Of a DNA stretch of 64,000 nt, positions 1-64,000 are shown in pieces. Source of the stretch: Bradyrhizobium elkanii USDA 76 (GTDB taxonomy: Bacteria > Pseudomonadota > Alphaproteobacteria > Rhizobiales > Xanthobacteraceae). How positions within the stretch are numbered: the stretch's first letter is position 1; each line of letters starts with the position of its first letter. The notes below the pieces were generated by a model, which saw only the letters and a program-made list of their open reading frames with translations, was not told the DNA's origin and did no database searches. Position numbers and translations under genes: made by a program. The stretch covers positions 1,356,001 through 1,420,000 of the forward strand of contig NZ_CP066356.1 of assembly GCF_023278185.1 (NCBI RefSeq), in the 5' to 3' direction.

Positions 1-1170
1 TCCGGTCAAGGCAGCAAGAACGTTTATCGCGATGGCGAGAGAGACGATAGGACCGCCGGAGATCGACAGTACCCAGTCGCGCACCGACACAAAGGCCGGT
101 AGCGCAGCGACGACGGCTCCAAAGCCGACGAGGCTCGCCACGCTGAAAATGGGGAGCACCGAGGCGTTTGCGCCGGCATCCATGCTCGCCCTTAGATCCG
201 TCAGACGGGCTCGATTGAGCGCGATGAGCGTCGCCGCGGCGGCGGCGAGAGCGACTGCGACCGACCACACCCCGGCGACGCCGGCAAGGGATGTCCCGCC
301 CCAGCGCTCCTGCGCGAGGAACGAGAAATCGAGCCGTGGCAGGATCAGGAGCGACATCAGCAGATTCACGCCCACGACCACGAGAAGCGGGATGATCGCC
401 GTGCCGATCGGTGGCGGCACGTCGCCGCGCTTGCCATGCGTTAGTTCGGCCGGATCGAACTCGTGGGACGATGTCGCGCGCTCGCGGATGAACTGATCGT
501 CAGCGACCGCGCCGCTGACGAGCTCTGCGTCTCCGCCATAGCCTTCACCGGTCTTGCGTGCCGATCCCTCGGCGCGGCGGAGCCACCAGAGCCCGAATGC
601 AAGCATGATCGCCGCCGCGACGATGCCCAATCCGGGCGCGGCAAACGGCGTGGTTCCGAAGAACGGCATCGGAATCGTATTTTGAATCGCGGGCGTTCCG
701 GGCATTGCCGACATCGTGAATGTAGAGGTGCCCAGAGCGATGGTGGCCGGCATGAGCCGATGTGGGATGTTCGCGACGCGAAACATTTCCCGTGCCATAG
801 GCGCCAAAACGAAAAAGGCGACGAAAAGGCTTACCCCGCCGTAGGTGACGACCGCGCCGGCAAGCACCACGGCAAGGATCGCGCGACGCGCCCCGAGCTT
901 GGTGCTCATGAAATGAGCGATCGCGTGGACCGATCCGCTGTCGTCCATCAGCTTGCCGAACAGCGCACCGAGCAGAAATATTGGGAAGAATTGCGCGATG
1001 AACTGCGCAGCGCCGCCCATGAAAGTCTGCGTCCAATGGGCAAGCAAGGGCTCTTCGGCGAAAGCCGCAGCGACGATCGCGGCAGCCGGCGCCAGCAGGA
1101 GCACGCTCCATCCGCGGAACGAGAGCCAGATGAGCAGGCCAAGGGCAACCAGGATCCCGACGAGGCCCAT
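1..1170 (-). CDS. GntP-family gluconate/organic acid:H+ permease, C-terminal part cut by window edge
   Basis: The minus-strand frame stays open from an ATG at 1170 to the window edge, so the C-terminus is missing. The product is very hydrophobic, with about ten membrane stretches visible. It starts MGLVGILVALGLLIWLSF and contains GGAAQFIAQFFPIFLLGALF, then a glycine/serine-rich stretch (GTSTFTMSAMPGTPAIQNT) typical of GntP-type symporters. A charged cytoplasmic loop (about residues 200-250) splits the two halves. It starts 4 bases after the patatin stop and is probably co-transcribed. The substrate cannot be read from sequence; gluconate or another sugar acid/hydroxy acid is the family norm. 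Confidence 0.8.
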   Translation of the reverse strand, partial: MGLVGILVALGLLIWLSFRGWSVLLLAPAAAIVAAAFAEEPLLAHWTQTFMGGAAQFIAQFFPIFLLGALFGKLMDDSGSVHAIAHFMSTKLGARRAILAVVLAGAVVTYGGVSLFVAFFVLAPMAREMFRVANIPHRLMPATIALGTSTFTMSAMPGTPAIQNTIPMPFFGTTPFAAPGLGIVAAAIMLAFGLWWLRRAEGSARKTGEGYGGDAELVSGAVADDQFIRERATSSHEFDPAELTHGKRGDVPPPIGTAIIPLLVVVGVNLLMSLLILPRLDFSFLAQERWGGTSLAGVAGVWSVAVALAAAAATLIALNRARLTDLRASMDAGANASVLPIFSVASLVGFGAVVAALPAFVSVRDWVLSISGGPIVSLAIAINVLAALTG

Positions 1171-1174
1171 GGCG

Positions 1175-2227
1175 TCAAACCTGCTCCAAGAGCAAATCCA
1201 AATCCATCGAGGAACGCCTGCCGATATTCTGGTCGTTCGCGACGAGGAATGCCTCCGCGGCACGGCGGCCTTCGTCGCGCAGCATGCAGAGAAAGTCCCA
1301 CTCGGCATTGAGCTTTGACGAGACGCCCAGCCCGGCCAGAACCTTGCTCGCGATCAGATGGATGCGCATCTCGGCCCATTTGCGCCCCTCGGAACTCCCG
1401 GCGTCCGCGACCTGCCGCAGCAGCGCGATCATGCGCAACTCCTTGAGCAGCGTGGCGTTGAACGCAATCTCGTTCAACCGATCGAGGATCTCGCGCGCGG
1501 AGCGCGGTGTCCCGGGTCGCTCGACCGGGTTGACGGCGACGAGAAGCGTGTCATGCGAGTCACACTCGCGTACGAGCGGTGTGATCGTCGGGTTCCCGGA
1601 GTAGCCGCCATCCCAATAGGGCTCGCCATTGATCTCTATCGCGCGGAACAGGGTGGGCAAGCAGGCGGAAGCGAGCAGAACGTCGGGTGTAAGCTCGGCG
1701 TTGCGAAACACACGCCCGCGGCCGGTATGAACGTTGGTCGCCGTCACGAACAAGCGGATCGGGGAGTTCGCGATTTGTCGAAAATCGACCGACTCGGCGA
1801 GGACCTGGTGCAAAGGGTTTGTGCCGGCAAGATTGAGGTCGTACGGCGAGAACACGCGGCTCGCCAGATCGAAGGCGAGATAGAAGGGCGACGTATCAAG
1901 GGTCCAGCGACCGAGGATGACGTCCAGCGGACTTCGCCGAATGAGACTGAACCGCGCTGAGTCAGCGACCCGCCGCCAGAAGGCCTCCAATGCAGACTTG
2001 GCGCCGGCCCGGCCGTTGGTCATAAAACCGCCCGCCAGCACGACGGCGTTCATCGCGCCGGCCGACGTGCCCGATATCGCCTCGATGCGCAGCCAGGTCT
2101 CATCCATGAGCCGATCGAGCACCCCCCAGGTAAAAGCGCCGTGCGATCCACCGCCCTGCAGCGCGAGATCGACCAGCACGGCATCGCGCGCTTGGCCCGC
2201 GCGTTTTTGCGGCTCCTTCAAGGCCAT
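1175..2227 (-). CDS. Patatin-like phospholipase
   Basis: Predicted serine lipid acyl hydrolase. The oxyanion-hole motif GGGSHG is at about residues 25-30, the nucleophile elbow GTSAG at 53-57 with catalytic Ser, and the dyad Asp lies in YWDGGYSGNP further on. About 350 residues, normal for small bacterial patatins. No signal peptide or membrane segment is seen, so it is probably cytosolic or peripheral. I prefer the ATG at 2227, which has GGAG six bases before it; an in-frame ATG at 2272 would add 15 residues but has poorer spacing. It lies between a small exported protein gene and the GntP-type permease gene, all on the same strand. Confidence 0.85.
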   Translation of the reverse strand: MALKEPQKRAGQARDAVLVDLALQGGGSHGAFTWGVLDRLMDETWLRIEAISGTSAGAMNAVVLAGGFMTNGRAGAKSALEAFWRRVADSARFSLIRRSPLDVILGRWTLDTSPFYLAFDLASRVFSPYDLNLAGTNPLHQVLAESVDFRQIANSPIRLFVTATNVHTGRGRVFRNAELTPDVLLASACLPTLFRAIEINGEPYWDGGYSGNPTITPLVRECDSHDTLLVAVNPVERPGTPRSAREILDRLNEIAFNATLLKELRMIALLRQVADAGSSEGRKWAEMRIHLIASKVLAGLGVSSKLNAEWDFLCMLRDEGRRAAEAFLVANDQNIGRRSSMDLDLLLEQV

Positions 2228-2284
2228 GGCGGGCTCCGACTGGAGTGCCACGTCGCGGCCGGCGAACGACATACAAAGATGTCG

Positions 2285-2659
2285 TCAGCTCCTGCCAGGG
2301 AACGGTTGCGGGAGTGGTCGCGGCCGCTCGATTCCTGGCCGACTTGGCCTCGGAGGCCGAGTGACCGGGCGGTGGCCTGGCCGTCGCCATCCGTGCCATC
2401 CCGCCGGACCACCCCAGCCCATGCCGCGCCTCGAAGCAAAACCACACCGATACCAGCCGCCACCGCGCCATCCCCTACTGTACCAACAATAGCGATGGCC
2501 TCTCCACGTGAACTGGACAGTTTCCGCGAGACGAAGCTCGTCGGCGGCCTGACGCACGCCCAGCGGCGCCATAAGGCCGGCTTGCGAGCGATCGCTGGTC
2601 GCCGTAATCCCTGCCGAAGCAATCCCAAGTGCGAACCCCCATAGAAGCAATCTTCGCAT
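2285..2659 (-). CDS. Small exported Gly/Trp/Arg-rich hypothetical protein
   Basis: 124 residues. The N-terminus MRRLLLWGFALGIASAGITA is a clear Sec signal peptide. The mature part carries an aromatic/Gly motif (HRYCWYSRGWRGGGWYRCG) and a Pro/Arg-rich tail. Such short secreted proteins with a YCWY...GWY.CGY core are common in Bradyrhizobium and have no assigned function. The start at 2659 is supported by GGGAGA about 5 bases upstream; the frame is open further upstream but that part lacks protein-like composition. The stop is 12 bases from the longest possible patatin start. Confidence 0.7.
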   Translation of the reverse strand: MRRLLLWGFALGIASAGITATSDRSQAGLMAPLGVRQAADELRLAETVQFTWRGHRYCWYSRGWRGGGWYRCGFASRRGMGWGGPAGWHGWRRPGHRPVTRPPRPSRPGIERPRPLPQPFPGRS

Positions 2660-2891
2660 GATTTTCTCCCGGCTTTTGATAGCGCGGAAGAGAGCCGGCT
2701 GAGCGGCCGCGAGCCGCATGGCTGCAGCCGGCCTCCTTCGCGGGCGATCCCGCCCAGGGACCGATGCCGTTGCGCACCGATCCCTACGCAAAACTGTAGC
2801 GTATTCCGCTGCCACAGCGACTGCCGTGACAGCGCAGCGACTACCGTTCTCGGCGACGCTTTGACGCTGGCGCCAGGTTTTGGCTCACTGG

Positions 2892-3392
2892 CTAGGCAGG
2901 CTTGGCCTGAGTTGCGGCTGCGAGAGCATCGCGCAGGTGCTGCTCTCTCTTTTCATCGAGCGAGGTTGTCAGGACAATCCCTCCCGCATCCTTAATCGCA
3001 TTGAGAACCTTGTCTGACGTCATAGACTGGATCAGCAGGAAGAGGACGGCATCGCCCGATCTTACCTTCGACGCGAGATCCTTCATGAACTGGTCTCTGA
3101 TCCCGAAATCGGTCAGCGCACCGCTCAGTGCGCCTGCGCCGGCTCCGAGAGCCACGCCTAGAAGCGGATTCAGGAAGACCATCCCCAATAGCAATCCCCA
3201 GAAGCTGCCACTTGCGGCGCCAGTCATAGTGGTATTCACAAGTTGACTGAGTTTTACAGAGTCCCCAGTTTTGACGGCGATCACGGCATCGCTGATCGTG
3301 ATCAGATACTCGCTCTGGAGCTTGAATATTTTTTGCCGAACTTCCTCTGCTTTAGCTTCGGATGGGTACACGATCGCAACAAGGTCTGACAT
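2892..3392 (-). CDS. DUF1269-type membrane protein
   Basis: 166 residues. The N-terminal ~55 residues (MSDLVAIVYPSEAKAEEVRQ...) form a ferredoxin-like alpha/beta unit. A Gly/Ala-rich hydrophobic hairpin follows (GSFWGLLLGMVFLNPLLGVA and ALGAGAGALSGALTDFGI, about residues 80-115), then a second alpha/beta segment ending in a stress-type Asp/Lys-rich tail. This arrangement matches the DUF1269 family, often linked to acid or general stress but without a proven mechanism. A good purine-rich site (GGGGAGC) precedes the ATG. It is a single-gene unit with gene-poor DNA upstream. Confidence 0.8.
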   Translation of the reverse strand: MSDLVAIVYPSEAKAEEVRQKIFKLQSEYLITISDAVIAVKTGDSVKLSQLVNTTMTGAASGSFWGLLLGMVFLNPLLGVALGAGAGALSGALTDFGIRDQFMKDLASKVRSGDAVLFLLIQSMTSDKVLNAIKDAGGIVLTTSLDEKREQHLRDALAAATQAKPA

Positions 3393-3770
3393 TAAAAGCT
3401 CCCCTGATGACTTCTAGTGCTCCCCATTTGCCTGCTTGATGCACGGCCGAAGCTTACCGCCCGAAGATCTCTTGTCGACTGGTCAGACAAGCAGGTTGAC
3501 AATCTCAAGATGCTTTGATCTGGGGCCGCGCCCAATGGAAGTCCAACTCTCAACGGTCAACGTAACGGAACTCAAACAAACAGTCGCAGCCGAAACCGAC
3601 CCGTCAAAGCTGGGCCTGATCGCCGACGCCAGTACGATCCGCTGGCCGGGAGGCGAAAACAAAATTGAGGCCGATCAGCTCGACCGCGAGTGTCGGCTCG
3701 CTCGCCATCGCTGTCGGCTTTGGGCGGAAATGAAGTCGCGATGACCTTCAAGCCAGGCGCTCGCAAATAC
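3393..3770. other. Gene-poor stretch upstream of IS110 remnant
   Basis: A weak open frame (3436-3744, +) has no recognisable motif, no good ribosome site and compositional features of non-coding DNA. I see no intact gene here. It probably marks the edge of the mobile-element-rich region. Confidence 0.4.
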
Positions 3771-4077
3771 ACTGACCGAGGTTGGTGACGTGAACCGTTT
3801 TGAGAGCCCACGTCAACTTATGGGTTACCTCGGCCTAGTGCCAAGCGAACGATCGACGGGAGAGTCTGTCAGGCGTGGTAGCATCACCAAGGCGGGCAAC
3901 GGCCGTGTTCGCCACATGTTGGTCGAAAGCGTCTGGACCCATAGACACCCGCCGAAGATCGGCAAGACAAAGCTATACCGGCTTGAGCAGGTGTCGCCGG
4001 CAGTGCGAGAGATTGGTTGGAAGGCGCAGAGCTGCTTGACGGCCCGCTACCGGAAGCTGGCTGCGCGCGGCAAGTGA
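3771..4077 (+). pseudogene. IS110-family transposase C-terminal remnant
   Basis: The reading TEVGDVNRFESPRQLMGYLG followed by LVPSERSTG, RRGSITKAGNGRVRHMLVE is the classic C-terminal transposase_20 region of IS110/IS1111 elements, which contains the catalytic Ser region. About 100 of an expected 330-400 residues remain; the N-terminal DEDD domain is absent. The tail after KIGKTKLYRL is also slightly divergent. It is a non-functional scar. Confidence 0.8.
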
Positions 4078-4113
4078 ACGACGGTAGTCTGCACCGCTAT
4101 CGCCCGTGAACTG

Positions 4114-4758
4114 GTGTGCTCCGGCGGCGCCGGCGCCCTGCGCAAGATCAGCCAAGAGGACGTGATCCGCTACGTTGAGCGCCACGCCCAGGATTGGGGC
4201 CCGGAAACAGGCAAGGCGATGTGCCGGTCGTTGCGTGCCTTTCTCCGTTACCTCCACCATCGGGGGCTGAACGCGCGCTCGTTGGCGGATTGCGTTCCAT
4301 CGATGCGCCGATGGAAGCTCGCAACTCTACCGACCTATCTGCGTGCCGCTCAGGTGCGGAAGGCTCTCGACGGTTGCGACCGAGAGACGGTGATGGGACG
4401 GCGCGACTACGCCATTCTGTTGTTGCTGGCCAAGCTCGGCCTGCGGGCCGACGAGGTTGCGACGCTCACCGTCGACGATATCGACTGGCGCGCCAGCGAG
4501 ATACTCGTTCGCGCCAAGGGCCGACAGTGTGCACGAATGCCGATACCGCCAGACATTGGCGCGGCTATCGTTGCATATCTGCGCAATGGCCGCCCAAAGT
4601 CGTCGTGCCGACGGCTGTTCGTCCGCACACTCGCGCCACACGTCGGCTTTGCTTCCGGATGCGCGATCACCATGATCGCCAAGGCCGCTCTCGATCGCGT
4701 TGGAATCGAAGGTTGCGCCCACCGCGGCGCCCATATCTTCCGACATAGTCTCGCTACC
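4114..4758 (+). pseudogene. Tyrosine recombinase (phage-type integrase), truncated at both ends
   Basis: The text from RKISQEDVIRYVERHA through LLLLAKLGLRADEVATLTVD to GAHIFRHSLAT matches an XerC-like integrase. The catalytic Arg (in LGLRADE) and the HxxRH motif are present. The N-terminal arm is partly missing, and the sequence leaves the family straight after RHSLAT, so the C-terminal catalytic Tyr is lost. The frame continues downstream only through unrelated DNA. It is joined about 100 bases on to the tail of a second recombinase, which points to a recombination or deletion scar. Confidence 0.75.
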
Positions 4759-4858
4759 GATGACCTTGCCCCCAAGTTTTATCCGGTCCTGAGTTCGCCC
4801 CGGCTGTTGGATTTGCCCGGTTGGGCGGTGGTAGCGACGGGAGCTGGCGCGGAGCCCT

Positions 4859-5092
4859 CGGCATTCTTACAAATCGCTGGCGACCGCGCTGGGCGTGCCC
4901 GAAATTCTGTCCAGCATTTTGCTAGGCCACGCCGTGCCGGGCATCAGCGGGCGCTACATCGGCGAATTGGCCGTGCTGCGGTCAGTGGAGCTACGCGAGG
5001 CGCAAGAATCCATCTCGCGCCGGGTGTTCGAATTGCTCGGGCTCAAACTTACTCGGGATGCGAAACGTCCGAGAAAGGCGAGGGCCGCATAA
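4859..5092 (+). pseudogene. C-terminal fragment of a second tyrosine recombinase
   Basis: In this frame the DNA reads RHSYKSLATALGVPEILSSI, LLGHAVPGISGRYIGELAVL and so on: the HSYKSLAT box, LLGH box and catalytic Tyr context (RYIGE) of a site-specific recombinase, ending KRPRKARAA and TAA. The Arg-containing N-terminal two thirds are missing. The fragment is not homologous in detail to the recombinase piece just upstream, so two different integrases have been fused by deletion. Confidence 0.7.
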
Positions 5093-5280
5093 TGAGTCGC
5101 AGCACACCACGTACCACGGGCAAGCCGCAGGCCCTACGGGCCTACGGAAAGCCGGACGTGCTCCGCACATCCGGAAAGTCGCACGGGATACGGATTGCCG
5201 ATAGCGTGCGCGCGTTGGTCGCAACGTTCCGACAACTCCTGAAGGTGATGCAGCGCGTACGCTACACGCGCGAAGATTAG
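5092..5280 (+). CDS. Small basic hypothetical protein after integrase fragment
   Basis: 62 residues starting MSRSTPRTTGKPQALRAYGK, basic (pI high), with short Thr-Ser-Gly-Lys repeats (TTGKPQ, TSGKSH) and a C-terminal amphipathic helix (VRALVATFRQLLKVMQRV). Its ATG overlaps the integrase stop (ATAATG), suggesting translational coupling in the ancestral operon. Not recognised. Confidence 0.4.
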   Translation: MSRSTPRTTGKPQALRAYGKPDVLRTSGKSHGIRIADSVRALVATFRQLLKVMQRVRYTRED

Positions 5281-5294
5281 AAACGCTCATCGCA

Positions 5295-5672
5295 TCATTG
5301 TTGAAAGATGCCGAGATCGTAGCAAGCCCAAGCCCGGGTTCTAACGCCGGGAACAGCCTTGCTCGCGGCTGCCGCCATTCCGGCAACTTTGCAGTCAGAC
5401 ATCGTCGCCATGTAGCCCTCAAGGATCGTTATTTTACCGTCCTCTTGCGAAACGTAGGCAATCACACCTAGTGCGCCCGTTAAACCCTGTTCGCGCGTAG
5501 TATCGTGGCAGACATAGGACGCGGAGCGGCTGGGCTTCGCGGTCGCGGCTTCTATCGCTAGCTCACCAATCCTTCGACACTCATCTAAAGTCTTTGATGG
5601 CCGAGCAGCGATGTTGACGGTGGCTAAAATGCTGAGGTGCGTCGAAGCGACAATGAGGATGAGCGGTGACAT
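5295..5672 (-). CDS. Hypothetical small, possibly exported protein
   Basis: 125 residues from an ATG at 5672 preceded by GAGGT. The N-terminus MSPLILIVASTHLSILATVN is hydrophobic and may be a signal peptide. The body has three cysteines (C in DECRR, YVCHD, DCKVAG) and ends ...VRTRAWACYDLGIFQQ. No family recognised. The neighbourhood is mobile-element-rich, so an accessory gene is likely. Confidence 0.45.
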   Translation of the reverse strand: MSPLILIVASTHLSILATVNIAARPSKTLDECRRIGELAIEAATAKPSRSASYVCHDTTREQGLTGALGVIAYVSQEDGKITILEGYMATMSDCKVAGMAAAASKAVPGVRTRAWACYDLGIFQQ

Positions 5673-6118
5673 GTCGGCTGACCTCGTAATTCCGTTGAAA
5701 CCATCAAGCGATCGGAGATTGATGGGGCCGGCCATCGCGCTGGCCTTGCGTTTCTGGCCGATCTCTTTGCCTTCATCCCAGTCCAACCACTTGGGTCTTC
5801 TCTGTCGGATCGCACGTACAGCCGCCATGCTGCGCAAGCCACCTTAACGAGCGATACGGCTGCCTCTGCAATGAGAATGGTGTGACTTCCGGAGGCTGGG
5901 TGGATGCTCATTAGCTTGTCCTCATGTGCCGCGTCGGAGATGATCCTAAGCAGTCTAAAGAGCGTAAGCGGATGTTTGCGGATGAGTTCCGTGCTCGTCA
6001 GTACGAAGTCGTCAGGGCCTCCGCGCTCACGGATCGTCTCGCGAAGTGCGGCGAGCTTGTCTGGATCGGCAGAGCGAATAGCGGCCTCGAATGCGGGGAC
6101 GAATTTGAGCCTGTCCAT
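5624..6118 (-). CDS. Hypothetical protein, C-terminus doubtful
   Basis: The first ~90 residues (MDRLKFVPAFEAAIRSADPD ... KHPLTLFRLLRIISDAAHED) look protein-like and helical, with AGAAGG eight bases before the ATG. The last ~50 residues become Arg/Ser/Pro-rich and overlap the start of the 5295-5672 gene, which suggests a lost stop or frameshift. Not recognised. Confidence 0.4.
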   Translation of the reverse strand: MDRLKFVPAFEAAIRSADPDKLAALRETIRERGGPDDFVLTSTELIRKHPLTLFRLLRIISDAAHEDKLMSIHPASGSHTILIAEAAVSLVKVACAAWRLYVRSDREDPSGWTGMKAKRSARNARPARWPAPSISDRLMVSTELRGQPTCHRSSSLSLRRTSAF

Positions 6119-6184
6119 TGCAACAGCCTTCTTGGCGACCCTTTCAGGGGGCGCGGATCATCTCGCGGCTTTTCGCGCAAAAAA

Positions 6185-6215
6185 CGCGCGGGCGGCTGGA
6201 GGAACCACCCGCGCG
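6185..6215. repeat. GC-rich hairpin 1 of 3
   Basis: CGCGCGGG (6185-6192) pairs perfectly with CCCGCGCG (6208-6215), loop 15 bases. It is related in sequence to the hairpins at 6340-6371 and 7434-7472 (shared core GCGGGCGG / CCGCCCGC-like). It lies in non-coding DNA. Confidence 0.55.
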
Positions 6216-6339
6216 AGTTGCGCCAACAAAGAGGCTTTGCTATCTCATGGGGGTTGCGTGAAGTATGAGGAGCCAAGCCGAAGCGTCTCTCAGCAACTCG
6301 CGTGCCATTCACAAAGCAGCGCGTAGCGCTATGAAAAAG

Positions 6340-6371
6340 CGTGCGGGCGGCTGCTGACGACCGCCCGCACG
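6340..6371. repeat. GC-rich hairpin 2 of 3
   Basis: CGTGCGGGCGG (6340-6350) pairs perfectly with CCGCCCGCACG (6361-6371): an 11-bp stem with a 10-base loop. The following DNA (…ACTTGG…AGCGACCAAGC) is shared with the DNA after hairpin 3. May be a mobile palindrome, a terminator or part of a small RNA. Confidence 0.6.
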
Positions 6372-6581
6372 AGTTACGATGCGTAGACTTGGCCCTCACT
6401 CAATCAATAAGCGACCAAGCAATCATGGTTCAGCAATCAGCGTGCCAGGCGGCCACATTGCGGAGACAAGCAAACGGCGCGCTTTCATACCTTGTGCAGA
6501 TTGACTGCTCGTGCGAGCGGCGGCTTCCGAACGACAATGTCATGAACTCGACGCAACTGATCAAGATCGGACGTGGAGCGC

Positions 6582-6848
6582 TTAGTGACGACGATGGCGC
6601 GAGATGATCGGATCGAACTCGCCATCGTGTATAACGAGAAGCTCGCCGGGCTTCACGCCAAGTCTTCGCAATTGCTCCTCCTCGATGGGGCAGTTGAGCA
6701 TTGCGGCCTTCGCGCCGCTGTCTTTTACGGTCAGCTTCACTGCTTCCGCCGGGTCAGCGGCAGCAACGACGTAAGTTATGTGCCTGAATTCTTCGTCATC
6801 GTCGCCGTCTTCCTTGAAGACAGCGACCGTCACTATCCAACCATCCAT
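6582..6848 (-). CDS. Small hypothetical protein
   Basis: 88 residues from ATG 6848 (GGGAG upstream): MDGWIVTVAVFKEDGDDDEE then FRHITYVVAAADPAEAVKLT. A compact alpha/beta protein with an acidic loop and no signal or membrane segment. The frame is open further upstream to 6974, but that part lacks a good start. Not recognised; composition and ribosome site argue that it is real. Confidence 0.55.
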   Translation of the reverse strand: MDGWIVTVAVFKEDGDDDEEFRHITYVVAAADPAEAVKLTVKDSGAKAAMLNCPIEEEQLRRLGVKPGELLVIHDGEFDPIISRHRRH

Positions 6849-7433
6849 CTTGCTGTGCTCCCGTAAGTTGTCAGCTATGAGCTGCTGAGCCTTGCAAATC
6901 CGGACCCATCGAACGCTCGTGAGGTCAGCTGGCGTCCGTAGCATTCCGGGAGCCCTTCCCTCCGCGCCGCACATTGAGCTAGGCTCGCAACCTCATGAGG
7001 AGCGGACGTGTGACGAGTGAGAAGCGGATCAGGGTCGAAGGACGGCCTTCTGTGCTGTCGCGGCTTCGCCGGGTGCAGGCATGGCGCCGGAAGCGGGCTC
7101 CAGCGCCTTCTATCTGATCCCTACATCGCGGAAACCGATCCGGGGCGGTATAGTCCATCAAGGCCGCACAGCACTACACGGCCGTCTCTATCCGCGCGGA
7201 AGCCATCTTGAAGGGCCTGATCCCGCGCTAGGTCGGAAAGCCTGCATGTGACTCCCGGAAGGGCGTCCTTGCCCTTTGAACGGGCTGAACGCTACATCGG
7301 CCCCGGGCCTTATTGCATAAGCATGGCGATCGCTATGATCGCGAGGAAGCCTAGCCCCATCAAAATGACGCATACAACGTACGCTAGGTCGCTGCGCATT
7401 ACCCAGCTCCAGGCCTCCTAAAGGACATCGAAA

Positions 7434-7472
7434 CGTGCGGGCGACTGCCGCCGCTGACGGACCGCCCGCACG
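7434..7472. repeat. GC-rich hairpin 3 of 3
   Basis: CGTGCGGGCG (7434-7443) pairs perfectly with CGCCCGCACG (7463-7472), loop 19 bases. Downstream flank shares AGCGACCAAGC and a TTGG-containing segment with hairpin 2, so more than the stem is repeated. Confidence 0.6.
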
Positions 7473-7557
7473 GTCCCATAGGACGAGGCTTGGTGCTCAG
7501 GAGGGTCATTCAAAAGCGACCAAGCTCTGCCAACCTGACACAGCAATCCGAGCCCTA

Positions 7558-7579
7558 CACCTACTTATATGCGTAGGTG
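7558..7579. promoter_or_regulatory. Inverted repeat resembling a FixJ-type site
   Basis: CACCTAC (7558-7564) and GTAGGTG (7573-7579) are perfect inverted arms eight bases apart. The right arm with its flank (GCGTAGGTGCCGG) closely matches the palindrome upstream of fixK (ACGTAGGTGTCGG at 33930-33942). No intact gene follows; function is inferred only from that similarity. Confidence 0.3.
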
Positions 7580-7639
7580 CCGGTCGCGTTTTCCGGACGC
7601 CGAGTTCACGCTCGGCCATTCGAAAGCGACGATCACTGT

Positions 7640-8655
7640 GATCTGGACGGGCGCCGTTACCGTCCCCGGGACGGCCGTCAATTGCGGGGCGATCTGAACT
7701 TCAACGATTCTGGTTGGGGATTGCACAGGGAATGACCAGCGAGGATGCTGCGCTAACAGCTGGTATGTCGCAGCCTGTGGGAACCAGATTGTTCCGAAAG
7801 GCAGGCGGAATGCCACCAGCGACGTTCAGATCTTCAGCCAAGCCGCCGACCGGGCGGTATCTCTCTTTTGCAGAACGCGAGGAGATCGCACTCTTCGCGT
7901 TCAAGGCCTCTCGAGGCGTGAGATCGGGCGCCGTCTTGGTCGATCTGCCTCGACCATCTCGCGTGAGTTACGACGTAACGCCGCGACGCGCAGCGGCGGC
8001 TTGGAGTATCGTGCATCGACAGCCTAATGGCACGCCGAGCGATCGGCCCGTCGGCCCAAACCCACCAAGCTTGCATTCAACACAACCTTGCGCACTTATG
8101 TGGAGCAGAGACTGGCCGGAGTCGCCATGACGTCTAGCGGCGCTCCCGTTCCTGGCCCCGCCGTTCCGTGGAAGGGCCGTCGGCACGGCCCGCGAAAGGA
8201 TCGACAATGGGCCAGGGCCTGGAGTCCGGAGCAGATTGCTCGACGCTTGCCGATCGACTTCGCGGACGACAAGGCGATGCGCATCAGCCACGAAGTCATC
8301 TATCAGGCCCTCTTTGTTCAGAGCCGGGGCGCGTTGCGCCGTGAACTGACGGCCTGCTTGCGAACTGGGCGCGTGTTAAGAGTGCCCAGAGCGCGCGTAC
8401 GCCGGCGAGGCCAAGGCTTTGTCTCACCAGAGATTATGATCAGCGAACGCCCCGCCGAAACAGCCGATCGCGCGGTGCCAGGTCACTGGGAGGGGGATCT
8501 CATCCTTGGGCTTGACAGTTCGGCCATCGGTACGTTGGTGGAGCGTCCCACGCGCTTCACGATGCTGCTTCATCTTCCTCGGCTCGCAGGGCATGGCGAG
8601 AAGCCGCGCATGAAGAACGGCCCGGCGCTCGCCGGACACGGGGCCGAAGCCGTCG
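7640..8655 (+). pseudogene. IS30-family transposase pseudogene
   Basis: The N-terminal part reads SPGRPSIAGRSELQRFWLGI, then SQPVGTRLFRKAGGMPPATF and GRYLSFAEREEIAL. The frame then shifts near 7895; the family sequence continues as SASTISRELRRNAATRSGG in another frame, with an in-frame TAA near 8023. From 8088 the DDE region continues (WSPEQIARRLPIDF, ISHEVIYQALFVQ, VPGHWEGDLILGLDSSAIGT) until it stops at HGAEAV near 8655. One frameshift, one stop and a lost C-terminus make it dead. Confidence 0.85.
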
Positions 8656-8741
8656 CATTGCCTCGCCTTAATTGTTACCGGATGCTGAGCCGTTGCCTCA
8701 CGTAAATTGCTCCCCTGGATCGGGGACGAGCGGGGGCGCAG

Positions 8742-9315
8742 ATGGGGGGGCTGAGCATGGCAACGCGGAAGGAACTGACGGCGGCGGCAGGTGTGCGTTA
8801 TCGGCATTCGGATCGCGCGAAGAAGGCGCGAATATTAGACGAGTTCGTCGACATCACTGGGTTTCATCGCAAGCATGCGATGCGACTACTTCGAGGCCAG
8901 GAAGACGCACGCCCAGGCCGACGGCCGCGACGTCGGATCTATAATGAGGCAGAACACAACGCGCTCGTGCTCCTTTGGGAAGCGTCGGACCGGATCTGCG
9001 GGAAGCGGCTGAAGGCGTTAATGCCTGCGCTGATTGAGGCGATGGATCGGCATGGCCACCTCGATCTTGCCCCCGAGATCCGCGCCAAGCTTTTGGCGAT
9101 GAGCGCTGCGACGATTGACCGCGTATTGGTGCCGATCCGAGAAAAATTGGGTCGCAAACGCCGGCGGCACACAGCGCATTCTCTGCGTCGCAGTGTTCCA
9201 ATACGGACGTCGGCGGATTGGAACGATCCGGCGCCAGGATTCGTCGAGGCTGACCTTGTAGCGCATAGCGGACTATCTGCGCGCGGCAGCTTTATCCAGA
9301 CCCTCGTGCTCACGG
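8742..9315 (+). pseudogene. ISNCY/IS481-like transposase, 3' truncated
   Basis: Reading from MGGLSMATRKELTAAAGVRY gives an N-terminal helix-turn-helix region (ITGFHRKHAMRLLRG), a middle part (LLWEASDRICGKRLKALMPAL) and the start of the integrase core (WNDPAPGFVEADLVAHSG, GSFIQTLVLTD). The sequence leaves the family right after TLVLTD, near 9315. The missing DDE Asp/Glu residues make it inactive. The DNA beyond belongs to another broken gene on the opposite strand. Confidence 0.75.
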
Positions 9316-9451
9316 ACAGGCGACGGGCGACGTCCCATGGCTTACGCGTGTGCTCGCGGGTGTAGGCCCGGAAGATCGGCTCCAACTTTCCGAACAGCTT
9401 TCCCAGGTCGACCTCGTTCGAATTGAAGTGGATCATCTCGGCTTCGGTCAT
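9316..9451 (-). pseudogene. N-terminal fragment of an unrecognised gene, interrupted at the transposase junction
   Basis: From ATG 9451 the minus strand reads MTEAEMIHFNSNEVDLGKLF then GKLEPIFRAYTREHTRKPWD and breaks at the ISNCY-like junction after about 45 residues. It looks like a real protein N-terminus (charged helix, no low-complexity bias) but I do not recognise it. Confidence 0.45.
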
Positions 9452-9505
9452 CGGGGCTCGTGAATCCTCGACTAGCCGCTTGCCTCCCGCAGGGATGAGA
9501 CGAGG

Positions 9506-10186
9506 CTACGCTCCCTGTGGCGGAGGCGCTACTTCCTCCGCCGGCGCGGCAGGCATAGTCACCGTTACACCGATCCGGAAGAAGACCGGCCTGAGCGCCT
9601 CCTTGTGTATGAAGGAGATCTCATCCCCTCTCATGTTGATGAAGTCGCCCACATCGAAGATCGGAAGTTCGGAGTGGCAAGCGAACGTCGTAGTTTCTCC
9701 GTTACTTGAGTCGAGATACTCCACGGTGACGGCGTTCTCGTCGCTGTTGCGGTCCACCGCGAGCACGATGAGCACCGTCCATTCGTCGGGGGCTCGACGA
9801 CCGAACACTTTGTTATCAAACAGGCCGACGACGTTGGCAGCAGAAATCAACTCCTGCACGGCCCCGCGGGCCCGCCGTTGCGGCGACCGGTCCTTGGGTC
9901 GGTAATCCCTCGGTCTGTACAGGGGTGTTTGGGCCAAGGCGGACCCAGATGGTCGAAGAACACGCGGCTGCCGTGTTCGTTTGTGTAAAAAAGTACATTC
10001 GGGTTAACGCGCGTTCAAATTGACGTAGCAAGCCGGTACCGATCTGGCTGACCCCCGTTTCAAGAGATTCTTGGCGTCGCGCCGGCGCATGTCGGACACC
10101 AACCGCGCACGTTCGGAATACGATAGGCGACCGTGGTTTACGCACCATCCGCAAGTGCAGTTCGTATAGTGATTGTACCCAGGCAC
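9506..10186 (-). pseudogene. Zinc-ribbon protein gene broken by stop and frameshift
   Basis: From ATG 10186 the protein starts MPGYNHYTNCTCGWCVNHGR (CxCxxC zinc-ribbon-like) and runs to VNLNAR before a TAA near 10004. In a neighbouring frame it resumes as LFYTNEHGSRVFFDHLGPPW with PKHPCTDRG. The distal part lies in a third frame: LISAANVVGLFDNKVFG, WTVLIVLAVDRNSDENA, HSELPIFDVGDFINMRGDE, ending PPPQGA at 9506. The continuity of protein-like sequence across three frames suggests one original gene of about 220 codons. The distal 9506-9859/9937 frame could also be a separate gene started by GTG or TTG. Confidence 0.5.
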
Positions 10187-10205
10187 AGCGAGTCTCTGGC
10201 GGTCT

Positions 10206-11478
10206 CTAATCGAGCCGATCGCGATGAGTAAATTTATCGATGATCTCGGCGTATCCGATCAGCTCAGCCGAATAGCTACCGTTGCCGCTTGCGGAACCTT
10301 TATGTTTCAGCTCTCGCTGCAAAGTCGGCTCGACGGCGCGTGTGAACACGTCAAGCAGCTGCTCGGCACGCAAGGTCGGGACAGCCGATTGCGCCTGAAA
10401 GTATTTCTCGCGCAGGCGTTCGACCGCCGGGGCACGTGCTCCATCCTGTTTGACCGCGATCGGCTGCACCACGACACGGCGTTCGCCGTTACCACCAGAT
10501 GTCTCAACCATCCAGAGCGACAGCAGCACCTGCCCGCCAACCTCGCCCGACACTGCAATTCCGAGATTCTCTGGCGGCAAATTGCGCCAACGTTCCAGCT
10601 CTTCCTGTACCAACGGATGGTCTAAGCCCATCAACTGCAGTTCGTCCTGATTCGTCGCAGCTTCGCGGTTCAAAGTGAAGCGCGCACGGCGAGTGCCTTC
10701 CGCGGTGATGAGGTCGTAGGTTGCGTCATCCAGCTTGATCAGCTTCTGCTGGAGGTCTGCGGCCGCAGTCGAGAAGAAACGCACTAGCCAATCCAGACTG
10801 GACGAGACATCCGAGAAGGCTTGTAGTCATCAAGGCTGAAGCCATCGAGGTCTTGAAACAAGTCAAACACCACTTGTCGCGCTTCGCGCGAGTTCGACAG
10901 CGCGGCTTCTAGTTCCACCTGGGTGCGCTTCAGCGCGGGGTCGGAAAGCGCCTCCTGATAAAGGCGGTCATCATTCAGCCGCTCGGACAACTGCCCGAGA
11001 ATCTGCGCTTGCAAGTCCTCCGCCGCGTTGCCTTGTTCATCCACCTTTCCGACCGTGCGTGCGATCTCGGTCAGCTTCTCGTCCAGCAGCAGAAAGATAC
11101 GTCCTTCGATGGTATCCGAGAGAACGAGATGGTAAACCTGTGCGGTGTCACGTTGACCGTAGCGATGGATGCGCCCAATGCGTATGCTCCATATCCATCG
11201 GATTCCACGGCAGATCGAAGCTGAACAGGATTCGCGCGAACTGCAGATTGATGCCTTCGCGTCCTGCTGCCGTGCAAACCAGCACACGCGGGCCATCCTT
11301 TTGGCAGAAGCGGCGCTCGGCCGCCACCTTGGCTCTGTGGTCACCACCGCGCAGCACCACGACGCCCTGACCGGGGAACGTCTGCTCGATCTCGCGGGCG
11401 ATCATATCGACTGTGCCGAGGTAGGTGGCGAAGACCACAATCTTGTCACTCGGATTCTGTCGCCACAGAGTTCGCTGG
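10206..11478 (-). pseudogene. SNF2/RapA-type helicase C-terminal half, frameshifted
   Basis: Minus-strand text includes helicase motif IV/V regions ([51 protein letters not shown]) and motif VI ([17 protein letters not shown]). The frame breaks between WNPMDME and the [10 protein letters not shown] stretch (near 11195) and again near 10800, after which the C-terminal domain continues (STAAADLQQKLIKLDDATYD ... YAEIIDKFTHRDRLD). The N-terminal helicase lobe is absent beyond ~11478, where acetyl-CoA synthetase DNA begins on the other strand. Such helicases occur in DISARM-like defence loci, but no partner genes remain here. Confidence 0.75.
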
Positions 11479-11833
11479 TCGCGCATGAGGCGGTGTCTGA
11501 AGCCGCCGTCGTCGGCTATCCGCACGACATCAAGGGCCAGGGCATCTATGCCTATGTCACGCTGATGAAGGGCACCGAGCCGACCGAAGCCTTGCGCAAG
11601 GAGCTCGTCGCCTGGGTCCGCAAGGACATTCGGCCCGATCGCCTCGCCCGACCTGATCCAGTTCACGCCCGGCTTGCCGAAGACGAGCTCCGGCAAGATC
11701 ATGCGCCCGCATCCTGCGCAAGATCGCCGAGGACGAACCGTCCAGCCTCGGCGACACCTCGACCCCGGCCGATCCGGCCGCGGTCGACGACCTCGTGCAG
11801 AACCGGCAGAACAAGAGGGGTGCGCAGGCGTAG
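11479..11833 (+). pseudogene. acsA: Acetyl-CoA synthetase C-terminal fragment, frameshifted
   Basis: The plus strand reads [20 protein letters not shown] then [20 protein letters not shown], shifts frame at about 11625 ([20 protein letters not shown], the acetylatable-Lys motif) and again near 11700 ([19 protein letters not shown]), ending NKRGAQA and TAG at 11833. This is the last ~115 residues of acetyl-CoA synthetase, with two frameshifts and no 5' part. It is fused tail-to-head with the helicase remnant. Confidence 0.8.
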
Positions 11834-11955
11834 GAAAGTGACCGTATCGTACCAACCCAATGCTCGAACCTGTGGAGACAACGCTGTGAGCTATCGACCG
11901 GCAATATGTTGCGAGCGGACGTATCCCAAGGAACGCCAATCGGGATAACGGTTAG

Positions 11956-11989
11956 CCGAGGTCCGGGCTCAAACCCGACGCCTCCACCA
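11956..11989 (+). other. Possible tmRNA/tRNA 3'-end remnant (integration site scar)
   Basis: The DNA ends GGGCTCAAACCCGACG then CCTCCACCA: a T-loop-like CTCAAA between G-rich and C-rich arms, then an acceptor-like strand ending CCA. It resembles the 3' end of ssrA, a common integration target, but pairing is imperfect and no 5' part is seen. Given two integrase remnants in the region, an att scar is plausible but unproven. Confidence 0.2.
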
Positions 11990-12067
11990 TATCGAAGCTA
12001 GTCGTCCGTGAAGATCGGCTAAGCGATTGAGGCAGAATCGCATTTGCTGGTGTGGACTGTTTTTGGA

Positions 12068-12106
12068 TTGCAAGGTTTTGATGTTTCGAGCCTCGGAACC
12101 TTGCAA
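12068..12106. repeat. 10-bp inverted repeat before the IS5-type transposase
   Basis: TTGCAAGGTT (12068-12077) and AACCTTGCAA (12097-12106) are perfect inverted arms, followed by TTTCATTTTC. It may be a terminator that shields the insertion sequence or part of its left end. No matching copy is seen to the right of the transposase gene. Confidence 0.5.
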
Positions 12107-12168
12107 TTTCATTTTCAGGATTCAGTCGAATCGCCAGTCATGATTCCGTGGTCGCGTCGGAGGTGACG

Positions 12169-13515
12169 ATGCGACCGAAGAAGCAAAGGACGACGGGATC
12201 TGGCGATCTGTTCCGGGCCAGGCTGGACCAGATCATCAACATGAAGCACGAGCTGGTTCAGCTCGCCGGCAAGGTCGATTGGGACTGGATCGACGGCGAG
12301 ATCGCGCCGCTCTACAGCGAGAACGGTCGGCCGGGGATCGCGACCCGCTTCGTGATCGGGCTGCTGCTGCTCAAGCAGATTTACGGCCTGTCCGATGAGG
12401 GGGTGTGCGAGCGCTGGGTCCACGACCCGTATTTCCAGTACTTCACCGGCGAAGAGTTCTTTCAGCACGCGTTTCCGCACGAGCGCTCGGACCTGAGCCA
12501 CTGGCGCAAGCGGCTCGGCGACAAGCTGGAGCTGTTGCTGGCCGAGAGCCTGCGGGTGGCGCACGAGGCCGGCGCGTTACGCAGCCAGGACCTCAAGCGG
12601 GTCACGGTCGATACCACCGTGCAGCCGAAGGCCATCACCTTCCCGACCGATGCCAAGCTGCTGCACGCGGCGATCAGGGGGCTCAACCGCCTGGCGAGGA
12701 AGCACGGGGTCAGGCTGCGGCAGTCCTATCTTCGCATTGCCAAGACCGCGGCCATGATGGCGGGACGCTACGCCCATGCCAAGCAATTCAAGCGGCATCA
12801 GCGGCAGTTGCGTATCCTGCGCAGCCGGCTGGGCCGGATCATCCGCGATATCCGCCGCAAGATCGAAGGTCAGGCCGTGCTCGAGAACGCGTTCGCCCTC
12901 CCGCTCGGCCGGGCCTCGCAGATCCGCTCGCAGCAGCAGCGCCAGCGCGGCTGGAAGCTCTATTCCTTCCACGCCCCGGAGGTGGAGTGCATCGGCAAGG
13001 GCAAAGCAGCCGCGCCTTACGAGTTCGGTGTCAAAGCCTCCATCGTCACCAACAACCGCCGTGCTCCCGGTGGCCTGTTCGTGCTGCACGCCAGGGCGCT
13101 GCCCGATAACCCCTACGACGGTCATACCTTGCGCGACGTCATCGACCGCACCGAGACACTCACCGGCTGCGCGATCGAGCGGGCCTATGCCGACAAGGGA
13201 TATCGCGGCCACGACGCACAGAACCCGCGCCGTGTCTTCATCTCCGGCCAGAAGCGCGGGGTCTTCGGTATCATCAGGCGCGAGCTGCGCCGCCGCTCCG
13301 CCATCGAACCCATCATCGGACACCTGAAGACCGATGGTCACCTCGGCCGCTGCTACCTCAAAGGCCGCGCCGGAGACGCCGCCAACGTCATCCTCTCAGC
13401 CGTCGGCCACAACTTCCGCCGCATCCTCGCCTGGCTGAGGGGTCTTTGGCGCCTCTTCCTGGCCACCCTCATCGCAGCCATCAGCGACCGCTCACCGCTG
13501 CAATCGGCTTCTTAA
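12169..13515 (+). CDS. IS5-family transposase, apparently intact
   Basis: 448 residues. The N-terminal domain (LVQLAGKVDWDWIDGEIAPL, GLLLLKQIYGLSDEGVCERW) is followed by the DDE core: first Asp in VTVDTTVQPKAI, second in YADKGYRGHD, and Glu in the RRRSAIEPIIGHLKTDGHLG signature. A basic insertion lies between. No stop or frameshift, so the element could be active. ATG 12169 has GGAGG five bases before it; an in-frame GTG at 12148 would add 7 residues. Terminal repeats were not found with certainty. Confidence 0.88.
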   Translation: MRPKKQRTTGSGDLFRARLDQIINMKHELVQLAGKVDWDWIDGEIAPLYSENGRPGIATRFVIGLLLLKQIYGLSDEGVCERWVHDPYFQYFTGEEFFQHAFPHERSDLSHWRKRLGDKLELLLAESLRVAHEAGALRSQDLKRVTVDTTVQPKAITFPTDAKLLHAAIRGLNRLARKHGVRLRQSYLRIAKTAAMMAGRYAHAKQFKRHQRQLRILRSRLGRIIRDIRRKIEGQAVLENAFALPLGRASQIRSQQQRQRGWKLYSFHAPEVECIGKGKAAAPYEFGVKASIVTNNRRAPGGLFVLHARALPDNPYDGHTLRDVIDRTETLTGCAIERAYADKGYRGHDAQNPRRVFISGQKRGVFGIIRRELRRRSAIEPIIGHLKTDGHLGRCYLKGRAGDAANVILSAVGHNFRRILAWLRGLWRLFLATLIAAISDRSPLQSAS

Positions 13516-13533
13516 CGGACGACAAGCTAGCGT

Positions 13534-13567
13534 GCCGCTTCCGGCTCAGCGTGGGGATGGAAGCGGC
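13534..13567. terminator. Hairpin after IS5-type transposase
   Basis: GCCGCTTCC (13534-13542) pairs perfectly with GGAAGCGGC (13559-13567). No T-tract follows on the plus strand, so it may be a structural IS end rather than an intrinsic terminator. Confidence 0.4.
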
Positions 13568-13634
13568 AAGCCTATGTCTGTTTACTGTTTGGCCCGAGTG
13601 ATAGTGCGCCGTTGGACTGGGCGGGCGTGATGCA

Positions 13635-13648
13635 TTGACCCGCGTCAA
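13635..13648. promoter_or_regulatory. FixK/FNR-type box
   Basis: TTGACCCGCGTCAA, a full TTGA-N6-TCAA palindrome, 55 bases before the cytochrome c ATG at 13704. First box at the left edge of the island. Confidence 0.8.
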
Positions 13649-13703
13649 ACCAAGGGCGATCCAATACTGCTAAAAGCGCGTATCCGAAAAACTGGGGCAT
13701 GAT

Positions 13704-14153
13704 ATGATTATCTGTGGCCTGAAGTCTTTCATGATTGCTGGTCTGACCGCTGGTTTCGCCGCGGCCGCTCACGCTGAAGACGCCGATGTTGGCAAGGCGG
13801 AATTTCAAGCTTCGTGCGCAAGCTGTCATGGCGTGGATGGAAAGGGCAAAGGACCCGTTGCTGGGCAGCTGAGTGTGCCGCCTGCCGATTTGACGGCCTT
13901 GGCCAAGAACAACAACGGGGTCTTTCCTATTACCGCCGTCTACGAAGCCATCGACGGGCGGAGAACAATATCCGCGCACGGCACCCACGAAATGCCGATT
14001 TGGGGGGAACGGTTCAACCCCGTCAAGAACTTGCCTCACATTGTCGATCCGGCCTACGACGCGCTCGATCCTTCCCGGGATTTGCGGGAGGTCGTCGTGC
14101 GAACACGAATCCTTGCCATTATCGATTATCTGAACCGCATTCAGCAGAAGTAG
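13704..14153 (+). CDS. Periplasmic c-type cytochrome
   Basis: 149 residues with a signal peptide (SFMIAGLTAGFAAAAHAED). One haem c site CASCH at residues 38-42 and a probable distal Met in HEMPIWG (Met98). The Cys-to-Met spacing and the GKGKGPVAGQL loop resemble mono-haem class I cytochromes. Likely carries electrons in the periplasm during microoxic growth. It has its own FixK-type box and lies next to an insertion element that marks the left edge of the island. Confidence 0.9.
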   Translation: MIICGLKSFMIAGLTAGFAAAAHAEDADVGKAEFQASCASCHGVDGKGKGPVAGQLSVPPADLTALAKNNNGVFPITAVYEAIDGRRTISAHGTHEMPIWGERFNPVKNLPHIVDPAYDALDPSRDLREVVVRTRILAIIDYLNRIQQK

Positions 14154-14244
14154 CGCGCCGCGAAAGCTCCATGGGGTCCCCCGGCTACGCAATCTGCCGC
14201 AATAGATGGGCGGCAACCGCACGCGCGTCCAGGCGCTCCCATCA

Positions 14245-14258
14245 TTGATCCCCATCAA
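14245..14258. promoter_or_regulatory. FixK/FNR-type box
   Basis: TTGATCCCCATCAA, full match, 51 bases before ATG 14310. Confidence 0.8.
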
Positions 14259-14309
14259 GGCGGCTGCGAGCAAAGCCGGTAATGGTCATACGGAAACGGA
14301 GGATCGACG

Positions 14310-14810
14310 ATGACCGGCATAGTGCTCGACGCCCAGCAAATTCAGAACGCCCAAGCGCCCGTTCGCCTCTGGCTTGAGCAGCAGATTTCGGCCGCTCTCG
14401 GTCCGAGGCCGGCACCCGGAGCGTCGTCGCCCCGCCTGGTTGCCTGCACGGAAGCCCAGGCAGCGAACCTCCTCAATCGAATCAGGCAAGCGCCATCTGC
14501 GGTAGAAGTGTTCTTCGGACTCGCCCATCCTGAGATCTCGTTCGGTGACCCGCCGGTCGTGACGTTCCGGCTTCTCGATCTTCAGCGTCGCGCCGGCATG
14601 CAGAACATCGCCAAGCTCCTGGAATGTCTCGACCTCATCAACCGGTCATTTGCGGAAATATGTGGTGATCCGGCAACGCGTTTCTGTGACTTTGACGCCG
14701 CAGGGCATTGCTCGCTTCTGCCAGCCACTCAGTGCAGCATCGCCGCATTGTGGAAGGCGATCATTGCGGCGGAGCGGCCCGGCGTGCTGCCGATCGCCGC
14801 TGCCGAGTAG
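14310..14810 (+). CDS. Hypothetical protein, FixK-box controlled
   Basis: 166 residues starting MTGIVLDAQQIQNAQAPVRL. Predicted cytosolic, mostly helical, with four cysteines in its C-terminal half (LLECLD, EICGD, RFCDFD, GHCSLLPATQC) that could bind metal. A GGAGG site lies before the ATG. No family recognised. It is followed 16 bases later by a serine protease gene and probably forms an operon with it. Confidence 0.7.
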   Translation: MTGIVLDAQQIQNAQAPVRLWLEQQISAALGPRPAPGASSPRLVACTEAQAANLLNRIRQAPSAVEVFFGLAHPEISFGDPPVVTFRLLDLQRRAGMQNIAKLLECLDLINRSFAEICGDPATRFCDFDAAGHCSLLPATQCSIAALWKAIIAAERPGVLPIAAAE

Positions 14811-14826
14811 ACGGGGCGGGCGCGAG

Positions 14827-15597
14827 ATGAGCCCGAAAAGATCATGCCGCAAGTCGGCGCGGAAATGGTCGGAACGTCCGTTGTCATTCATCGTCGCCGT
14901 GACGTGCATGCTCCTGCTCTGGCCTAGACTGGTGCAAGCAGGGGAAATCCGGGATGTGCAAACTCTTGCGCCCCTGGTCGGGAAGGTTATCCAAAGTGTC
15001 GTCGGCATAACGGCCAGCACGGAGACGGCGGCAGCCTCCCGGTCAGGGAATTCCGGTCCCGAACTGCCCAGCGACCCGCGTCCCGCGACGAAAGATGTTT
15101 ACGGCGCAGGCGTCATCATCAAGGCAGAGTCCGGATTGATCGTGACGAGCAATCATGTGGTCAGCGGCGCCAAGACACTCTCGGTCCGATTGTCGGATGG
15201 GCGCCAGCTTGACGCTAGGTTCGTTGCGGCCGACGAGCGATACGATCTGGCGATGCTGAGGATTTCGGCCTCCGGCCTGACCGCGGCCCGCATCGGCCGA
15301 TCGGTCGACGCCGAGCCTGGCGATTTCGTCCTTGCGGCCGGTGGCTCCTTGAAATCCACTCCGAGCGTCAGCTTTGGCATCGTCAGCGCTCTGCATCGTT
15401 CGCGGCCCGGAAGCCCTTGCCGGGATCTCATTCAGACCGATGCCTTGCTGGATCGCGGCAGCGCAGGTGGGCCGCTGTTCAATCTGCGGGGCGAAGTGAT
15501 CGGCATTGTTGCCGCCAGCACCGGCGAGACCGAATCCGAGCGCGCCTTTGCGATTCCCTCGGATGCCATCGATCGCCTCTACATCAGAATGAATTAG
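14827..15597 (+). CDS. Periplasmic trypsin-like serine protease (HtrA-type core, no PDZ)
   Basis: 256 residues from ATG 14827 (GCGAG upstream). A signal anchor is at residues 19-38. The S1C catalytic triad is complete: His110 in TSNHVV, Asp140 in RYDLAML, Ser212 in DRGSAGGPL. It ends right after the protease domain (SDAIDRLYIRMN), so unlike DegP/DegS there is no PDZ domain and regulation must differ. Probably degrades damaged envelope proteins under low oxygen. Co-directional with the 14310 gene. Confidence 0.88.
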   Translation: MSPKRSCRKSARKWSERPLSFIVAVTCMLLLWPRLVQAGEIRDVQTLAPLVGKVIQSVVGITASTETAAASRSGNSGPELPSDPRPATKDVYGAGVIIKAESGLIVTSNHVVSGAKTLSVRLSDGRQLDARFVAADERYDLAMLRISASGLTAARIGRSVDAEPGDFVLAAGGSLKSTPSVSFGIVSALHRSRPGSPCRDLIQTDALLDRGSAGGPLFNLRGEVIGIVAASTGETESERAFAIPSDAIDRLYIRMN

Positions 15598-15680
15598 GTA
15601 TTCCGCGGGATCGCGGATCGTTTCGAAGTGCGACCGATTTGACTACCTAATGGTGATTGCTTGATGATCGTGCACCCGGA

Positions 15681-16367
15681 TCAGTAGGCCATGATCGGCG
15701 TTTCCAGCAGGTGATCGTTCACAGCAACGACACCGGGAATTGCCTCCGCGGCAATCCGGATCGCTGTGCGCTCGGCGGCGGATGGCGCATATCCCCACAG
15801 GTCGACGATGCCGTTCTGTACGGTCGCAGTCAGATTGAACGTGTGTGCCCACGGTTGCCCGTGAAGCTCGCCGAGTAATCTCTTCCTGATGACGGAATCG
15901 GCGGGTGACATCTCCAGCTTCGGCCGGGCGCTCGCGACGGCCTGGAGCAGGTTGGCCCGGCTGACGATGCCGAGGAGGTGGCCGGCCTCATCGACGATGG
16001 GGACACGCTTGATGCCATGTTTCTCGAGCAGCATCGCAATTTCATGCAGAGGCGTGTCGGGCGCCGCGGTCACGACCTTGCGGGTCATGATGTCGGCGAT
16101 CTTGACAGCATGGGACTTCACGTAGTCGGACGCCATTTGCGCGTCTCCGACCAAAAGCCGGAGCCACCACGAATACGGGCGCTCGGTGCCGGCTTCAGTC
16201 CGATGCATCAAGTCGCTTTCCGTGACGATTCCGACGAGTTCGCCATCCTTGCCCACCACAGGAACGGCGCTGATGCGGTGCTGGAGCAGCAGGGAAGCAA
16301 CCTGCCGCACCGTTGCGTTGGAGTTCTCCGTGATAACGGGTGACACCATGACATCGCGTGCTTGCAT
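15681..16367 (-). CDS. CBS-CBS-BON protein, paralogue 1
   Basis: 228 residues from ATG 16367. CBS1 (MQARDVMVSPVITENSNATV, residues ~1-55), a Trp-rich linker (YSWWLRLLVG), CBS2 (IADIMTRKVVTAAPDTPLHE, ~90-145) and a BON domain (RKRLLGELHGQPWAHTFNLT ..., ~158-220). It ends NDHLLETPIMAY, so it lacks the DHLC tail seen in four paralogues. CBS pairs usually bind adenine nucleotides; BON domains bind membranes or other proteins. No signal peptide. The box at 16429 is 62 bases upstream, shared with the divergent 16498 gene. Confidence 0.88.
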   Translation of the reverse strand: MQARDVMVSPVITENSNATVRQVASLLLQHRISAVPVVGKDGELVGIVTESDLMHRTEAGTERPYSWWLRLLVGDAQMASDYVKSHAVKIADIMTRKVVTAAPDTPLHEIAMLLEKHGIKRVPIVDEAGHLLGIVSRANLLQAVASARPKLEMSPADSVIRKRLLGELHGQPWAHTFNLTATVQNGIVDLWGYAPSAAERTAIRIAAEAIPGVVAVNDHLLETPIMAY

Positions 16368-16428
16368 GATCGTGCTCTCTGTAGGACGGAAAGATACCCC
16401 ATTCTGTGGGATCGCGCGCATGCGTGAT

Positions 16429-16442
16429 TTGACTCCGATCAA
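16429..16442. promoter_or_regulatory. FixK/FNR-type box, divergent
   Basis: TTGACTCCGATCAA, full match. 62 bases from the CBS-BON start at 16367 (-) and 56 bases from ATG 16498 (+); spacing fits control of both. Confidence 0.82.
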
Positions 16443-16497
16443 TTGATCTAAAGCTTCCGGGCATTAGACAGGATTTTTTGAAGCGGAGGATGTTTGG

Positions 16498-16962
16498 ATG
16501 GCGGGAATTCCAAAGAACGCGCTCGTGCTTGTCGGAAACGGGCGCAAGGCGCTGTTGCTCCGCAACGAAGGCGACAATCAGTTCCCCAACCTGAAGGCGG
16601 AAGCGGTGTTCGAAGATCAGAATCCGCCAACGCACCTACAAGGCACGGACCGTCCAGGACACTTCATAAAAGGGATCGTCTCCGGTCAGCGGGGAGCCGT
16701 CGAACCGACGAACTGGCACGAACTCGAGGAGTATCGGTTCACGAGGCGGATTGCGCGGGCTGCGGAGGAGATTGTTCGGAGTGGAAGGACGACGGCGTTT
16801 GTCATCGCCGCTCCGCCGCGAACGCTGGCACAGCTTCGGGCGACGCTCGCTACCGATGTCAAGCGTCACATCATTGCGGAGATTCCCAAGGATCTGACAA
16901 GGCTTCCCGTCGGGGAAATTGAACGGCACATTGTTGAGGCGCTTGCGTCGCCCACACGATAG
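16498..16962 (+). CDS. Host-attachment/eRF1-like family protein
   Basis: 154 residues: MAGIPKNALVLVGNGRKALL ... ERHIVEALASPTR. The opening beta strands (ALVLVGNGRKALLLRNEG), the FVIAAPPRTLAQLRATL stretch and the C-terminal KDLTRLPVGEIERHI motif fit the bacterial protein family annotated as required for attachment to host cells, a family with an archaeal eRF1/pelota-like fold. Biochemical role not established. ATG 16498 follows GGAGGATGTTTGG. It has a FixK-type box shared with the divergent CBS-BON gene. Confidence 0.8.
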   Translation: MAGIPKNALVLVGNGRKALLLRNEGDNQFPNLKAEAVFEDQNPPTHLQGTDRPGHFIKGIVSGQRGAVEPTNWHELEEYRFTRRIARAAEEIVRSGRTTAFVIAAPPRTLAQLRATLATDVKRHIIAEIPKDLTRLPVGEIERHIVEALASPTR

Positions 16963-16996
16963 GCGACGTGCCGTCGACAGCGTCCCACGAGCAAGT

Positions 16997-17623
16997 TCAA
17001 GAGTAAGTTCGTCTCGTCGTATAGAACAGCCAGATTGCAATGACGGCCAGCAACACTGACATTATCCGCCTGATGAGCATTGTGTTTGCCTGCTTTTCGA
17101 TGCTTGACCGGATGGCGTTCGCTGAAATCACGACAGCCGTATGTATTGCAGTCGCTATCGTGACGTATACCGTCAGCAAGATCGCTATCTGCGGAAGCAG
17201 TGGACGTGCTTGATCGATGAAAGTCGGAAAAATCGATAGATAGAAAACTCCGGCCTTGGGATTGAGTAGATTGGTAATCAAGCCCCTGAAGAAGAATTTG
17301 GTATGTGCCGTCGCCTCGACTGGCTTGGTGATCTCTTGCGGCGCATCGCGCCATCCTTGCCAGGCAAGCCAAAGCAAGGTAGAGCGCGCCACCCAGCGAA
17401 GGGCTTCGTAAAGCGGGTTGGAGGCAGCCACGATAGCTGCAAGGCCGAGCGACGATGCGATCCCAACTCCAAACAAGCCGAAAGCAACACCGGCTGTTGC
17501 GGCAAGACCGGCCCTGCGTCCGGCCGACGCGGCCAGCACCGCGAGATAGCCCATGTTAGGTCCCGGGGTCAGTTCGATGAGCGTGACCGTGAGTGCGAAA
17601 GCAAAGAGAGAGTTTTTACCCAT
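16997..17623 (-). CDS. LysE-family amino-acid exporter
   Basis: 208 residues, six membrane spans. The N-terminus carries the family signature LTPGPNMGYLAVLAAS, followed by FRGLITNLLNPKAGVFYLSI, also typical of LysE/RhtB. Probably exports an amino acid or homoserine-like solute from the cytosol. A FixK-type box lies 55 bases before ATG 17623, unusual for this family and suggesting metabolite overflow under low oxygen. Confidence 0.9.
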   Translation of the reverse strand: MGKNSLFAFALTVTLIELTPGPNMGYLAVLAASAGRRAGLAATAGVAFGLFGVGIASSLGLAAIVAASNPLYEALRWVARSTLLWLAWQGWRDAPQEITKPVEATAHTKFFFRGLITNLLNPKAGVFYLSIFPTFIDQARPLLPQIAILLTVYVTIATAIHTAVVISANAIRSSIEKQANTMLIRRIMSVLLAVIAIWLFYTTRRTYS

Positions 17624-17677
17624 GGATCGATCCCTGCGCTTCCGAGGCGGGGTTGCCCTAGATGTTGGTCTGATGGC

Positions 17678-17691
17678 TTGATCTGGGTCAA
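17678..17691. promoter_or_regulatory. FixK/FNR-type box
   Basis: TTGATCTGGGTCAA, full match, 55 bases upstream of the LysE-type start at 17623 (-). Confidence 0.8.
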
Positions 17692-17899
17692 ATTGTCCGC
17701 GTCATGCCGCCTCTCTCGATTCCGAGCTGACATGAATGCAGTCGACAGAGGGCGCAACGGCCGCGAGCTTCCGCAGGTAGCATTCGACGTGGGCAACCAG
17801 GGTAGCGGCCCCATCCTCGACGGCGATTCCCACATGAGCTGACAGCTCGCCGAATGATCCTGAGGCGAAAACCAGCGGTTACAAAAGCTGCACGGCTTT

Positions 17900-17913
17900 T
17901 TGATCCAGATCAG
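17900..17913. promoter_or_regulatory. FixK/FNR-type box, one mismatch
   Basis: TTGATCCAGATCAG, differing from the full palindrome only in the last base; 67 bases before ATG 17980. Confidence 0.65.
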
Positions 17914-17979
17914 CCTGGCCTTCCATTTTTGAATGATGCTGGCAGACCATCGCGTACACGAAGCTCTGGGGAGGTTGCC

Positions 17980-18441
17980 ATGTTGGCTTTGGATGTCATG
18001 CGGACGTCTTTCTCGACGATCAAACCCGGCGCGCCATTGCTCGATGCCGTTCGTCTCTTGCTGGAAACTGGCCAGCGCGGCTTGCCTGTGCTCGATGGCT
18101 CAGGGGCGCTGATCGGTGTTATCTCTGAAGGAGACTTCCTTCACCGTCGCGAACTCGGCGTGCATTGGCCAGAGGGATTTTGGCTCGAATGGCTGTTGAG
18201 CAGAGAGGAGGGACGGCTGGTCCGAGAGCGGACCCGGGCCCTGAGCGTCGACGCTGTGATGAGCCGCAAGCCCGTTTGCGTCGACGAATGCGCGACTGTG
18301 GACGAGATCGTGGTCGAAATGGACAAGCATCAGATATCGCAAGTCATGGTGCTCCGGGGTATGCGTGTCGTCGGCATCGTTGGACGTGTGCAGCTGATCA
18401 CCGCGCTTGAGCGGATACTCGCGCGATCCGAGGGTAACTGA
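17980..18441 (+). CDS. Tandem CBS-domain protein (no BON), type A
   Basis: 153 residues from ATG 17980: MLALDVMRTSFSTIKPGAPL. Two CBS motifs (~1-55 and ~88-145) separated by a Trp-rich linker (WPEGFWLEWLLSREEG). No BON domain. Very close paralogue of the CBS protein in the PHB operon (37074). Predicted cytosolic nucleotide sensor; target unknown. The upstream FixK-like box has one mismatch. Confidence 0.87.
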   Translation: MLALDVMRTSFSTIKPGAPLLDAVRLLLETGQRGLPVLDGSGALIGVISEGDFLHRRELGVHWPEGFWLEWLLSREEGRLVRERTRALSVDAVMSRKPVCVDECATVDEIVVEMDKHQISQVMVLRGMRVVGIVGRVQLITALERILARSEGN

Positions 18442-18640
18442 CGCGGAAGACCCCGGCAGGCGATTGCGGAGCGTGCGATTGATCCGGACGCGCTTCCGGT
18501 TGAGCGTAACAGCGGCGAGAAACTAGGCTCAGGTTGGCGCCTTGCCATCAAAGAAATCCCTGAATTGACCTTGCTCGAGGCGCCCGTGCAGCCGATTGCG
18601 AATGCTAGGCAATGCCCATCGAATGCCGACGAGGTTCGCC

Positions 18641-18829
18641 ATGACTGACCGAATGAAGTTGCCGGCCGTCAAGCAATCGGTGAATTTTGAAGCAGATATT
18701 GGTAGGTCGAAGCCGACCGATCACCGCTGGCTACTGGATGCGTTGGAGGATGACGAGGTTCGTGAGGCCCTGAAGCACGATGCGGCGCTCACATCCTCCG
18801 AGGCGGACGGCAGGCCGGCGCATGACTAA
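18641..18829 (+). CDS. Small acidic hypothetical protein
   Basis: 62 residues: MTDRMKLPAVKQSVNFEADI ... DHRWLLDALEDDEVREALKH. Acidic and helical. Its stop overlaps the start of the next gene (ATGACTAA). An imperfect FixK-like site (TTGACCTTGCTCGA, 18565-18578) lies 63 bases upstream. Not recognised. Confidence 0.5.
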   Translation: MTDRMKLPAVKQSVNFEADIGRSKPTDHRWLLDALEDDEVREALKHDAALTSSEADGRPAHD

Positions 18830-19796
18830 TGATCTGCCACCGACTCGTCCGAGCCCGAAGCCGGCTCACCATGTCGACAGGGCTGTGGTACTCCCGGGTG
18901 GGCAGCCCAACGGCGCCGAAGAGGACGGCCGTGCGCTTGGCGCTCTGCGCAGCATCCTGCAATCGCCAAGCTATCGGGAGGCGGATCAGGACGAAGAGTT
19001 CCTACAGAGCGAAGCCACACGCGGCATTCGCCTCCAACTTGATTTCCTTAAGACGGAGACCCTGCTCCGGGAGCATCAGATCGCTCATACGATCGTTGTC
19101 TTTGGCAGCACTCGCATTTGCGAGGCGCGGGCGGCGCGCCGGACCGTCGCATCGATAGCCGATGCGCTCGCGTTGAATCCCGACGATGGCGGCTTGCAGC
19201 GCCGTCTCAAGACGGCACGGAGCCTTGCGGCGAAGACCAAGTACTACAGAATCGCACGCGAGTTCGGACAGATCGTCGGTGCCGCGAGCGAAAAGGCTAT
19301 CGGTGGCCGCCTCATGATCATGACCGGCGGCGGGCCGGGCATCATGGAAGCAGCCAACAGGGGCGCGCACGATGTCGGGGGCCCAATCGATCGGACTGAA
19401 CATCACCCTGTCGAAGGAGCAGGCCCCTAACCCATATGTCACGCCCGAGCTCTGCTTCAGGTTCCACTATTTTGCGATGCGCAAGTTACATCTTTTGATG
19501 CGCGCCCGCGCGCTGGCGGCATTCCCGGGCGGCTTTGGCACGATGGACGAGCTGTTCGAAGTGCTGTCGTTGGAGCAAACCCGAAAGATCGCGCCGGTGC
19601 CGGTTGTGCTGGTCGGCGAGTCGTACTGGCGTCGCGCGTTTGATCCGGATTTCCTAGTCGACGAGGGCGTCATCGATCCGGAAGATAGGGACCTGTTTTG
19701 GTTTGCAGAGGGTACGAGACGGCCGGCCGGCCGCTTCTGCCGATCGGAGACGACGTCTCACGGGGCAAGTCAATCAGTCAAGAGGTCGAATCGTGA
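18822..19796 (+). pseudogene. LOG/TIGR00730-family gene, frameshifted
   Basis: From ATG 18822 the product matches the LOG-like (lysine-decarboxylase-like) family: IVVFGSTRICEARAARR, MIMTGGGPGIMEAANRGAHD. At a run of five G near 19377 the frame slips; the family text goes on as SIGLNITLSKEQAPNPYV, PELCFRFHYFAMRKLHLLM, ALAAFPGGFGTMDELFEVLS (the PGGxGTxxE motif). After FWFAE a further change puts the expected end (YETAGRPLLPIGDD) in the third frame, stopping at 19796. So there are two lesions. Removing one G at 19377 repairs the first, which might be a sequencing error; the second looks like a deletion. Confidence 0.7.
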
Positions 19797-21181
19797 AGTT
19801 ATCCTTTCATGGCGCCGATCGCGCTGTGACCGGGTCCTGTCACCTGGTCGAGTGCCTGAACCGACGCATTCTGATCGATTGCGGTCTTTTTCAGGGAAGC
19901 CGCGACCTGGTGGAAGAGAACGTCGCCGCCTTCGGGTTCGATGCTGCAACCATCGACTATGTCCTGCTGACCCATGCCCACCTGGATCACTGCGGCAGGA
20001 TTCCATTGCTCGCGAAGCGAGGATTCAGGGGTGAAGTGATCACGACCGCGGCCAGTCGCGAGCTGGCCCGTCTCGTGCTGGTCGACGCCGCGCATCTGCA
20101 GGAAGAAGACGCGCAGCGGAGAGCCCGCCAATGGCGCAGGCGGGGCAAAGAAGAAGCGCCGTCGCCGCTCTACACCGTTGTGGATGCGCTCGATTGCTTC
20201 GATCGATTTGGAAGGACAGCTGAATATGGACAACCGCTGCAGCTCGCAGAGGGACTTCGTGCGACGTTCTTCGATGCCGGCCATATCCTGGGCTCTGCGA
20301 GCATTCTGATCGAGGCTGCCGAGCACGGCCGCACGCGTTCGGTCCTGTTCTCGGGCGATCTCGGCAACGCCGGTCGTCCGCTGCTGCGGCTGCCGAGCCC
20401 TCCCGCTCGCGCCGACATTGTCGTCATGGAATCGACGTATGGAGACAGGTGCCATCGCTCGTTGAAAGACTCGATCGAGGAGCTTTACGGCGCGATCAGC
20501 GGCACGCTGGCGCGCGGCGGCAACGTCATCATTCCGACCTTCGCGCTCGAGCGTGCCCAGGAAATCCTCTATGTCCTGCATCAGGGGATAGAGCGGAGCA
20601 GGCTGCCGCCGGCCATGCAAATCTTCCTGGACTCGCCGATGGCGATCTCGGCGACCGAGATATTCAGGCGGCATTTCGAATGTCTCAGCCCCGAGGCTGC
20701 CTGCATGTTTCGCGAAGGGCGGGATCCACTGCAGCCGGCAAACCTGCATCTGGTCCGCGAGAGCGCCGATTCGGTCGCCATCAACAGGATAATCGGTGGC
20801 GCTGTCATCGTGGCCGGATCCGGGATGTGTACGGGTAGCAGAATTCGCCATCATCTCCGACACAATATCTGGCGCAAGGAATCGGCTATCGTGTTCGTTG
20901 GATACGCTGCCTCGGGAACGATTGCGCGGCAGATCATTGATGGAGCCACGTCCGTGCGGCTGTTCGGCGAAGACATTGCGGTTCGCAGCGCGATTTACAC
21001 GATCAACGGATTTTCAGCTCACGCGGACCAGCAGGAGCTGCTTGCGTGGCGGCGCGCGATCGAGGGGTGCGAGGCAACGTTCCTGGTTCATGGCGAAGAG
21101 CCTGCGATGCAGGCGCTCGCTGCGCACTTGGAGGGACAGCGGGTCGAGCTGCCGCGTCTGGGCGACGTCTTTGATCTGTAG
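19793..21181 (+). CDS. MBL-fold beta-CASP metallo-hydrolase (RNA-processing type)
   Basis: 462 residues from GTG 19793 (GAGG eight bases before). Zinc motif LLTHAHLDHCGRIPLL, then HILGSASILIEA, FSGDLGNAGRPLL, VVMESTYGDR; beta-CASP region GGNVIIPTFALERAQEILYV; late motifs GSGMCTGSRIRHHL and NGFSAHADQQELL. This is the CPSF73/RNase J-like architecture with the RMMBL tail. Probably a nuclease acting on RNA, though bacterial members of this branch are poorly studied. Its start overlaps the broken LOG gene. Confidence 0.9.
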   Translation: MKLSFHGADRAVTGSCHLVECLNRRILIDCGLFQGSRDLVEENVAAFGFDAATIDYVLLTHAHLDHCGRIPLLAKRGFRGEVITTAASRELARLVLVDAAHLQEEDAQRRARQWRRRGKEEAPSPLYTVVDALDCFDRFGRTAEYGQPLQLAEGLRATFFDAGHILGSASILIEAAEHGRTRSVLFSGDLGNAGRPLLRLPSPPARADIVVMESTYGDRCHRSLKDSIEELYGAISGTLARGGNVIIPTFALERAQEILYVLHQGIERSRLPPAMQIFLDSPMAISATEIFRRHFECLSPEAACMFREGRDPLQPANLHLVRESADSVAINRIIGGAVIVAGSGMCTGSRIRHHLRHNIWRKESAIVFVGYAASGTIARQIIDGATSVRLFGEDIAVRSAIYTINGFSAHADQQELLAWRRAIEGCEATFLVHGEEPAMQALAAHLEGQRVELPRLGDVFDL

Positions 21182-21231
21182 ACGGCGAACCGGACATACG
21201 GCCAAACGAGCGTGCTGAGCTACTTGTCGCT

Positions 21232-21951
21232 TCAGCTCGCAGCCTTCATGTCCTCGGGAGATTCGACGTAGAAGCCGGTATAGGTATCCACGAAGCAGAG
21301 GTGGTCGTGCACCTTCTTGACGCCGGCAGTGTTCTCCGCGGCCACGATGGTCGCTTCGCGCGCATGGTCGCTGGTGACGATGCCATGCATATGGACAACG
21401 CCGCTGCGGACAGTGACCTCGAACCCGATGGGGCGCCAGCTCACGGCGTCGATCTGCCGGAGGATACGATTGCGGATATGATCGTCGTCTGCGGTCGGAT
21501 CTGGGATCTCGTGCTCCAGACTGGCCACGGCCTGGAGCAAGTTCGACCGGGTCACGATGCCGACAAGGTCCTTGCCGCGCATCACGGGGAGGCGCTTGAC
21601 ATCGCTTTTCTCCATCAAATGCACCAGCTCATCGAGCGGCGTTTGTTCTTCGACTGTGACTGGATCCAGTGTCATCACGTCTTCGATCTTGCGACCGCGC
21701 TCGTGGACGAAGTCATCGGCTGCGCGGCCAAGTCCGAATAGGAACTGGAGGATGGCCGAACGCTTGCGCCCGGTCCCGATCTCGCCGCGGCGCAAGAAGT
21801 CGCTTTCCGAGACGATTCCCGTCAATTTGCCGTCGTCGACGACTGGCAGGCCGCTGATGTGGTTTCGAAGCATAATGTTGGCGGCATCCTCAATTGAGGT
21901 CCGAGGCGTAACGGTGATGACATTGTTGGTCATGATCTGGTGGGCGCCCAT
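21232..21951 (-). CDS. CBS-CBS-BON protein, paralogue 2 (DHLC tail)
   Basis: 239 residues from ATG 21951. CBS1 about 5-55 (IMTNNVITVTPRTSIEDAAN), linker with FLFGLGRAADDFVHERGRK, CBS2 about 90-142, BON about 155-217 (HIRNRILRQIDAVSWRPIGF). The C-terminus has the shared tail HDHLCFVDTYTGFYVESPED with Cys219. A FixK-type box is 57 bases upstream. Convergent with the MBL gene. Likely a low-oxygen-induced nucleotide sensor; no partner is proven. Confidence 0.88.
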   Translation of the reverse strand: MGAHQIMTNNVITVTPRTSIEDAANIMLRNHISGLPVVDDGKLTGIVSESDFLRRGEIGTGRKRSAILQFLFGLGRAADDFVHERGRKIEDVMTLDPVTVEEQTPLDELVHLMEKSDVKRLPVMRGKDLVGIVTRSNLLQAVASLEHEIPDPTADDDHIRNRILRQIDAVSWRPIGFEVTVRSGVVHMHGIVTSDHAREATIVAAENTAGVKKVHDHLCFVDTYTGFYVESPEDMKAAS

Positions 21952-22007
21952 CAATGCCTCCGATGAGCCTGTCGATTACAAAGTAGTAGCTTTCGCGCGA
22001 CATTCCT

Positions 22008-22021
22008 TTGACGAGGCTCAA
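22008..22021. promoter_or_regulatory. FixK/FNR-type box
   Basis: TTGACGAGGCTCAA, full match, 57 bases upstream of ATG 21951 (-). Confidence 0.78.
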
Positions 22022-22093
22022 CCGCCTGCAATGGCGCGAACTAGATCTGGATCTGCGTGTCAGGAAGATCTGGATTGTTGTGACTGCTCCAGC

Positions 22094-22237
22094 CTATCGC
22101 GGGTGAGTCCGTCGTAGCGCCTGTAGCGCCAATGCTCTCAATCGCTTCGTCGCGATGCTTTCCGATCGGTGGATGGCGATCAGAAGCGACCCGAACAAGA
22201 AGATCATCATAATAGCCTTTGCTGTTTCACTGGCCAT
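22094..22237 (-). CDS. Tiny single-pass membrane protein
   Basis: 47 residues: MASETAKAIMMIFLFGSLLI then AIHRSESIATKRLRALALQA. One membrane helix (residues ~8-23) and a basic cytosolic tail. GGAG lies nine bases before the ATG. It sits between two CBS-BON genes on the same strand. A weak box (22295-22308) is 58 bases upstream. Confidence 0.6.
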   Translation of the reverse strand: MASETAKAIMMIFLFGSLLIAIHRSESIATKRLRALALQALRRTHPR

Positions 22238-22294
22238 TGCAGAAACTCCGAATGCGCGGTGACTTGAAATTGAGCGCATCGCAGTGAGATAGCG

Positions 22295-22308
22295 TTGTTC
22301 TCGATCAA
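22295..22308. promoter_or_regulatory. FixK-like box, one mismatch
   Basis: TTGTTCTCGATCAA (TTGT instead of TTGA), 58 bases before the tiny membrane protein start at 22237; the canonical spacing supports it. Confidence 0.45.
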
Positions 22309-22388
22309 CAAAGCGGCGAGCAATTTGGCGAGTTGCTCACGCCATCAACGATCACGAAGCGCCGGAAATGTTCCTCGCTTAGTCGCTT

Positions 22389-23120
22389 TCAGTGAGCCTG
22401 CTTCTCCAGCTCCTGATCGTCCGGAGATTTCAGGTAGAAGCCCGAGAAGCTATCGCCCCAGCAGAGGTGATCATGCACTTCGCGGACGCCGGGAACGTTC
22501 TCGGCCGCGACGATGGCGGCTTTGCGAAATCTGCTTTCGGTAATCACGCCGCTCAAGTGGACGATGCCGTCCCGGACGACGACGCTGAGTCCAAGCGGGC
22601 ACCAGGCGTTCCGTTCTATCTCGTCCAGAATGCGCCGCCGGATCTGGTCGTCGTTCTCGGTCGGCGCAGGTACGTCGCGTGCAAGGATTGCCACCGTTCG
22701 CAGCAAGTTGCTGCGGGTGATGATGCCGACAAGCTTGCCACCGCGAACCACCGGCAGCCGCTTGACGTTGTTTTTCTCCATCAGTTCGACGACCGTCGCC
22801 AACGGTGCATCCTCGGCCACGGTGACCAGCGCGCGTGTCATGGTCTCCGATACCTTTCGTCCATGCTCGAATACGTAGTCCTCGGCCCACTTTCCCGGTC
22901 CGAGAATGAAGGTCATCAGCCAGTTGCGCTTCCTTTCGGTGCCGATCTCGCTGCGATGAAGAAAATCGCCTTCGGTGATGATGCCTACGAGCGCGCCGTC
23001 GTCATCGACCACCGGAAGCCCGCTGACATGGTACCGAAGCATGATGTTTGCCGCGTCGAGGATGGTGCAGTCCGGCGTTGTCGAGAGCACCTTGCGGGCC
23101 ATGATCTGGTGCGCGTACAT
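22389..23120 (-). CDS. CBS-CBS-BON protein, paralogue 3 (DHLC tail)
   Basis: 243 residues from ATG 23120, preceded by GGGAG; an upstream in-frame ATG (23135) overlaps that ribosome site. CBS1 (MYAHQIMARKVLSTTPDCTI), Trp-rich linker (NWLMTFILGPGKWAEDYVFE), CBS2, BON (DDQIRRRILDEIERNAWCPL). The tail is a variant: HDHLCWGDSFSGFYLKSPDD. Two FixK-type boxes of the GCAA subtype lie upstream. Confidence 0.88.
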   Translation of the reverse strand: MYAHQIMARKVLSTTPDCTILDAANIMLRYHVSGLPVVDDDGALVGIITEGDFLHRSEIGTERKRNWLMTFILGPGKWAEDYVFEHGRKVSETMTRALVTVAEDAPLATVVELMEKNNVKRLPVVRGGKLVGIITRSNLLRTVAILARDVPAPTENDDQIRRRILDEIERNAWCPLGLSVVVRDGIVHLSGVITESRFRKAAIVAAENVPGVREVHDHLCWGDSFSGFYLKSPDDQELEKQAH

Positions 23121-23178
23121 CCGAATGTCTCCCATCGTTCTGGAACGTGGTGCCTGACTCCAGATGCGGTGGGACGCG

Positions 23179-23192
23179 TTGATCTGACGCAA
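23179..23192. promoter_or_regulatory. FixK-type box, GCAA variant
   Basis: TTGATCTGACGCAA, 59 bases before ATG 23120 (-). The GCAA half-site is an accepted variant of FixK2-like boxes. Confidence 0.7.
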
Positions 23193-23211
23193 GCGGTAAA
23201 TTGGGTGCGGT

Positions 23212-23225
23212 TTGATCTGGCGCAA
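23212..23225. promoter_or_regulatory. FixK-type box, GCAA variant, second copy
   Basis: TTGATCTGGCGCAA, 33 bases centre-to-centre from the box at 23179. It could serve the divergent AhpD-like gene (start 23399), though the spacing (~174) is long. Confidence 0.55.
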
Positions 23226-23398
23226 ATATCACACGCGATCGCTGCGTTACAAAGTGCGTGTCCTTGCAGGCCGAACACGCAGAGAGGCCAGATCGTGTTG
23301 CCGGGCTGCGTTGGATGAAGGGCGGCATTCGCCGTTACACCCCCGTCGGCGGAGCCGCCCTCCTCTGGACCGTTCCAATAGCGAAGACCGAGGGTCGC

Positions 23399-23770
23399 AT
23401 GCAAAAGGACTATGCCGACGTCTGCAAGCATATCTCCAACAATCTGGGCCAGCTGCGCAAGGGCATTCCTGAAACCATGCGAGCGTTCTCGGCCATGGCG
23501 CAGGCGGCAACCGGAAATGGCGCGCTTGATGCACGAACAAAGGAATTGATCGCGCTCGCGCTGGGCGTTGCCGCCCACTGCGACGGCTGCATCGGCTTCC
23601 ACGCCGAGGCCCTGGTCAAGCTTGGGGTCGGCCGCAAGGAGCTCGAGGAGACGCTCGGATTGGCGATCTACATGGGCGGTGGACCGTCCCTGATGTACGC
23701 CGCTGACGCGCTCGGGGCTTACGACCTGTTTCAGGAGCGCGCGGTGGTTGCCGAACCGGCAATGGATTGA
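23399..23770 (+). CDS. Carboxymuconolactone decarboxylase/AhpD-like protein
   Basis: 123 residues from ATG 23399: MQKDYADVCKHISNNLGQLR. The core ARTKELIALALGVAAHCDGC with following IGFHAEALVKLG is the AhpD-type CxxC-xxx-H redox site. Small all-helical protein, probably a peroxidase or redox partner rather than a true decarboxylase. Divergent from a CBS-BON gene across two FixK-type boxes. Confidence 0.88.
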   Translation: MQKDYADVCKHISNNLGQLRKGIPETMRAFSAMAQAATGNGALDARTKELIALALGVAAHCDGCIGFHAEALVKLGVGRKELEETLGLAIYMGGGPSLMYAADALGAYDLFQERAVVAEPAMD

Positions 23771-24263
23771 TCCGATTGACGCCACGCGCCGCGAGGCGTT
23801 GGCGAACTGCTGGAAGGGACCGGAGCTGTCCTACTTCGATAGCCGGGAGATTGGTGCGATGTGCTCTGGAGATGGCAAGCGGCGGCTGCCGCAGCAACAC
23901 GGGAATGGAGCCGTCACCGTTGCGCAGCCACGTCAAGCGGCGAAGAATGCCGATGAGGTGGCGCAGAAGAAGACGCGTGCCTGAAAGCATCAGGACGACG
24001 CTTCATATTGGGCGTCCCGCGCCGAGCGGACGAAGCGCCAGGCCGCGCGACATCAGGACCAAGCGACCCGCGACCACTTCATGAAGATCGCGGCCGGATA
24101 TGAGGCCCTTGCGCGCTCGGCTCGCAGCATCGGACGGGATCCAGATTAGGCAGGCGACGGACGAAGAGCTCAGGCGGATCGAGGCAAGCTTGACCTAGCT
24201 CAACGTTGGCAGCGCTGCCATGCGCAACAATAGATGATCATTTCGGCCCGGTGGAGCAGACAC
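23771..24263. other. Stretch with a short gene remnant and the USP promoter
   Basis: About 23985-24149 (+) is open and protein-like (SYWASRAERTKRQAARHQDQ, FMKIAAGYEALARSARSIGR, stop 24149), but it has no start codon and a TGA in front. It looks like the tail of a small helical protein gene that has lost its beginning. The FixK-type box at 24190 follows. Confidence 0.4.
24190..24203. promoter_or_regulatory. FixK/FNR-type box
   Basis: TTGACCTAGCTCAA, full match, 61 bases before ATG 24264. Confidence 0.8.
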
Positions 24264-25085
24264 ATGTATTTGGCCAATGTCATGGTTTACGTTAACCCTC
24301 AGCAGCAGGACGAGGGACAGGTTCGCGTCGCTGAAGGCATTGCGGACAAGTTTCATGCATCGTTGATCGGCGTTTCAGCCTCCGCCATTGATCCGCCCTT
24401 TGTCGCCGAGGGGGTGATCATCGAGCAGACCACCGAAGATGATATCAAGCGGATGCGGGCTGATCTCGCGGCCAAGGGCGAGTGGTTCAGGAAGATCACC
24501 GGGCGGGAGCGTCACAAGGTGGAATGGCGGTGGGCGCTGGAATCCCCGACCGCGTTCCTTGCTGAGCAGGCCAGAGCGGCAGATCTGGTTGTCTTCAAGC
24601 GCCGGAAAGTCCAGTCCGACAACTTCCACTACCTCGATTCGGCCGAAGCCATCCTGCGGATGGGGCGTCCCACGCTATCGGTGCCGGAAGGTGTGACCGG
24701 CTTGTCGGCCGACCACATTGTGGTCGGCTGGAAGGATACCCGCGAGGCCCGTCTGGCGATCCGGGACGCATTGCCCTTCCTGAGCCGAGCTATCAAGGTG
24801 ACTGTCGCCGAAATCTGCACGTCCGACGAGCAGGACGCAGCGACCCGCCGTTTGCGCGATGTGGCGAGCTATCTCGAACGGCACAGCGTCAATTGCCAGT
24901 TCGACGTTCGCGTTCACACGGCCGAGCCGGATGCAGAGTATCTTGTCAGATTGGCAAGGAACGAAGGCGCCGACCTCATCGTCACCGGAGGATATGGACA
25001 TAGCCGGCTCGGTGAATGGATGTTCGGTGGCATGACGCGCGGCTTGCTGCAGCACGCACCAATCTGCCTGCTGATGTCGCATTAG
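24264..25085 (+). CDS. Universal stress protein, tandem UspA domains
   Basis: 273 residues from ATG 24264 (GGAG eight bases before). Domain 1 (~1-140) opens MYLANVMVYVNPQQQDEGQV; domain 2 (~145-273) opens HIVVGWKDTREARLAIRDAL and carries the ATP-loop-like GGYGHSRLGEWMFGGMTRGL. Cytosolic stress protein of the two-domain class. Resembles the second USP at 35340. Strong FixK-type box upstream. Confidence 0.9.
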   Translation: MYLANVMVYVNPQQQDEGQVRVAEGIADKFHASLIGVSASAIDPPFVAEGVIIEQTTEDDIKRMRADLAAKGEWFRKITGRERHKVEWRWALESPTAFLAEQARAADLVVFKRRKVQSDNFHYLDSAEAILRMGRPTLSVPEGVTGLSADHIVVGWKDTREARLAIRDALPFLSRAIKVTVAEICTSDEQDAATRRLRDVASYLERHSVNCQFDVRVHTAEPDAEYLVRLARNEGADLIVTGGYGHSRLGEWMFGGMTRGLLQHAPICLLMSH

Positions 25086-25264
25086 ACCAGCCGTCCCAGG
25101 ACGCGGTGACTGTGGCCTCCGAGAATGTCGGTCTTGCGGGCGCCATTGCCGTTTGGTGCGGTTGCCGACCGGCGCGCCAACGCAACCCGGCCGTCTGAGG
25201 TCCGACAAGTCGAAAATAGCGGTGAGATGCCCATGGCGCTGATTGGTGATCTGCACCGCGTCAA

Positions 25265-25278
25265 TTGATCACGATCAA
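25265..25278. promoter_or_regulatory. FixK/FNR-type box
   Basis: TTGATCACGATCAA, full match, 57 bases before ATG 25335. Confidence 0.82.
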
Positions 25279-25334
25279 GGGCTGTGAGCCGGGGTGCGTT
25301 CAAAATGGAGCTGCACCAAAGGAGGCAGATTGCC

Positions 25335-25547
25335 ATGACACGCAACGTCGGACTCATTGATCAGTACGCCCGGATCATCGTCGGCTTGGCCCTGATCGCA
25401 TATACCCTGAAGGACGGCTCGCTTGGATCGGGTTGGCTGGTCGCCGGGACCCTCGGATTTGTTCTGATTGCGACTGCATTCTTCTCGTACTGTCCGCTCT
25501 ACACGTTGCTGGGAGTCAACACTCGGCAGAAGTCCAGCTCGGTCTAG
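25335..25547 (+). CDS. DUF2892/YgaP-like small membrane protein
   Basis: 70 residues: MTRNVGLIDQYARIIVGLAL ... FFSYCPLYTLLGVNTRQ. Two membrane helices and the conserved N-terminal R-N-x-G-x-x-D-x-x-x-R and CPLYxLLGxxT motifs of this inner-membrane family. Function unknown; the family includes membrane parts of rhodanese proteins. FixK-type box at the canonical distance; the spacing also fixes the start. Confidence 0.85.
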   Translation: MTRNVGLIDQYARIIVGLALIAYTLKDGSLGSGWLVAGTLGFVLIATAFFSYCPLYTLLGVNTRQKSSSV

Positions 25548-25563
25548 AGATCTGGTAACGGTA

Positions 25564-25824
25564 ATGAATGAAAGCCTTACTCTTGCCGAGCTGCGAACGC
25601 GGCTCGATCGTCTCGGCAACGGCGCTGTTTTGAGAATCTCCGATCGCGATTATGAGCGGTTATTTGGGATCAACGAAGTCGCTGCCGCCAAGGCCGCACA
25701 ATTTGCCAGGAAGCATCATTGTGTGAGCGTTCCGGGAGAGGGTTCGGTGTACTTCCGAAAATCGAACTCCGGCGCGTATGGTTCAGTCGAGTTGGTGCAA
25801 GACGTGCCCCCGATGTCCCGCTGA
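25564..25824 (+). CDS. Hypothetical protein
   Basis: 86 residues: MNESLTLAELRTRLDRLGNG then YERLFGINEVAAAKAAQFAR. Soluble alpha/beta protein with a helical N-terminus and a probable strand-turn-strand end (GSVYFRKSNSGAYGSVEL). It starts 16 bases after the DUF2892 gene and is likely co-transcribed from the 25265 box. Not recognised. Confidence 0.65.
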   Translation: MNESLTLAELRTRLDRLGNGAVLRISDRDYERLFGINEVAAAKAAQFARKHHCVSVPGEGSVYFRKSNSGAYGSVELVQDVPPMSR

Positions 25825-25848
25825 GCCCGAAATCCGTTCAACGAACCT

Positions 25849-26085
25849 TCAGTCGAGAGTGATGATAGTCAGAAGCAGCTGGAAGATCTGCCAGCCGGCG
25901 GCGACCAGCAGTGCTCCAACGATCAGCAGACGGCCGTACCATGAGACGGTCGGGCCGTTTCGACGCTGGCGGCGTCGGACCAGCTGGTTGAATGTTGGCG
26001 CCGGTGTAGAGGTTGTAGCGGCCCGAGCATTGCTATCGCTCGTGTCGTCAAGTCTCTGTGCGTTCCGTTGCCGTGATCGATCCAT
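25849..26085 (-). CDS. Small C-terminally anchored membrane protein
   Basis: 78 residues from ATG 26085: a polar N-terminus (MDRSRQRNAQRLDDTSDSNA), a basic patch (LVRRRQRRNG) and a C-terminal membrane helix (RLLIVGALLVAAGWQIFQLL). A full FixK-type box is 60 bases upstream, which supports this start. Unrecognised. Confidence 0.65.
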   Translation of the reverse strand: MDRSRQRNAQRLDDTSDSNARAATTSTPAPTFNQLVRRRQRRNGPTVSWYGRLLIVGALLVAAGWQIFQLLLTIITLD

Positions 26086-26144
26086 TTGTGGCCAAAGCCA
26101 TTTATCGTACCAGTGCAAGGATCGCATTCGGGGGGAGAATGGCC

Positions 26145-26158
26145 TTGATGCGGATCAA
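26145..26158. promoter_or_regulatory. FixK/FNR-type box
   Basis: TTGATGCGGATCAA, full match, 60 bases before the start at 26085 (-). Confidence 0.8.
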
Positions 26159-26197
26159 CTCTGATCCGCGCTCCCGCTAATGGGTAGTGTCTGTAGG

Positions 26198-28807
26198 TCA
26201 TCCATTCAGTGCGGTATCGCTGGCAGGATATTGTCGTCCCAGCGCAGCGCGATTTGATTCATGTGTGGCGGCTGGAAGCGCAAGGCGCTTTCCCATCTCC
26301 GCCATGACGAGGTAGCCAAGCGTTATCAGCGTGATCGCGCCCAGCAGCACGGGCGGCAGGCTCGCGAAACCGAACAAGGAACCGGCCGGTCCCAGCGCGA
26401 GGAAAATGCCTGAAGCAAGCGCGCCGAGCGAACCCAATGCCAGAATGCGATGCGGGCGGCTGGCGCGCCATAGCGACCGCCGCGAGCGGATCAGAAAGAT
26501 CACGAGGATCTGGGTAGCGATCGATTCCAGGAACCAGCCGGTTTGGAACGCGGCCGCATCGGTATGGAAAACTTTCAGGAGAATGGTGAAAGTCGCGACG
26601 TCGAATAGCGATGAAATCGAGCCCATGACGAACGTGAACCGCAGGATATCCGCCATATTCCATGATTGGGGTCTCTCGGCATCCTCCTCGTCGATTTCAT
26701 CGAACGGAATGCCGATCTCGGAGAGATCGTAGAGCAAATTGTTCAGGAGGATCTGCAGCGGCAACAGCGGCAGGAACGGCAGGGCAATGGATGCCAGCGC
26801 CATCGATAGCATGTTGCCGAAATTCGAGCTGGTGCCCATGCGGACATATTTCAGGATGTTTGCGAACGTTCGCCGCCCCTCGATCACGCCAGGGCCCAGC
26901 ACCGAGAGGTCCGGGGCCAGCAGGATCATGTCCGCGGCGGCGCGTGCCACCTCGGTCGCGCCGGCGACGGAAATTCCGACATGGGCGGCGTGAATCGCCG
27001 GAGCGTCGTTCACGCCGTCGCCCATGAAGCCGACGACGTGACCGCGTTGACGCAAGGCCCGGATGATCCGCCTCTTCTGCTCGGGATCGATCCTGGCGAA
27101 CAGGTCGACATCCTCGATCTGCGCGGCGAGCGCCTGATCGCTCAGATTGGCGATCTCGCCGCCGGTCAGGATACGACCGGAGGGAAGACCGACGGCATCC
27201 GCGACATGCGCGACCACTGCAGCGTGGTCTCCGGAGAGCACCTTGATGCCGACGCCACGTGCCCTCAGGTCTCGGACCGAGTCGGCCGCATCGCGCTTGG
27301 GAGGGTCCGCGAACGCGCAGAAACCGACCACCGTCAGGACAGCTTCGTCCGCGGTCGTAACATTGGCCCGATCCGGCGCCATGGTTCGGATGGCGACGCC
27401 GAGCAGCCGAAAGCCCTGCCGGGCATGGTCATCCTGCAGGCGAACGAGCGCGGCACGGTGGCTGTCATCCAGCGGCCGGGCCAAGCCATCGACCTCGACT
27501 GCAACCGCGCGGTCCATGATCGCTTCCGGCGCGCCCTTGACGATCAGGAACCGGTCGTTGTCCCGCGTCGCAAGGACCGAGAGGCAGCGCCGCTCGAAGT
27601 CAAACGGAATCTCGGCGAGCCGGGTCCAGGCGCTGCTGCCCGGCGGGCTGTCTGCGGCAAGCAGCGCCTCATCCAGCGGGCTATGAATGCCGGTCTGGAA
27701 GGCGCTGTTCAATCGAGCCAGCTCGAGCACCCGATCGCTGGGGCGTCCCGCAGGATCGAAATGTGCTGCGAGTGTGATCCTGGCTTCTGTCAGCGTGCCG
27801 GTCTTGTCGACGCATAACGTGTCCATCGCACCGAGATCGTGGATAGCAGACAGCCTCTTGACGATCACCTGCCGCTTCGCCATCCGCTGCGCTCCGCGCG
27901 CCAATGTCACCGTCATCACCATCGGCAAGAGCTCGGGCGTGAGACCGACGGCGAGCGCGACGGCAAACAGGAATGATTCCATTGCCGGCCGATGTGCCAC
28001 GAGGTGGGCGAGCAACACGAACAGCGTCAAAAAAAGCGTCAGCTTGAGGATGAGCAAGCCAAGCTTCTGTACACCTTGCTCAAGGGCGCTTGGGGGATCG
28101 TTCGCCAGTAGCTCGGCGCTGATCATGCCGAAGCGCGTACGGCGGCCAGTCTCGACGACGAGCATGACCCCGTTGCCGCCAACGACGCTAGTGCCGGCGA
28201 ACAGCGCATTGCTCGCTTCCGCAGGCTGACTGGTCACGCATGGCTCCGTCGTCTTCGCGGCAGGAAACGGCTCGCCGGTCATCAGGGCCTCGTTCAGCTG
28301 GAAATTGCGGGCCATGAGCGCGACCCCGTCGGCCGGCACGAGGTCGCCGGTCCGCAGCTCCACGACGTCTCCGGGCACGAGTTCGCTCACCGGCAACGCG
28401 ACGATTGCGCCATCGCGAATGACATCGGCCTGGATGGCAACCGAGCGTCGCAACGCATCGGCGGCGACCTCCGCGCGGTGCTCCTGCACGATATCCAGCG
28501 TCAGTGACAGGCCCACCACGAGCGTGATGATCACAAAGCTCGCGAGGTCGCCGCTGAAGCCCGACACGGCCGCCGCCACGATCAGGATGGCAATCAACGG
28601 GTTGACCAGACGATGTACGATCTTCTGCAGGATCGATCGCGTGCCCGATGGCTCTGCGAGGTTTGGGCCGATCCGGGCGAGCCGCTTTTCGGCCTCCTGT
28701 TGGCGCAGACCGCACCGCTGGGTGTCGAGCCTGCACAACAGCGCATCGGCCGGCTCCCGCCAGAACGCTTCAACGGCAGGCCCATACGCGGGCGGCTTGA
28801 GCGGCAT
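26198..28807 (-). CDS. mgtA: P-type Mg2+-ATPase, MgtA/MgtB type
   Basis: 869 residues. Actuator motif LMTGEPFP (TGE 178-180), M4 motif PELLP (291-295), phosphorylation site DKTGTLT (Asp334), nucleotide-binding KGAPE, hinge GDGVNDAP, and the C-terminal signature LNNLLYDLSEIGIPFD that marks the Mg2+ importer branch (P3B). About ten membrane spans. Predicted to import Mg2+ into the cytosol using ATP. Family genes are usually PhoP or Mg2+ controlled; here a FixK-type box is 64 bases before the start. Confidence 0.9.
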   Translation of the reverse strand: MPLKPPAYGPAVEAFWREPADALLCRLDTQRCGLRQQEAEKRLARIGPNLAEPSGTRSILQKIVHRLVNPLIAILIVAAAVSGFSGDLASFVIITLVVGLSLTLDIVQEHRAEVAADALRRSVAIQADVIRDGAIVALPVSELVPGDVVELRTGDLVPADGVALMARNFQLNEALMTGEPFPAAKTTEPCVTSQPAEASNALFAGTSVVGGNGVMLVVETGRRTRFGMISAELLANDPPSALEQGVQKLGLLILKLTLFLTLFVLLAHLVAHRPAMESFLFAVALAVGLTPELLPMVMTVTLARGAQRMAKRQVIVKRLSAIHDLGAMDTLCVDKTGTLTEARITLAAHFDPAGRPSDRVLELARLNSAFQTGIHSPLDEALLAADSPPGSSAWTRLAEIPFDFERRCLSVLATRDNDRFLIVKGAPEAIMDRAVAVEVDGLARPLDDSHRAALVRLQDDHARQGFRLLGVAIRTMAPDRANVTTADEAVLTVVGFCAFADPPKRDAADSVRDLRARGVGIKVLSGDHAAVVAHVADAVGLPSGRILTGGEIANLSDQALAAQIEDVDLFARIDPEQKRRIIRALRQRGHVVGFMGDGVNDAPAIHAAHVGISVAGATEVARAAADMILLAPDLSVLGPGVIEGRRTFANILKYVRMGTSSNFGNMLSMALASIALPFLPLLPLQILLNNLLYDLSEIGIPFDEIDEEDAERPQSWNMADILRFTFVMGSISSLFDVATFTILLKVFHTDAAAFQTGWFLESIATQILVIFLIRSRRSLWRASRPHRILALGSLGALASGIFLALGPAGSLFGFASLPPVLLGAITLITLGYLVMAEMGKRLALPAATHESNRAALGRQYPASDTALNG

Positions 28808-28870
28808 GAGAATCTCGCGCTGCTGGAAAGAATTGGCAGCAAATCATATTGCAGCCTCGTAGGTGCGAGG

Positions 28871-28884
28871 TTGATGCGGCTCAA
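28871..28884. promoter_or_regulatory. FixK/FNR-type box
   Basis: TTGATGCGGCTCAA, full match, 64 bases before the MgtA-type start at 28807 (-). Confidence 0.8.
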
Positions 28885-29063
28885 GCGACTCGGGGCGGTG
28901 TGCGACCCGTCTCCCTGGTGAGGTAAGTCTCGGGCAACGCGAGGAAATTCTCGCTCCAAGGCAGGCGGGGCCGGGTCGAGCCACAGCCGCTGCTTGCTGG
29001 CCAGCGTGTGCGCGGCTAGGATTACTCTTTCAAAGCACGCGAATGGGTAGAAAACGCTGTCCC

Positions 29064-29228
29064 ATGGAGCGATTTATTCACGACGAGAACCTGGCCTTGT
29101 TCAGGAAAAAGCTTGCAGATCCACAGCTGACGGACGAGGAACGCAAGGTCGTGCTCAAGCTGTTGGCCGATGAAGAAGCGAGACAGATTGCCTCTCAAGG
29201 CACGGCAGACGATCGCAAGCCGGATTGA
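29064..29228 (+). CDS. Small helical hypothetical protein
   Basis: 54 residues: MERFIHDENLALFRKKLADP then QLTDEERKVVLKLLADEEAR. Amphipathic helical, charged, cytosolic. This kind of short protein recurs in Bradyrhizobium genomes without a known function. An in-frame start at 29043 is possible. The next FixK-type box (29225) overlaps its stop codon. Confidence 0.6.
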   Translation: MERFIHDENLALFRKKLADPQLTDEERKVVLKLLADEEARQIASQGTADDRKPD

Positions 29229-29238
29229 TGCAGATCAA
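29225..29238. promoter_or_regulatory. FixK/FNR-type box without an intact target
   Basis: TTGATGCAGATCAA, full match. No intact gene starts 40-100 bases to either side; the plus-strand DNA that follows looks decayed. Confidence 0.65.
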
Positions 29239-29574
29239 GTCCGATGCCCGGGCAATCTGCTTTGCTTGGATTGCGCAGATCCCCTAACTGCGTAGAGCAG
29301 CCCCACTGAAGCTGCCGGCTGGCCTAAGCTGGCGGCTTCTTTGGGCGGGCCGCGATCGGAGACCCGCAGGATGGTGTTCCGGTCCGTGATCGGATCGGAC
29401 TTGAGTTTCTGAACGCCGCCGCTGCGATCACGCACAGGAAGCAGGATTCGAACCGAGGAGCCGGCTGGCAACGTCGATCGTCACGTTGTGGTCATCGACG
29501 GGTCGGGCAAGGAAATTCACCGGGAGGCGATCTATCTCGCCTAGGGACTCGCGCATAGTCTATCGATGCAAGGC
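29239..29574 (+). other. Gene-free stretch with a short gene remnant
   Basis: Only a start-less open piece (29413-29544, +) looks protein-like, reading RTEEPAGNVDRHVVVIDGSG and KEIHREAIYLA then TAG. It is probably the tail of a decayed gene once driven by the box at 29225. No other feature seen. Confidence 0.35.
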
Positions 29575-29603
29575 AGGCGCCATTGGCGCGATCATCGGCG
29601 CCT
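29575..29603 (-). terminator. Hairpin after CBS-BON paralogue 4
   Basis: AGGCGCC (29575-29581) pairs with GGCGCCT (29597-29603); outer bases TGCAAG / TTTGCA extend the stem with a bulge. It lies 9 bases beyond the minus-strand stop at 29612. Confidence 0.45.
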
Positions 29604-29611
29604 TTGCATGC

Positions 29612-30367
29612 TTACAAGGGTTGATCGTCTTCGGTCGAAGGTTCTTGCTCTAACGAGACAAAGTCGCCGCCGCCATAGTCCTCTTCCGCCGGCGGGTAGG
29701 CCATTTTCACCAGTTGGTCTTCGACCCGCTTCACGCCCGAGACGTTTTCCGCAGCAACGATCGCTGCTTTGTGCGCATTATCGCTCCGGATGCTGCCGCG
29801 TAGGCTGACGATCCCGTCATTTACGCTGACGTTCAGTGCAGCGGGTCGCCAAGGCGCATGCGCAAATGCCGCAATGACCGACGCACGGATCTGATCGTCA
29901 TTGCCGGAAATGGAAGACCATTCGAGGCGAAGCCTTGCGATTGCCGTCATGAAATCCGTGCGCGTGACCATCCCGACCAGCTTCTTATCGCGCATGACCG
30001 GGAATCGCGTGACGCCGTGCGATTCCATGAGCTGGACGACCTGCTCGAGCGATGTGTCCTCCTCGACGGTGATTGGGTCGGGCGACATGATCTGACTGAC
30101 CTTGCGGCCATGTTGGCGCGCGAAGTCGAGTGCAACCTGGTTCGTGCCCGCGAGCATCGCAAGCCAGCGGCCGCGGCGCTTCTCCGTTCCAACTTCCACG
30201 CGCCGGATGAAATCTCCGTCCGACAGGATTCCGATGAGCGCTCCGTCTTGATCGATGACAGGAAGGCCACTGATGTGATGGGACAGCATGGTCTTGATGG
30301 CATCGATCACCGATGCATCGCCATCGATTGTGATGACGTTCCGTGACATGATCTCCCGTACGCGCAC
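29612..30367 (-). CDS. CBS-CBS-BON protein, paralogue 4 (acidic tail)
   Basis: 251 residues from GTG 30367, chosen because GGAGG is nine bases before it and a FixK-type box is 58 bases before. CBS1 (REIMSRNVITIDGDASVIDA), linker (RGRWLAMLAGTNQVALDFAR), CBS2 (SQIMSPDPITVEEDTSLEQV), BON (DDQIRASVIAAFAHAPWRPA). The C-terminus is different from its paralogues: acidic and Gly-rich (YPPAEEDYGGGDFVSLEQEP) with no DHLC tail. Confidence 0.87.
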   Translation of the reverse strand: MRVREIMSRNVITIDGDASVIDAIKTMLSHHISGLPVIDQDGALIGILSDGDFIRRVEVGTEKRRGRWLAMLAGTNQVALDFARQHGRKVSQIMSPDPITVEEDTSLEQVVQLMESHGVTRFPVMRDKKLVGMVTRTDFMTAIARLRLEWSSISGNDDQIRASVIAAFAHAPWRPAALNVSVNDGIVSLRGSIRSDNAHKAAIVAAENVSGVKRVEDQLVKMAYPPAEEDYGGGDFVSLEQEPSTEDDQPL

Positions 30368-30424
30368 AGCGTAGATCCTCCGACTCGAACTGATCCAGCT
30401 AACTCTCGGAAGGAACAACGTGTG

Positions 30425-30438
30425 TTGATCCTTATCAA
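30425..30438. promoter_or_regulatory. FixK/FNR-type box, possibly divergent
   Basis: TTGATCCTTATCAA, full match, 58 bases from GTG 30367 (-) and 48 bases from ATG 30487 (+, OpgC-type). Confidence 0.8.
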
Positions 30439-30486
30439 TCGGACGGTCGTGCAACTGCGCTGATATGTTAAACAGTGCGGCAGGCA

Positions 30487-31710
30487 ATGGGCAAGCCGAC
30501 AGCTGGTAATGGTCTCATGCTTTCTGACTGTTCGACCGGTCGCTTGAACGGAAAGAATCTTCACCGGAACCCCGCGCTCCTGACCGTTCATCCCGGGAAG
30601 GACGACAGCGTGCCTTTGGACCGCGATCTCCGGCTGGATCTATGCCGAGGTCTTGCGCTCTGGTGCGTCTTCCTCGATCACATCCCCAACAATGTCTTCA
30701 GCTGGTTGACCTTGCGCCATTATGGCTTCAGCGATGCGACCGAAGTCTTCATGTTCGTGTCCGGCGTGACATGTGCGCTGAGCTACAGCAGCGTCCGCCG
30801 TCGCGATGGGTGGGCTACAGCCTTCGCACATACGCTGCTGCGAAGCTGGGAGATCTATGCGGCCTTTCTCATCCTGACCATCGCGCTTGCCATCGTTGCG
30901 TACAGCTCAGGCAGTAACCGGCTGGCGGACGAAGCCAACGTGAAGATCCTGCTGCAAGAGCCGGGTGCTGCGCTGGCCCATGCCGCCATCCTGATGTATC
31001 GCCCCGTAAATACGGATGTCCTGCCGACCTTCGTGCTGTTTCATCTATCGTTTGCGCCTGCCCTCTGGGGAATATTGAAGTTTCCTGGTGCGTCCCTGCT
31101 GATCTCCGCGTTCCTCTATGCGCTGGTCCAATTGTACGGCTGGAACTTGCCGCAGTGGCCGGTCAATCTGTGGTACTTCAATCCGTTTGCCTGGCAGCTT
31201 CTGGTCGTTCTCGGGGCGTGGTGGGCGATCCGGGGCTATCGAATGTTTGGGCGGAAAATCGCATCGTGGCCCGTCGTCGCACCTGCGATAGCGTACCTCG
31301 GCTTTGGTCTTGTGATCACATTGAGCTGGCAGATCGAGCCATTGGCGGCCGCGGTCCCCAGCTATATTGCGCGGTTGATCTATCCGATCGACAAGCCGGA
31401 TCTGGACCCGCTGCGGCTCCTGCATTTTCTGGCAATTGCCGTCGTCGTGGCGAGGTTCGTGCCGCCGAATTGGCGAGGACTTGCCAGGGGCGGCCTGAGG
31501 GGCGCAATTCGTTGCGGCGAGCGTTCGCTCGAAACCTATTGTGCAGCCGTCGTGCTCTCCCTGTTGGCGAGTTTGTATCTCATCGAAGTGTCCGACAGCA
31601 TTGCGGCGCAGTTTCTGACGAGCGCCGCAGGGATCGCGGCGCTCGTCCTGTTTGCGACATGCCTGGCCTGGATCGGCAAACGAAGCCGCCAACATCCGAA
31701 ACTGCTGTAG
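30487..31710 (+). CDS. opgC: OpgC-type membrane protein (periplasmic glucan succinyltransferase family)
   Basis: 407 residues. After a ~40-residue polar N-terminus comes RDLRLDLCRGLALWCVFLDH, then about ten membrane helices, including YGFSDATEVFMFVSGVTCAL. The RxDxxRGxAxxxxxxDHI and GFSDAxExFxFxSG motifs are typical of OpgC. OpgC proteins add succinyl groups to osmoregulated periplasmic glucans at the inner membrane. Start uncertain: ATG 30487 (GTG 30475 is also in frame). Convergent with hemN. Confidence 0.85.
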   Translation: MGKPTAGNGLMLSDCSTGRLNGKNLHRNPALLTVHPGKDDSVPLDRDLRLDLCRGLALWCVFLDHIPNNVFSWLTLRHYGFSDATEVFMFVSGVTCALSYSSVRRRDGWATAFAHTLLRSWEIYAAFLILTIALAIVAYSSGSNRLADEANVKILLQEPGAALAHAAILMYRPVNTDVLPTFVLFHLSFAPALWGILKFPGASLLISAFLYALVQLYGWNLPQWPVNLWYFNPFAWQLLVVLGAWWAIRGYRMFGRKIASWPVVAPAIAYLGFGLVITLSWQIEPLAAAVPSYIARLIYPIDKPDLDPLRLLHFLAIAVVVARFVPPNWRGLARGGLRGAIRCGERSLETYCAAVVLSLLASLYLIEVSDSIAAQFLTSAAGIAALVLFATCLAWIGKRSRQHPKLL

Positions 31711-31738
31711 ACGGCGGACCGGGTTCCGCCGGTCGAAT

Positions 31739-33091
31739 CTAGACCGCTCGGCTATGCCGGGTCGTGGCGCGACCAAGGTGAGCGTCGAACGCCGAGGCGA
31801 CGCTTCGGACCAGGAACTCCGCATCATCGTTGATCAGGAGCCGGTCACCTCTCATCGTCACCGCGCCGTCCGCGATCAGCCTGTCGAGCCGGGAACGATC
31901 GACGACGGCCGAACCAGGATCCCAGCGGTGCCGGCGGCACATTCCCGGCAGGTCGACGGCCATGTCGCACATGATGCGCTCGATGATGTCGGCTCGGAAG
32001 CGGTCCTCCGCCGTCAGCATGTAGCCCCTGACGGTGGCAAGCCGGTCCTCGGCAATGCGCGCAAGGTAGTCGCGTGTCGCGACGGCATTCTGCACGAAGC
32101 CCTGCGGCACGCGGCCAATTGCGCTGGCGCCGAGACCAATCAGGGTCTCGGCAGAATCGTCCGTGTAGCCCTGGAAGTTACGCCGCAGCCGGCCCTCGCG
32201 CTTTGCCATGGCCAGATTGTCGCCGGGGAGCGCGAAATGGTCGAGGCCGATGCGCAGGTATCCGGCATGGGTCAGCGCTTGCGCGACTGCCTCGGACTGA
32301 CGATGCCGCTCGAGGCTATCCGGCAGCGACGCCTCGTCGATCATGCGCTGGTGCTTCTTGAAGGAGGGAATATGGGCGTATCCGAACACGGAAAACCGGT
32401 CGGGCCGCAGCGCGATGCATCTGTCGACAGTATCCAGGCAGGAAGCGACAGTCTGAGCGGGCAGGCCGTAGAGCAGGTCGAAGTTGATGCGGCCGACGCC
32501 GGCACGGCGCAGCCGCTCGACCGCTTCCGCGGTCTGCTCAAGGCTCTGCGACCGATTGATGGCGTGCTGGACGACAGGATCGAAGCTCTGGATGCCAAGG
32601 CTCGCGCGGTTGACGCCGCTGTAGCCCATTGCTTCCGCCATCGGCTCGGTCAGGGTGCGTGGATCGATCTCGACGGCGATCTCGGCGTCGGGCTGCACGA
32701 AGAACGAGTAGCGTAGCGCGCTGAAGAGGTCGGCAAAGGTTTCGGGCGTCATGATCGTCGGAGTGCCGCCGCCGAAATGGATGTGGGAGACGGGCAATCG
32801 CCCACCGACCGCTTCGGCAACGAGATGCGCTTCGGTGCGAAGGCCGGCGGCGTAAATGGCGACCGGTTCGTCGCGCCTGGTGATGGAGGTGTGGCACCCG
32901 CAGTACCAGCACATCGACCGGCAAAACGGAACATGCAGGTAGATCGAGGCCGGCCGCCGCGTTGGAATCGACCTGAGCCATGTCCGGTAATCAGCCTCGC
33001 CGACCGCCGCGGAAAAATGCGGAGCCGTGGGGTAGCTGGTGTAGCGCGGCAGTTTGTCCTGCCCATAGGTGATCGCCAGGTTCGACCGCAT
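31739..33091 (-). CDS. hemN: Oxygen-independent coproporphyrinogen III oxidase
   Basis: 450 residues. The radical-SAM 4Fe-4S motif CRSMCWYCGC (Cys57, 61, 64, with the extra Cys66 typical of HemN) follows IYLHVPF; then HFGGGTPTIMTPE and the C-terminal HemN domain (GLGASAIGRVPQGFVQN). Makes protoporphyrinogen IX without oxygen, feeding haem to cytochromes and cbb3 oxidase. It lies 55 bases downstream of fixK on the same strand. I see no FixK-type box directly before it, so it may be read from the fixK promoter. Confidence 0.95.
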   Translation of the reverse strand: MRSNLAITYGQDKLPRYTSYPTAPHFSAAVGEADYRTWLRSIPTRRPASIYLHVPFCRSMCWYCGCHTSITRRDEPVAIYAAGLRTEAHLVAEAVGGRLPVSHIHFGGGTPTIMTPETFADLFSALRYSFFVQPDAEIAVEIDPRTLTEPMAEAMGYSGVNRASLGIQSFDPVVQHAINRSQSLEQTAEAVERLRRAGVGRINFDLLYGLPAQTVASCLDTVDRCIALRPDRFSVFGYAHIPSFKKHQRMIDEASLPDSLERHRQSEAVAQALTHAGYLRIGLDHFALPGDNLAMAKREGRLRRNFQGYTDDSAETLIGLGASAIGRVPQGFVQNAVATRDYLARIAEDRLATVRGYMLTAEDRFRADIIERIMCDMAVDLPGMCRRHRWDPGSAVVDRSRLDRLIADGAVTMRGDRLLINDDAEFLVRSVASAFDAHLGRATTRHSRAV

Positions 33092-33146
33092 CCTATTCCT
33101 TGCCTCTCGCTTGCGGCCAATTATCGGAGCCTGGCTCGCCCTTCGC

Positions 33147-33824
33147 TTACGCCGCCATGATGCGGTTCGACACCGCGCGGTTGCGCAGTTCCACCCGACG
33201 CGAGGTCGGAAGGGAGATCACGCCGTTCTGCTCGAGCTGGGTAAAGGTGCGTGACACCGTTTCGATCGTCAGACCGAGATAGTCGGCGATATCCTGCCGC
33301 GACATCGGAAGCTCGATCGCCGCATTCTTGACGGCGCGGCGCGCCATGTCGTGGAGGAAGCCGACGACACGATCTTCGGCGCTGCAGATCAGCAGCATCA
33401 GATGCTCCTGGAAGCGACGCAGTTCCTGGGCCGTCGCATCCCAGAGTTGGCGTGCCAGATCCTTTTCGTGTGTCGCACGGACCATGAGCGCGGCGCGCTT
33501 GACCACGATGACCCGCGTCTCGGAGACGGCCTCGGCCGAGGAGATATGGGTTTCGCCGGCCTCGAAGCCGAAAATATCCCCGGGCAGATAGAATGCGCCG
33601 ATCTGGCGACGTCCGTCTTCCAGAATCTTGTAGGTTCGGACCGCGCCGGAAACGACCTGATAGAGGTATTCCGCGGCCTCGTCCTCGCCGTAAATTTCGC
33701 TGTTGCGGGCGAACCGCATCGGTGTCCCAATCATGCCGAAGGGCCCTTCAACGCGCGCCTGCCGGCTGAGGATGCTGGTCGGGTGACGGCTGTTCTCGAG
33801 GGAAATGGCGTTCTGGGTCTGCAT
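33147..33824 (-). CDS. fixK: FixK-family CRP/FNR transcription regulator
   Basis: 225 residues from ATG 33824 (GGAG upstream). The cNMP-like sensor domain (FARNSEIYGEDEAAEYLYQV, GRRQIGAFYLPGDIFGFEAG) is followed by a helix-turn-helix reading LPMSRQDIADYLGLTIETVS, near identical to FixK proteins. It has no FNR N-terminal Cys cluster, so it does not sense oxygen by an Fe-S cluster. A Cys in LMLLICSAEDRV may allow redox control as in FixK2 (inference). It should bind the TTGA-N6-TCAA sites listed here. Upstream lies a FixJ-like palindrome. Confidence 0.93.
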   Translation of the reverse strand: MQTQNAISLENSRHPTSILSRQARVEGPFGMIGTPMRFARNSEIYGEDEAAEYLYQVVSGAVRTYKILEDGRRQIGAFYLPGDIFGFEAGETHISSAEAVSETRVIVVKRAALMVRATHEKDLARQLWDATAQELRRFQEHLMLLICSAEDRVVGFLHDMARRAVKNAAIELPMSRQDIADYLGLTIETVSRTFTQLEQNGVISLPTSRRVELRNRAVSNRIMAA

Positions 33825-33998
33825 GGCGACGCTCCATGGATGGGAAGATCGATGGAGCCAGATTGATCGCATCTTCTGGATCGGGAAATTTGGATATTTC
33901 CCCTAAGTAGAAGCCACTTACGTATCTATACGTAGGTGTCGGACAACGAGCATCCCGCCGCGCCAGGGGTCGCTCGGCGCGTTGGTCGAGAGGCGAGG
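33825..33998 (-). promoter_or_regulatory. fixK promoter region
   Basis: Leader of fixK. It contains the FixJ-like palindrome (33915-33938) and an AT-rich stretch GGAAATTTGGATATTTCCC (33881-33899) that is itself an inverted repeat (GGAAAT/ATTTCC). No FixK-type box is seen, so direct autoregulation is not evident. Confidence 0.55.
33915..33938. promoter_or_regulatory. FixJ-like palindrome upstream of fixK
   Basis: CACTTACGTAT (33915-33925) and ATACGTAGGTG (33928-33938) form an imperfect inverted repeat centred about 103 bases before the fixK ATG. TACGTA(A/G)G-type half-sites fit published FixJ binding consensus (GTAMGTAG). Position is suitable for activation. Confidence 0.55.
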
Positions 33999-34163
33999 CT
34001 AGCTCCCGTTCTTGTCGGGATAGGCAGCGCGTGTGCTGGCTCCATTCCCGTCCTGTTCCCGAAGCCAGCGCGTCGTGCCGCGATCGGTCACGGCGAGCAC
34101 GAGCGCAAAGATCGCGAAGATGAGACAGACGGCTGTGACGACAAGCAGTGTACTGATTGCCAT
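33999..34163 (-). CDS. Tiny single-pass membrane protein after CBS-BON paralogue 5
   Basis: 54 residues: MAISTLLVVTAVCLIFAIFA then LVLAVTDRGTTRWLREQDGN. One N-terminal helix and a polar tail. GAGGGG is before the ATG. It starts 20 bases after the CBS-BON stop, so the two are almost certainly co-transcribed. Confidence 0.65.
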   Translation of the reverse strand: MAISTLLVVTAVCLIFAIFALVLAVTDRGTTRWLREQDGNGASTRAAYPDKNGS

Positions 34164-34183
34164 GTTGGACCCCTCGATCTGAT

Positions 34184-34906
34184 CTAGCCGGCCGCCTTGA
34201 TGTCTTCCGGCGATTCGACGTAGTAGCCCGAATAGCCGTCGACGAAGCAGAGATGATCGCGGACTTCCCTGACGCCCGAGGTGTTTTCAGCGAGGACGAT
34301 CGCGGCCTGGCGAGCTCGTTCATCGAAGATCAGGCCGTGCAGATGCACGGCGCCGTTGCGTACCCAGACCTGGAAGCCGGCCGGCCGCCAGCCGGTGGCG
34401 TTGATTTCGCGCAGAATCCGTTCACGGATATGGCTGTCGTCGGCGGTCGGATCGGGAACTTCGCGCGCCAGCGATGCGACGGCCTGCAGGATGTCCGCCC
34501 GGGTGACGATTCCGACCATGGTCTTGCCCTTCACAACCGGCACCCGCTTCACGCCGTGCTTGTGCATCAGATGCACGATCTCGTCGAGCGGCGCTTGCTC
34601 ATCGACGGTGATCGGGGTCGTGGTCATGACGTCCTCAACCTTGCGGCCGCGTTCGTGCACGAAATCGGTCGCAGCGCGACCCACGCCGGTGAACAGTTCC
34701 AGCCATGCCGAGCGCTTGTGTCCTGTGCCGATCTCGGCGCGCTCCAGGAAATCTCCCTCGGACACCATGCCCCTGAGCGTGCCGTCTTCGTCCATCACCG
34801 GCAGACCACTGAGGTGACATCGCAGCATGATATTGGCCGCATCCAGGATCTTTGTGTGCGGACTGACGGCGATGATATGCTTGGTCATTATCTGATGTGC
34901 ACGCAT
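34184..34906 (-). CDS. CBS-CBS-BON protein, paralogue 5 (DHLC tail)
   Basis: 240 residues from ATG 34906: MRAHQIMTKHIIAVSPHTKI. CBS1, linker (SAWLELFTGVGRAATDFVHE), CBS2 (EDVMTTTPITVDEQAPLDEI), BON (DSHIRERILREINATGWRPA), then the tail RDHLCFVDGYSGYYVESPED. The FixK-type box at 34959 sets the start (53 bases). Followed by a tiny membrane protein. Confidence 0.88.
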   Translation of the reverse strand: MRAHQIMTKHIIAVSPHTKILDAANIMLRCHLSGLPVMDEDGTLRGMVSEGDFLERAEIGTGHKRSAWLELFTGVGRAATDFVHERGRKVEDVMTTTPITVDEQAPLDEIVHLMHKHGVKRVPVVKGKTMVGIVTRADILQAVASLAREVPDPTADDSHIRERILREINATGWRPAGFQVWVRNGAVHLHGLIFDERARQAAIVLAENTSGVREVRDHLCFVDGYSGYYVESPEDIKAAG

Positions 34907-34958
34907 GTCGGACCTCCGTGTTGAAGCTTGAACAATGAGGCTTTGTGCGTTCCGCGCA

Positions 34959-34972
34959 TTGACCTGGCTCAA
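34959..34972. promoter_or_regulatory. FixK/FNR-type box
   Basis: TTGACCTGGCTCAA, full match, 53 bases before ATG 34906 (-). It overlaps the stop region of the upstream cytochrome gene. Confidence 0.82.
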
Positions 34973-35325
34973 CGGTCCGCTTGGCCCCGCTCGAGAGATT
35001 TCAAGAACAGAATGAAGTCGCCCACCTGATCCCGCTCGAAGCTGAACTGGGGCATGGTCGGATGGCCGGTGACGATCCCTTCCGCCAGCGATTCCTGCAG
35101 CATCTCGACCGGATAGCGTTCGTGCAATGTCCGGAACGGAGGTGCTATCCTCAGCGGGCTCGGGCTCACCCGATCGATTGCATGGCAGCGGGCGCAGTAG
35201 AGCTGCGCAAGGCGACGGCCTTGCTCCTGGTTCGCAGCGGCCGGAGTCAGCGCGGCGCAGATCGCGCTGATGACCACGAAACCACGAGCGATATGGCTCT
35301 GAAATGTCCCGGCTGGATGCTTCAC
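34969..35325 (-). CDS. Small c-type cytochrome
   Basis: 118 residues from GTG 35325. Signal peptide (GFVVISAICAALTPAAA); haem site CARCH at residues 44-48; distal Met probably Met91 in HPTMPQF. A compact mono-haem class I cytochrome. It begins 14 bases after the USP stop and is likely co-transcribed with it. Its end holds the FixK box of the next gene. Confidence 0.87.
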   Translation of the reverse strand: MKHPAGTFQSHIARGFVVISAICAALTPAAANQEQGRRLAQLYCARCHAIDRVSPSPLRIAPPFRTLHERYPVEMLQESLAEGIVTGHPTMPQFSFERDQVGDFILFLKSLERGQADR

Positions 35326-35339
35326 AGTTCGACTCGCGC

Positions 35340-36176
35340 TTAGTGAGACATCAGGACCGGGACGGTCATCGCGCGCAGCATGTCGCGCGTCACGCCGCCG
35401 AGCAGGGTTTCCTGCAGGCGGGAGTGGCCGTATCCGCCCATCACCAGAAGGTCAAGGCTCTCATCCGCCGCGATCGACAGCAGGATCGACTGAACCTCGG
35501 ACTTGGACGCCGGCAACGACGTGATCTTGGCCGGAAGCCCTTCCTTTGCAAGGTAGCGCACCAAGTGGTCGCTGGAGCTTTCTGAGGGGATCGGATCGGC
35601 GCCATCGATGGTGATGACGGTGAGAGCATCGGCTGCGCGCAGCAGCGGCATTGCGTCGTGCAGGGCGCGGGCGGCAAGCCGGCTGCCATCCCAGCAAATC
35701 CCGATACGCTTCGCCGAGAACGCGCCGTGGAATGTATAGGGCATGAACAGAACAGGACCCCCGGCTTGGAACAAGAGCTCGCGCGGGATCACGTTGTCGT
35801 AGCTGTTGTATTCGCCCAGCGGCTGCACCACCACGGTCAGGTCATGCAGTCGCGCGCTCGCGCAGATCATCTCCCGAGCATCGATGGGGAGCGCACCCAC
35901 GGCGCGGGTCGCGTAGGATATCCCCGCATTACGTGCCTCGATATCGAAGACGCGCAGCGCAACCTCGGCGCGTTCGAGGGCCTGCTCATGTTCAGCCTCG
36001 AACAGTGAGGCGACCGCCGCGCCGCCTTCAACGACGAACGGTACGCTGGCGGTCTCGTAGCCGATCGCCATTGCGTCGAGGTGCGCGCCGGTGCCGAGCG
36101 CGAGCGAAACCGATCCGTCGACCGCGGGACGTGGCGACAGCTCCGTCGGGATGTGGACCAGGATGTTCTTGAACAT
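35340..36176 (-). CDS. Universal stress protein, tandem UspA domains
   Basis: 278 residues from ATG 36176 (GGAG seven bases before): MFKNILVHIPTELSPRPAVD. Domain 2 (~150-278) carries KRIGICWDGSRLAARALHDA and the nucleotide loop GGYGHSRLQETLLGGVTRDM, ending in PVLMSH like the USP at 24264. The box upstream has one mismatch. First gene of a unit with the small cytochrome. Confidence 0.9.
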   Translation of the reverse strand: MFKNILVHIPTELSPRPAVDGSVSLALGTGAHLDAMAIGYETASVPFVVEGGAAVASLFEAEHEQALERAEVALRVFDIEARNAGISYATRAVGALPIDAREMICASARLHDLTVVVQPLGEYNSYDNVIPRELLFQAGGPVLFMPYTFHGAFSAKRIGICWDGSRLAARALHDAMPLLRAADALTVITIDGADPIPSESSSDHLVRYLAKEGLPAKITSLPASKSEVQSILLSIAADESLDLLVMGGYGHSRLQETLLGGVTRDMLRAMTVPVLMSH

Positions 36177-36238
36177 GGCCGTTCTCCAAAGAGGTGGAAG
36201 AGCAAGTGCCACCAAAGCACGGATCGAGGCGGGCCAAT

Positions 36239-36252
36239 TTGATCTGCCTCAT
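36239..36252. promoter_or_regulatory. FixK-like box, one mismatch
   Basis: TTGATCTGCCTCAT, last base off; 62 bases before ATG 36176 (-). Confidence 0.6.
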
Positions 36253-36271
36253 GCGCGGTCGGGGATTCAGA

Positions 36272-36285
36272 TTGAGCGAGATCAA
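36272..36285. promoter_or_regulatory. FixK/FNR-type box
   Basis: TTGAGCGAGATCAA, full match, 53 bases before phbB ATG 36339 (+). Confidence 0.8.
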
Positions 36286-36338
36286 TTCATCGAGCGTGTA
36301 ATTCGCGCAAATGTTGTGCCCAGCTTGGAGGAGCCGGC

Positions 36339-37064
36339 ATGGCGCGCGTCGCATTGGTTACGGGTGGAAGCAGGGGAATTGGCGCCGCGATTTCGCGTGC
36401 CCTCGCTGCCGCCGGATGCCGGGTTGCGGCCTGCTATGCTGGAAATGCGGGAGCCGCGTGGTCGTTTCAGGATCAGACGGGAATTCCCGTATTCCAGTGG
36501 GATGTCGCGAACTTTCAGGCCTGTGCAGCCGGCGTCCGCGAGGTGGAGGCGGCGCTGGGCCCGATCGACATCCTGGTCAACAACGCCGGTATCGTGCGCG
36601 ACGCCACACTGCATCGAATGACCAAGCTGCAATGGGACGCGGTCATCCGGACCGATCTCGATTCGCTGTTCAACATGTGCCGCCCCCTCATCGAGGGCAT
36701 GCGGGCCCGCAGGTTCGGGCGGATCATCAACGTCTCGTCCATCAACGGGCAGAAGGGCCAGATCGGCCAGACGAACTACGCCGCGGCGAAGGCCGCCGAG
36801 CTCGGCTTCACCCGTGCATTGGCGCTCGAAAGCGCGCGGTTCGGTATCACGGTCAATGCGATCTGCCCGGGTTACATCAATACTGAGATGCTGGCGGCGG
36901 TGCCGGCCGATGTCATGCAGAACTCGATTCTGCCGCAGATCCCGGTCGGGCGGTTGGGGCAGCCGGAGGAGATTGCCCGTGCCGTCGCGTTTCTTGCAGC
37001 CGACGAAGCAGGGTTCATCACCGGATCGACGCTGTCGATCAATGGCGGCCAACACATGTGTTGA
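36339..37064 (+). CDS. phbB: Acetoacetyl-CoA reductase (SDR)
   Basis: 241 residues. Rossmann motif TGGSRGIG (8-15), NNAG (81-84), catalytic Ser134 (NVSSINGQ), Tyr147 and Lys151 (QTNYAAAKA). The QKGQIGQTNY context is characteristic of PHB-type NADPH-dependent acetoacetyl-CoA reductases rather than FabG. Makes (R)-3-hydroxybutyryl-CoA for PHB. First gene of an operon of four, ending with PHA synthase. No thiolase (phbA) is in the window. Confidence 0.92.
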   Translation: MARVALVTGGSRGIGAAISRALAAAGCRVAACYAGNAGAAWSFQDQTGIPVFQWDVANFQACAAGVREVEAALGPIDILVNNAGIVRDATLHRMTKLQWDAVIRTDLDSLFNMCRPLIEGMRARRFGRIINVSSINGQKGQIGQTNYAAAKAAELGFTRALALESARFGITVNAICPGYINTEMLAAVPADVMQNSILPQIPVGRLGQPEEIARAVAFLAADEAGFITGSTLSINGGQHMC

Positions 37065-37073
37065 ATAGGAGAG

Positions 37074-37559
37074 ATGACAATGCTCGCCACCGATGTGATG
37101 CGCAGTTCGTTCGCGACGATCAAGCCGACTGCCACCGTGCTCGATGCCGTCGAGCTGCTGCTTGAGACCGATCAGCGCGGCCTGCCGGTGATCGACGACG
37201 CCGGCGACCTCGTCGGCATGGTTTCGGAGGGGGATTTCCTTCACCGCGATGAGCTTGACATCAGCCCGCCGTCAGGAAACTGGCTGGAGTCTCTGCTTGG
37301 CATTGCGGAGAATACACCTGAACGCGAACGCATGCGCACGCTGCAGGTCGGCTCGCTCATGAGTGGCTCGCCGATCACCGTCGATGTCGAGGCATCGATC
37401 GAGGACGTCGTCGCGCAGATGGATGTCTACAATGTCGCTCAGATTCCGGTGCTTGGCGCCGGAACCGTCGTTGGTATTGTCAGTCGCAGGGAGCTGCTTG
37501 CGGCATTGGCGCGCCGATTGAGAGAGCCAGAGAAAGAAAGCACCGGAGTTGCTTCATGA
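37074..37559 (+). CDS. Tandem CBS-domain protein, type B, in the PHB operon
   Basis: 161 residues: MTMLATDVMRSSFATIKPTA. Two CBS motifs (~8-60, ~92-148) with a Trp-containing linker. No BON. Nearly the same architecture as the 17980 protein. GGAG lies before the ATG and the gene begins nine bases after phbB. As a nucleotide-sensing protein it might tie PHB synthesis to energy state (inference). Confidence 0.87.
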   Translation: MTMLATDVMRSSFATIKPTATVLDAVELLLETDQRGLPVIDDAGDLVGMVSEGDFLHRDELDISPPSGNWLESLLGIAENTPERERMRTLQVGSLMSGSPITVDVEASIEDVVAQMDVYNVAQIPVLGAGTVVGIVSRRELLAALARRLREPEKESTGVAS

Positions 37560-37945
37560 GCGAGATGACCCTGCAGTCACATGCGCACGCGGTCGTTTGG
37601 ATCGATCACCTTGTTGCGAAGGTTTTCGGCATCGGGTTGACAGGCGTCAGCGCGACGGCCGTCCATGCGCATTTGGCGTCGCAGCATCTGCATCACAAGA
37701 CGAATACGATCGGCGATGGCCGCGTCCAGGCCGACGCGACATTCCTTGCCCGGGTAGGGGAGGCCGTGAGCGGTTGCAGCGATTTGCTCGTCATCGGTCC
37801 GGGTGTCGAGAAGGTTGAGCTGATGCAATATCTCACGGCGGAACGGCCCGACCTCAACCTGCATGTTGAGCCGAGCGATCATCCGACGGACGCCGAGATC
37901 GTGGCGCTCGGTCGGAAGCGGTTCCACCTCGGAGACGGGCGATGA
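37556..37945 (+). CDS. eRF1/pelota-like small protein (annotated elsewhere as translational machinery protein)
   Basis: 129 residues: MSEMTLQSHAHAVVWIDHLV ... DAEIVALGRKRFHLGDGR. Contains HAVVWIDHLVAKVFGIGL, a His-rich loop HLASQHLHHKTNTIGDGRVQ and LLVIGPGVEKVELMQYLTAE. This pattern fits short bacterial proteins with an eRF1 domain-like fold, of unknown role. ATGA-type overlaps with both neighbours show tight coupling within the PHB operon. Confidence 0.75.
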   Translation: MSEMTLQSHAHAVVWIDHLVAKVFGIGLTGVSATAVHAHLASQHLHHKTNTIGDGRVQADATFLARVGEAVSGCSDLLVIGPGVEKVELMQYLTAERPDLNLHVEPSDHPTDAEIVALGRKRFHLGDGR

Positions 37946-39756
37946 CAGTCCAGGCAGTTCTCGACCAGCCCAGATCTCCTGCCAACGACGATGTGACGGG
38001 TGCCGGAACGCCTGCATCGGCGCAGCCCGAGAAGGAGCCATTGACGGGTACGGAATCGCTCGACCAGCTCGTTCACGCGGCGATGGCGCGATGGACCGGC
38101 GGGCTTTCACCGGCTGGCCTCGCGCTCGCCTTCGCCGATTGGCAACTGCATCTGGCGGCCTCACCCGGTAGACGGCTTGAGCTGGCGTTGAACGCAGTTG
38201 CTGACGGCTCGCGCTTCGCGCGCATGGTGTCGACGCCGCATGCGGCCTGGCAACCCTGGTTCATGGTTAAGCCTCAGCCGGGTGACAACCGTTTTGCGGG
38301 CCAGGATTGGACGTTGCCGGCCTTCAACGTCATTGCGCAGGCGTTCCTGCTGGCGGAGCATTGGTGGCATTCGGCGACCAGCGGCCTGCACGGCGTCTCG
38401 AAAGCAAATGCAGCGGTCGTGGATTTCACCGTCCGGCAATGCCTCGACGTCGTTGCGCCGTCCAACTTTGCGTTCAGCAACCCCGAGGTGCTGCGCAAGG
38501 CAATGGATTCGGGTGGCGGCAACTTCGTTTCGGGCTGGCATAACTGGCTGGAAGATTGCAGGAATCTGTTGAGCGCCGAGCCGTCCGGATCCGCGCCCTT
38601 TGTGGTCGGCAAGGACGTTGCCGTGACCAAGGGCAAGGTTGTGTACCGGAATGAGCTGATCGAGCTCATCCAGTACGCGCCCGAGACGGCCGACGTCTGC
38701 CCGGAGCCAGTGCTGATCGTGCCGGCGTGGATCATGAAGTACTACATCCTCGATCTCTCGCCGCAGAATTCGCTCGTGCGCTTCCTGGTCGAGCGCGGCT
38801 TCACCGTGTTCATGATCTCATGGCGAAATCCGGGGCCAGCCGACCGCGATCTTGGTCTCGAGGACTATCGCAAGCTTGGGGTCGACGCTGCGATCGACGC
38901 GATCAATCAGCTTGCCCCTGAACGCGCGATCCATGCGGCAGGCTACTGCCTCGGTGGCACCCTGCTGGCGATTGCCGCGGCCCGATTGCAAAGGGAGCGG
39001 CCTGGTTGCCTCCGGTCGGTGACGCTGCTGGCGGCCCAGGTCGATTTTACCGATGCAGGCGAGCTGACGCTCTTCATCAATGAGAGCCAGGTTGCGTTCC
39101 TGGAGGACATGATGCGGCAGCGCGGCGTGCTCGAGACGGCGCAGATGGCCGGTGCGTTCCAGTTGCTGCGGTCGAACGACATGATCTGGTCGCGCCTGGT
39201 CCGCGACTATCTGATGGGTGAGCGCGCCGCACCGAGTGACCTGATGTCATGGAACGCGGACGCGACCCGCATGCCCTACCAGATGCATTCGGACTATCTG
39301 CGCAAGCTTTTTCTCAACAATGACCTTGCCGAGGGCCGCTATCTGGCGGACGGACAGCCGGTGGCACTTTCCGACCTTCGCGCCCCCATGTTTGTGGTGG
39401 GCACGGTCCGTGATCACGTCGCGCCCTGGCGGTCGGTTCACAAGATTCACTTGCTCGCGGATGCCGATATCGCCTTCGTGCTGGCGAGCGGCGGCCACAA
39501 CGCCGGCATCGTTGCTCCGCCGTCGGAGGAGCGGCACAGCTATCAGTTGTTGGAGAAAATGGCGGATCAACCCTATGTCGGCCCCGACGAGTGGCTGCGC
39601 AAGGCGATGAATCGCGACGGATCCTGGTGGCTGGAGTGGGTTCGTTTCCTCACGGCGCATTCCGGTGCGTGGGTGCCGGCGCAGCCGGTGCTTCACGCGC
39701 CCGAGGGTGAATCGCCGCTCGAGGATGCGCCGGGCCGGTATGTCCTGCAGCATTGA
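37942..39756 (+). CDS. phaC: Class I poly(3-hydroxyalkanoate) synthase
   Basis: 604 residues. Typical N-terminal region (FNVIAQAFLLAEHWWHSATS) and alpha/beta hydrolase core PVLIVPAWIMKYYILDLSPQ. The lipase-like box GYCLGGT has catalytic Cys336; Asp lies in GTVRDHVAPW and His in ASGGHNAGI. Polymerises (R)-3-hydroxyacyl-CoA into PHB granules. Last gene of the phbB operon, overlapping the previous stop by 4 bases. Confidence 0.95.
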   Translation: MTVQAVLDQPRSPANDDVTGAGTPASAQPEKEPLTGTESLDQLVHAAMARWTGGLSPAGLALAFADWQLHLAASPGRRLELALNAVADGSRFARMVSTPHAAWQPWFMVKPQPGDNRFAGQDWTLPAFNVIAQAFLLAEHWWHSATSGLHGVSKANAAVVDFTVRQCLDVVAPSNFAFSNPEVLRKAMDSGGGNFVSGWHNWLEDCRNLLSAEPSGSAPFVVGKDVAVTKGKVVYRNELIELIQYAPETADVCPEPVLIVPAWIMKYYILDLSPQNSLVRFLVERGFTVFMISWRNPGPADRDLGLEDYRKLGVDAAIDAINQLAPERAIHAAGYCLGGTLLAIAAARLQRERPGCLRSVTLLAAQVDFTDAGELTLFINESQVAFLEDMMRQRGVLETAQMAGAFQLLRSNDMIWSRLVRDYLMGERAAPSDLMSWNADATRMPYQMHSDYLRKLFLNNDLAEGRYLADGQPVALSDLRAPMFVVGTVRDHVAPWRSVHKIHLLADADIAFVLASGGHNAGIVAPPSEERHSYQLLEKMADQPYVGPDEWLRKAMNRDGSWWLEWVRFLTAHSGAWVPAQPVLHAPEGESPLEDAPGRYVLQH

Positions 39757-39782
39757 GCCGCCGGCACGGGTGCTCGGGCAGC

Positions 39783-39796
39783 TTGATCTGCCGCAA
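39783..39796. promoter_or_regulatory. FixK-type box, GCAA variant
   Basis: TTGATCTGCCGCAA, 117 bases before ATG 39914; farther than usual, so the transcript would have a longer leader. Confidence 0.55.
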
Positions 39797-39913
39797 CTTC
39801 TCAACGGTGCGAACCGCTACGGTAAACTGCGCCGCGCCAGCAGGATCGAGTATCCAGCTGGGCACCCCTTGCCTAGGAAGCTTCAAACGGCGTTGTGCCA
39901 GCAGGAGAGAGCC

Positions 39914-40081
39914 ATGAGCGTCATCCTTCGCATCCTCTTCGTCCTCGTGGGATCTATCACCGCGTTCTTCGTTGCGCGGGATTCTCTGAACTTTGACATC
40001 ATACAGACATTTGTGGCCATTCTGCTCGTTACCGCGCTCTTGCTGGGTGGAAGCGTCTGGAACCTATGGCGGAAGACGTGA
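39914..40081 (+). CDS. Small two-helix membrane protein
   Basis: 55 residues: MSVILRILFVLVGSITAFFV then FVAILLVTALLLGGSVWNLW. Two membrane helices joined by ARDSLNFDIIQT. AGGAGAG precedes the ATG. Its end overlaps the start of the P-type ATPase, so it may be an accessory peptide of that pump (inference). Confidence 0.7.
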   Translation: MSVILRILFVLVGSITAFFVARDSLNFDIIQTFVAILLVTALLLGGSVWNLWRKT

Positions 40082-42621
40082 GCGCCACAGACCTCACAGG
40101 ACTAAGCGAAGCCGAAGCGACGGCCCGGCTTCGGGTCGAGGGGCACAACGAGCTTCCGAGCCCTGAGCGGCGCACTCCCATACGTATCGCGTTGGACGTG
40201 CTGCGCGAGCCCATGCTCGCGCTGCTTCTGAGCGGCGGAGTGATCTATCTTTTGCTTGGTGATCTCCAGGAGGCACTCCTGCTCCTTGGCTTCGGCGCCA
40301 TGTCGATCGTGATCACGATCGTGCAGGAGACACGAACTGAACGCGTGTTAGAAGCCTTGCGCGACCTGACCAGTCCGCGGGCCCTCGTGATGCGGGATGG
40401 AGTACGCCGGCGTATCGCCGGCCGGGACGTCGTCCGAGGCGACCTCATCATCCTTGGCGACGGTGATCGCGTGCCAGCCGACGCTGTGCTCCTCGACAGT
40501 CATGATCTGCAGGTCGACGAGTCCCTGCTGACAGGCGAGTCGGTACCCGTTCGCAAGCAGGTGGTCGAGACGGACGCCGTGGCCGAGCATCGGCCGGGCG
40601 GCGACGATCAGCCGTTCGTGTATTCCGGCTCGCTCGTCGTGCGGGGCGAGGGCGCCGCCCGGGTCACGTCCACCGGACCGCGAAGCGAGATCGGAAAGAT
40701 CGGAGCGTCTCTACGCACGCTGCAAGCGGAGCCGCCACGTCTCCAACAGCAGACGGCGAGGCTGGTGCGGTTTTGCTTTTTCGGCGGCGCTGCGGTCAGC
40801 ATCGTTGCCGTGCTGCTTTACGGGACGTTGCGCGGAGACTGGCTGCAAGCGTTGCTCAGCGGCGTCGCAATCGGCATGTCCATGCTGCCGGAAGAATTTG
40901 GTGTGGTGCTCACCGTGTTCATGGCCATGGGCGCGTGGCGCATTTCGAAAGTCCGCGTGCTGACGCGCCGGGCGGCCGCAATCGAGACGTTAGGCTCCGC
41001 CACCGTCTTATGCACCGACAAGACCGGTACTCTGACGCTGAACGAAATGTCAGTTGTAGAATTGCGGTTGCTCGACGGTTCATGCATGCGTCCCAAGTCT
41101 TCGAATCCGGGTTGCGTACGACCCGAATTCCCGGAGATGCTGCGCTACGGCGTCCTTGCCAGTTCGCCTCAGCCGCTGGATCCGATGGAGCGGGCGCTGC
41201 ACGCCCTTGCGGGCCACGTCCGGAAAGAAACCAGCGGGCAGGATGTTCATGGGCAACTGATACATACCTATGGACTCCGGCCCGAGCTCCTCGCCATGAC
41301 CCAGGTCTGGCGGTCATCCCCCGCCGAGGAATACGTTGTTGCAGCCAAAGGAGCCCCTGAAGCGGTTGCGCGTCTCTGCCAGCTGAGCCGTTTGGATCAG
41401 GAATCGATGAGAAGTGCCGTCGGCTTGATGGCGGAGCAAGGGCTCCGTGTGCTCGGGATCGCGGCGGCCGTGCATAAAGGCAACCAGCTTCCTTGTTCGC
41501 AGGAAGCCTTCGCATTCCGCTTCCTCGGACTGGTGGGATTCGCCGACCCGCTTCGCCCCGGTGTGCCTGCTGCGGTGCGTGAATGCCGCTCAGCGGGAAT
41601 TGGCGTCGCCATGATCACAGGCGATTATCCGATAACCGCGGCCGCAATTGCGAAGCAGGCGGGGCTGGATGTCCATGAGGTGATCACGGGGAATCAGATC
41701 AAGCTCATGAGTGACCTGCAGCTTGCGGAACTCGTCAGACGCGTGAACGTGTTTGCTCGCGTATTACCGGAGCAGAAGCTCCGCATCGTGCAGGCAATGA
41801 AGCAGAACGGCGAGATCGTTGCGATGACCGGCGATGGCGTCAACGACGCTCCATCCCTGAAAGCGGCTCACATCGGTATCGCGATGGGCGGGCGCGGAAC
41901 GGACGTCGCGCGCGAGGCGTCCTCTATCGTTCTGCTAGACGACGATTTTAGCGCGATCATCTCGGCCATCCGCCTGGGTCGACGCATCTACGACAATCTG
42001 CGAAAGGCGATGGCCTTCATCTTCGCTGTCCACGTTCCTATCGCGGGGCTCACCCTGCTTCCCCTGGTGTTCGGATTACCTTTGATTCTCGGCCCCGTTC
42101 ACATCGCATTTCTGGAGCTAATCATCGATCCCGTATGCTCACTCGTGTTCGAGGCCGAGCGCGAGGAGCGCGACGTCATGGCGCGTCCACCCAGGCGAGC
42201 TGACAGCCCTCTGTTCACCTGGACGCTAGTTAGCTGGAGCGTTCTTCAAGGTGCCCTGATTTTTGTGCTTGTCGCCGTTCTGTTCGTCATTGCACTTCAC
42301 GCCGGCATGCCTGCAGATGAGGTCAGAGCCTTGGCCTTCTTCGCCCTCATCGGGTCAATTGTCGGTCTCGTCCTGGTCAATCGATCTTTCAGTTCTTCGT
42401 TCCTATCGGCGTTCTTCCGGCCGAATCTGGCGCTGGCGGTAATCTTGCTTTCAATCGCAGGCGCTCTCGGGACCGCACTGCTCTGGCCTCCGGCGTCCAG
42501 CTTGTTTCGTTTCGGTCCCCTTCATCCGGACGATCTGATGATCGCGCTCGGACCGGGAGTGGCGATGCTGGTGGTGCTTGAGCTGCTCAAGCCACTCTGG
42601 CGCCGGCGACTGAGATCCTAG
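40066..42621 (+). CDS. P2-type cation-transporting ATPase
   Basis: 851 residues. TGES (156-159), a M4 motif PEEF (275-278) in MSMLPEEFGVVLTVFM, phosphorylation site DKTGTLT (Asp318), KGAPE, TGDGVNDAPSLKAAHIGIAM. No N-terminal metal-binding CxxC, so it is not a Cu/Cd pump. The order of helices and the late FELIIDPVCSLVFEAE-like stretch (LELIIDPVCSLVFEAERE) fit the Ca2+/Mn2+-type branch. PEEF replaces the common PEGL, so ion choice is uncertain. Starts inside the end of the small membrane protein gene. Confidence 0.88.
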   Translation: MAEDVSATDLTGLSEAEATARLRVEGHNELPSPERRTPIRIALDVLREPMLALLLSGGVIYLLLGDLQEALLLLGFGAMSIVITIVQETRTERVLEALRDLTSPRALVMRDGVRRRIAGRDVVRGDLIILGDGDRVPADAVLLDSHDLQVDESLLTGESVPVRKQVVETDAVAEHRPGGDDQPFVYSGSLVVRGEGAARVTSTGPRSEIGKIGASLRTLQAEPPRLQQQTARLVRFCFFGGAAVSIVAVLLYGTLRGDWLQALLSGVAIGMSMLPEEFGVVLTVFMAMGAWRISKVRVLTRRAAAIETLGSATVLCTDKTGTLTLNEMSVVELRLLDGSCMRPKSSNPGCVRPEFPEMLRYGVLASSPQPLDPMERALHALAGHVRKETSGQDVHGQLIHTYGLRPELLAMTQVWRSSPAEEYVVAAKGAPEAVARLCQLSRLDQESMRSAVGLMAEQGLRVLGIAAAVHKGNQLPCSQEAFAFRFLGLVGFADPLRPGVPAAVRECRSAGIGVAMITGDYPITAAAIAKQAGLDVHEVITGNQIKLMSDLQLAELVRRVNVFARVLPEQKLRIVQAMKQNGEIVAMTGDGVNDAPSLKAAHIGIAMGGRGTDVAREASSIVLLDDDFSAIISAIRLGRRIYDNLRKAMAFIFAVHVPIAGLTLLPLVFGLPLILGPVHIAFLELIIDPVCSLVFEAEREERDVMARPPRRADSPLFTWTLVSWSVLQGALIFVLVAVLFVIALHAGMPADEVRALAFFALIGSIVGLVLVNRSFSSSFLSAFFRPNLALAVILLSIAGALGTALLWPPASSLFRFGPLHPDDLMIALGPGVAMLVVLELLKPLWRRRLRS

Positions 42622-42706
42622 TCGGCGGAAACGTTGAAGTGCGCCTGAAAGGTGATAACTGGGTGCCTACCTTACGAGGAACACGTCGGTAGCGGTGTTC
42701 CTACGT

Positions 42707-42736
42707 CGAAGGCCGGCTCCGAAGAGCCGGCCTTCG
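42707..42736. terminator. Strong 13-bp hairpin between convergent genes
   Basis: CGAAGGCCGGCTC (42707-42719) and GAGCCGGCCTTCG (42724-42736) pair perfectly with a 4-base loop. It lies between the ATPase stop (42621, +) and the stop of the next minus-strand gene (42766), a good place for a bidirectional terminator. Confidence 0.75.
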
Positions 42737-42765
42737 AGGTATGGCAGGCACGAGCAGCGCGCGTT

Positions 42766-43011
42766 CTAGCGGACTGTGACATCTCGGTTGGTGAGGGTCA
42801 TCAGCAGCAATGACAGTCCGGATGCCGCCGCCACGAACGCTGCGGTCCATGTCAGCGCAGTGACTACGAACGCCGCCTCCAAGCGCCAGGCTAGAAGCGG
42901 CTCGGTCGAGGCAAGCGGAATGGCATTGGGGAAGAAGTAATTGTAAAATAAAACAAGCGCTACCGTTGAGATGACGCTTCCGGCAAGAAGAAGGCTCAAT
43001 GCGCGTTTCAT
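42766..43011 (-). CDS. Small membrane protein, two helices
   Basis: 81 residues from ATG 43011 (AGGAGA upstream): MKRALSLLLAGSVISTVALV ... TWTAAFVAAASGLSLLLMTL. Two membrane helices with a periplasmic loop (YNYFFPNAIPLASTEPLLAW). Downstream of the kinase-type gene on the same strand. Not recognised. Confidence 0.6.
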   Translation of the reverse strand: MKRALSLLLAGSVISTVALVLFYNYFFPNAIPLASTEPLLAWRLEAAFVVTALTWTAAFVAAASGLSLLLMTLTNRDVTVR

Positions 43012-43079
43012 GACATTCTCCTGTCTGGGCGGGAGAATGCTGACAGGTTTCCGTCGATCGACCAATTCCGGATGTTTCC

Positions 43080-44663
43080 TTAGGTGATATTCCGCCGATT
43101 TGAATGGAAAGGTGCGTCTGGCAGGCAGGGCATGCTGCGCTGGAGAGTGGCGGCAGGTGAGCCTGATGCGTCGATGAGTTGCCAATCGATATGGCCAGTA
43201 TCGATGCTCTCCTGGCTCAGAACGACGCCAGCCGTTGCATCCGAAGCGTCGTGTTGCCGTGAGGCGACGCGTCGCAGCCGAATGGCTTGTTCGGCGGTCA
43301 GGAACAATCCACTGAATTTCACCTTGGCATTGCGGGCGGCGGCTCGTGCGGCATCGCGCTCCGCCTGCTTCAAGAATGCCGCGTCGAGAACAACGGAAAT
43401 CCCCTGAGCCATGGCGCGTTTGGCTCGGTCGAGCATGGCTTGATAAACGCGGTCCGATGCTTCGGGAGTGTAGGTCTCCGGCGCTAACGTGGCATGTTCG
43501 GCGACGTGGGAGAGTTGCTTGCGAATGACATCCGATCGCAGAACCAGGGCGCCCGGGGGCGGCGCGATCAGACGCGCCATGTCGCGCGCCAGCACGCTCT
43601 TGCCGGTACCCGACTTCCCGCCAACTGCAACTAGGCGGGGTGGCTCCGGCTCAATCAGCCGACGTGCAAGCTCGAAATAGCGGCCCGCTTGGGCGGCGAT
43701 CTCTTGATCGAGTTGATGTTGCCGTGCCTTGGTGAAGAGCACGTTAGCCCGGATCGCCGCTCGCATTGATAGAAACAATGGCAGCAAAGACAACGCACCC
43801 GATTGCGTGTCCCAGGCATTCTGCATGTAGCTATTGAATAGCCTGTTGGCGACGGTCTCGCGTCCGAAGTACAGCAGATCCGTCAGTGGAAATGCGAGGT
43901 CGTAGAGGACGTCGGTCGTCGCGATATCGGGGTCGAACTCGATCGCATCGAACAGAACAGGCTCGCCGTCGAGCAGGACGATGTTGCCGAGATGTGCATC
44001 GCCGTGACAATGCCGGATTTGCCCAGCTGCGGCGCGGAGGCGCAGGAGCTCAAGATTCCGAGCGAGCGATCGATGGCTCAACTCGTGCAGTTCATCGATC
44101 TTCCTGCAGGAAAGAGTTGACTCGGCGCGAAACTGCTCGGTGTTGCGATCGATGATGACGGGGAGTGACGTAAGCCAGTGCGATCCATCGCTCCCAATCA
44201 GTTCTCGATGGGATTTGAGCAGGATGGCGGCCAGTCTCTCGCCCAGCTCCGGCCGGATTGCATCCCGCTCGGCGAGATGATCGAGTGTCTTGTTTTCGTC
44301 GAAGCGGGCCATTTCGACGGCCCATTCGACGACTGGTCCGGTCCCGCCGACCGCAAGTCCATCGCGCCCGTGCGTGATCGGAACCACCCCGCGATAGATC
44401 GCGGGGGCGTGGCGCTTGTTGACGGCAATCTCATCCTCGCAAGCGCGCCGCCGCTTCTCCAACGTCGAGAAGTCGAGATAGGGCAGCTTGACCGCTCGCT
44501 TGATCTTCAGGACGCGCGAAGCTTCGAGAAAGACGATCGAACAATGGGTGTCGATCCGCTTGACCGGGGTGTTCGGCTCGCCAGATCCGGCCAGAAACGA
44601 CAATACGGCGGCCTGGCCGGTCTCGCCTGTGGCAGTCGCAGTTGATGATGCCGGCGTCATCAT
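43080..44663 (-). CDS. APH-like kinase fused to a P-loop kinase domain
   Basis: 527 residues. The first ~330 residues look like an aminoglycoside-phosphotransferase-type kinase: VFLEASRVLKIKRAVKLPYL, catalytic loop HCHGDAHLGNIVLLDGE, then FDAIEFDPDIATTDVLYDLA. The last ~190 hold an AAA/zeta-type NTPase with Walker A GGKSGTGKS and RSDVIRKQL. This two-part protein occurs in many proteobacteria beside redox genes; substrate unknown. Its ATG overlaps the alcohol dehydrogenase stop (ATGATGA), so the two are one operon under the box at 45700. Confidence 0.85.
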   Translation of the reverse strand: MMTPASSTATATGETGQAAVLSFLAGSGEPNTPVKRIDTHCSIVFLEASRVLKIKRAVKLPYLDFSTLEKRRRACEDEIAVNKRHAPAIYRGVVPITHGRDGLAVGGTGPVVEWAVEMARFDENKTLDHLAERDAIRPELGERLAAILLKSHRELIGSDGSHWLTSLPVIIDRNTEQFRAESTLSCRKIDELHELSHRSLARNLELLRLRAAAGQIRHCHGDAHLGNIVLLDGEPVLFDAIEFDPDIATTDVLYDLAFPLTDLLYFGRETVANRLFNSYMQNAWDTQSGALSLLPLFLSMRAAIRANVLFTKARQHQLDQEIAAQAGRYFELARRLIEPEPPRLVAVGGKSGTGKSVLARDMARLIAPPPGALVLRSDVIRKQLSHVAEHATLAPETYTPEASDRVYQAMLDRAKRAMAQGISVVLDAAFLKQAERDAARAAARNAKVKFSGLFLTAEQAIRLRRVASRQHDASDATAGVVLSQESIDTGHIDWQLIDASGSPAATLQRSMPCLPDAPFHSNRRNIT

Positions 44664-45643
44664 GGCTTCAAGACGGCTGCGCCGACGAGCTTGCCGTCCC
44701 GCAAGCGCGCAAGTGCTTCGTTCGCCTGGTCCAGGGGAAAGACGGTGACGTGCGTCCGGATTCCAGCCCTTGCCGCTGTCTTGAGAAAATCGACGCCATC
44801 TTGTCGCGTCAGGTTGGCAACGGAAACGATCTGCCGTTCACCCCAAAGGATGTCGTAGGGAAAGCTCGGGATATCCGACATGTGAATGCCGGCACAGACC
44901 ACGCGTCCGCCCTTGCGCAGCGTGCGCAGTGCAAGCGGGACGAGGGGCCCGGTCGGCGCATAGATGATCGCGGCATCAAGTTCTGCCGGGGGCCGATCTT
45001 CCGAAGCACCGGTCCAGCATGCGCCGAGCGACAATGCCAGGCGCTGGGCCTCGGTGTCGCCGGCGCGGGTGAAAGCGTACACATCCCGCCCTTGCCAGCG
45101 CGCCACTTGCGCGACGATATGTCCCGCCGCGCCAAAACCGTAGATGCCGAGCTTGCGGCCGTCGCCAGCCATCACCAGGGAGCGCCAGCCGATCAGGCCG
45201 GCGCACAGCAGGGGCGCCAGCTCCGCATCCTCGCCGTCTCTGCCGAGCGGAAAGCAGTAACGCGCGTCAGCCACCAGGTGCGTGGCAAAGCCGCCGTCCC
45301 GCGTGTAGCCGGTGAACAGGGGGGCGTCGCAGAGGTTTTCCTTGCCCTCCCGGCAGTAGGAACAATGCCCGCAGGTGGATCCGAGCCAGGGAACGCCGAC
45401 GCGTGCACCGAGATGCAGGCCATCCACGCTTTCACCGATCGCGTCGATACGGCCAACCACCTCATGGCCGGGAACGATCGGATAGGCGATGCCGGGCAGT
45501 TCTCCATCGACGACGTGCAGGTCGGTGCGGCAAACGCCACAGGCGCCGACCTTGACGCGGACCTCGCCTGGTCCCGGAAGTGGGTCGGGCCGCTCCGTAT
45601 ATTGCAGCCGCGCGTCGCGCGCGGGCAGGATCATGGCGTGCAT
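44660..45643 (-). CDS. Zinc-dependent alcohol dehydrogenase
   Basis: 327 residues from ATG 45643: [20 protein letters not shown]. Catalytic zinc site [16 protein letters not shown] and GHE ([12 protein letters not shown]); structural zinc site [15 protein letters not shown]; Rossmann motif [19 protein letters not shown] family, AdhP/AdhA-like, probably NAD(P)-linked reduction of aldehydes under low oxygen. ATG 45643 is preferred because the FixK-type box is then 57 bases upstream; the GTG at 45682 would be only 18 bases away. Confidence 0.9.
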
Positions 45644-45699
45644 GGCGGAACTCGCTTCGGTCTGTGCCTCTCCTTTGATCACATGACATTGGTTGGGTT

Positions 45700-45713
45700 T
45701 TGATCCTGGTCAA
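45700..45713. promoter_or_regulatory. FixK/FNR-type box, divergent
   Basis: TTGATCCTGGTCAA, full match, 57 bases from ATG 45643 (adh, -) and 63 bases from ATG 45776 (hsp20, +). Confidence 0.83.
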
Positions 45714-45775
45714 CGGCCGGGGGGCTGTTCCTGACTAGCTTTGTTTCACGAGCGACATTCAAATAGGAGGTACTG

Positions 45776-46249
45776 ATGGCTAACAACGTGATTCCCGTTG
45801 GAAGCGAGCGCGCCTTGGCGCGGCGCGAAAACAATCCCTTCGTATTTCTGCAGCAGGAGATCGACCGGCTGTTCGACGGCTTCGGCCGCAATTTTCCGGC
45901 GTTCGCCGCGCCGCAGGCGATGATGCCGCGCATGGACGTCAGCGAGACCGACAAGACCGTCGAGATCTCAGCCGAACTGCCAGGCCTCGAGGCCAAGGAC
46001 ATTCAGCTCAATCTCGCCGACGACACGCTCACGATCCGCGGCAAGAAGAAGAGCGAGCGCGAGGAGAAGGACAAGGACTATCACCTGATCGAGCGCAGCT
46101 TCGGCGCGTTCTCGCGGTCCGTTGCATTGCCCGAGGGCGTCAAGGCGGAAGACGTCAGTGCCGAGATCGCCAAGGGCGTGCTCAAGGTCACCGTCAAGAA
46201 GCCGGCTCCCAAGCAGAGCAGGCAGATCGACATCAAGACGGCGGCGTAG
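45776..46249 (+). CDS. Small heat-shock protein Hsp20
   Basis: 157 residues. N-terminal NNPFVFLQQEIDRLFDGFGR, then the alpha-crystallin domain from about residue 50 (MDVSETDKTVEISAELPGLE) with the conserved GVLKVTVKK end motif. ATP-independent holdase in the cytosol. AGGAGG precedes the ATG. Controlled by the divergent FixK-type box, not an obvious ROSE element. Followed by a CBS gene 70 bases later. Confidence 0.93.
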   Translation: MANNVIPVGSERALARRENNPFVFLQQEIDRLFDGFGRNFPAFAAPQAMMPRMDVSETDKTVEISAELPGLEAKDIQLNLADDTLTIRGKKKSEREEKDKDYHLIERSFGAFSRSVALPEGVKAEDVSAEIAKGVLKVTVKKPAPKQSRQIDIKTAA

Positions 46250-46262
46250 CTGCCTTGCGAGG

Positions 46263-46288
46263 CGCGTCGCCCGTTAGGCAGCGACGCG
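46263..46288 (+). terminator. Hairpin after hsp20
   Basis: CGCGTCGC (46263-46270) pairs with GCGACGCG (46281-46288), loop 10. There is no T-tract, so it may attenuate or stabilise the mRNA rather than stop it fully. Confidence 0.4.
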
Positions 46289-46319
46289 TCCCCGAAGCAA
46301 CCATCAAAGGGGATCAGCC

Positions 46320-46796
46320 ATGTACGAGTTTCTTCAGGAGACCGTTGCGAGCAACATGACGAGATCGGTACGAAGCGTCGCTCCCGAAATGACCGTCGGC
46401 GACTTGTACCGGTTGTTCGCGAAAGACGACTATGACGCCTATCCCGTGCTCCGCGACGATATTGTGGTCGGATTCGTCACGAAGCTGGACGCCCTGAAGG
46501 TGTTCGCCTGTCCGGTAGATCACATGCTGCCACGTTACGACGATCGCATGGGAACGACGGTCGATGAGATCATGTCGTCCGATGTGATCGCGGTCGAGCC
46601 GGATACAAATCTGCAGCGCGTCCTTCAGCTAATGGTCGCGCATCGGCTCAAGAGCCTACCGGTGATCGACAAGTATCACCACCTGGTCGGGATTATTGCT
46701 CGCGAGGATGTCATGCGGGCCCTGGCGCGCTGCACGAAACGGCAGGCGCCTCCGCTGGTTCCCTGCGAGACTGTCCGATGTCTACGTTTGGTTTAG
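46320..46796 (+). CDS. Tandem CBS-domain protein, type C
   Basis: 158 residues: MYEFLQETVASNMTRSVRSV. CBS1 (~12-58) and CBS2 (~85-142: DEIMSSDVIAVEPDTNLQRV, KYHHLVGIIAREDVMRALAR). It is divergent from types A and B and has no BON. The tail (RQAPPLVPCETVRCLRLV) overlaps the next gene by 19 bases. Probably read with hsp20 and the following acyl-CoA ligase, a large enzyme it could regulate through nucleotide binding. Confidence 0.85.
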   Translation: MYEFLQETVASNMTRSVRSVAPEMTVGDLYRLFAKDDYDAYPVLRDDIVVGFVTKLDALKVFACPVDHMLPRYDDRMGTTVDEIMSSDVIAVEPDTNLQRVLQLMVAHRLKSLPVIDKYHHLVGIIAREDVMRALARCTKRQAPPLVPCETVRCLRLV

Positions 46797-49534
46797 ATCG
46801 GGTTCTCTCGCCTCGATCGGTCGCGCTTGTCGGCGGCAGTTCGCGTCCGTCTTCGCTCGGTCTGGCGGTACTCATGAACCTCAAGACATGCGGTTTTGCC
46901 GGCCGCATCGCCGTAGTCAATCCGAAATACACTGCGATCGATGGCGAGATTACGTCCCGGGATATCAAATCACTTCCATTCGTTCCCGACCTCGTTGCGA
47001 TCACGGCGCCTGCGGCCGCGATTCCCGGAATCATATCGGACGCTGCCGCGGTCGGTGCCGCCGGTGCGGTCATCCTGTCCGCCGGCCTCGGACATGGTGC
47101 CGGCTCGCTAGCCGAGACGGTCGCGCAGACGGCGCGCCGGCACGGCATGCGCCTGATCGGGCCGAACTGTCTCGGCGTCATGGTGCCGCGCGCGAAGCTC
47201 AATGCGAGTTTTGCCGCGCATCAGCCCGCCGAAGGCTGTCTTGCCCTGATCTCGCAGTCCGGGGCCGTCGCTGCCGCGATGATCGAATGGGCGGCAGAGC
47301 GGCGGCGGCTCGGCTTCTCCGGCATCGTGTCGATCGGAGATCAGCTCGACGTCGATGTCGCCGATCTGCTCGATTATTTCGCGCAGGACGATCATACCAA
47401 CGCGATCCTGCTCTACGTCGAGGCCGTCAGGGATGCGCGCAAGTTCATGTCGGCCGCGCGCGCCGCGGCACGGCTCAAGCCCCTGATTGTCGTGAAAGCG
47501 GGCCGGGTGGCGCAAGGCGCCAAGGCCGCAGCCACCCATACGGGAGCGCTCGCCGGTTCGGACGCCGTCTATGACGCGGCGTTCCGCCGGGCCGGCATGC
47601 TGCGCGTGTACGACCTTCGGGAACTGTTCGACTGCGCCGAGTTGCTTGGCCGCGGCTTCGTTCCGCGCGGCAACCGCCTGTCGATCCTGACCAATGGCGG
47701 CGGGCTCGGCATCCTCGCGATCGACCGGCTCGTTGAGCTCGGTGGCGTTCCTGCAGGCCTGACGACGGAGACGATTGCGGCGCTCGATCGGGTCCTGCCG
47801 CAAGGCTGGTCTCGTGCCAACCCCATCGATATCTCCGGCGATGCCGACGCTGCCCGCTACGTGGCCGCGCTCGGCCCGCTGCTCGAGGACGCCAACAGCG
47901 ACGCCGTGCTGGTCATGAACGTGGAAACGGCTGTTGCGCCGACCGAACGGATTGCCGAAGCGGTCACGCGGTGCGTTGACGGCCGCCGAGCCAGGAACAG
48001 CGAGGTAGCCGCACTGGTGCTTGCGTCGTGGGATGGTGCCGACGCCCGCACGGCGGCGACCTTCGAGCGGGCGCGCGTCCCGCATTTCCCGACCGAGGAC
48101 GATGCAGTGCGCGCCTTCATGTATCTGGTGAGATACCGCGATGCTTCCATCGCGCTGGCCGCAACGCCGCCCAGCAGCGCCTCGACGTTTGCGCCGCGGA
48201 CGGCGGCGGCGAGGCACGTGATCGCGAAGGCGCTGTCCGAGAGGCGGGAATGGCTCGACCCGATCGAGATCGTCGCGCTGTTCGAGGCTTATGATATTCC
48301 GATCGTTCCGACCGTCGTGGCCCGTGATGCCGACGATGCCGTGGACAAGGCAGCGCCCTTCCTGGCGCAAGGGCTTGCCGTGGCGGTGAAGCTGTTCTCG
48401 CGCGACATCAGGCACAAGTCGGACATCGGCGGTGTCATTCTCGGCCTGCGGACTCGCGAAAGCGTCGCACAGGCCGCCAGGACGGTGCTGGCGCGCGCTC
48501 GTGCCGCGCGTCCGGATGCCGCCCTGCAGGGCGTGACGATCCAGCCGATGATCGAGCGGCGGGCGGCACGTGAGCTGATCCTTGGCATTGCCGACGATCC
48601 GACCTTCGGCCCGGTGATCGTGTTTGGCCGCGGCGGCACCGCGGTTGAGGTGATCGACGACAAGGCGTTGGCGCTGCCACCCCTCGACATGAACCTGGCG
48701 CGCGACCTCGTCGGGCGCACGCGGGTCTCGCGGTTGCTTGCCGCCTACCGCGACGTACCCGCCGTTCCGGAAGATGTCGTTCCGCGCACCCTCGTCAAGC
48801 TGGCGCAGATGGCGGCCGATATTCCCGAAGTCGCGGAGCTCGATATCAATCCGCTGCTGGCTGACGAAACCGGCGTGATGGCGCTCGACGCGCGGGTGGC
48901 GGTCCGCAAGCCGGCGCGGCTGTTCGCCGGTCAGACACGACTTGCAGTGCGGCCCTACCCGTCGCAGTGGGAGGGCGAGCTTGCTCTAAGGGATGGCTCG
49001 CGCGTCGTGGTGCGGCCGCTGCGGCCGGAAGATGAGCCCATGGTGGAGAGCTTCTTCAAGCGAGTGACCGCCGAGGATCTCAGGCTTCGCTTCTTTCAGG
49101 CGATGAAGAATTTCTCGCACGCGTTCATTGCGCGGTTGACCCAACTCGACTACGCGCGTGCGATGGCCTTTGCGGCGCTGGATCCAGCTACGGGTGCCAT
49201 GGTTGGAGCGGTCCAGCTTCATTCCGACTCGCTCTATGAGAATGCCGAGTACGCTATCCTGTTGCAGTCTGATCTCAAGGGCAAAGGGCTTGGATGGGCG
49301 CTGATGCAGCTCCTGATCCGTTATGCGAAGTCGGAAGGGCTGAAGCGGCTGTCTGGCGAAGTGCTGGCCGAGAACAGCACCATGTTGAGCATGTGCCATG
49401 AGATCGGATTCACGGCGGCCACAGAGCCGACCGACCACAGGATCGTCAATGTCGTTCTCGATCTCTCCCTTCCGGTGGTGGATGCCTTGGGCGTCGACAT
49501 CCTGATCCGGCAAAGTGCAATCAGAGCGGCGTGA
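46778..49534 (+). CDS. Acyl-CoA synthetase (NDP-forming type)-GNAT acetyltransferase fusion
   Basis: 918 residues. CoA-binding domain (RSVALVGGSSRPSSLGLAVL), succinyl-CoA-ligase-like domains (GPNCLGVMVPRAKLNASFAA, LISQSGAVAAAMIEWAAE, THTGALAGSDAVYDA), ATP-grasp domain (QGLAVAVKLFSRDIRHKSDI, then VIFGRGGTAVEV-like), and a C-terminal GNAT domain from about residue 745 (VVRPLRPEDEPMVESFFKRV). This is the Pat/PatZ layout: acetylation of lysines on central enzymes such as acetyl-CoA synthetase. It could also make or use acetyl-CoA. In an island with phosphoketolase and acetate kinase it links acetyl pools to control. Confidence 0.9.
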   Translation: MSTFGLDRVLSPRSVALVGGSSRPSSLGLAVLMNLKTCGFAGRIAVVNPKYTAIDGEITSRDIKSLPFVPDLVAITAPAAAIPGIISDAAAVGAAGAVILSAGLGHGAGSLAETVAQTARRHGMRLIGPNCLGVMVPRAKLNASFAAHQPAEGCLALISQSGAVAAAMIEWAAERRRLGFSGIVSIGDQLDVDVADLLDYFAQDDHTNAILLYVEAVRDARKFMSAARAAARLKPLIVVKAGRVAQGAKAAATHTGALAGSDAVYDAAFRRAGMLRVYDLRELFDCAELLGRGFVPRGNRLSILTNGGGLGILAIDRLVELGGVPAGLTTETIAALDRVLPQGWSRANPIDISGDADAARYVAALGPLLEDANSDAVLVMNVETAVAPTERIAEAVTRCVDGRRARNSEVAALVLASWDGADARTAATFERARVPHFPTEDDAVRAFMYLVRYRDASIALAATPPSSASTFAPRTAAARHVIAKALSERREWLDPIEIVALFEAYDIPIVPTVVARDADDAVDKAAPFLAQGLAVAVKLFSRDIRHKSDIGGVILGLRTRESVAQAARTVLARARAARPDAALQGVTIQPMIERRAARELILGIADDPTFGPVIVFGRGGTAVEVIDDKALALPPLDMNLARDLVGRTRVSRLLAAYRDVPAVPEDVVPRTLVKLAQMAADIPEVAELDINPLLADETGVMALDARVAVRKPARLFAGQTRLAVRPYPSQWEGELALRDGSRVVVRPLRPEDEPMVESFFKRVTAEDLRLRFFQAMKNFSHAFIARLTQLDYARAMAFAALDPATGAMVGAVQLHSDSLYENAEYAILLQSDLKGKGLGWALMQLLIRYAKSEGLKRLSGEVLAENSTMLSMCHEIGFTAATEPTDHRIVNVVLDLSLPVVDALGVDILIRQSAIRAA

Positions 49535-49931
49535 CGGCGACGACCCGGTAAGGATGCATGCCGTCCACCTCATGGACGGAGACATATTCGCCGACCCGAA
49601 AGGGCTCACTGCCGAAATGAAACCCGGCTTCATCGGCGGTGGCGCCGGCAACGTCATAGTGAAAGCGCCAGCTGTCGGCCGGTCCATGCACGAGGTGGCC
49701 GAGCTGATCGTCTTCGCCCGGCCGTTGGCGGATGACGCGGCACGCGTCGCGATGGGCTCTCCAGGTCTCGACATCGATCCGCGATGTCGTGTCGAGCGGG
49801 GCGACGATGACATAGCCGATCGCGGACGCACCCTCGGGGTGATCGTGCTCGCGGGCGCGCTCGAGCCGGACCTGCCTGAACGAGTGCGGCAACGCGGTGT
49901 TTTGCAAAGGTTTGAAGGCGGCGCGATTCAT
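49521..49931 (-). CDS. Conserved hypothetical protein, FixK-box controlled
   Basis: 136 residues from ATG 49931: MNRAAFKPLQNTALPHSFRQ, with SRIDVETWRAHRDACRVIRQ and GEYVSVHEVDGMHPYRVVAV at the end. A beta-rich soluble protein. Its end overlaps the end of the ligase gene by 14 bases (convergent). A full box at 50004 is 73 bases upstream. Not recognised. Confidence 0.65.
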   Translation of the reverse strand: MNRAAFKPLQNTALPHSFRQVRLERAREHDHPEGASAIGYVIVAPLDTTSRIDVETWRAHRDACRVIRQRPGEDDQLGHLVHGPADSWRFHYDVAGATADEAGFHFGSEPFRVGEYVSVHEVDGMHPYRVVAVTPL

Positions 49932-50003
49932 CTGAAATCTCCTGAGCACGCCCGAGGCTGCCGGGCAATCTGTCAAATCATAAGGCCACCGCTTGCCAAG
50001 CCG

Positions 50004-50017
50004 TTGATCTGGGTCAA
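50004..50017. promoter_or_regulatory. FixK/FNR-type box, divergent
   Basis: TTGATCTGGGTCAA, full match, 73 bases from ATG 49931 (-) and about 93 bases from the Mla-type permease start (+). Confidence 0.75.
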
Positions 50018-50110
50018 GCGCATTCCGGGGCACGGTGAGGCCGGTTGCGCTGCGTCAAACACAGGCGTCTCCAGCGCCCCTAAGGTGAGTTGCAAATTGG
50101 AGTCACAATC

Positions 50111-51223
50111 TTGCTCAATGCCCCAGCCCTGATAGCGAATGCGGATGATCCGCGCATGCTTGCCGCATGTGGGGCCTGGAACGTTGCCAATGTCGAGGCG
50201 CTGGAGCGGCTGTGCGCGCACGCCGCGCGCACCGATATTGGCTCGATCGATGTACGGCGTGTCACCGCGCTCGACACCGTCGGGGCCTGGCTGCTTGAAA
50301 GGCTGGCCCGTGGCGGTGCAACCAGGGCAGTGCTCACCGGTGCCGACGGTCCGTACGGCGACCTGCTGGAAGAGGTGCGGGGGCTGAACCGTTCCGGCCC
50401 CGCCGAACGGAGATCGGTCAACCCCGTGCTGCAGAGGCTTGATCAGCTCGGCCGCGGCAGCAGGCGGCTGGCGACCGATTCGGCGGCATTCCTGCATATG
50501 CTCGGCGCCTTCAGCGCAGCGCTGCTTGGCATCTTCAAGCATCCGCGATCGTTCCGATTGACGTCGACCGTCTATCAGCTCGGCCGGGTGGGCTGGCAGG
50601 CGGTGCCGATCATGGTGCTGATCACGTTCCTGATCGGCGCCATCATTGCTCAGCAAGGCATCTTCCATTTCCGCCGCTTTGGCGCGGAATCCTATGTCGT
50701 GGACATGGTTGGCATCCTCGTGTTGCGCGAGATTGGCGTGCTGATCGTTGCCATCATGGTGGCCGGACGATCCGGCAGCGCCTATACGGCCGAGATCGGC
50801 GCAATGAAGATGCGCGAGGAGATCGACGCGCTCAGCACCATGGGGCTCGATCCTGTCGCAGTCCTGATCCTGCCGCGAATCCTGGCGCTGGTGGTCGCGC
50901 TGCCGATCCTTGCCTTTCTCGGCTCGCTCGCTGCGCTCTATGGCGGCGGCCTCATCGCCTGGCTCTATGGCGACATGAGCCCGGCGATCTTCATCGCACG
51001 CCTTTACGACGCGGTTTCAGTCGCTCATTTCGAGGTCGGCATCATCAAGGCACCATTCATGGCGCTCGTGATCGGGCTGGTCGCGGCCGTGGAGGGATTG
51101 AGCGTGAAGGGCAGTGCGGAGTCGCTCGGACAGCAGACGACGGCGTCCGTCGTGAAATCGATCTTCCTGGTGATCGTGCTCGACGGCCTGTTTGCGATTT
51201 TCTTCGCGTCGATCGGGATGTAG
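50111..51223 (+). CDS. mlaE: MlaE-type ABC permease with N-terminal STAS-like region
   Basis: About 370 residues. The first ~90 (ACGAWNVANVEALERLCAHA, RRVTALDTVGAWLLERLA) form a STAS-like domain found in some MlaE proteins. The rest is the permease: QLGRVGWQAVPIMVLITFLI, AGRSGSAYTAEIGAMKMREE (the MlaE signature) and five to six helices. Part of an inner-membrane complex moving phospholipid between membranes. The start is uncertain: TTG 50111 has GGAG eight bases before it; the frame is open to TTG 50090. Confidence 0.88.
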   Translation: MLNAPALIANADDPRMLAACGAWNVANVEALERLCAHAARTDIGSIDVRRVTALDTVGAWLLERLARGGATRAVLTGADGPYGDLLEEVRGLNRSGPAERRSVNPVLQRLDQLGRGSRRLATDSAAFLHMLGAFSAALLGIFKHPRSFRLTSTVYQLGRVGWQAVPIMVLITFLIGAIIAQQGIFHFRRFGAESYVVDMVGILVLREIGVLIVAIMVAGRSGSAYTAEIGAMKMREEIDALSTMGLDPVAVLILPRILALVVALPILAFLGSLAALYGGGLIAWLYGDMSPAIFIARLYDAVSVAHFEVGIIKAPFMALVIGLVAAVEGLSVKGSAESLGQQTTASVVKSIFLVIVLDGLFAIFFASIGM

Positions 51224-51225
51224 CC

Positions 51226-51963
51226 ATGACCGACACTCCAGCCATCCATATTAGCAACCTGGTGGTCGGCTTCGGCAAGAAGATCGTCCTCGATCACCTC
51301 GACCTCGACGTGAACGACGGCGAAATTCTCGGCCTCGTGGGCGCGTCCGGGGGCGGAAAGTCGGTACTGATGCGGACATTGGTCGGCCTGCTGCCGAAGC
51401 GGAGCGGGGAGATCGATTTCGCGGGCGCCAGCGATAACGAACGCCACTGGGGTGTCCTGTTCCAGCAGGGAGCGCTGTTCTCGGCCTTGACGGCTCGGCA
51501 GAACATTCAGTTTCCGTTGCGCGAGCAGGCGCGGCTTTCACCAAGGCTGCTGGACGAAGTCGCGGATGCGAAGCTCGAGATGGTTGGCTTGACGCGCGAA
51601 GACGGCGACAAGTTTCCGTCCGAGCTTTCGGGCGGCATGACCAAGCGTGTGGCGCTGGCGCGGGCACTGGCGCTTGACCCCTCGCTCCTGTTTCTCGATG
51701 AGCCAACCTCCGGTCTCGATCCGATCGCTGCGGGCGAATTCGACGCCCTGATCCGGACGCTGCACCGGACGTTGCGCTTTACCGTGTTCATGGTGACGCA
51801 CGACCTGAACAGTCTGCAGGCCATTTGCGACCGCGTCGCCGCGCTTGCCGACGGCCGGATCGCCGCAATCGGCCGGCTGTCATCGGTGCTCAAGTCCGAT
51901 CATCCCTGGGTCCAGGCCTACTTTCATGGCGCCCGGGCGCAGAAGCTGGGCCTCGGCAATTAG
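51226..51963 (+). CDS. mlaF: MlaF-type ABC ATPase
   Basis: 245 residues. Walker A GASGGGKSV, Q-loop in LFQQGALFS, signature LSGGMTKRVALARAL, Walker B LLFLDEPTSGLDP, H-loop MVTHDL. LSGGMTKR is the MlaF form of the signature. It powers the MlaE-type permease just upstream (2-base gap). Confidence 0.92.
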   Translation: MTDTPAIHISNLVVGFGKKIVLDHLDLDVNDGEILGLVGASGGGKSVLMRTLVGLLPKRSGEIDFAGASDNERHWGVLFQQGALFSALTARQNIQFPLREQARLSPRLLDEVADAKLEMVGLTREDGDKFPSELSGGMTKRVALARALALDPSLLFLDEPTSGLDPIAAGEFDALIRTLHRTLRFTVFMVTHDLNSLQAICDRVAALADGRIAAIGRLSSVLKSDHPWVQAYFHGARAQKLGLGN

Positions 51964-51979
51964 GCAGAGAGAGACGCAT

Positions 51980-53089
51980 ATGGAAATCCGCGCGCCCTAT
52001 ATCGTCGTTGGTGCATTCGTGTTATCGGCGATCGTCGCCGTGTTCGGCTTCGTCTACTGGCTGAACAATGTCGGGGGGATTGGGAAACGGCAGACATATC
52101 AGCTGGTTTTCGCCGATCCGGTGCCCGGACTGCTGGTCGGGGCGGGCGTCCTCTTCAATGGCATCCGCGTCGGCGAAGTGACCGCGCTTGAGCTGGATCC
52201 GGACCGTCCGCGCGAGGTTCACGCCACGATCGCAGTCGCCGAGCGTACGCCGGTGCATAGCGATACGCGCGTCGGCCTCGATTTCCAGGGACTGACTGGT
52301 GTTCCGGTGATCGCGCTCGAAGGCGGCGATGATCCCCAGGCGCCGCCGGCGCGCGAACCGCTGGTGGCCGAAAAGGGGGCCGGGCGGAGCATGACGCAGG
52401 CCGCCCGCGATGCACTACGCCGGGTCGATGCCGTCCTGTCCGAGAACGCCGCGCCGCTGCACAGCACGATCGACAATCTCAGCACGTTCGCCGAAGGGCT
52501 CGCGCGCAACACGCCGAAGCTCGACGGTATCGTGGCCGGGCTGGAACGCATGACCGCCGGTGGTGCGCCCGCGCCGCGCAAGGTAGTGTACGACCTTCAC
52601 GCGGTGGACGACTTCGGAGCGCAGCGCCATGCCAATCTGCCCGAGCAACTGGTCATGGCGGAGCCGACCGCGATCGCACGCTTGCAGACCCAGCGCTTCC
52701 TGTTTTCGCCGGATGAAGAAACTCAGGGGTTCGAAGGTGCGCAGTGGGGCGATAGTCTCCCGGTGCTGGTGCAGGCGCGGTTGCTGCAGAGCTTCGAGAA
52801 TTACGACGTCGACCATGCGCCACTGCGGGCCGACAGCGGTGTAGAGGGTACGCCGCGCCTGCTGATCGACCTGCGTCGGTTCGAAATTGTGCAGGGAGCC
52901 CAACCGCGCGCGACGATCTCCCTGTCCGCGAAGATCGTCGATCGAAATGGGCGGGTAAAGGCCGCCAAGCTTCTTGAGGGATCCGAAGGGATAAACTCGC
53001 TCACACCATCCGAGGCGGCAGCCGCATTCGATCGGGCCTTCGGGTCTCTCGCAAGGGAGCTCGTGATGTGGGTTGCATCGACGGACTAG
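51980..53089 (+). CDS. mlaD: MlaD/MCE protein fused to an ABC-type auxiliary (PqiC-like) domain
   Basis: 369 residues from ATG 51980. Membrane anchor (YIVVGAFVLSAIVAVFGFVY), MCE domain (~35-130: YQLVFADPVPGLLVGAGVLF, GLDFQGLTGVPVIALEGG), a linker with a coiled-coil-like stretch (~145-205), then a separate beta-rich domain (~205-369: KVVYDLHAVDDFGAQRHANL, LPVLVQARLLQSFENYDVDH) like the PqiC/ABC_trans_aux lipoprotein, here fused to MlaD. Completes the Mla-type operon under the 50004 box. Overlaps the end of ackA (convergent). Confidence 0.87.
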   Translation: MEIRAPYIVVGAFVLSAIVAVFGFVYWLNNVGGIGKRQTYQLVFADPVPGLLVGAGVLFNGIRVGEVTALELDPDRPREVHATIAVAERTPVHSDTRVGLDFQGLTGVPVIALEGGDDPQAPPAREPLVAEKGAGRSMTQAARDALRRVDAVLSENAAPLHSTIDNLSTFAEGLARNTPKLDGIVAGLERMTAGGAPAPRKVVYDLHAVDDFGAQRHANLPEQLVMAEPTAIARLQTQRFLFSPDEETQGFEGAQWGDSLPVLVQARLLQSFENYDVDHAPLRADSGVEGTPRLLIDLRRFEIVQGAQPRATISLSAKIVDRNGRVKAAKLLEGSEGINSLTPSEAAAAFDRAFGSLARELVMWVASTD

Positions 53090-54270
53090 CGACCTGTGCG
53101 CAGCAGGCTGCGGCAGTGCCGCGCAATACTGACTTCCTCATTGGTCGGAATGACCAGTACGTCGACCGGACTGCCCTTCGCGGCGATGCGTTGTTCGCCC
53201 TGTACATTTGCTGCCGTATCGATGCTGACGCCGAGCCGGGAGAGGCGATCGCAGACGCGTTGCCGGATGTCCGCGGCATGCTCGCCAATGCCGCCGGTGA
53301 GCACCAGGCCGTCGAGGCCGGCAAGGATATTTGCCATCACGGCGACTTCTGCGGCGACACGAAATGTGAAGAGATCGATGGCTTCGCGGGCCTCGGGCTT
53401 TTGGCTCGCCAGTAGGGCGCGCATGTCGGCTGACAGCCCTGAGACGCCGAGCAGGCCCGAACCTTCGTACAGCAAATGTTGTACGTCATCGACCGACATC
53501 CTTTCTTCCTGCAAGAGATAAAGCAGTACGCCGGGATCTATCGTTCCACAGCGGGTCCCCATGACGAGACCGTCGAGCGGGGTCAATCCCATGGTGGTGT
53601 CGACGCTGTTGCCCTTCTGCAGGGCACAGAGGCTCGCGCCGTTGCCGAGATGCGCCACGACGACGCGCTTGTCCGCCCATTGCGGCGCGATCGCGGCGAG
53701 TTGGCTCGCGACGTATTCGAAGGAGAGGCCGTGGAAGCCGTAGCGACGGATGCCGCGCTCCTCAAAGTGCCGCGGGATGGCAAAGCGGCTGGCCGGCGGC
53801 GCCAGGCCGTGATGGAAGGCCGTGTCGAAGCAGGCGATCTGCGTCAGCTGCGGCCGCAGCGATTGCACGGCGCGGACCGGCGCCAGGCAGCGCGGCTGGT
53901 GCAGCGGCGCAAGCGGCGTCAAGGCCTCCAGCGCGGCGATAGCCTGCCCTGTGATGACGACCGGTCGATAGAACGCACGCCCGCCATGGACGATACGATG
54001 CCCGACGGCGGCGAGCTTGCCGCCGGCGAGATAGTCCTCGATCCAGGCAAATACGTCGCTGAACAGGCCGTTGTCCTCCGACGTGCCGCTCGGGCGACGC
54101 CTCTCGAACAGCTGCCTGCCCGAGGCATCGCTCATCACGATGCGCGGGACCTTCTCCTGCTCATCGAGCAAGCCCCTGCATTGCAGCTTTGGCTCGGCCG
54201 GTGCGATGTCGAACAGGCCGAACTTGATGCTGGACGAGCCGGCGTTGAGCACCAGGACGCTGTCGGACAT
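53086..54270 (-). CDS. ackA: Acetate kinase
   Basis: 394 residues from ATG 54270: MSDSVLVLNAGSSSIKFGLF (N-A-G-S-S-S-x-K signature). HRIVHGG and FDTAFH motifs, second signature AHLGNGASLCALQKGNSVDT, nucleotide loop LTGGIGEHAADIRQRVC. Converts acetyl phosphate plus ADP to acetate plus ATP. It follows the phosphoketolase gene by 28 bases, so the pair turns sugar phosphates into ATP without oxygen. Confidence 0.95.
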   Translation of the reverse strand: MSDSVLVLNAGSSSIKFGLFDIAPAEPKLQCRGLLDEQEKVPRIVMSDASGRQLFERRRPSGTSEDNGLFSDVFAWIEDYLAGGKLAAVGHRIVHGGRAFYRPVVITGQAIAALEALTPLAPLHQPRCLAPVRAVQSLRPQLTQIACFDTAFHHGLAPPASRFAIPRHFEERGIRRYGFHGLSFEYVASQLAAIAPQWADKRVVVAHLGNGASLCALQKGNSVDTTMGLTPLDGLVMGTRCGTIDPGVLLYLLQEERMSVDDVQHLLYEGSGLLGVSGLSADMRALLASQKPEAREAIDLFTFRVAAEVAVMANILAGLDGLVLTGGIGEHAADIRQRVCDRLSRLGVSIDTAANVQGEQRIAAKGSPVDVLVIPTNEEVSIARHCRSLLRTGR

Positions 54271-54298
54271 GGACCGTCTTTCTCGCGTGTTCGCTGCC

Positions 54299-56710
54299 TC
54301 AGTCAACGCATTTGTGGTCTGTCGTACCGTAGGGCCAGACCCAGTCACGGATCTGCGGCATGTCCTCGCCATGCTCGCGCACGTAGCGGGTGTGCTCGGT
54401 CAGGGCGTCACGGAATCGCCGCTTGACGTGGGCTGCCGCGATGCCGAGCCCCGGCATGCGCTCGATTGCCTCGATGGCGAGATGGAAGCGGTCGAGGCCG
54501 TTCAACACTACCATGTCGAACGGGGTCGTGGTGGTGCCTTCCTCCGCGAAGCCCCGCACGTGCATTCCGTCGTGATTGGTGCGGCGGTAGGTCAAGCGAT
54601 GGATCAGATAGGGATAGCCGTGATAGGCGAAGACGACAGGCTTGTCGCGGGTGAACAGGCTGTCGAAGTCGCGGTCGGACAGGCCGTGCGGATGCTGCTC
54701 CATCGGCTGCAGCGTCATCAAGTCAACCACGTTGACGACGCGGATCCTTAGTTCCGGCAGCGCCTTGCGGAGCAGGTCGACGGCGGCGAGCGTCTCCAGC
54801 GTCGGAACGTCGCCGGCGCAGGCCATCACCACGTCGGGCTCAGCATTGGGGGGCTCGGTGCCGGCCCAATCCCATATCCCGATGCCGGCTTCGCAATGGG
54901 TGATTGCCGCACGCATCGAAAGCCATTGCGGGGCAGGTTGCTTGCCCGCCACGATCACATTGATGCGGTCATAGGTGCGCAAGCAGTGATCGCCGACCCA
55001 GAGCAGGGTGTTGGCATCGGGCGGAAAGTAGACGCGGACAATGTCGGCCTTCTTGTTGGTGACGAGATCGACGAAGCCGGGATCCTGATGACTGAATCCG
55101 TTGTGGTCCTGACGCCAGACATGCGAGGTGAGGAGATAGTTCAGCGACGCGATCGGTCGTCGCCAAGGCAGCGCGCGCGAGACCTTCAGCCATTTGGCGT
55201 GCTGGTTGAACATTGAATCCACGATGTGGATGAAGGCTTCATAGCAGGAGAAGAAGCCGTGCCGGCCCGTGAGCAGATAGCCTTCGAGCCAGCCATGGCA
55301 GAGATGCTCGCTCAGGACTTCCATCACGCGGCCGTCATGGGCGAGGTGGACGTCGTAAGGCTCGATGCCTTCCATCCAGACCCGGTCGGTGGCCTCGAAT
55401 ACCGCGTCGAGCCGGTTCGACGCGGTTTCGTCCGGACCCATGATGCGGAAATTGCGGGCTTCCGCATTCAACTCCACGACCTCGCGCAAGAACTTGCCGA
55501 GTTCCCGCGTGGCTTCGGCGACGACCTCGCCCGGAGCGGTGACCTCGACCGCATACGCACGGAAATCCGGCAGCTTCAGCTCCCGCTTCAGGAGGCCGCC
55601 ATTGGCGTGCGGGTTGGCACCCATCCGACGGGCGCCTGCGGGCGCAAGGGCTTGCAATTCAGCTACCAGCCGCCCGTTTGCATCGAACAGGCTTTCAGGC
55701 TCGTAGCTCCTCATCCAATGCTCGAGCAGCTTCAGATGCTCGGGGTTGCCGCGCGGGTTGGCGATCGGCACCTGATGTGCACGCCAGAATCCTTCGACCT
55801 TCAACCCATCGACCTCCTTTGGTCCGGTCCAGCCCTTCGGGCTGCGCAGCACGATCATCGGCCATCGCGGCCGCTTAAGGTCGCCGGGCTGCTGCCGCGC
55901 GGCTTGCTGGATTGCGCGGATGCTGCCGAGCGCAGTGTCGAGCGTGCTGGCCATCGAGCGATGCATCGCATGCGGATCGTCGCCTTCGACGAACAGCGGC
56001 TCGTAGCCGTAGCCAGTGAAGAGGCTACGGACGTCCTCGTCATCCATCCGCCCCAGCACGGTGGGATTGGCAATCTTGTAGCCATTGAGGTGCAGGATTG
56101 GCAGCACTGCGCCGTCATGCTTCGGGTTCAAGAACTTGTTGGAATGCCAGGAGGCCGCGAGCGGGCCGGTCTCTGCCTCGCCGTCGCCGACGACGCAAAC
56201 GGCGATCAAATCGGGGTTGTCGAACACTGCGCCATATGCGTGAACCAACGCATAGCCGAGTTCACCGCCTTCGTGGATCGAGCCGGGTGTTTCCGGCGCG
56301 GCGTGGCTTGGAATGCCGCCGGGGAAGGAGAATTGACGGAACAGCTTGCGCAAGCCGTCCAAATCGCGCGTCACCTCCGGATAGAGCTCCGTGTAGGTTC
56401 CTTCGAGATAGGTGTTCGCGACCATGCCGGGGCCGCCATGGCCGGGACCGCAGATATAGATGACGTTGAGGTGGGAAGTGCGGATTGCACGATTGAGGTG
56501 AGCATAGATGAAGTTGAGCCCGGGCGTGGTGCCCCAATGTCCAAGCAGGCGCGGCTTGATGTGCTCCAGCTTCAGCGGCTCTCTCAGAAGCGGATTCGCG
56601 AGCAGGTAGATCTGTCCAACGGAGAGATAATTGGCGGCTCGCCAATAGCGGTCGAGCAGCACAAGATCGTCCGCCCGCGCTTGCTCGTTTGGAGTGGTCG
56701 CAGATTGCAT
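54299..56710 (-). CDS. xfp: Phosphoketolase
   Basis: 803 residues from ATG 56710 (GGGAGAACGAC before it). N-terminal [20 protein letters not shown], ThDP region [15 protein letters not shown] and [21 protein letters not shown]-terminal [20 protein letters not shown] and [12 protein letters not shown]. Cleaves xylulose 5-phosphate and/or fructose 6-phosphate to acetyl phosphate using thiamine diphosphate. Full FixK-type box 79 bases upstream. First gene of the xfp-ackA operon. Confidence 0.95.
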
Positions 56711-56789
56711 GTCGTTCTCCCGGGATTCAAAGATGACCTCGGACGCCGCTATCGGTTCCACGTTAGAGGGCGAATGTGACGGGAATGGC

Positions 56790-56803
56790 TTGAGCCAGCT
56801 CAA
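56790..56803. promoter_or_regulatory. FixK/FNR-type box
   Basis: TTGAGCCAGCTCAA, full match, 79 bases before the phosphoketolase ATG 56710 (-). Confidence 0.78.
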
Positions 56804-57057
56804 AGATGCACGCCAATTCGAGCCGAAACCGCAACGTTGCTGCCAACGTCCATCCAATCCTGGCGTCCAAGGAACGGAAGGTTCAATCGTTCGAAAGCGG
56901 AACCGGCTCCTTCGAGGCAAGGTTTGCTCGCGCTCCCACGAGTTCCGGCGGCGGTTATCTCAGGGCCATCTCTGGAGGCCTCACGCTGACCCGCAGTAGC
57001 GCCGCGCGCCTGCCGGGGTTCTGCCAATTTCTCAGCATCATGCGGCGAGACAAAAAG

Positions 57058-57080
57058 AATGCCCGGCAGAGCCGGGCATT
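57058..57080. terminator. 10-bp hairpin terminator
   Basis: AATGCCCGGC (57058-57067) pairs perfectly with GCCGGGCATT (57071-57080) around a 3-base loop. Placed 111 bases beyond the minus-strand gene at 57191; likely its terminator. Confidence 0.6.
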
Positions 57081-57190
57081 GAATATCGAGACAACCCCAG
57101 GGAGAATAGGTCACTCGTCCTAACAGCTCCATTCAAGCATGCGATGCCGGGCGACGATTTGAGCTAGCGCAATAAATAGTAGATTAGTCT

Positions 57191-57448
57191 TTACCAGGAG
57201 TCAGGACGAGACCGTTCCTGCTCCAGGTCACTTGGCACCATGCCATATGTCCTCAGCACGGTCATTTTCGTCCCCGGATGGCCAGTACGGACGACTGCCG
57301 CGGCACCCGCGTGGCCGAACGTCTTCCATAAATGCTTGGCGTGCTCAATCGCCGCGGCGGGGCTGGCGCATTTGGCTTGCTGGCCTGGAACGAGTTCGCC
57401 ATCGGTCCGATCGTACGGCAGGGCAATGAAGTGCGCGATCTCGTCCAT
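57191..57448 (-). CDS. Small hypothetical protein
   Basis: 85 residues from ATG 57448 (AAAGGG upstream): MDEIAHFIALPYDRTDGELV then GQQAKCASPAAAIEHAKHLW. Soluble, with a helix-strand core like many small Bradyrhizobium proteins of unknown role. The FixK-type box at 57533 is 85 bases upstream. Confidence 0.65.
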   Translation of the reverse strand: MDEIAHFIALPYDRTDGELVPGQQAKCASPAAAIEHAKHLWKTFGHAGAAAVVRTGHPGTKMTVLRTYGMVPSDLEQERSRPDSW

Positions 57449-57532
57449 CGATGGCCCTTTCTCGTTCGGTCGACTTCACCCAGAAAATGATGGTTCGGAG
57501 GGGCTATCTTGATCTCCCTCGGCCCATTTCGC

Positions 57533-57546
57533 TTGATCCGGATCAA
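57533..57546. promoter_or_regulatory. FixK/FNR-type box
   Basis: TTGATCCGGATCAA, a perfect palindrome throughout, 85 bases before ATG 57448 (-). The DNA between it and fixJ (57547-57756) holds no supported gene. Confidence 0.78.
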
Positions 57547-57756
57547 GGCGGAATGGCGCATTTCGTTGCTGTTGGTGGGGTCGAAAGGGAGCTTGCTTGC
57601 CATTGAGCTTCCTCCTCTCGAATATGGGCTGGCCAGGGCAATGGGAAACCTCGTGCACTTTCCGGCACCGCGTCGCGCGAACTGCGAACAGGAACAGGTG
57701 GCGTCAGGAGCGGACATTCGCCATTCCGTCCGCCAACTGTTGCTCGCAGCTTGAGG

Positions 57757-58365
57757 CTAGAGCCCGGCAGCGATCGCGATCCGCATCAATTCCGACATGC
57801 TGCGCACATTGGTCTTGGCCATCAGGTTGGCACGGTAGACCTCGACCGTGCGTGGGCTGATGCCAAGGTCGTGCGCAATCACCTTGTTGATCTTGCCCGC
57901 CACGAGCCCCCGCAGAACGTCACGTTCGCGCGGCGAGAGATCCACGAGGCGAGCTTCAGCCTCGCGCTTGACCGTGCCGTCGGCCGGGGCCGCGGACTGT
58001 GTCCGCAGGGCTTCGCCGATTGCGCGCAACAGCGCCTCGTCCTCGAACGGCTTTTCAATGAAGTCAACCGCACCTGCCTTCATCGCCTCGACCGCGAGTG
58101 CGACGTCTCCATGGCCAGTCATCAGAATGACCGGGCATGCGACCGCGTCGACCTTGAGTTTGCGGACCAATTCGAGGCCGCTCATGCCGGGCATACGGAT
58201 ATCAGATACAATGCAGTCGACTGTGCTGCCGGCGAGATGATCGAGAAAATCGGTTGCCGTCTCATAAGAGGTTACGGCAAAGCCGTTGACGTCAAGAAGA
58301 AAGGCCAGTGAGTCCCGCATAGCTGGATCATCGTCGATCACGAGAATTGTACGCCGCGTTGTCAT
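57757..58365 (-). CDS. fixJ: Response regulator FixJ
   Basis: 202 residues. Receiver domain: Asp11/12, phospho-acceptor Asp55 (IVSDIRMPG), Thr83, Lys105 (EKPF). C-terminal LuxR-type helix-turn-helix ([37 protein letters not shown]). The [13 protein letters not shown] helix matches FixJ. Activated by FixL at low oxygen; should switch on fixK. Overlaps fixL by 4 bases (ATGA). Confidence 0.95.
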
Positions 58366-59792
58366 GCTTCTTCTCCGTCCTCCGCGAACGGGAGGATGAA
58401 CTGAAAAACCGTGCCGCCACCAGCGTTTGGCATCACATCGATGCGTCCGCCATGGGATTCGATGATGGTCCGGCAGATCGAGAGGCCGACGCCCATGCCA
58501 TGCTCCTTGGTCGTGATAAAGGGCTGAAATAAGCGGTCGGCGATATCGGGGCTGATGCCCGGGCCGGTATCGGCGATAGTGAACGTCGCAACACCGTTAG
58601 TCTTGGTGACGCCGACGGTCAATTCGCGGCGCGGGCCCGAGGCCATCGCCTCGATCGCGTTGCGAACCAGGTTGAGCACGACCTGCTGAATCTGGATTTT
58701 ATCGACGATGATCGAGGGCATGTCGCGGTCGCTGCGGATCGTCACCCGGACGCCCTGCTCCTTGGCGCCGAGCAGCGCTAGTGCGACAGCCTCTTCGAGC
58801 AGGGTTGCCGGGCTCTCCAGGGACTGTTGGGTCTCGCCCTTGGCGACAAATTCGCGCAGGCGCTTGATGATGTCGCCGGCCCGTAGGGCTTGCTGCGCGG
58901 CCCGCTCGAGCGCATCCCGAATGCGGGTAGCATCCGGTATCTCCGACGCCAGCAGCGCCTTCGCACCGCGCATGTAGTTCGTGATGGCTGACAGCGGCTG
59001 GTTGATCTCATGCGCGATTGAGGACGCCATCTCACCCATGGCGGTCAATCGCGACACATGAACCAGCTCGGACTGCAGCTCCTGCAGCCGCCGTTCTTGC
59101 GCTCGACGTTCGGTGAGATCGCGGATAAAGCCGGTGAAGAAGCGTTCTCCACGTACCTTAGCCTCGCCGACGGCGAGTTCCATCGGAAACGTCGAGCCGT
59201 CACTTCGTTCTCCGACCACGATGCGGCCGATGCCGATGATGCGCCGTTCGCCGGTCGTAAGGTATCGCTCGAGATACCGGTCGTGCTCGCCGCGATACGG
59301 CTGGGGCATCAGGCTCGAAACGTTCTTTCCGACGACTTGGTCCGCTTTCCAGCCAAACAGGCGCTCGGCTGCCGCGCTGAAGGAGCGAATAATGCCGTGG
59401 TCGTCGATGACGATCATCGCATCAGGGACCGTGTCGAGGATTGATTGCAGATGGGCCTGGCGATTTCGCGCTTGATCGCTCTCCTTCAGTAGCCGGTCAC
59501 CCATAAAGCCAAGGATCGGACCGAGGACAGCAAAACAGGCGATATCGATCAGATTCGCAGGTTCAGTGACCAGGCTCCTGCCGAGGAATTTGGCGCTGAT
59601 GACGAGGCAGAGCAGGGTGGTGAGGATCGCCGGACCGCGACCGCCGGCGAACGCGGCAAACAGCACGGCGGGGACAAAGATGATCGTGAACGTCCGGTCT
59701 TCGAAATAGTTATCGAGCCCCGCGCGCACCGCGAATACGAGCGCGGCCGCTGCCGCGGCAGTGCCATAGCGGTACCAGATGCGGTCGGACAT
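58362..59792 (-). CDS. fixL: Oxygen-sensing histidine kinase FixL
   Basis: 476 residues. N-terminal membrane segments (~10-100), then a haem-binding PAS domain (~115-230) with the probable haem-ligand His170 ([10 protein letters not shown]) and the FixL regulatory Arg190 ([11 protein letters not shown]). Kinase: H-box His261 ([12 protein letters not shown]), N-box [11 protein letters not shown] boxes DTGPGIS and GMGVGLSI. Deoxy-haem turns the kinase on. One PAS is clear; the N-terminal half is membrane-bound as in S. meliloti FixL. Confidence 0.95.
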
Positions 59793-59885
59793 ATTCCCCC
59801 GGCAAAGCCCTCAGTCTGCTTGATGTTACAACGTCCGGACGGCTGGTGCTACCGGCTGCCCTGTCCAAGACAGTGGGCAGATGAC

Positions 59886-60113
59886 CTATTTGACCCAGGC
59901 TCGCCAATGTGTGGGTTGTACCACGATGCGTTGGGCGGTCTCCGCCCTCACCCAGCCGCCCGGGATGCGGCGACAAGGAAAGACGAGCTGGTGAATGGCG
60001 TTGCCCTCGATCACGGCGAGCTCTAGGTCTCGACCGAAGGGGGCCGTCGTGACCCCCTCCCATGTTTCGCTGACGCCGGCCCCTGGGCGCTGTGGAGCGT
60101 CCCGTCCTGGCAC
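59886..60113 (-). CDS. Small conserved hypothetical protein
   Basis: 75 residues: ends WVRAETAQRIVVQPTHWRAW. Core TWEGVTTAPFGRDLELAVIE and VFPCRRIPGGWVRAE look conserved and beta-rich. GTG 60113 overlaps the phasin stop (TGACGTG), which suggests coupling; other starts are possible. The first ~20 residues are less protein-like. Confidence 0.55.
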   Translation of the reverse strand: MPGRDAPQRPGAGVSETWEGVTTAPFGRDLELAVIEGNAIHQLVFPCRRIPGGWVRAETAQRIVVQPTHWRAWVK

Positions 60114-60114
60114 G

Positions 60115-60471
60115 TCAGGCGGCCTTCTGAGTAGCCTCGTCGACACTGCCGGTCTTTCGTGCAAACAGATTCAGCTCGATCGTACCCAGCGAACGCGCGG
60201 TTTCGATCGCGTACGTCGCGTCGCTCGCGCTACGCGCCGTGACGCCCTTGGCCCAATCCTGCAACGCCGTGATCTTCTCGGCGACCGAGGCTGTGGAATT
60301 GAACCTGCGGAAGAGCTCCCAGGCCTCGTTTGATTCGACCTGGATCTGCTCGAACCAGTGCCGGTTCGCTTCAATCAGCTTCTCCGCGAATTCCGACTGG
60401 ACGGTCATCGCGCGCTTTGCGTAGCCCTGGATGGCGTCGGAGACGGGACGGACTTCGTTTCGCTCTGTCAT
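60115..60471 (-). CDS. Phasin-family protein
   Basis: 118 residues from ATG 60471 (AAGGA upstream): MTERNEVRPVSDAIQGYAKR. Helical amphipathic pattern FAEKLIEANRHWFEQIQVES ... LFRRFNSTASVAEKITALQD, typical of phasin_2. Coats PHB granules made by PhaC. Full FixK-type box 57 bases upstream. Confidence 0.85.
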   Translation of the reverse strand: MTERNEVRPVSDAIQGYAKRAMTVQSEFAEKLIEANRHWFEQIQVESNEAWELFRRFNSTASVAEKITALQDWAKGVTARSASDATYAIETARSLGTIELNLFARKTGSVDEATQKAA

Positions 60472-60527
60472 GTTCAAAATCCTTCGTAGGGGGAGGCCTT
60501 GCTTCCCATATGGGCGGCGCTTGTGTG

Positions 60528-60541
60528 TTGACATGCGTCAA
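60528..60541. promoter_or_regulatory. FixK/FNR-type box
   Basis: TTGACATGCGTCAA, full match, 57 bases before the phasin ATG 60471 (-). Confidence 0.82.
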
Positions 60542-60580
60542 CTCGATGGCTTCCAGCCTGCACCGATCCTGGCGATCAAT

Positions 60581-60775
60581 CTAGCTCCGCTTGGGATCGA
60601 CGACTGCGTCGGTTCGCAGGTTGATGAAGTGGATGCCGTCACAGGCGGCGCAGGAGATCGAGTACAGATTGTCAGCCAGAGACTCGGACGCCTCACCGGG
60701 AAGCAGAGCTTGGACGCGATCACCGGTGGTTGGACACGAGAAGATAATCGGGCGCCAAGCCCTTCGGTCTGCCAT
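60581..60775 (-). CDS. Small cysteine-rich (zinc-ribbon-like) protein
   Basis: 64 residues from ATG 60775: MADRRAWRPIIFSCPTTGDR with a second Cys pair in YSISCAACDGIHFINLRTDA. The CPTTG ... CAAC pattern suggests a small metal site. FixK-type box 52 bases upstream fixes the start. Function unknown. Confidence 0.65.
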   Translation of the reverse strand: MADRRAWRPIIFSCPTTGDRVQALLPGEASESLADNLYSISCAACDGIHFINLRTDAVVDPKRS

Positions 60776-60826
60776 TTGCACAATCCTGACGGAACAACAT
60801 CTTCCAGCCGCACGCGTCGTGCCGCA

Positions 60827-60840
60827 TTGACGCACGTCAA
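60827..60840. promoter_or_regulatory. FixK/FNR-type box
   Basis: TTGACGCACGTCAA, full match, 52 bases before ATG 60775 (-). Confidence 0.82.
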
Positions 60841-60875
60841 AATTCCGGAAGAACGGTCGAGACGGCGCCGACAGC

Positions 60876-61022
60876 CTAGAACGGGCGGCGGCGACGGGGC
60901 CGGACAGGGCTTGACTTGGCCGGCTGGCTTAGCGAAGGCCGCTTTGCCTGCAACATCATCCGGACGAAGGCCACGACAGCGATCGCGAGCGCGCCAATCG
61001 AGGCGAGCAGGTTCTGCAACAT
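60876..61022 (-). CDS. Tiny single-pass membrane protein
   Basis: 48 residues: MLQNLLASIGALAIAVVAFV then RMMLQAKRPSLSQPAKSSPV with a basic end RPRRRRPF. AGGAGA before the ATG. Full FixK-type box 54 bases upstream. Too short for usual gene finders, but the signals are good. It is divergent from CBS-BON paralogue 6. Confidence 0.65.
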   Translation of the reverse strand: MLQNLLASIGALAIAVVAFVRMMLQAKRPSLSQPAKSSPVRPRRRRPF

Positions 61023-61075
61023 GATTCGGTTCTCCTGACCGACTGGCAACATCTTCGATCACCGGCTGTGGCGCC

Positions 61076-61089
61076 TTGATTCCCGTCAA
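61076..61089. promoter_or_regulatory. FixK/FNR-type box
   Basis: TTGATTCCCGTCAA, full match, 54 bases before the tiny membrane protein start 61022 (-). Confidence 0.82.
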
Positions 61090-61098
61090 GTGCAGCCA

Positions 61099-61112
61099 TT
61101 GAGGGAGATCAA
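61099..61112. promoter_or_regulatory. FixK/FNR-type box
   Basis: TTGAGGGAGATCAA, full match, 55 bases before ATG 61168 (+); 23 bases from the previous box, so the two divergent genes each have their own site. Confidence 0.82.
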
Positions 61113-61167
61113 GACGAATGGGCCGGTCATGTGTGAGCTTGCTGCAAGTGTCGAAGGGAGAGCGGCA

Positions 61168-61914
61168 ATGCGCGCACATCAGATCATGGCGAGACATCTC
61201 GTCACTGTTGGAACCGAAACATCCATTATCGAAGCCGCCAAGCTGATGATGGATCACCATATCAGCGGCCTGCCGGTGGTCGATGCGGCTGGAAGATTGG
61301 TCGGGATCCTGTCGGAGAGCGACTTTCTGCGACGAAGCGAGATCGATACGCAGCGCCGTCGTAGCGGCTGGTTCAAGTTTCTTCTCGGCCCCGGCTACGC
61401 AGCCGCGGACTTTGTCCACGAGCGCGGGCGGAAGGTCGGAGAGATCATGTCGTGCGACCCCGTCACCGTGACGGAAGAAACGCCTTTGCCTGACCTGGTC
61501 GATCTCATGGAGAAGAAGGGCATCAAGCGGCTGCCGGTGATGCGCGACGGGCGCCTCGTTGGCCTCGTGACGCGGGCGGACCTGCTGCGTACTGTCGCGT
61601 CCATCGCGCACCAGATCCCGGATCCCACGGCGGACGACAACCATATCCACGATCGCATCGTGCGGGTGCTCGACGGTGCAAACTGGTGTCCGCTCGGGCT
61701 GCAGGTCTCGGTGCGCGACGGCGTGGTGCACCTTCGTGGGGTCATCATGGACGAACGGGCGAGGCGGGCGGCGATCGTCGCCGCGGAGAATGCTGTTGGC
61801 GTCAAGGAAGTGCACGATCATCTGTGCTACGTCGATACCTATTCCGGCTTCTATATCCAATCCGCGGAAGACGAGCGAGCAGCTGCCGCCAAAGCGGACG
61901 AGGCCGCAGAATGA
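61168..61914 (+). CDS. CBS-CBS-BON protein, paralogue 6 (DHLC tail)
   Basis: 248 residues from ATG 61168 (AGGGAG upstream): MRAHQIMARHLVTVGTETSI. CBS1, linker (SGWFKFLLGPGYAAADFVHE), CBS2 (GEIMSCDPVTVTEETPLPDL), BON (DNHIHDRIVRVLDGANWCPL), tail HDHLCYVDTYSGFYIQSAED plus an Ala/Glu-rich extension. Overlaps the next tiny membrane protein gene (ATGA). Confidence 0.88.
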   Translation: MRAHQIMARHLVTVGTETSIIEAAKLMMDHHISGLPVVDAAGRLVGILSESDFLRRSEIDTQRRRSGWFKFLLGPGYAAADFVHERGRKVGEIMSCDPVTVTEETPLPDLVDLMEKKGIKRLPVMRDGRLVGLVTRADLLRTVASIAHQIPDPTADDNHIHDRIVRVLDGANWCPLGLQVSVRDGVVHLRGVIMDERARRAAIVAAENAVGVKEVHDHLCYVDTYSGFYIQSAEDERAAAAKADEAAE

Positions 61915-62120
61915 TCGTTCGCCCAGCAATCATACTGACGCCGTTGATCGCGACCGCAGTGGTCAGCGCCGATGTCGTGGGATTCGCCGCAACGTTGCTT
62001 GTGATCTGTGCGATCGTTGGTTTCGCGATTGCTGCCGCTGGATGGACCGTCAACGGCAAGACGACGTCAATACCGGCGGTCCAGCCCTCATCCGCAGACT
62101 GGAAATCTCGCCACAAATAG
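61911..62120 (+). CDS. Small two-helix membrane protein coupled to CBS-BON
   Basis: 69 residues: MIVRPAIILTPLIATAVVSA then FAATLLVICAIVGFAIAAAG. Two hydrophobic helices and a polar tail. Start overlaps the CBS-BON stop by 4 bases (ATGA), so translation is coupled. Unrecognised. Confidence 0.7.
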   Translation: MIVRPAIILTPLIATAVVSADVVGFAATLLVICAIVGFAIAAAGWTVNGKTTSIPAVQPSSADWKSRHK

Positions 62121-62240
62121 TACCTCGTCCGGTCCGGTTGTCGTTCCTGGTCACGTGAGCCGCACGTCGCGAAATGCGCGTGGTCCGCGCGGTCGAGATC
62201 GTTCAAGCTCTGCTCGCCTTGCAATACAGAGCAAGCCGTT

Positions 62241-62254
62241 GCGACAGATCAATA
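62241..62254. promoter_or_regulatory. FixK-like box, TTGC variant
   Basis: TTGCGACAGATCAA, 58 bases before ATG 62313 (+). TTGC is an accepted half-site variant; the spacing is typical. Confidence 0.6.
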
Positions 62255-62312
62255 CGGGCGCCTCGCACTGATGGCAGCGTCAGCAACGGGAATCAGCCCA
62301 TGCGAGGGTGCC

Positions 62313-62540
62313 ATGCCATCATTCGATGTTCGCTTCATCAAAACCGTTTGCGACGACACCGGCCACGAGCATCGCGCCTGCCAGGCAGTGTTCAAGGTCG
62401 ACGCTGCCTCGCTTTCCGCGGCCGCACAGCTGGCCGAGGCCGACTTCTGTAGGCAGAAGGGTGTCCGCGACTGGACGATCTTTGCCGATTCCATGGAGCT
62501 TCGAACGCCGCCGGCTTTGCCGTCGGCCTGGGGCGGCTAG
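62313..62540 (+). CDS. Small conserved hypothetical protein
   Basis: 75 residues from ATG 62313 (GAGG upstream): MPSFDVRFIKTVCDDTGHEH then AVFKVDAASLSAAAQLAEAD. Alpha/beta, with three cysteines. An in-frame ATG at 62271 would put the start too close to the box. Unrecognised. Confidence 0.65.
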   Translation: MPSFDVRFIKTVCDDTGHEHRACQAVFKVDAASLSAAAQLAEADFCRQKGVRDWTIFADSMELRTPPALPSAWGG

Positions 62541-62586
62541 CGCCCCTTGGGCGGCCGTCGCGATCGATTGCCGCGCTATCGCGTGC

Positions 62587-62600
62587 TTGATCGGTATCAA
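62587..62600. promoter_or_regulatory. FixK/FNR-type box
   Basis: TTGATCGGTATCAA, full match, 52 bases before ATG 62653 (+). Confidence 0.82.
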
Positions 62601-62652
62601 ATCGACAATCGGGTCCTTCGGCTAGAGATGGAGAGCCAAAAGGGGGTGAGAA

Positions 62653-63150
62653 ATGATCGACCGATCAGCTGGCAATAGCTCGCCGCAGTTCAAGAATCTT
62701 CTCGCGCGCTTGCGAGCGTTTCTTGCGCGTCGACACGAATTCGATCTGTTGACCGCTAGGGAGATCGACGAGATCGCGCACGAGCTGAATCTGCCGACGT
62801 CGGACCTTCGTGCGCTTGCCCGCGAGCAAGGTTCGCCGGAGTTGCTCAGCAAGCGTCTCGAGCATGCAGGGTTGTCCGAGCAGACGCTCGCGTCGTCCCA
62901 TTGCGATGTGTTGCGTGATCTGCAGCGAGTGTGCGGTCTATGCCGTGAGAAGGCTCGCTGCGCCGCGGATCTCGCGCGGGAAAGGCGGGCCAGTCCGGCA
63001 CGATACTGTCCGAATGAACTAACCCTGACGGCGCTGAGCCGCGGCGCCAGCGGCGCTCGGCATGGCGCAGGAATTGATGCCGATCAAGTAGCTGGCGGCG
63101 AGATTGTAGTCTCCATGACGCCACCGCATCCAAAGAAAGCTTCCACATGA
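62653..63150 (+). CDS. DUF6455-like cysteine-containing protein, long C-terminus
   Basis: 165 residues. N-terminal helical part ([20 protein letters not shown]), then [20 protein letters not shown] and [16 protein letters not shown]: the CxxC...C...YCPN pattern of the DUF6455 family. Family proteins usually end soon after YCPN; here about 40 more residues of low-complexity text run into the fixN leader, and the stop overlaps the fixN ATG (ATGA). A lost stop is likely. Confidence 0.75.
63074..63087. promoter_or_regulatory. FixK/FNR-type box of fixN
   Basis: TTGATGCCGATCAA, full match, 60 bases before the fixN ATG 63147 (+). It lies inside the DUF6455-like reading frame. Confidence 0.85.
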
Positions 63151-64000
63151 CAAGTCCATCTTCCGTTTCAAAGTCGATGACGATGGGCGAAGCCGGCTTG
63201 ACGTCTTCACTTGCGGTTTTTGCCTTCGTTAGCTTTCTGGGCGCGGCGATGGGGCACGATGCGGCGTTCAGTTTTCACGCGTCGCTTGCTTGTGCCGCCA
63301 GCCTGATCTCCGTGGTCATGATCGGCAATCGCTACCTTGACCGTCCTGCAGAATTGCCACCGGCGGAGATCGGCGGGCGCCCCAACTACAACCTTGGCCC
63401 GATCAAGTTCGCGTCCGCCATGGCGATGTTCTGGGGCATCGCGGGTTTCACTGTGGGTCTGATCATCGCCATGCAGCTGGCCTGGCCGGCGCTTAATTTC
63501 GATCTGCCCTGGACGACATTCGGCCGCCTGCGGCCGCTGCATACGTCGGCCGTGATCTTCGCGTTCGGCGGCAACGTCCTGATCGCAACGTCGTTTTATG
63601 TCGTGCAAAAGACCTGCCGCACTCGCCTTGCAGGCGACCTGTCGCCCTGGTTCGTCGTGGTCGGCTACAACTTCTTCATCCTGGTCGCCGGCACCGGCTA
63701 CCTGCTCGGCGTGACCCAGTCGAAGGAATACGCCGAGCCGGAATGGTACGCCGACTTCTGGCTGACGATCGTCTGGGTGACGTATCTGCTCGTGTTCCTG
63801 ATGACGCTGGTGAGGCGCAAGGAGCCGCATATCTTCGTCGCCAACTGGTTCTACCTGGCGTTCATCATCACGATCGCGGTGCTGCATCTCGGCAACAATC
63901 CCGCGCTGCCGGTTTCCTTCCTCGGCTCGAAGTCCTACATCGCCTGGGGCGGTGTGCAGGATGCGATGTTCCAGTGGTGGTACGGCCACAATGCGGTCGG
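63147..64000 (+). CDS. ccoN: cbb3-type cytochrome c oxidase subunit I, N-terminal part
   Basis: The frame runs to the window edge (284+ residues; full length ~550). [20 protein letters not shown], then [40 protein letters not shown] (haem-ligand His in RPLHT), [20 protein letters not shown] and [13 protein letters not shown] (Cu-B His and Tyr region). Catalytic core of the high-affinity oxidase FixNOQP/CcoNOQP in the inner membrane. Partner genes must lie beyond the window. Confidence 0.97.

Follow-up and report, generated by a model that had tools for sequence, protein, structure and literature searches.

A duplicated cluster of predicted low-oxygen genes with closely spaced FixK-type boxes in Bradyrhizobium elkanii USDA 76

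The window analysed here (64,000 nt of Bradyrhizobium elkanii USDA 76, NZ_CP066356.1, positions 1,356,001-1,420,000, forward strand) is crowded with TTGA-N6-TCAA palindromes, which raises the question of what reads these sites and why they are gathered in one place. The available portions of PMC9104804 and PMC5582078 give TTGA/C-N6-T/GCAA as the FixK2-type box of Bradyrhizobium diazoefficiens. We conclude from the sequence that FixK-type activators very probably use the boxes as operators, in a low-oxygen regulon island that is self-contained and duplicated. The island in the window is called copy A and its duplicate copy B; sites past 64,000 and gene ends are given in window numbering.

Number and layout of the boxes

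The exact motif occurs 24 times in the window, with 0.41 expected and a maximum of two in 100 shuffles. Between 13635 and 63087 there are 23 sites, the same number of full palindromes as was counted in a first-pass annotation. That annotation noticed no box in the first 13 kb, where the 24th site lies at 10853; this site has no aligned counterpart in any of the six homologous islands. A scan with the wider consensus TTGM-N6-KCAA finds 38 sites including the 24 exact ones, with 3.67 expected. Between 13 and 73 kb there are 29 one-mismatch sites, 15 of them intergenic according to our own gene calls, and 9 of these 15 are invariant in three quarters or more of the islands that align. The seven near variants proposed earlier agree roughly with the 15 intergenic sites and with the 9 that are well kept. 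Three more exact boxes follow the window end, at 66624, 71486 and 71627.

A genome-wide motif scan, which the first-pass annotation had suggested, shows clustering far above background. The 9.5 Mb genome has 225 exact sites (positions itemised for 191) and 28 sites for the control pattern read backwards. As 27 of the 225 fall in 60.8 kb at copy A (10853 counted) and another 27 in 56.5 kb around copy B, the density is far from uniform. Other stretches of the same genome, of 80, 60, 255, 80 and 400 kb, hold 15, 12, 0, 6 and 10 boxes, respectively. A compositional artefact or a repeat family, for which palindromy alone would count, is virtually impossible as the source of this excess. The shuffles and the reversed pattern refute an origin by chance or composition, and the six spacer bases, which vary between sites, argue against a repeat.

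The boxes and genes of the island are, from left to right:

11467..11952, left edge: fragment matching the 3' part of an acetyl-CoA synthetase gene and sequence downstream, 86.7% to G000:C1:1544849-1545356 (this gene flanks copy B)
12169..13515, +: IS5-family transposase (NF033578, 504.6 bits, cut-off 275), between the left-edge fragment and the first island gene
13635..13648: box, 55 bases ahead of the cytochrome c gene
13704..14153, +: small cytochrome c, cbb3 subunit III-like domain (PF13442/PF00034)
14245..14258: box, 51 bases ahead of a 166-aa gene without family match in profile scans
16429..16442: box between divergent genes for a host-attachment protein (55 bases) and a CBS-type protein (61 bases)
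17678..17691: box, 54 bases ahead of LysE translocator (16997-17623, -)
22008..22021: box ahead of CBS-BON protein (21232-21951, -)
24190..24203: box ahead of universal stress protein (24264-25085, +)
25265..25278: box ahead of 70-aa YgaP-like membrane protein (25335-25547, +)
26145..26158: box without clear target, retained in copy B and three relatives
28871..28884: box ahead of Mg-type P-ATPase (26198-28807, -)
29225..29238: box without clear target
30425..30438: box ahead of CBS-type protein (29612-30367, -), facing OpgC gene (30610-31710, +); retained in 6/6 islands
31739..33091, -: hemN, oxygen-independent coproporphyrinogen III oxidase (TIGR00538, 398.7 bits, cut-off 324.95)
33147..33824, -: fixK, CRP/FNR-type regulator with serine where FixK2 has C183
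33883..33920, -: FixJ-like control block ahead of fixK (TAAG ... CSNAATWT), conserved in seven islands
34959..34972: box ahead of CBS-type protein (34184-34906, -; placed by homology)
36272..36285: box between an acetoacetyl-CoA reductase/CBS/PHA synthase run (36339-39756, +) and universal stress protein (35340-36176, -)
45700..45713: box between Hsp20-type protein (45776-46249, +) and zinc alcohol dehydrogenase (44660-45643, -)
46874..49534, +: acetate/acyl-CoA synthetase-like protein (NDP-forming) with GNAT-like end (NCBIfam matches under cut-offs)
50004..50017: box between 136-aa gene (49521-49931, -) and MlaE/ABC/MCE lipid transporter genes (50156-53089, +)
53086..56710, -: acetate kinase and phosphoketolase genes
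56790..56803: box, 79 bases ahead of phosphoketolase
57533..57546: box, 84 bases ahead of an 85-aa gene (-)
57757..58365, -: fixJ, response regulator (NF006900)
58362..59792, -: fixL, sensor kinase with FixL-type haem PAS domain
60528..60541: box ahead of 118-aa gene of no known family (60115-60471, -)
60827..60840: box without clear target, retained in 6/6 islands
61076..61112: two boxes ahead of CBS-BON protein (61168-61914, +)
62587..62600: box ahead of 165-aa gene of no known family (62653-63150, +)
63074..63087: box ahead of fixN, at 89 bases, or 59 to an in-frame upstream ATG
63177..64000, +, running on to 64799: fixN (named by position and homology)
after fixN, to 71029 beyond the window: fixO, Q, P, G, H, I and S (Q, P, H and S named by position and homology)
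island right end: NnrS gene

The island extends beyond the window end and reaches about 73.9 kb. In the cbb3 operon fixO (TIGR00781), fixG (TIGR02745) and the copper P-ATPase gene fixI (TIGR01511) all score over the cut-off. The acetyl-CoA synthetase gene flanking copy B has ACAS_N/AMP-binding Pfam domains, and a 99.8% identical protein copy of the IS5-family transposase lies at 1330752.

A Shine-Dalgarno-like start of an ORF of at least 60 aa lies 50-64 bases from 15 of the 23 boxes, compared to 219 of 2000 random intergenic positions, which bears out the claim that most boxes stand 52-64 bases before a start codon. Such a start is absent for the other 8, and three boxes (26145, 29225 and 60827) have no clear target gene. 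Around copies A and B only 2 of 54 boxes overlap a called gene, though 78-82% of the sequence is coding. For 23 promoters, hand-picked with regard to ribosome site and gene, the 23rd base past the box is the first of a -10-like TAnnnT; its position two is A in 17 of the 23, a count equalled in none of 2000 permutations. This fixed distance corresponds to a predicted layout in which transcription starts 40.5 bases from the box axis, and it agrees with the suggestion of an activator placed near -40. According to the available part of PMC5582078, the mapped start of B. diazoefficiens nosR is likewise 40.5 bases from the box axis. The exact-motif scan of the window found no box between fixL and the preceding gene.

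Most of the box-flanked genes that were scanned belong to known families and few are unknown, contrary to the proposal of many small unknown regulon members. Several represent families of B. diazoefficiens FixK2 targets, which include phosphoketolase-acetate kinase, Usp, host-attachment, Hsp20, PhaC2, CBS and HemN2 proteins in Table 2 of PMC9104804, as far as the accessible text goes.

The FixL, FixJ and FixK genes and the reading of the boxes

The PAS domain of the island FixL aligns closely with solved FixL and retains the HD-Y-RY and GRIV segments, in which we take the conserved histidine and arginine residues to be haem-binding; the kinase part aligns too. Its score of 533.2 is below the NCBIfam sens_FixL_Rhizob cut-off of 850, and FixJ reaches 281.1 bits, above its cut-off of 255. 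The closest solved relative of the island FixK is FixK2 (4i2o, E 7.4e-59), and its score of 242.4 is below the cut-off of 300 for TransRegFixKCaul, a Caulobacter model. The FNR-type cysteine cluster is absent from the island FixK, which has, counted from the first Met, one cysteine in copy A and two in copy B. The original assignment as FixK-type sites holds up, and the region carries its own FixL, FixJ and FixK.

The FixJ-like block ahead of fixK is found in all seven aligned islands, with 38 of 38 positions identical in copy B; the core fixK (7.0 Mb) shares 33 of the 38. In the stretches of the genome searched it recurs only ahead of fixK in these two loci. The TAAG-to-CSNAATWT start spacing is 27 bases here compared to about 31 in published fixK promoters. 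Given this conserved promoter ahead of the island fixK, the FixL-FixJ-FixK cascade appears to be self-contained in the island.

The idea of a single regulator is doubtful. The genome has nine FixK-like matches, at least four of them at 51-100% identity; these four, which may all read the same box, are the two island copies, one gene at 7.0 Mb and one at 5.77 Mb. It is quite conceivable, though we lean against it, that the boxes are mainly read by another CRP/FNR regulator (the 5.77-Mb FixK2-like protein, the 7.0-Mb core FixK, or an FNR/NnrR/Dnr type) and that the island FixK is minor. Besides the number of FixK-like genes, the NnrS gene at the right end speaks for this, as does the fact that TTGA-N6-TCAA is a general FixK-type box in the available portion of PMC5582078. 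However, FixK, FixJ and FixL are intact in both copies with low dN/dS between them (0.07, 0.06 and 0.05), and the FixJ-like block is almost invariant over the seven islands.

Serine replaces the cysteine of FixK2 C183 in 8 of 8 island FixK copies, and the 5.77-Mb paralogue has cysteine. The core FixK likewise has serine, and we therefore dropped serine as an island-specific trait.

Duplication, conservation and distribution

Copy B is collinear with and 92% identical to copy A and lies 172-175 kb downstream. Synonymous divergence between the copies is 0.22 and the median dN/dS is 0.11 (44 gene pairs). The sequence thus shows a duplication of the block inside the lineage, with most gene pairs under purifying selection. 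Of 120 sites that align across the six homologous islands, 114 are intact (the other 42 of 162 site-by-island cells did not align and were excluded). The fixed bases are identical in 951 of 960 cells (99.1%), compared to 614 of 720 spacer cells and 4094 of 5160 flank cells (79.3%). The boxes thus look to be under selection and appear functional.

Could copy A be a redundant, decaying duplicate whose boxes are conserved merely through recent duplication? The left edge of copy A, with the transposase and a truncated flank gene, fits with this, as does an apparent broken third copy at 3.08-3.16 Mb. We find it very unlikely in view of the divergence and dN/dS given above, and because the boxes are far better retained than spacers and flanks against other species too. 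Furthermore, copy A retains phosphoketolase, acetate kinase and Ca-type ATPase whole, which are lost or truncated in copy B: there phosphoketolase has no match and acetate kinase is called as 119 aa.

Further loci were considered. The stretch at 3.08-3.16 Mb was set aside as a separate FixK cluster, since parts of island genes accompany its 15 boxes; it seems to be, at least in part, a broken third island copy. The region at 5.74-5.80 Mb has the FixK2-like gene, weak FixL/FixJ matches (37-39%) and no fixNOQP match, and was rejected as the usual fixK2-fixNOQP locus; a compact core fixLJ-fixNOQP locus, the third in the genome, lies at 7.0 Mb. An acyl-CoA synthetase paralogue pointed to a dense third copy at 8.96 Mb, which was rejected with 0 boxes in 255 kb. 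A link to the nif region was also discarded, as the sole nifH over the family cut-off is at 7.56 Mb and not beside the islands.

The term genomic island holds in the sense of a coherent low-oxygen cluster and less so in the sense of a transferred element. Horizontal spread as a mobile island is unlikely in our judgement, even though presence is patchy: island-type acyl-CoA synthetase (>=83%) plus FixL (>=93%) occur in 6 of 117 genus genomes, our own included. A Phenylobacterium conjugative plasmid carries a partly similar gene set with 2 exact boxes in 41 kb, an IS5 element sits at the island edge, and three of five relatives have no flank match in the stretches of our genome compared. On the other hand, dS from the same relative is about equal for the island (0.317) and the core fix locus (0.339), which gives no indication of a recent transfer. 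Relative G107 shares the left flank of copy B and G004 part of its right flank, and the window has no tRNA genes. GC is 0.62 in copy A and 0.59-0.65 elsewhere, and plasmid relatives reach at most 61% for FixL and less than 60% for the island-type FixK.

Relation to known systems and implications

The preferred reading, a duplicated FixK regulon island, belongs to a known kind of regulon (FixLJ-FixK), and its gathering in one duplicated block is what appears to differ. In the accessible parts of the sources, the USDA110 FixLJ-FixK2 regulon has the same cascade, the same box, overlapping target families and a box about 40 bases before the start, mapped there and predicted here. In this best-studied relative the targets are spread over several clusters, judged by locus numbers, whereas here they form one 60-kb block that includes fixL, fixJ and fixK and is present twice. 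FixK2 has an oxidation-sensitive C183 where the island and core FixK have serine. Part of the gene set recurs in regions of other Bradyrhizobium genomes that resemble the bll6060-blr6074 cluster (PMC6515984, available portion). PHA synthase, CBS, kinase-AAA, acyl-CoA synthetase and MlaE/ABC/MCE genes occur in 5 of 5 such regions, dehydrogenase in 2 of 5, with 7-10 exact boxes per 80 kb. Their FixK is 40-41% identical to that of the island in four and unmatched in the fifth, and in none of the five regions examined is fixLJ or fixNOQP-GHIS of the island type matched. Sinorhizobium meliloti pSymA and Rhizobium leguminosarum pRL9/pRL10 also provide several fixK and fixNOQP copies per genome, mostly in plasmid-borne fix clusters according to the available text of PMC3164228 and PMC7888657, whereas here two blocks of 60 kb, each with 27 exact boxes in and around it, lie on the chromosome. 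The core fixK-fixJ-fixL-fixNOQP-fixGHI locus has orthologous fix genes (68-88% protein identity, fixS unmatched at threshold) and the FixJ-like block, but 6 boxes in 80 kb and a synonymous divergence from the island of about 1.1. In the open-access literature searched, as far as its text was available, we found no description of a duplicated FixK island in Bradyrhizobium.

Set beside the sites, their conservation, the promoter layout, the genes and the duplication seen here, characterised relatives suggest how sensing, phosphotransfer and activation would proceed and when induction would occur. The FixL haem PAS domain would sense a fall in oxygen and FixL would phosphorylate FixJ, which would turn on the island fixK from its conserved promoter. 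FixK would then bind TTGA-N6-TCAA about 40 bases before transcript starts and recruit RNA polymerase. This would induce the high-affinity cbb3 oxidase with its assembly genes, oxygen-independent haem synthesis, phosphoketolase-acetate kinase, PHB metabolism, and stress and ion-transport proteins.

A more speculative proposal, which we consider rather doubtful, is that an oxygen-sensing cascade and its targets may evolve as one duplicable unit. A new copy would already be wired because the regulator would be duplicated along with its FixJ-driven promoter and dozens of operators; copies A and B might then divide targets, and serine FixK might stay active under oxidative stress when the 5.77-Mb FixK2-like protein is off. 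The serine of the core FixK makes this slightly less likely. Of A and B, only A keeps phosphoketolase, acetate kinase and Ca-type ATPase whole.

The conserved boxes provide a clean list of candidate promoters, and the serine/cysteine contrast between the island and core FixK and the FixK2-like protein gives a testable prediction on oxidation control. As a natural experiment, the island may show how networks that share operators after duplication avoid cross-talk, and it raises the question of why one bacterium retains three fixLJ-cbb3 sets.

Density and conservation of the FixK boxes

The exact palindrome TTGA-N6-TCAA (FixK box) occurs 24 times in the window (main contig, 1356001–1420000), compared to 0.41 expected, and 23 of these boxes lie inside 13635–63087, which confirms the cluster claimed in the first-pass annotation. 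The 9.52-Mb genome, in two contigs, contains 225 exact boxes vs 28 for the reversed pattern. The genome scan bears out the local density: 27 boxes fall within 60.8 kb of the main contig (1366853–1427640) around the island that begins in the window (copy A), and another 27 within 56.5 kb (1542965–1599473) around a collinear second copy (copy B). Lesser groups are found at 3.10–3.14 Mb (15 boxes) and 5.75–5.79 Mb (12 boxes). There are no boxes across 255 kb close to 9 Mb, and contig 2, fetched almost entirely, has 10 boxes in 400 kb and no dense group. Individual positions come from three narrower patterns, which located 191 of the 225 boxes.

Copy A was aligned to six homologous islands: copy B, those of B. 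acaciae and B. embrapense, and one each from three further genomes. The full box is kept in 114 of the 120 aligned site-by-island cells (162 cells, of which 42 were unaligned and dropped). Identity to A is 951/960 cells for the fixed bases, 614/720 for the spacers and 4094/5160 for the flanks, figures biased upward by the choice of boxes present in A and of alignable cells, though flanks and boxes were taken from one set of alignments. Judged from sequence conservation, the boxes are under selection. At 18565, a box with a one-base break in A is whole in all five other aligned islands.

Although 82% of the sequence around A is coding, just one of its 27 boxes overlaps a gene call. The proposed spacing to start codons also holds: a start codon lies 50–64 bases from 15 of the 23 boxes, compared to 219 of 2000 random intergenic positions, and from 13 of the 27 boxes around B. 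In 23 promoters, hand-selected by ribosome-binding site and gene, a TAnnnT element starts at the 23rd base past the box (first T in 11, second A in 17 and sixth T in 13 promoters), a level reached by none of 2000 permutations. With the box axis set at –40.5, this element falls in the –10 region. For B. diazoefficiens nosR, PMC5582078 reports a mapped start of transcription at a distance of 40.5 bases from the axis of the FixK box.

A predicted local FixLJ–FixK cascade and the genes flanked by boxes

Regulators are encoded at, among other loci:

57757–59792 (window): FixL and FixJ genes
6.993–7.007 Mb (same genome): core set, fixK-fixJ-fixL with fixNOQP-GHI

The PAS domain of the island FixL aligns over its full length with solved FixL and keeps the HD-Y-RY and GRIV segments, which contain the haem ligand and the oxygen-sensing arginines. 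A block upstream of fixK is nearly invariant in all seven islands, while neighbouring sequence drifts; the fixL upstream region, the sole other one so aligned, has no comparable block. The fixK block (33883–33920) contains TAAG and CSNAATWT, described as elements of FixJ-dependent fixK promoters in PMC4999443, with a separation of 27 bases compared to about 31 in published fixK promoters. TAAG-N20..32-CSNAATWT has its single match in the window at this block. The block recurs at fixK of copy B (38/38 bases) and of the core locus (33/38), and in the other stretches of this genome searched, including the region of a FixK2-like paralogue at 5.77 Mb, the best match is at most 22/38. The FixLJ–FixK cascade is thus predicted to be encoded locally.

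According to PMC9104804, B. diazoefficiens FixK2 is controlled through oxidation of C183, and the C183S variant is oxidation-insensitive and active. The residue at this position is lineage-dependent: serine in all eight island FixK sequences examined, cysteine in the 5.77-Mb paralogue and proline in the more distant core FixKs of two other genus genomes (G009 and G104). Serine as an island-specific trait is ruled out, since the core FixK of the same genome also has it. By analogy with C183S, island FixK would be insensitive to oxidation; it contains another cysteine, away from the C183 position.

Genes were called with a custom script rather than a standard gene finder, and families were assigned by profile scans, with several matches under NCBIfam cut-offs.

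Gene families of the island (family scans unless stated otherwise)
Regulators: FixJ, FixL, FixK
HemN; products of fixO, fixG and fixI
PHB-type enzymes: acetoacetyl-CoA reductase, PHA synthase
P-ATPases: Mg-type, Ca-type
Zinc alcohol dehydrogenase; Hsp20-type protein; acyl-CoA synthetase-GNAT
Acetate kinase; phosphoketolase; two universal stress proteins
MlaE and MCE transporter parts
51226–51963: ABC ATPase, named from its position between the MlaE and MCE genes
Nine CBS-type proteins: six by Pfam, two by CBS-containing NCBIfam models, one by homology
Host-attachment protein, LysE, OpgC, small cytochrome c
NnrS, past the window end

Many small unknown genes had been anticipated as regulon members. 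Unknown genes prove to be a minority among the box-flanked proteins scanned, a set that excludes two short ORFs (next to boxes 26145 and 60827) and an 85-aa protein near 57448: only the proteins at 14310, 49521 (scanned with Pfam only), 60115 and 62653 drew no family match. The low-oxygen FixLJ–FixK regulon island stands as a reading; its abundance of unknown genes does not.

A series of four CBS-type paralogues, 55–69% alike, runs across the island (61168–61914, 21232–21951, 22389–23120 and 34184–34906); Pfam finds a BON domain in three of the series, with 34184 outside the Pfam scan. A beta-CASP metallo-hydrolase (19793–21181) has as top NCBIfam match a type VII CRISPR Cas14 model, at 369 far under the cut-off of 800. 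An APH (phosphotransferase-like)–AAA_33 fusion (43080–44663) has no NCBIfam match; five further genomes of the genus carry a 49–51% relative in their related cluster. Left of the island, 3400–12000 yields few convincing genes with the custom caller and helicase-like pieces at 10.2–11.7 kb, and looks like a decayed stretch.

Duplication, age and distribution

Copies A and B are collinear, 172–175 kb apart and 92.1% identical across 51 kb. Identity per 1.5-kb window ranges from 86.5 to 97.7%, a spread that may reflect gene conversion. The copies are sisters in a seven-sequence tree (31,232 shared columns); at the protein level, the acyl-CoA synthetase of A scores 96% to B. embrapense vs 91% to B. 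Over 44 A–B gene pairs the median dS is 0.22 and the median dN/dS 0.11, with two truncated pairs as outliers (acetate kinase, 1.56, 119 aa in B; a CBS gene, 0.50). Of the 50 genes called in A, six lack a counterpart in B, including phosphoketolase and the Ca-type ATPase.

B is probably at the older site, because its left flank is also found in the genus genome G107 and its right flank, in part, in G004, and because A starts with a fragment of the acetyl-CoA synthetase gene flanking B, plus an IS5 transposase. For three other relatives, a flank match is absent in the own-genome stretches compared. A further stretch of the main contig (3080001–3160000), with 15 boxes and fragments of several island genes (HtrA-like, beta-CASP, Usp and, over 53 aa, FixL), has the appearance of a third copy in decay.

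All 31 named relatives identified for one island protein belong to Bradyrhizobium (embrapense, acaciae, uaiense and others), the closest of them members of the B. elkanii group. Six of 117 genus genomes, this one included, carry an island-type acyl-CoA synthetase (at least 83%) and FixL (at least 93%), and both are present twice in this genome and in G069. A seventh, G108, has FixL at 89% without the island-type synthetase. In G107 the island fixL (C1:1683392–1684819) has one in-frame stop codon, and this copy may be inactive. About 80% relatives of the window synthetase were found in several related species, and a 79% paralogue lies at 8962913–8965552 of the main contig, in the 255 kb without a FixK box.

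The core set, the third in this genome beside those of A and B, is separated from the island by a dS of about 1.1 and is thus old relative to it. Over seven fix genes, dS from G107 is 0.317 for the island and 0.339 for the core, and this likeness disfavours recent transfer. Non-synonymous change from G107 in these genes is half as large in the island (0.022 vs 0.044).

Relation to known regulons

PMC9104804 (Table 2) lists as FixK2-dependent in B. diazoefficiens phosphoketolase–acetate kinase, universal stress, host-attachment, Hsp20, PhaC2, CBS and HemN2 genes, these or their operons each preceded by a box. Microoxia-induced proteins include members of bll6063–blr6074 (MCE, ABC, MlaE, GNAT, Usp, CBS) and of blr2761–2769, according to PMC6515984. 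Part of the island gene set also occurs in five further genomes of the genus, with 7–10 boxes per 80 kb, but island-type fixLJ and fixNOQP were not found there. On a conjugative plasmid of Phenylobacterium zucineum HLK1, a stretch of about 40 kb carries fixL-like, fixJ and FixK-like (51%) genes together with phosphoketolase, acetate kinase, ppsA and three universal stress genes, yet exact boxes number just two in 41 kb. S. meliloti and R. leguminosarum are reported to have several copies of fixK and fixNOQP (PMC3164228, PMC7888657), and Bradyrhizobium sp. BTAi1 five of fixK (PMC4999443). In the open-access literature searched, we found no description of regulon and cascade in one duplicated block, which is not proof of absence. 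The box cluster is upheld as an observation and its interpretation in part: the locus is, as predicted from its genes and boxes, a FixLJ–FixK low-oxygen regulon island in two copies, whose regulon is known in kind from the B. diazoefficiens FixK2 targets and the like gene sets of the five genus genomes.
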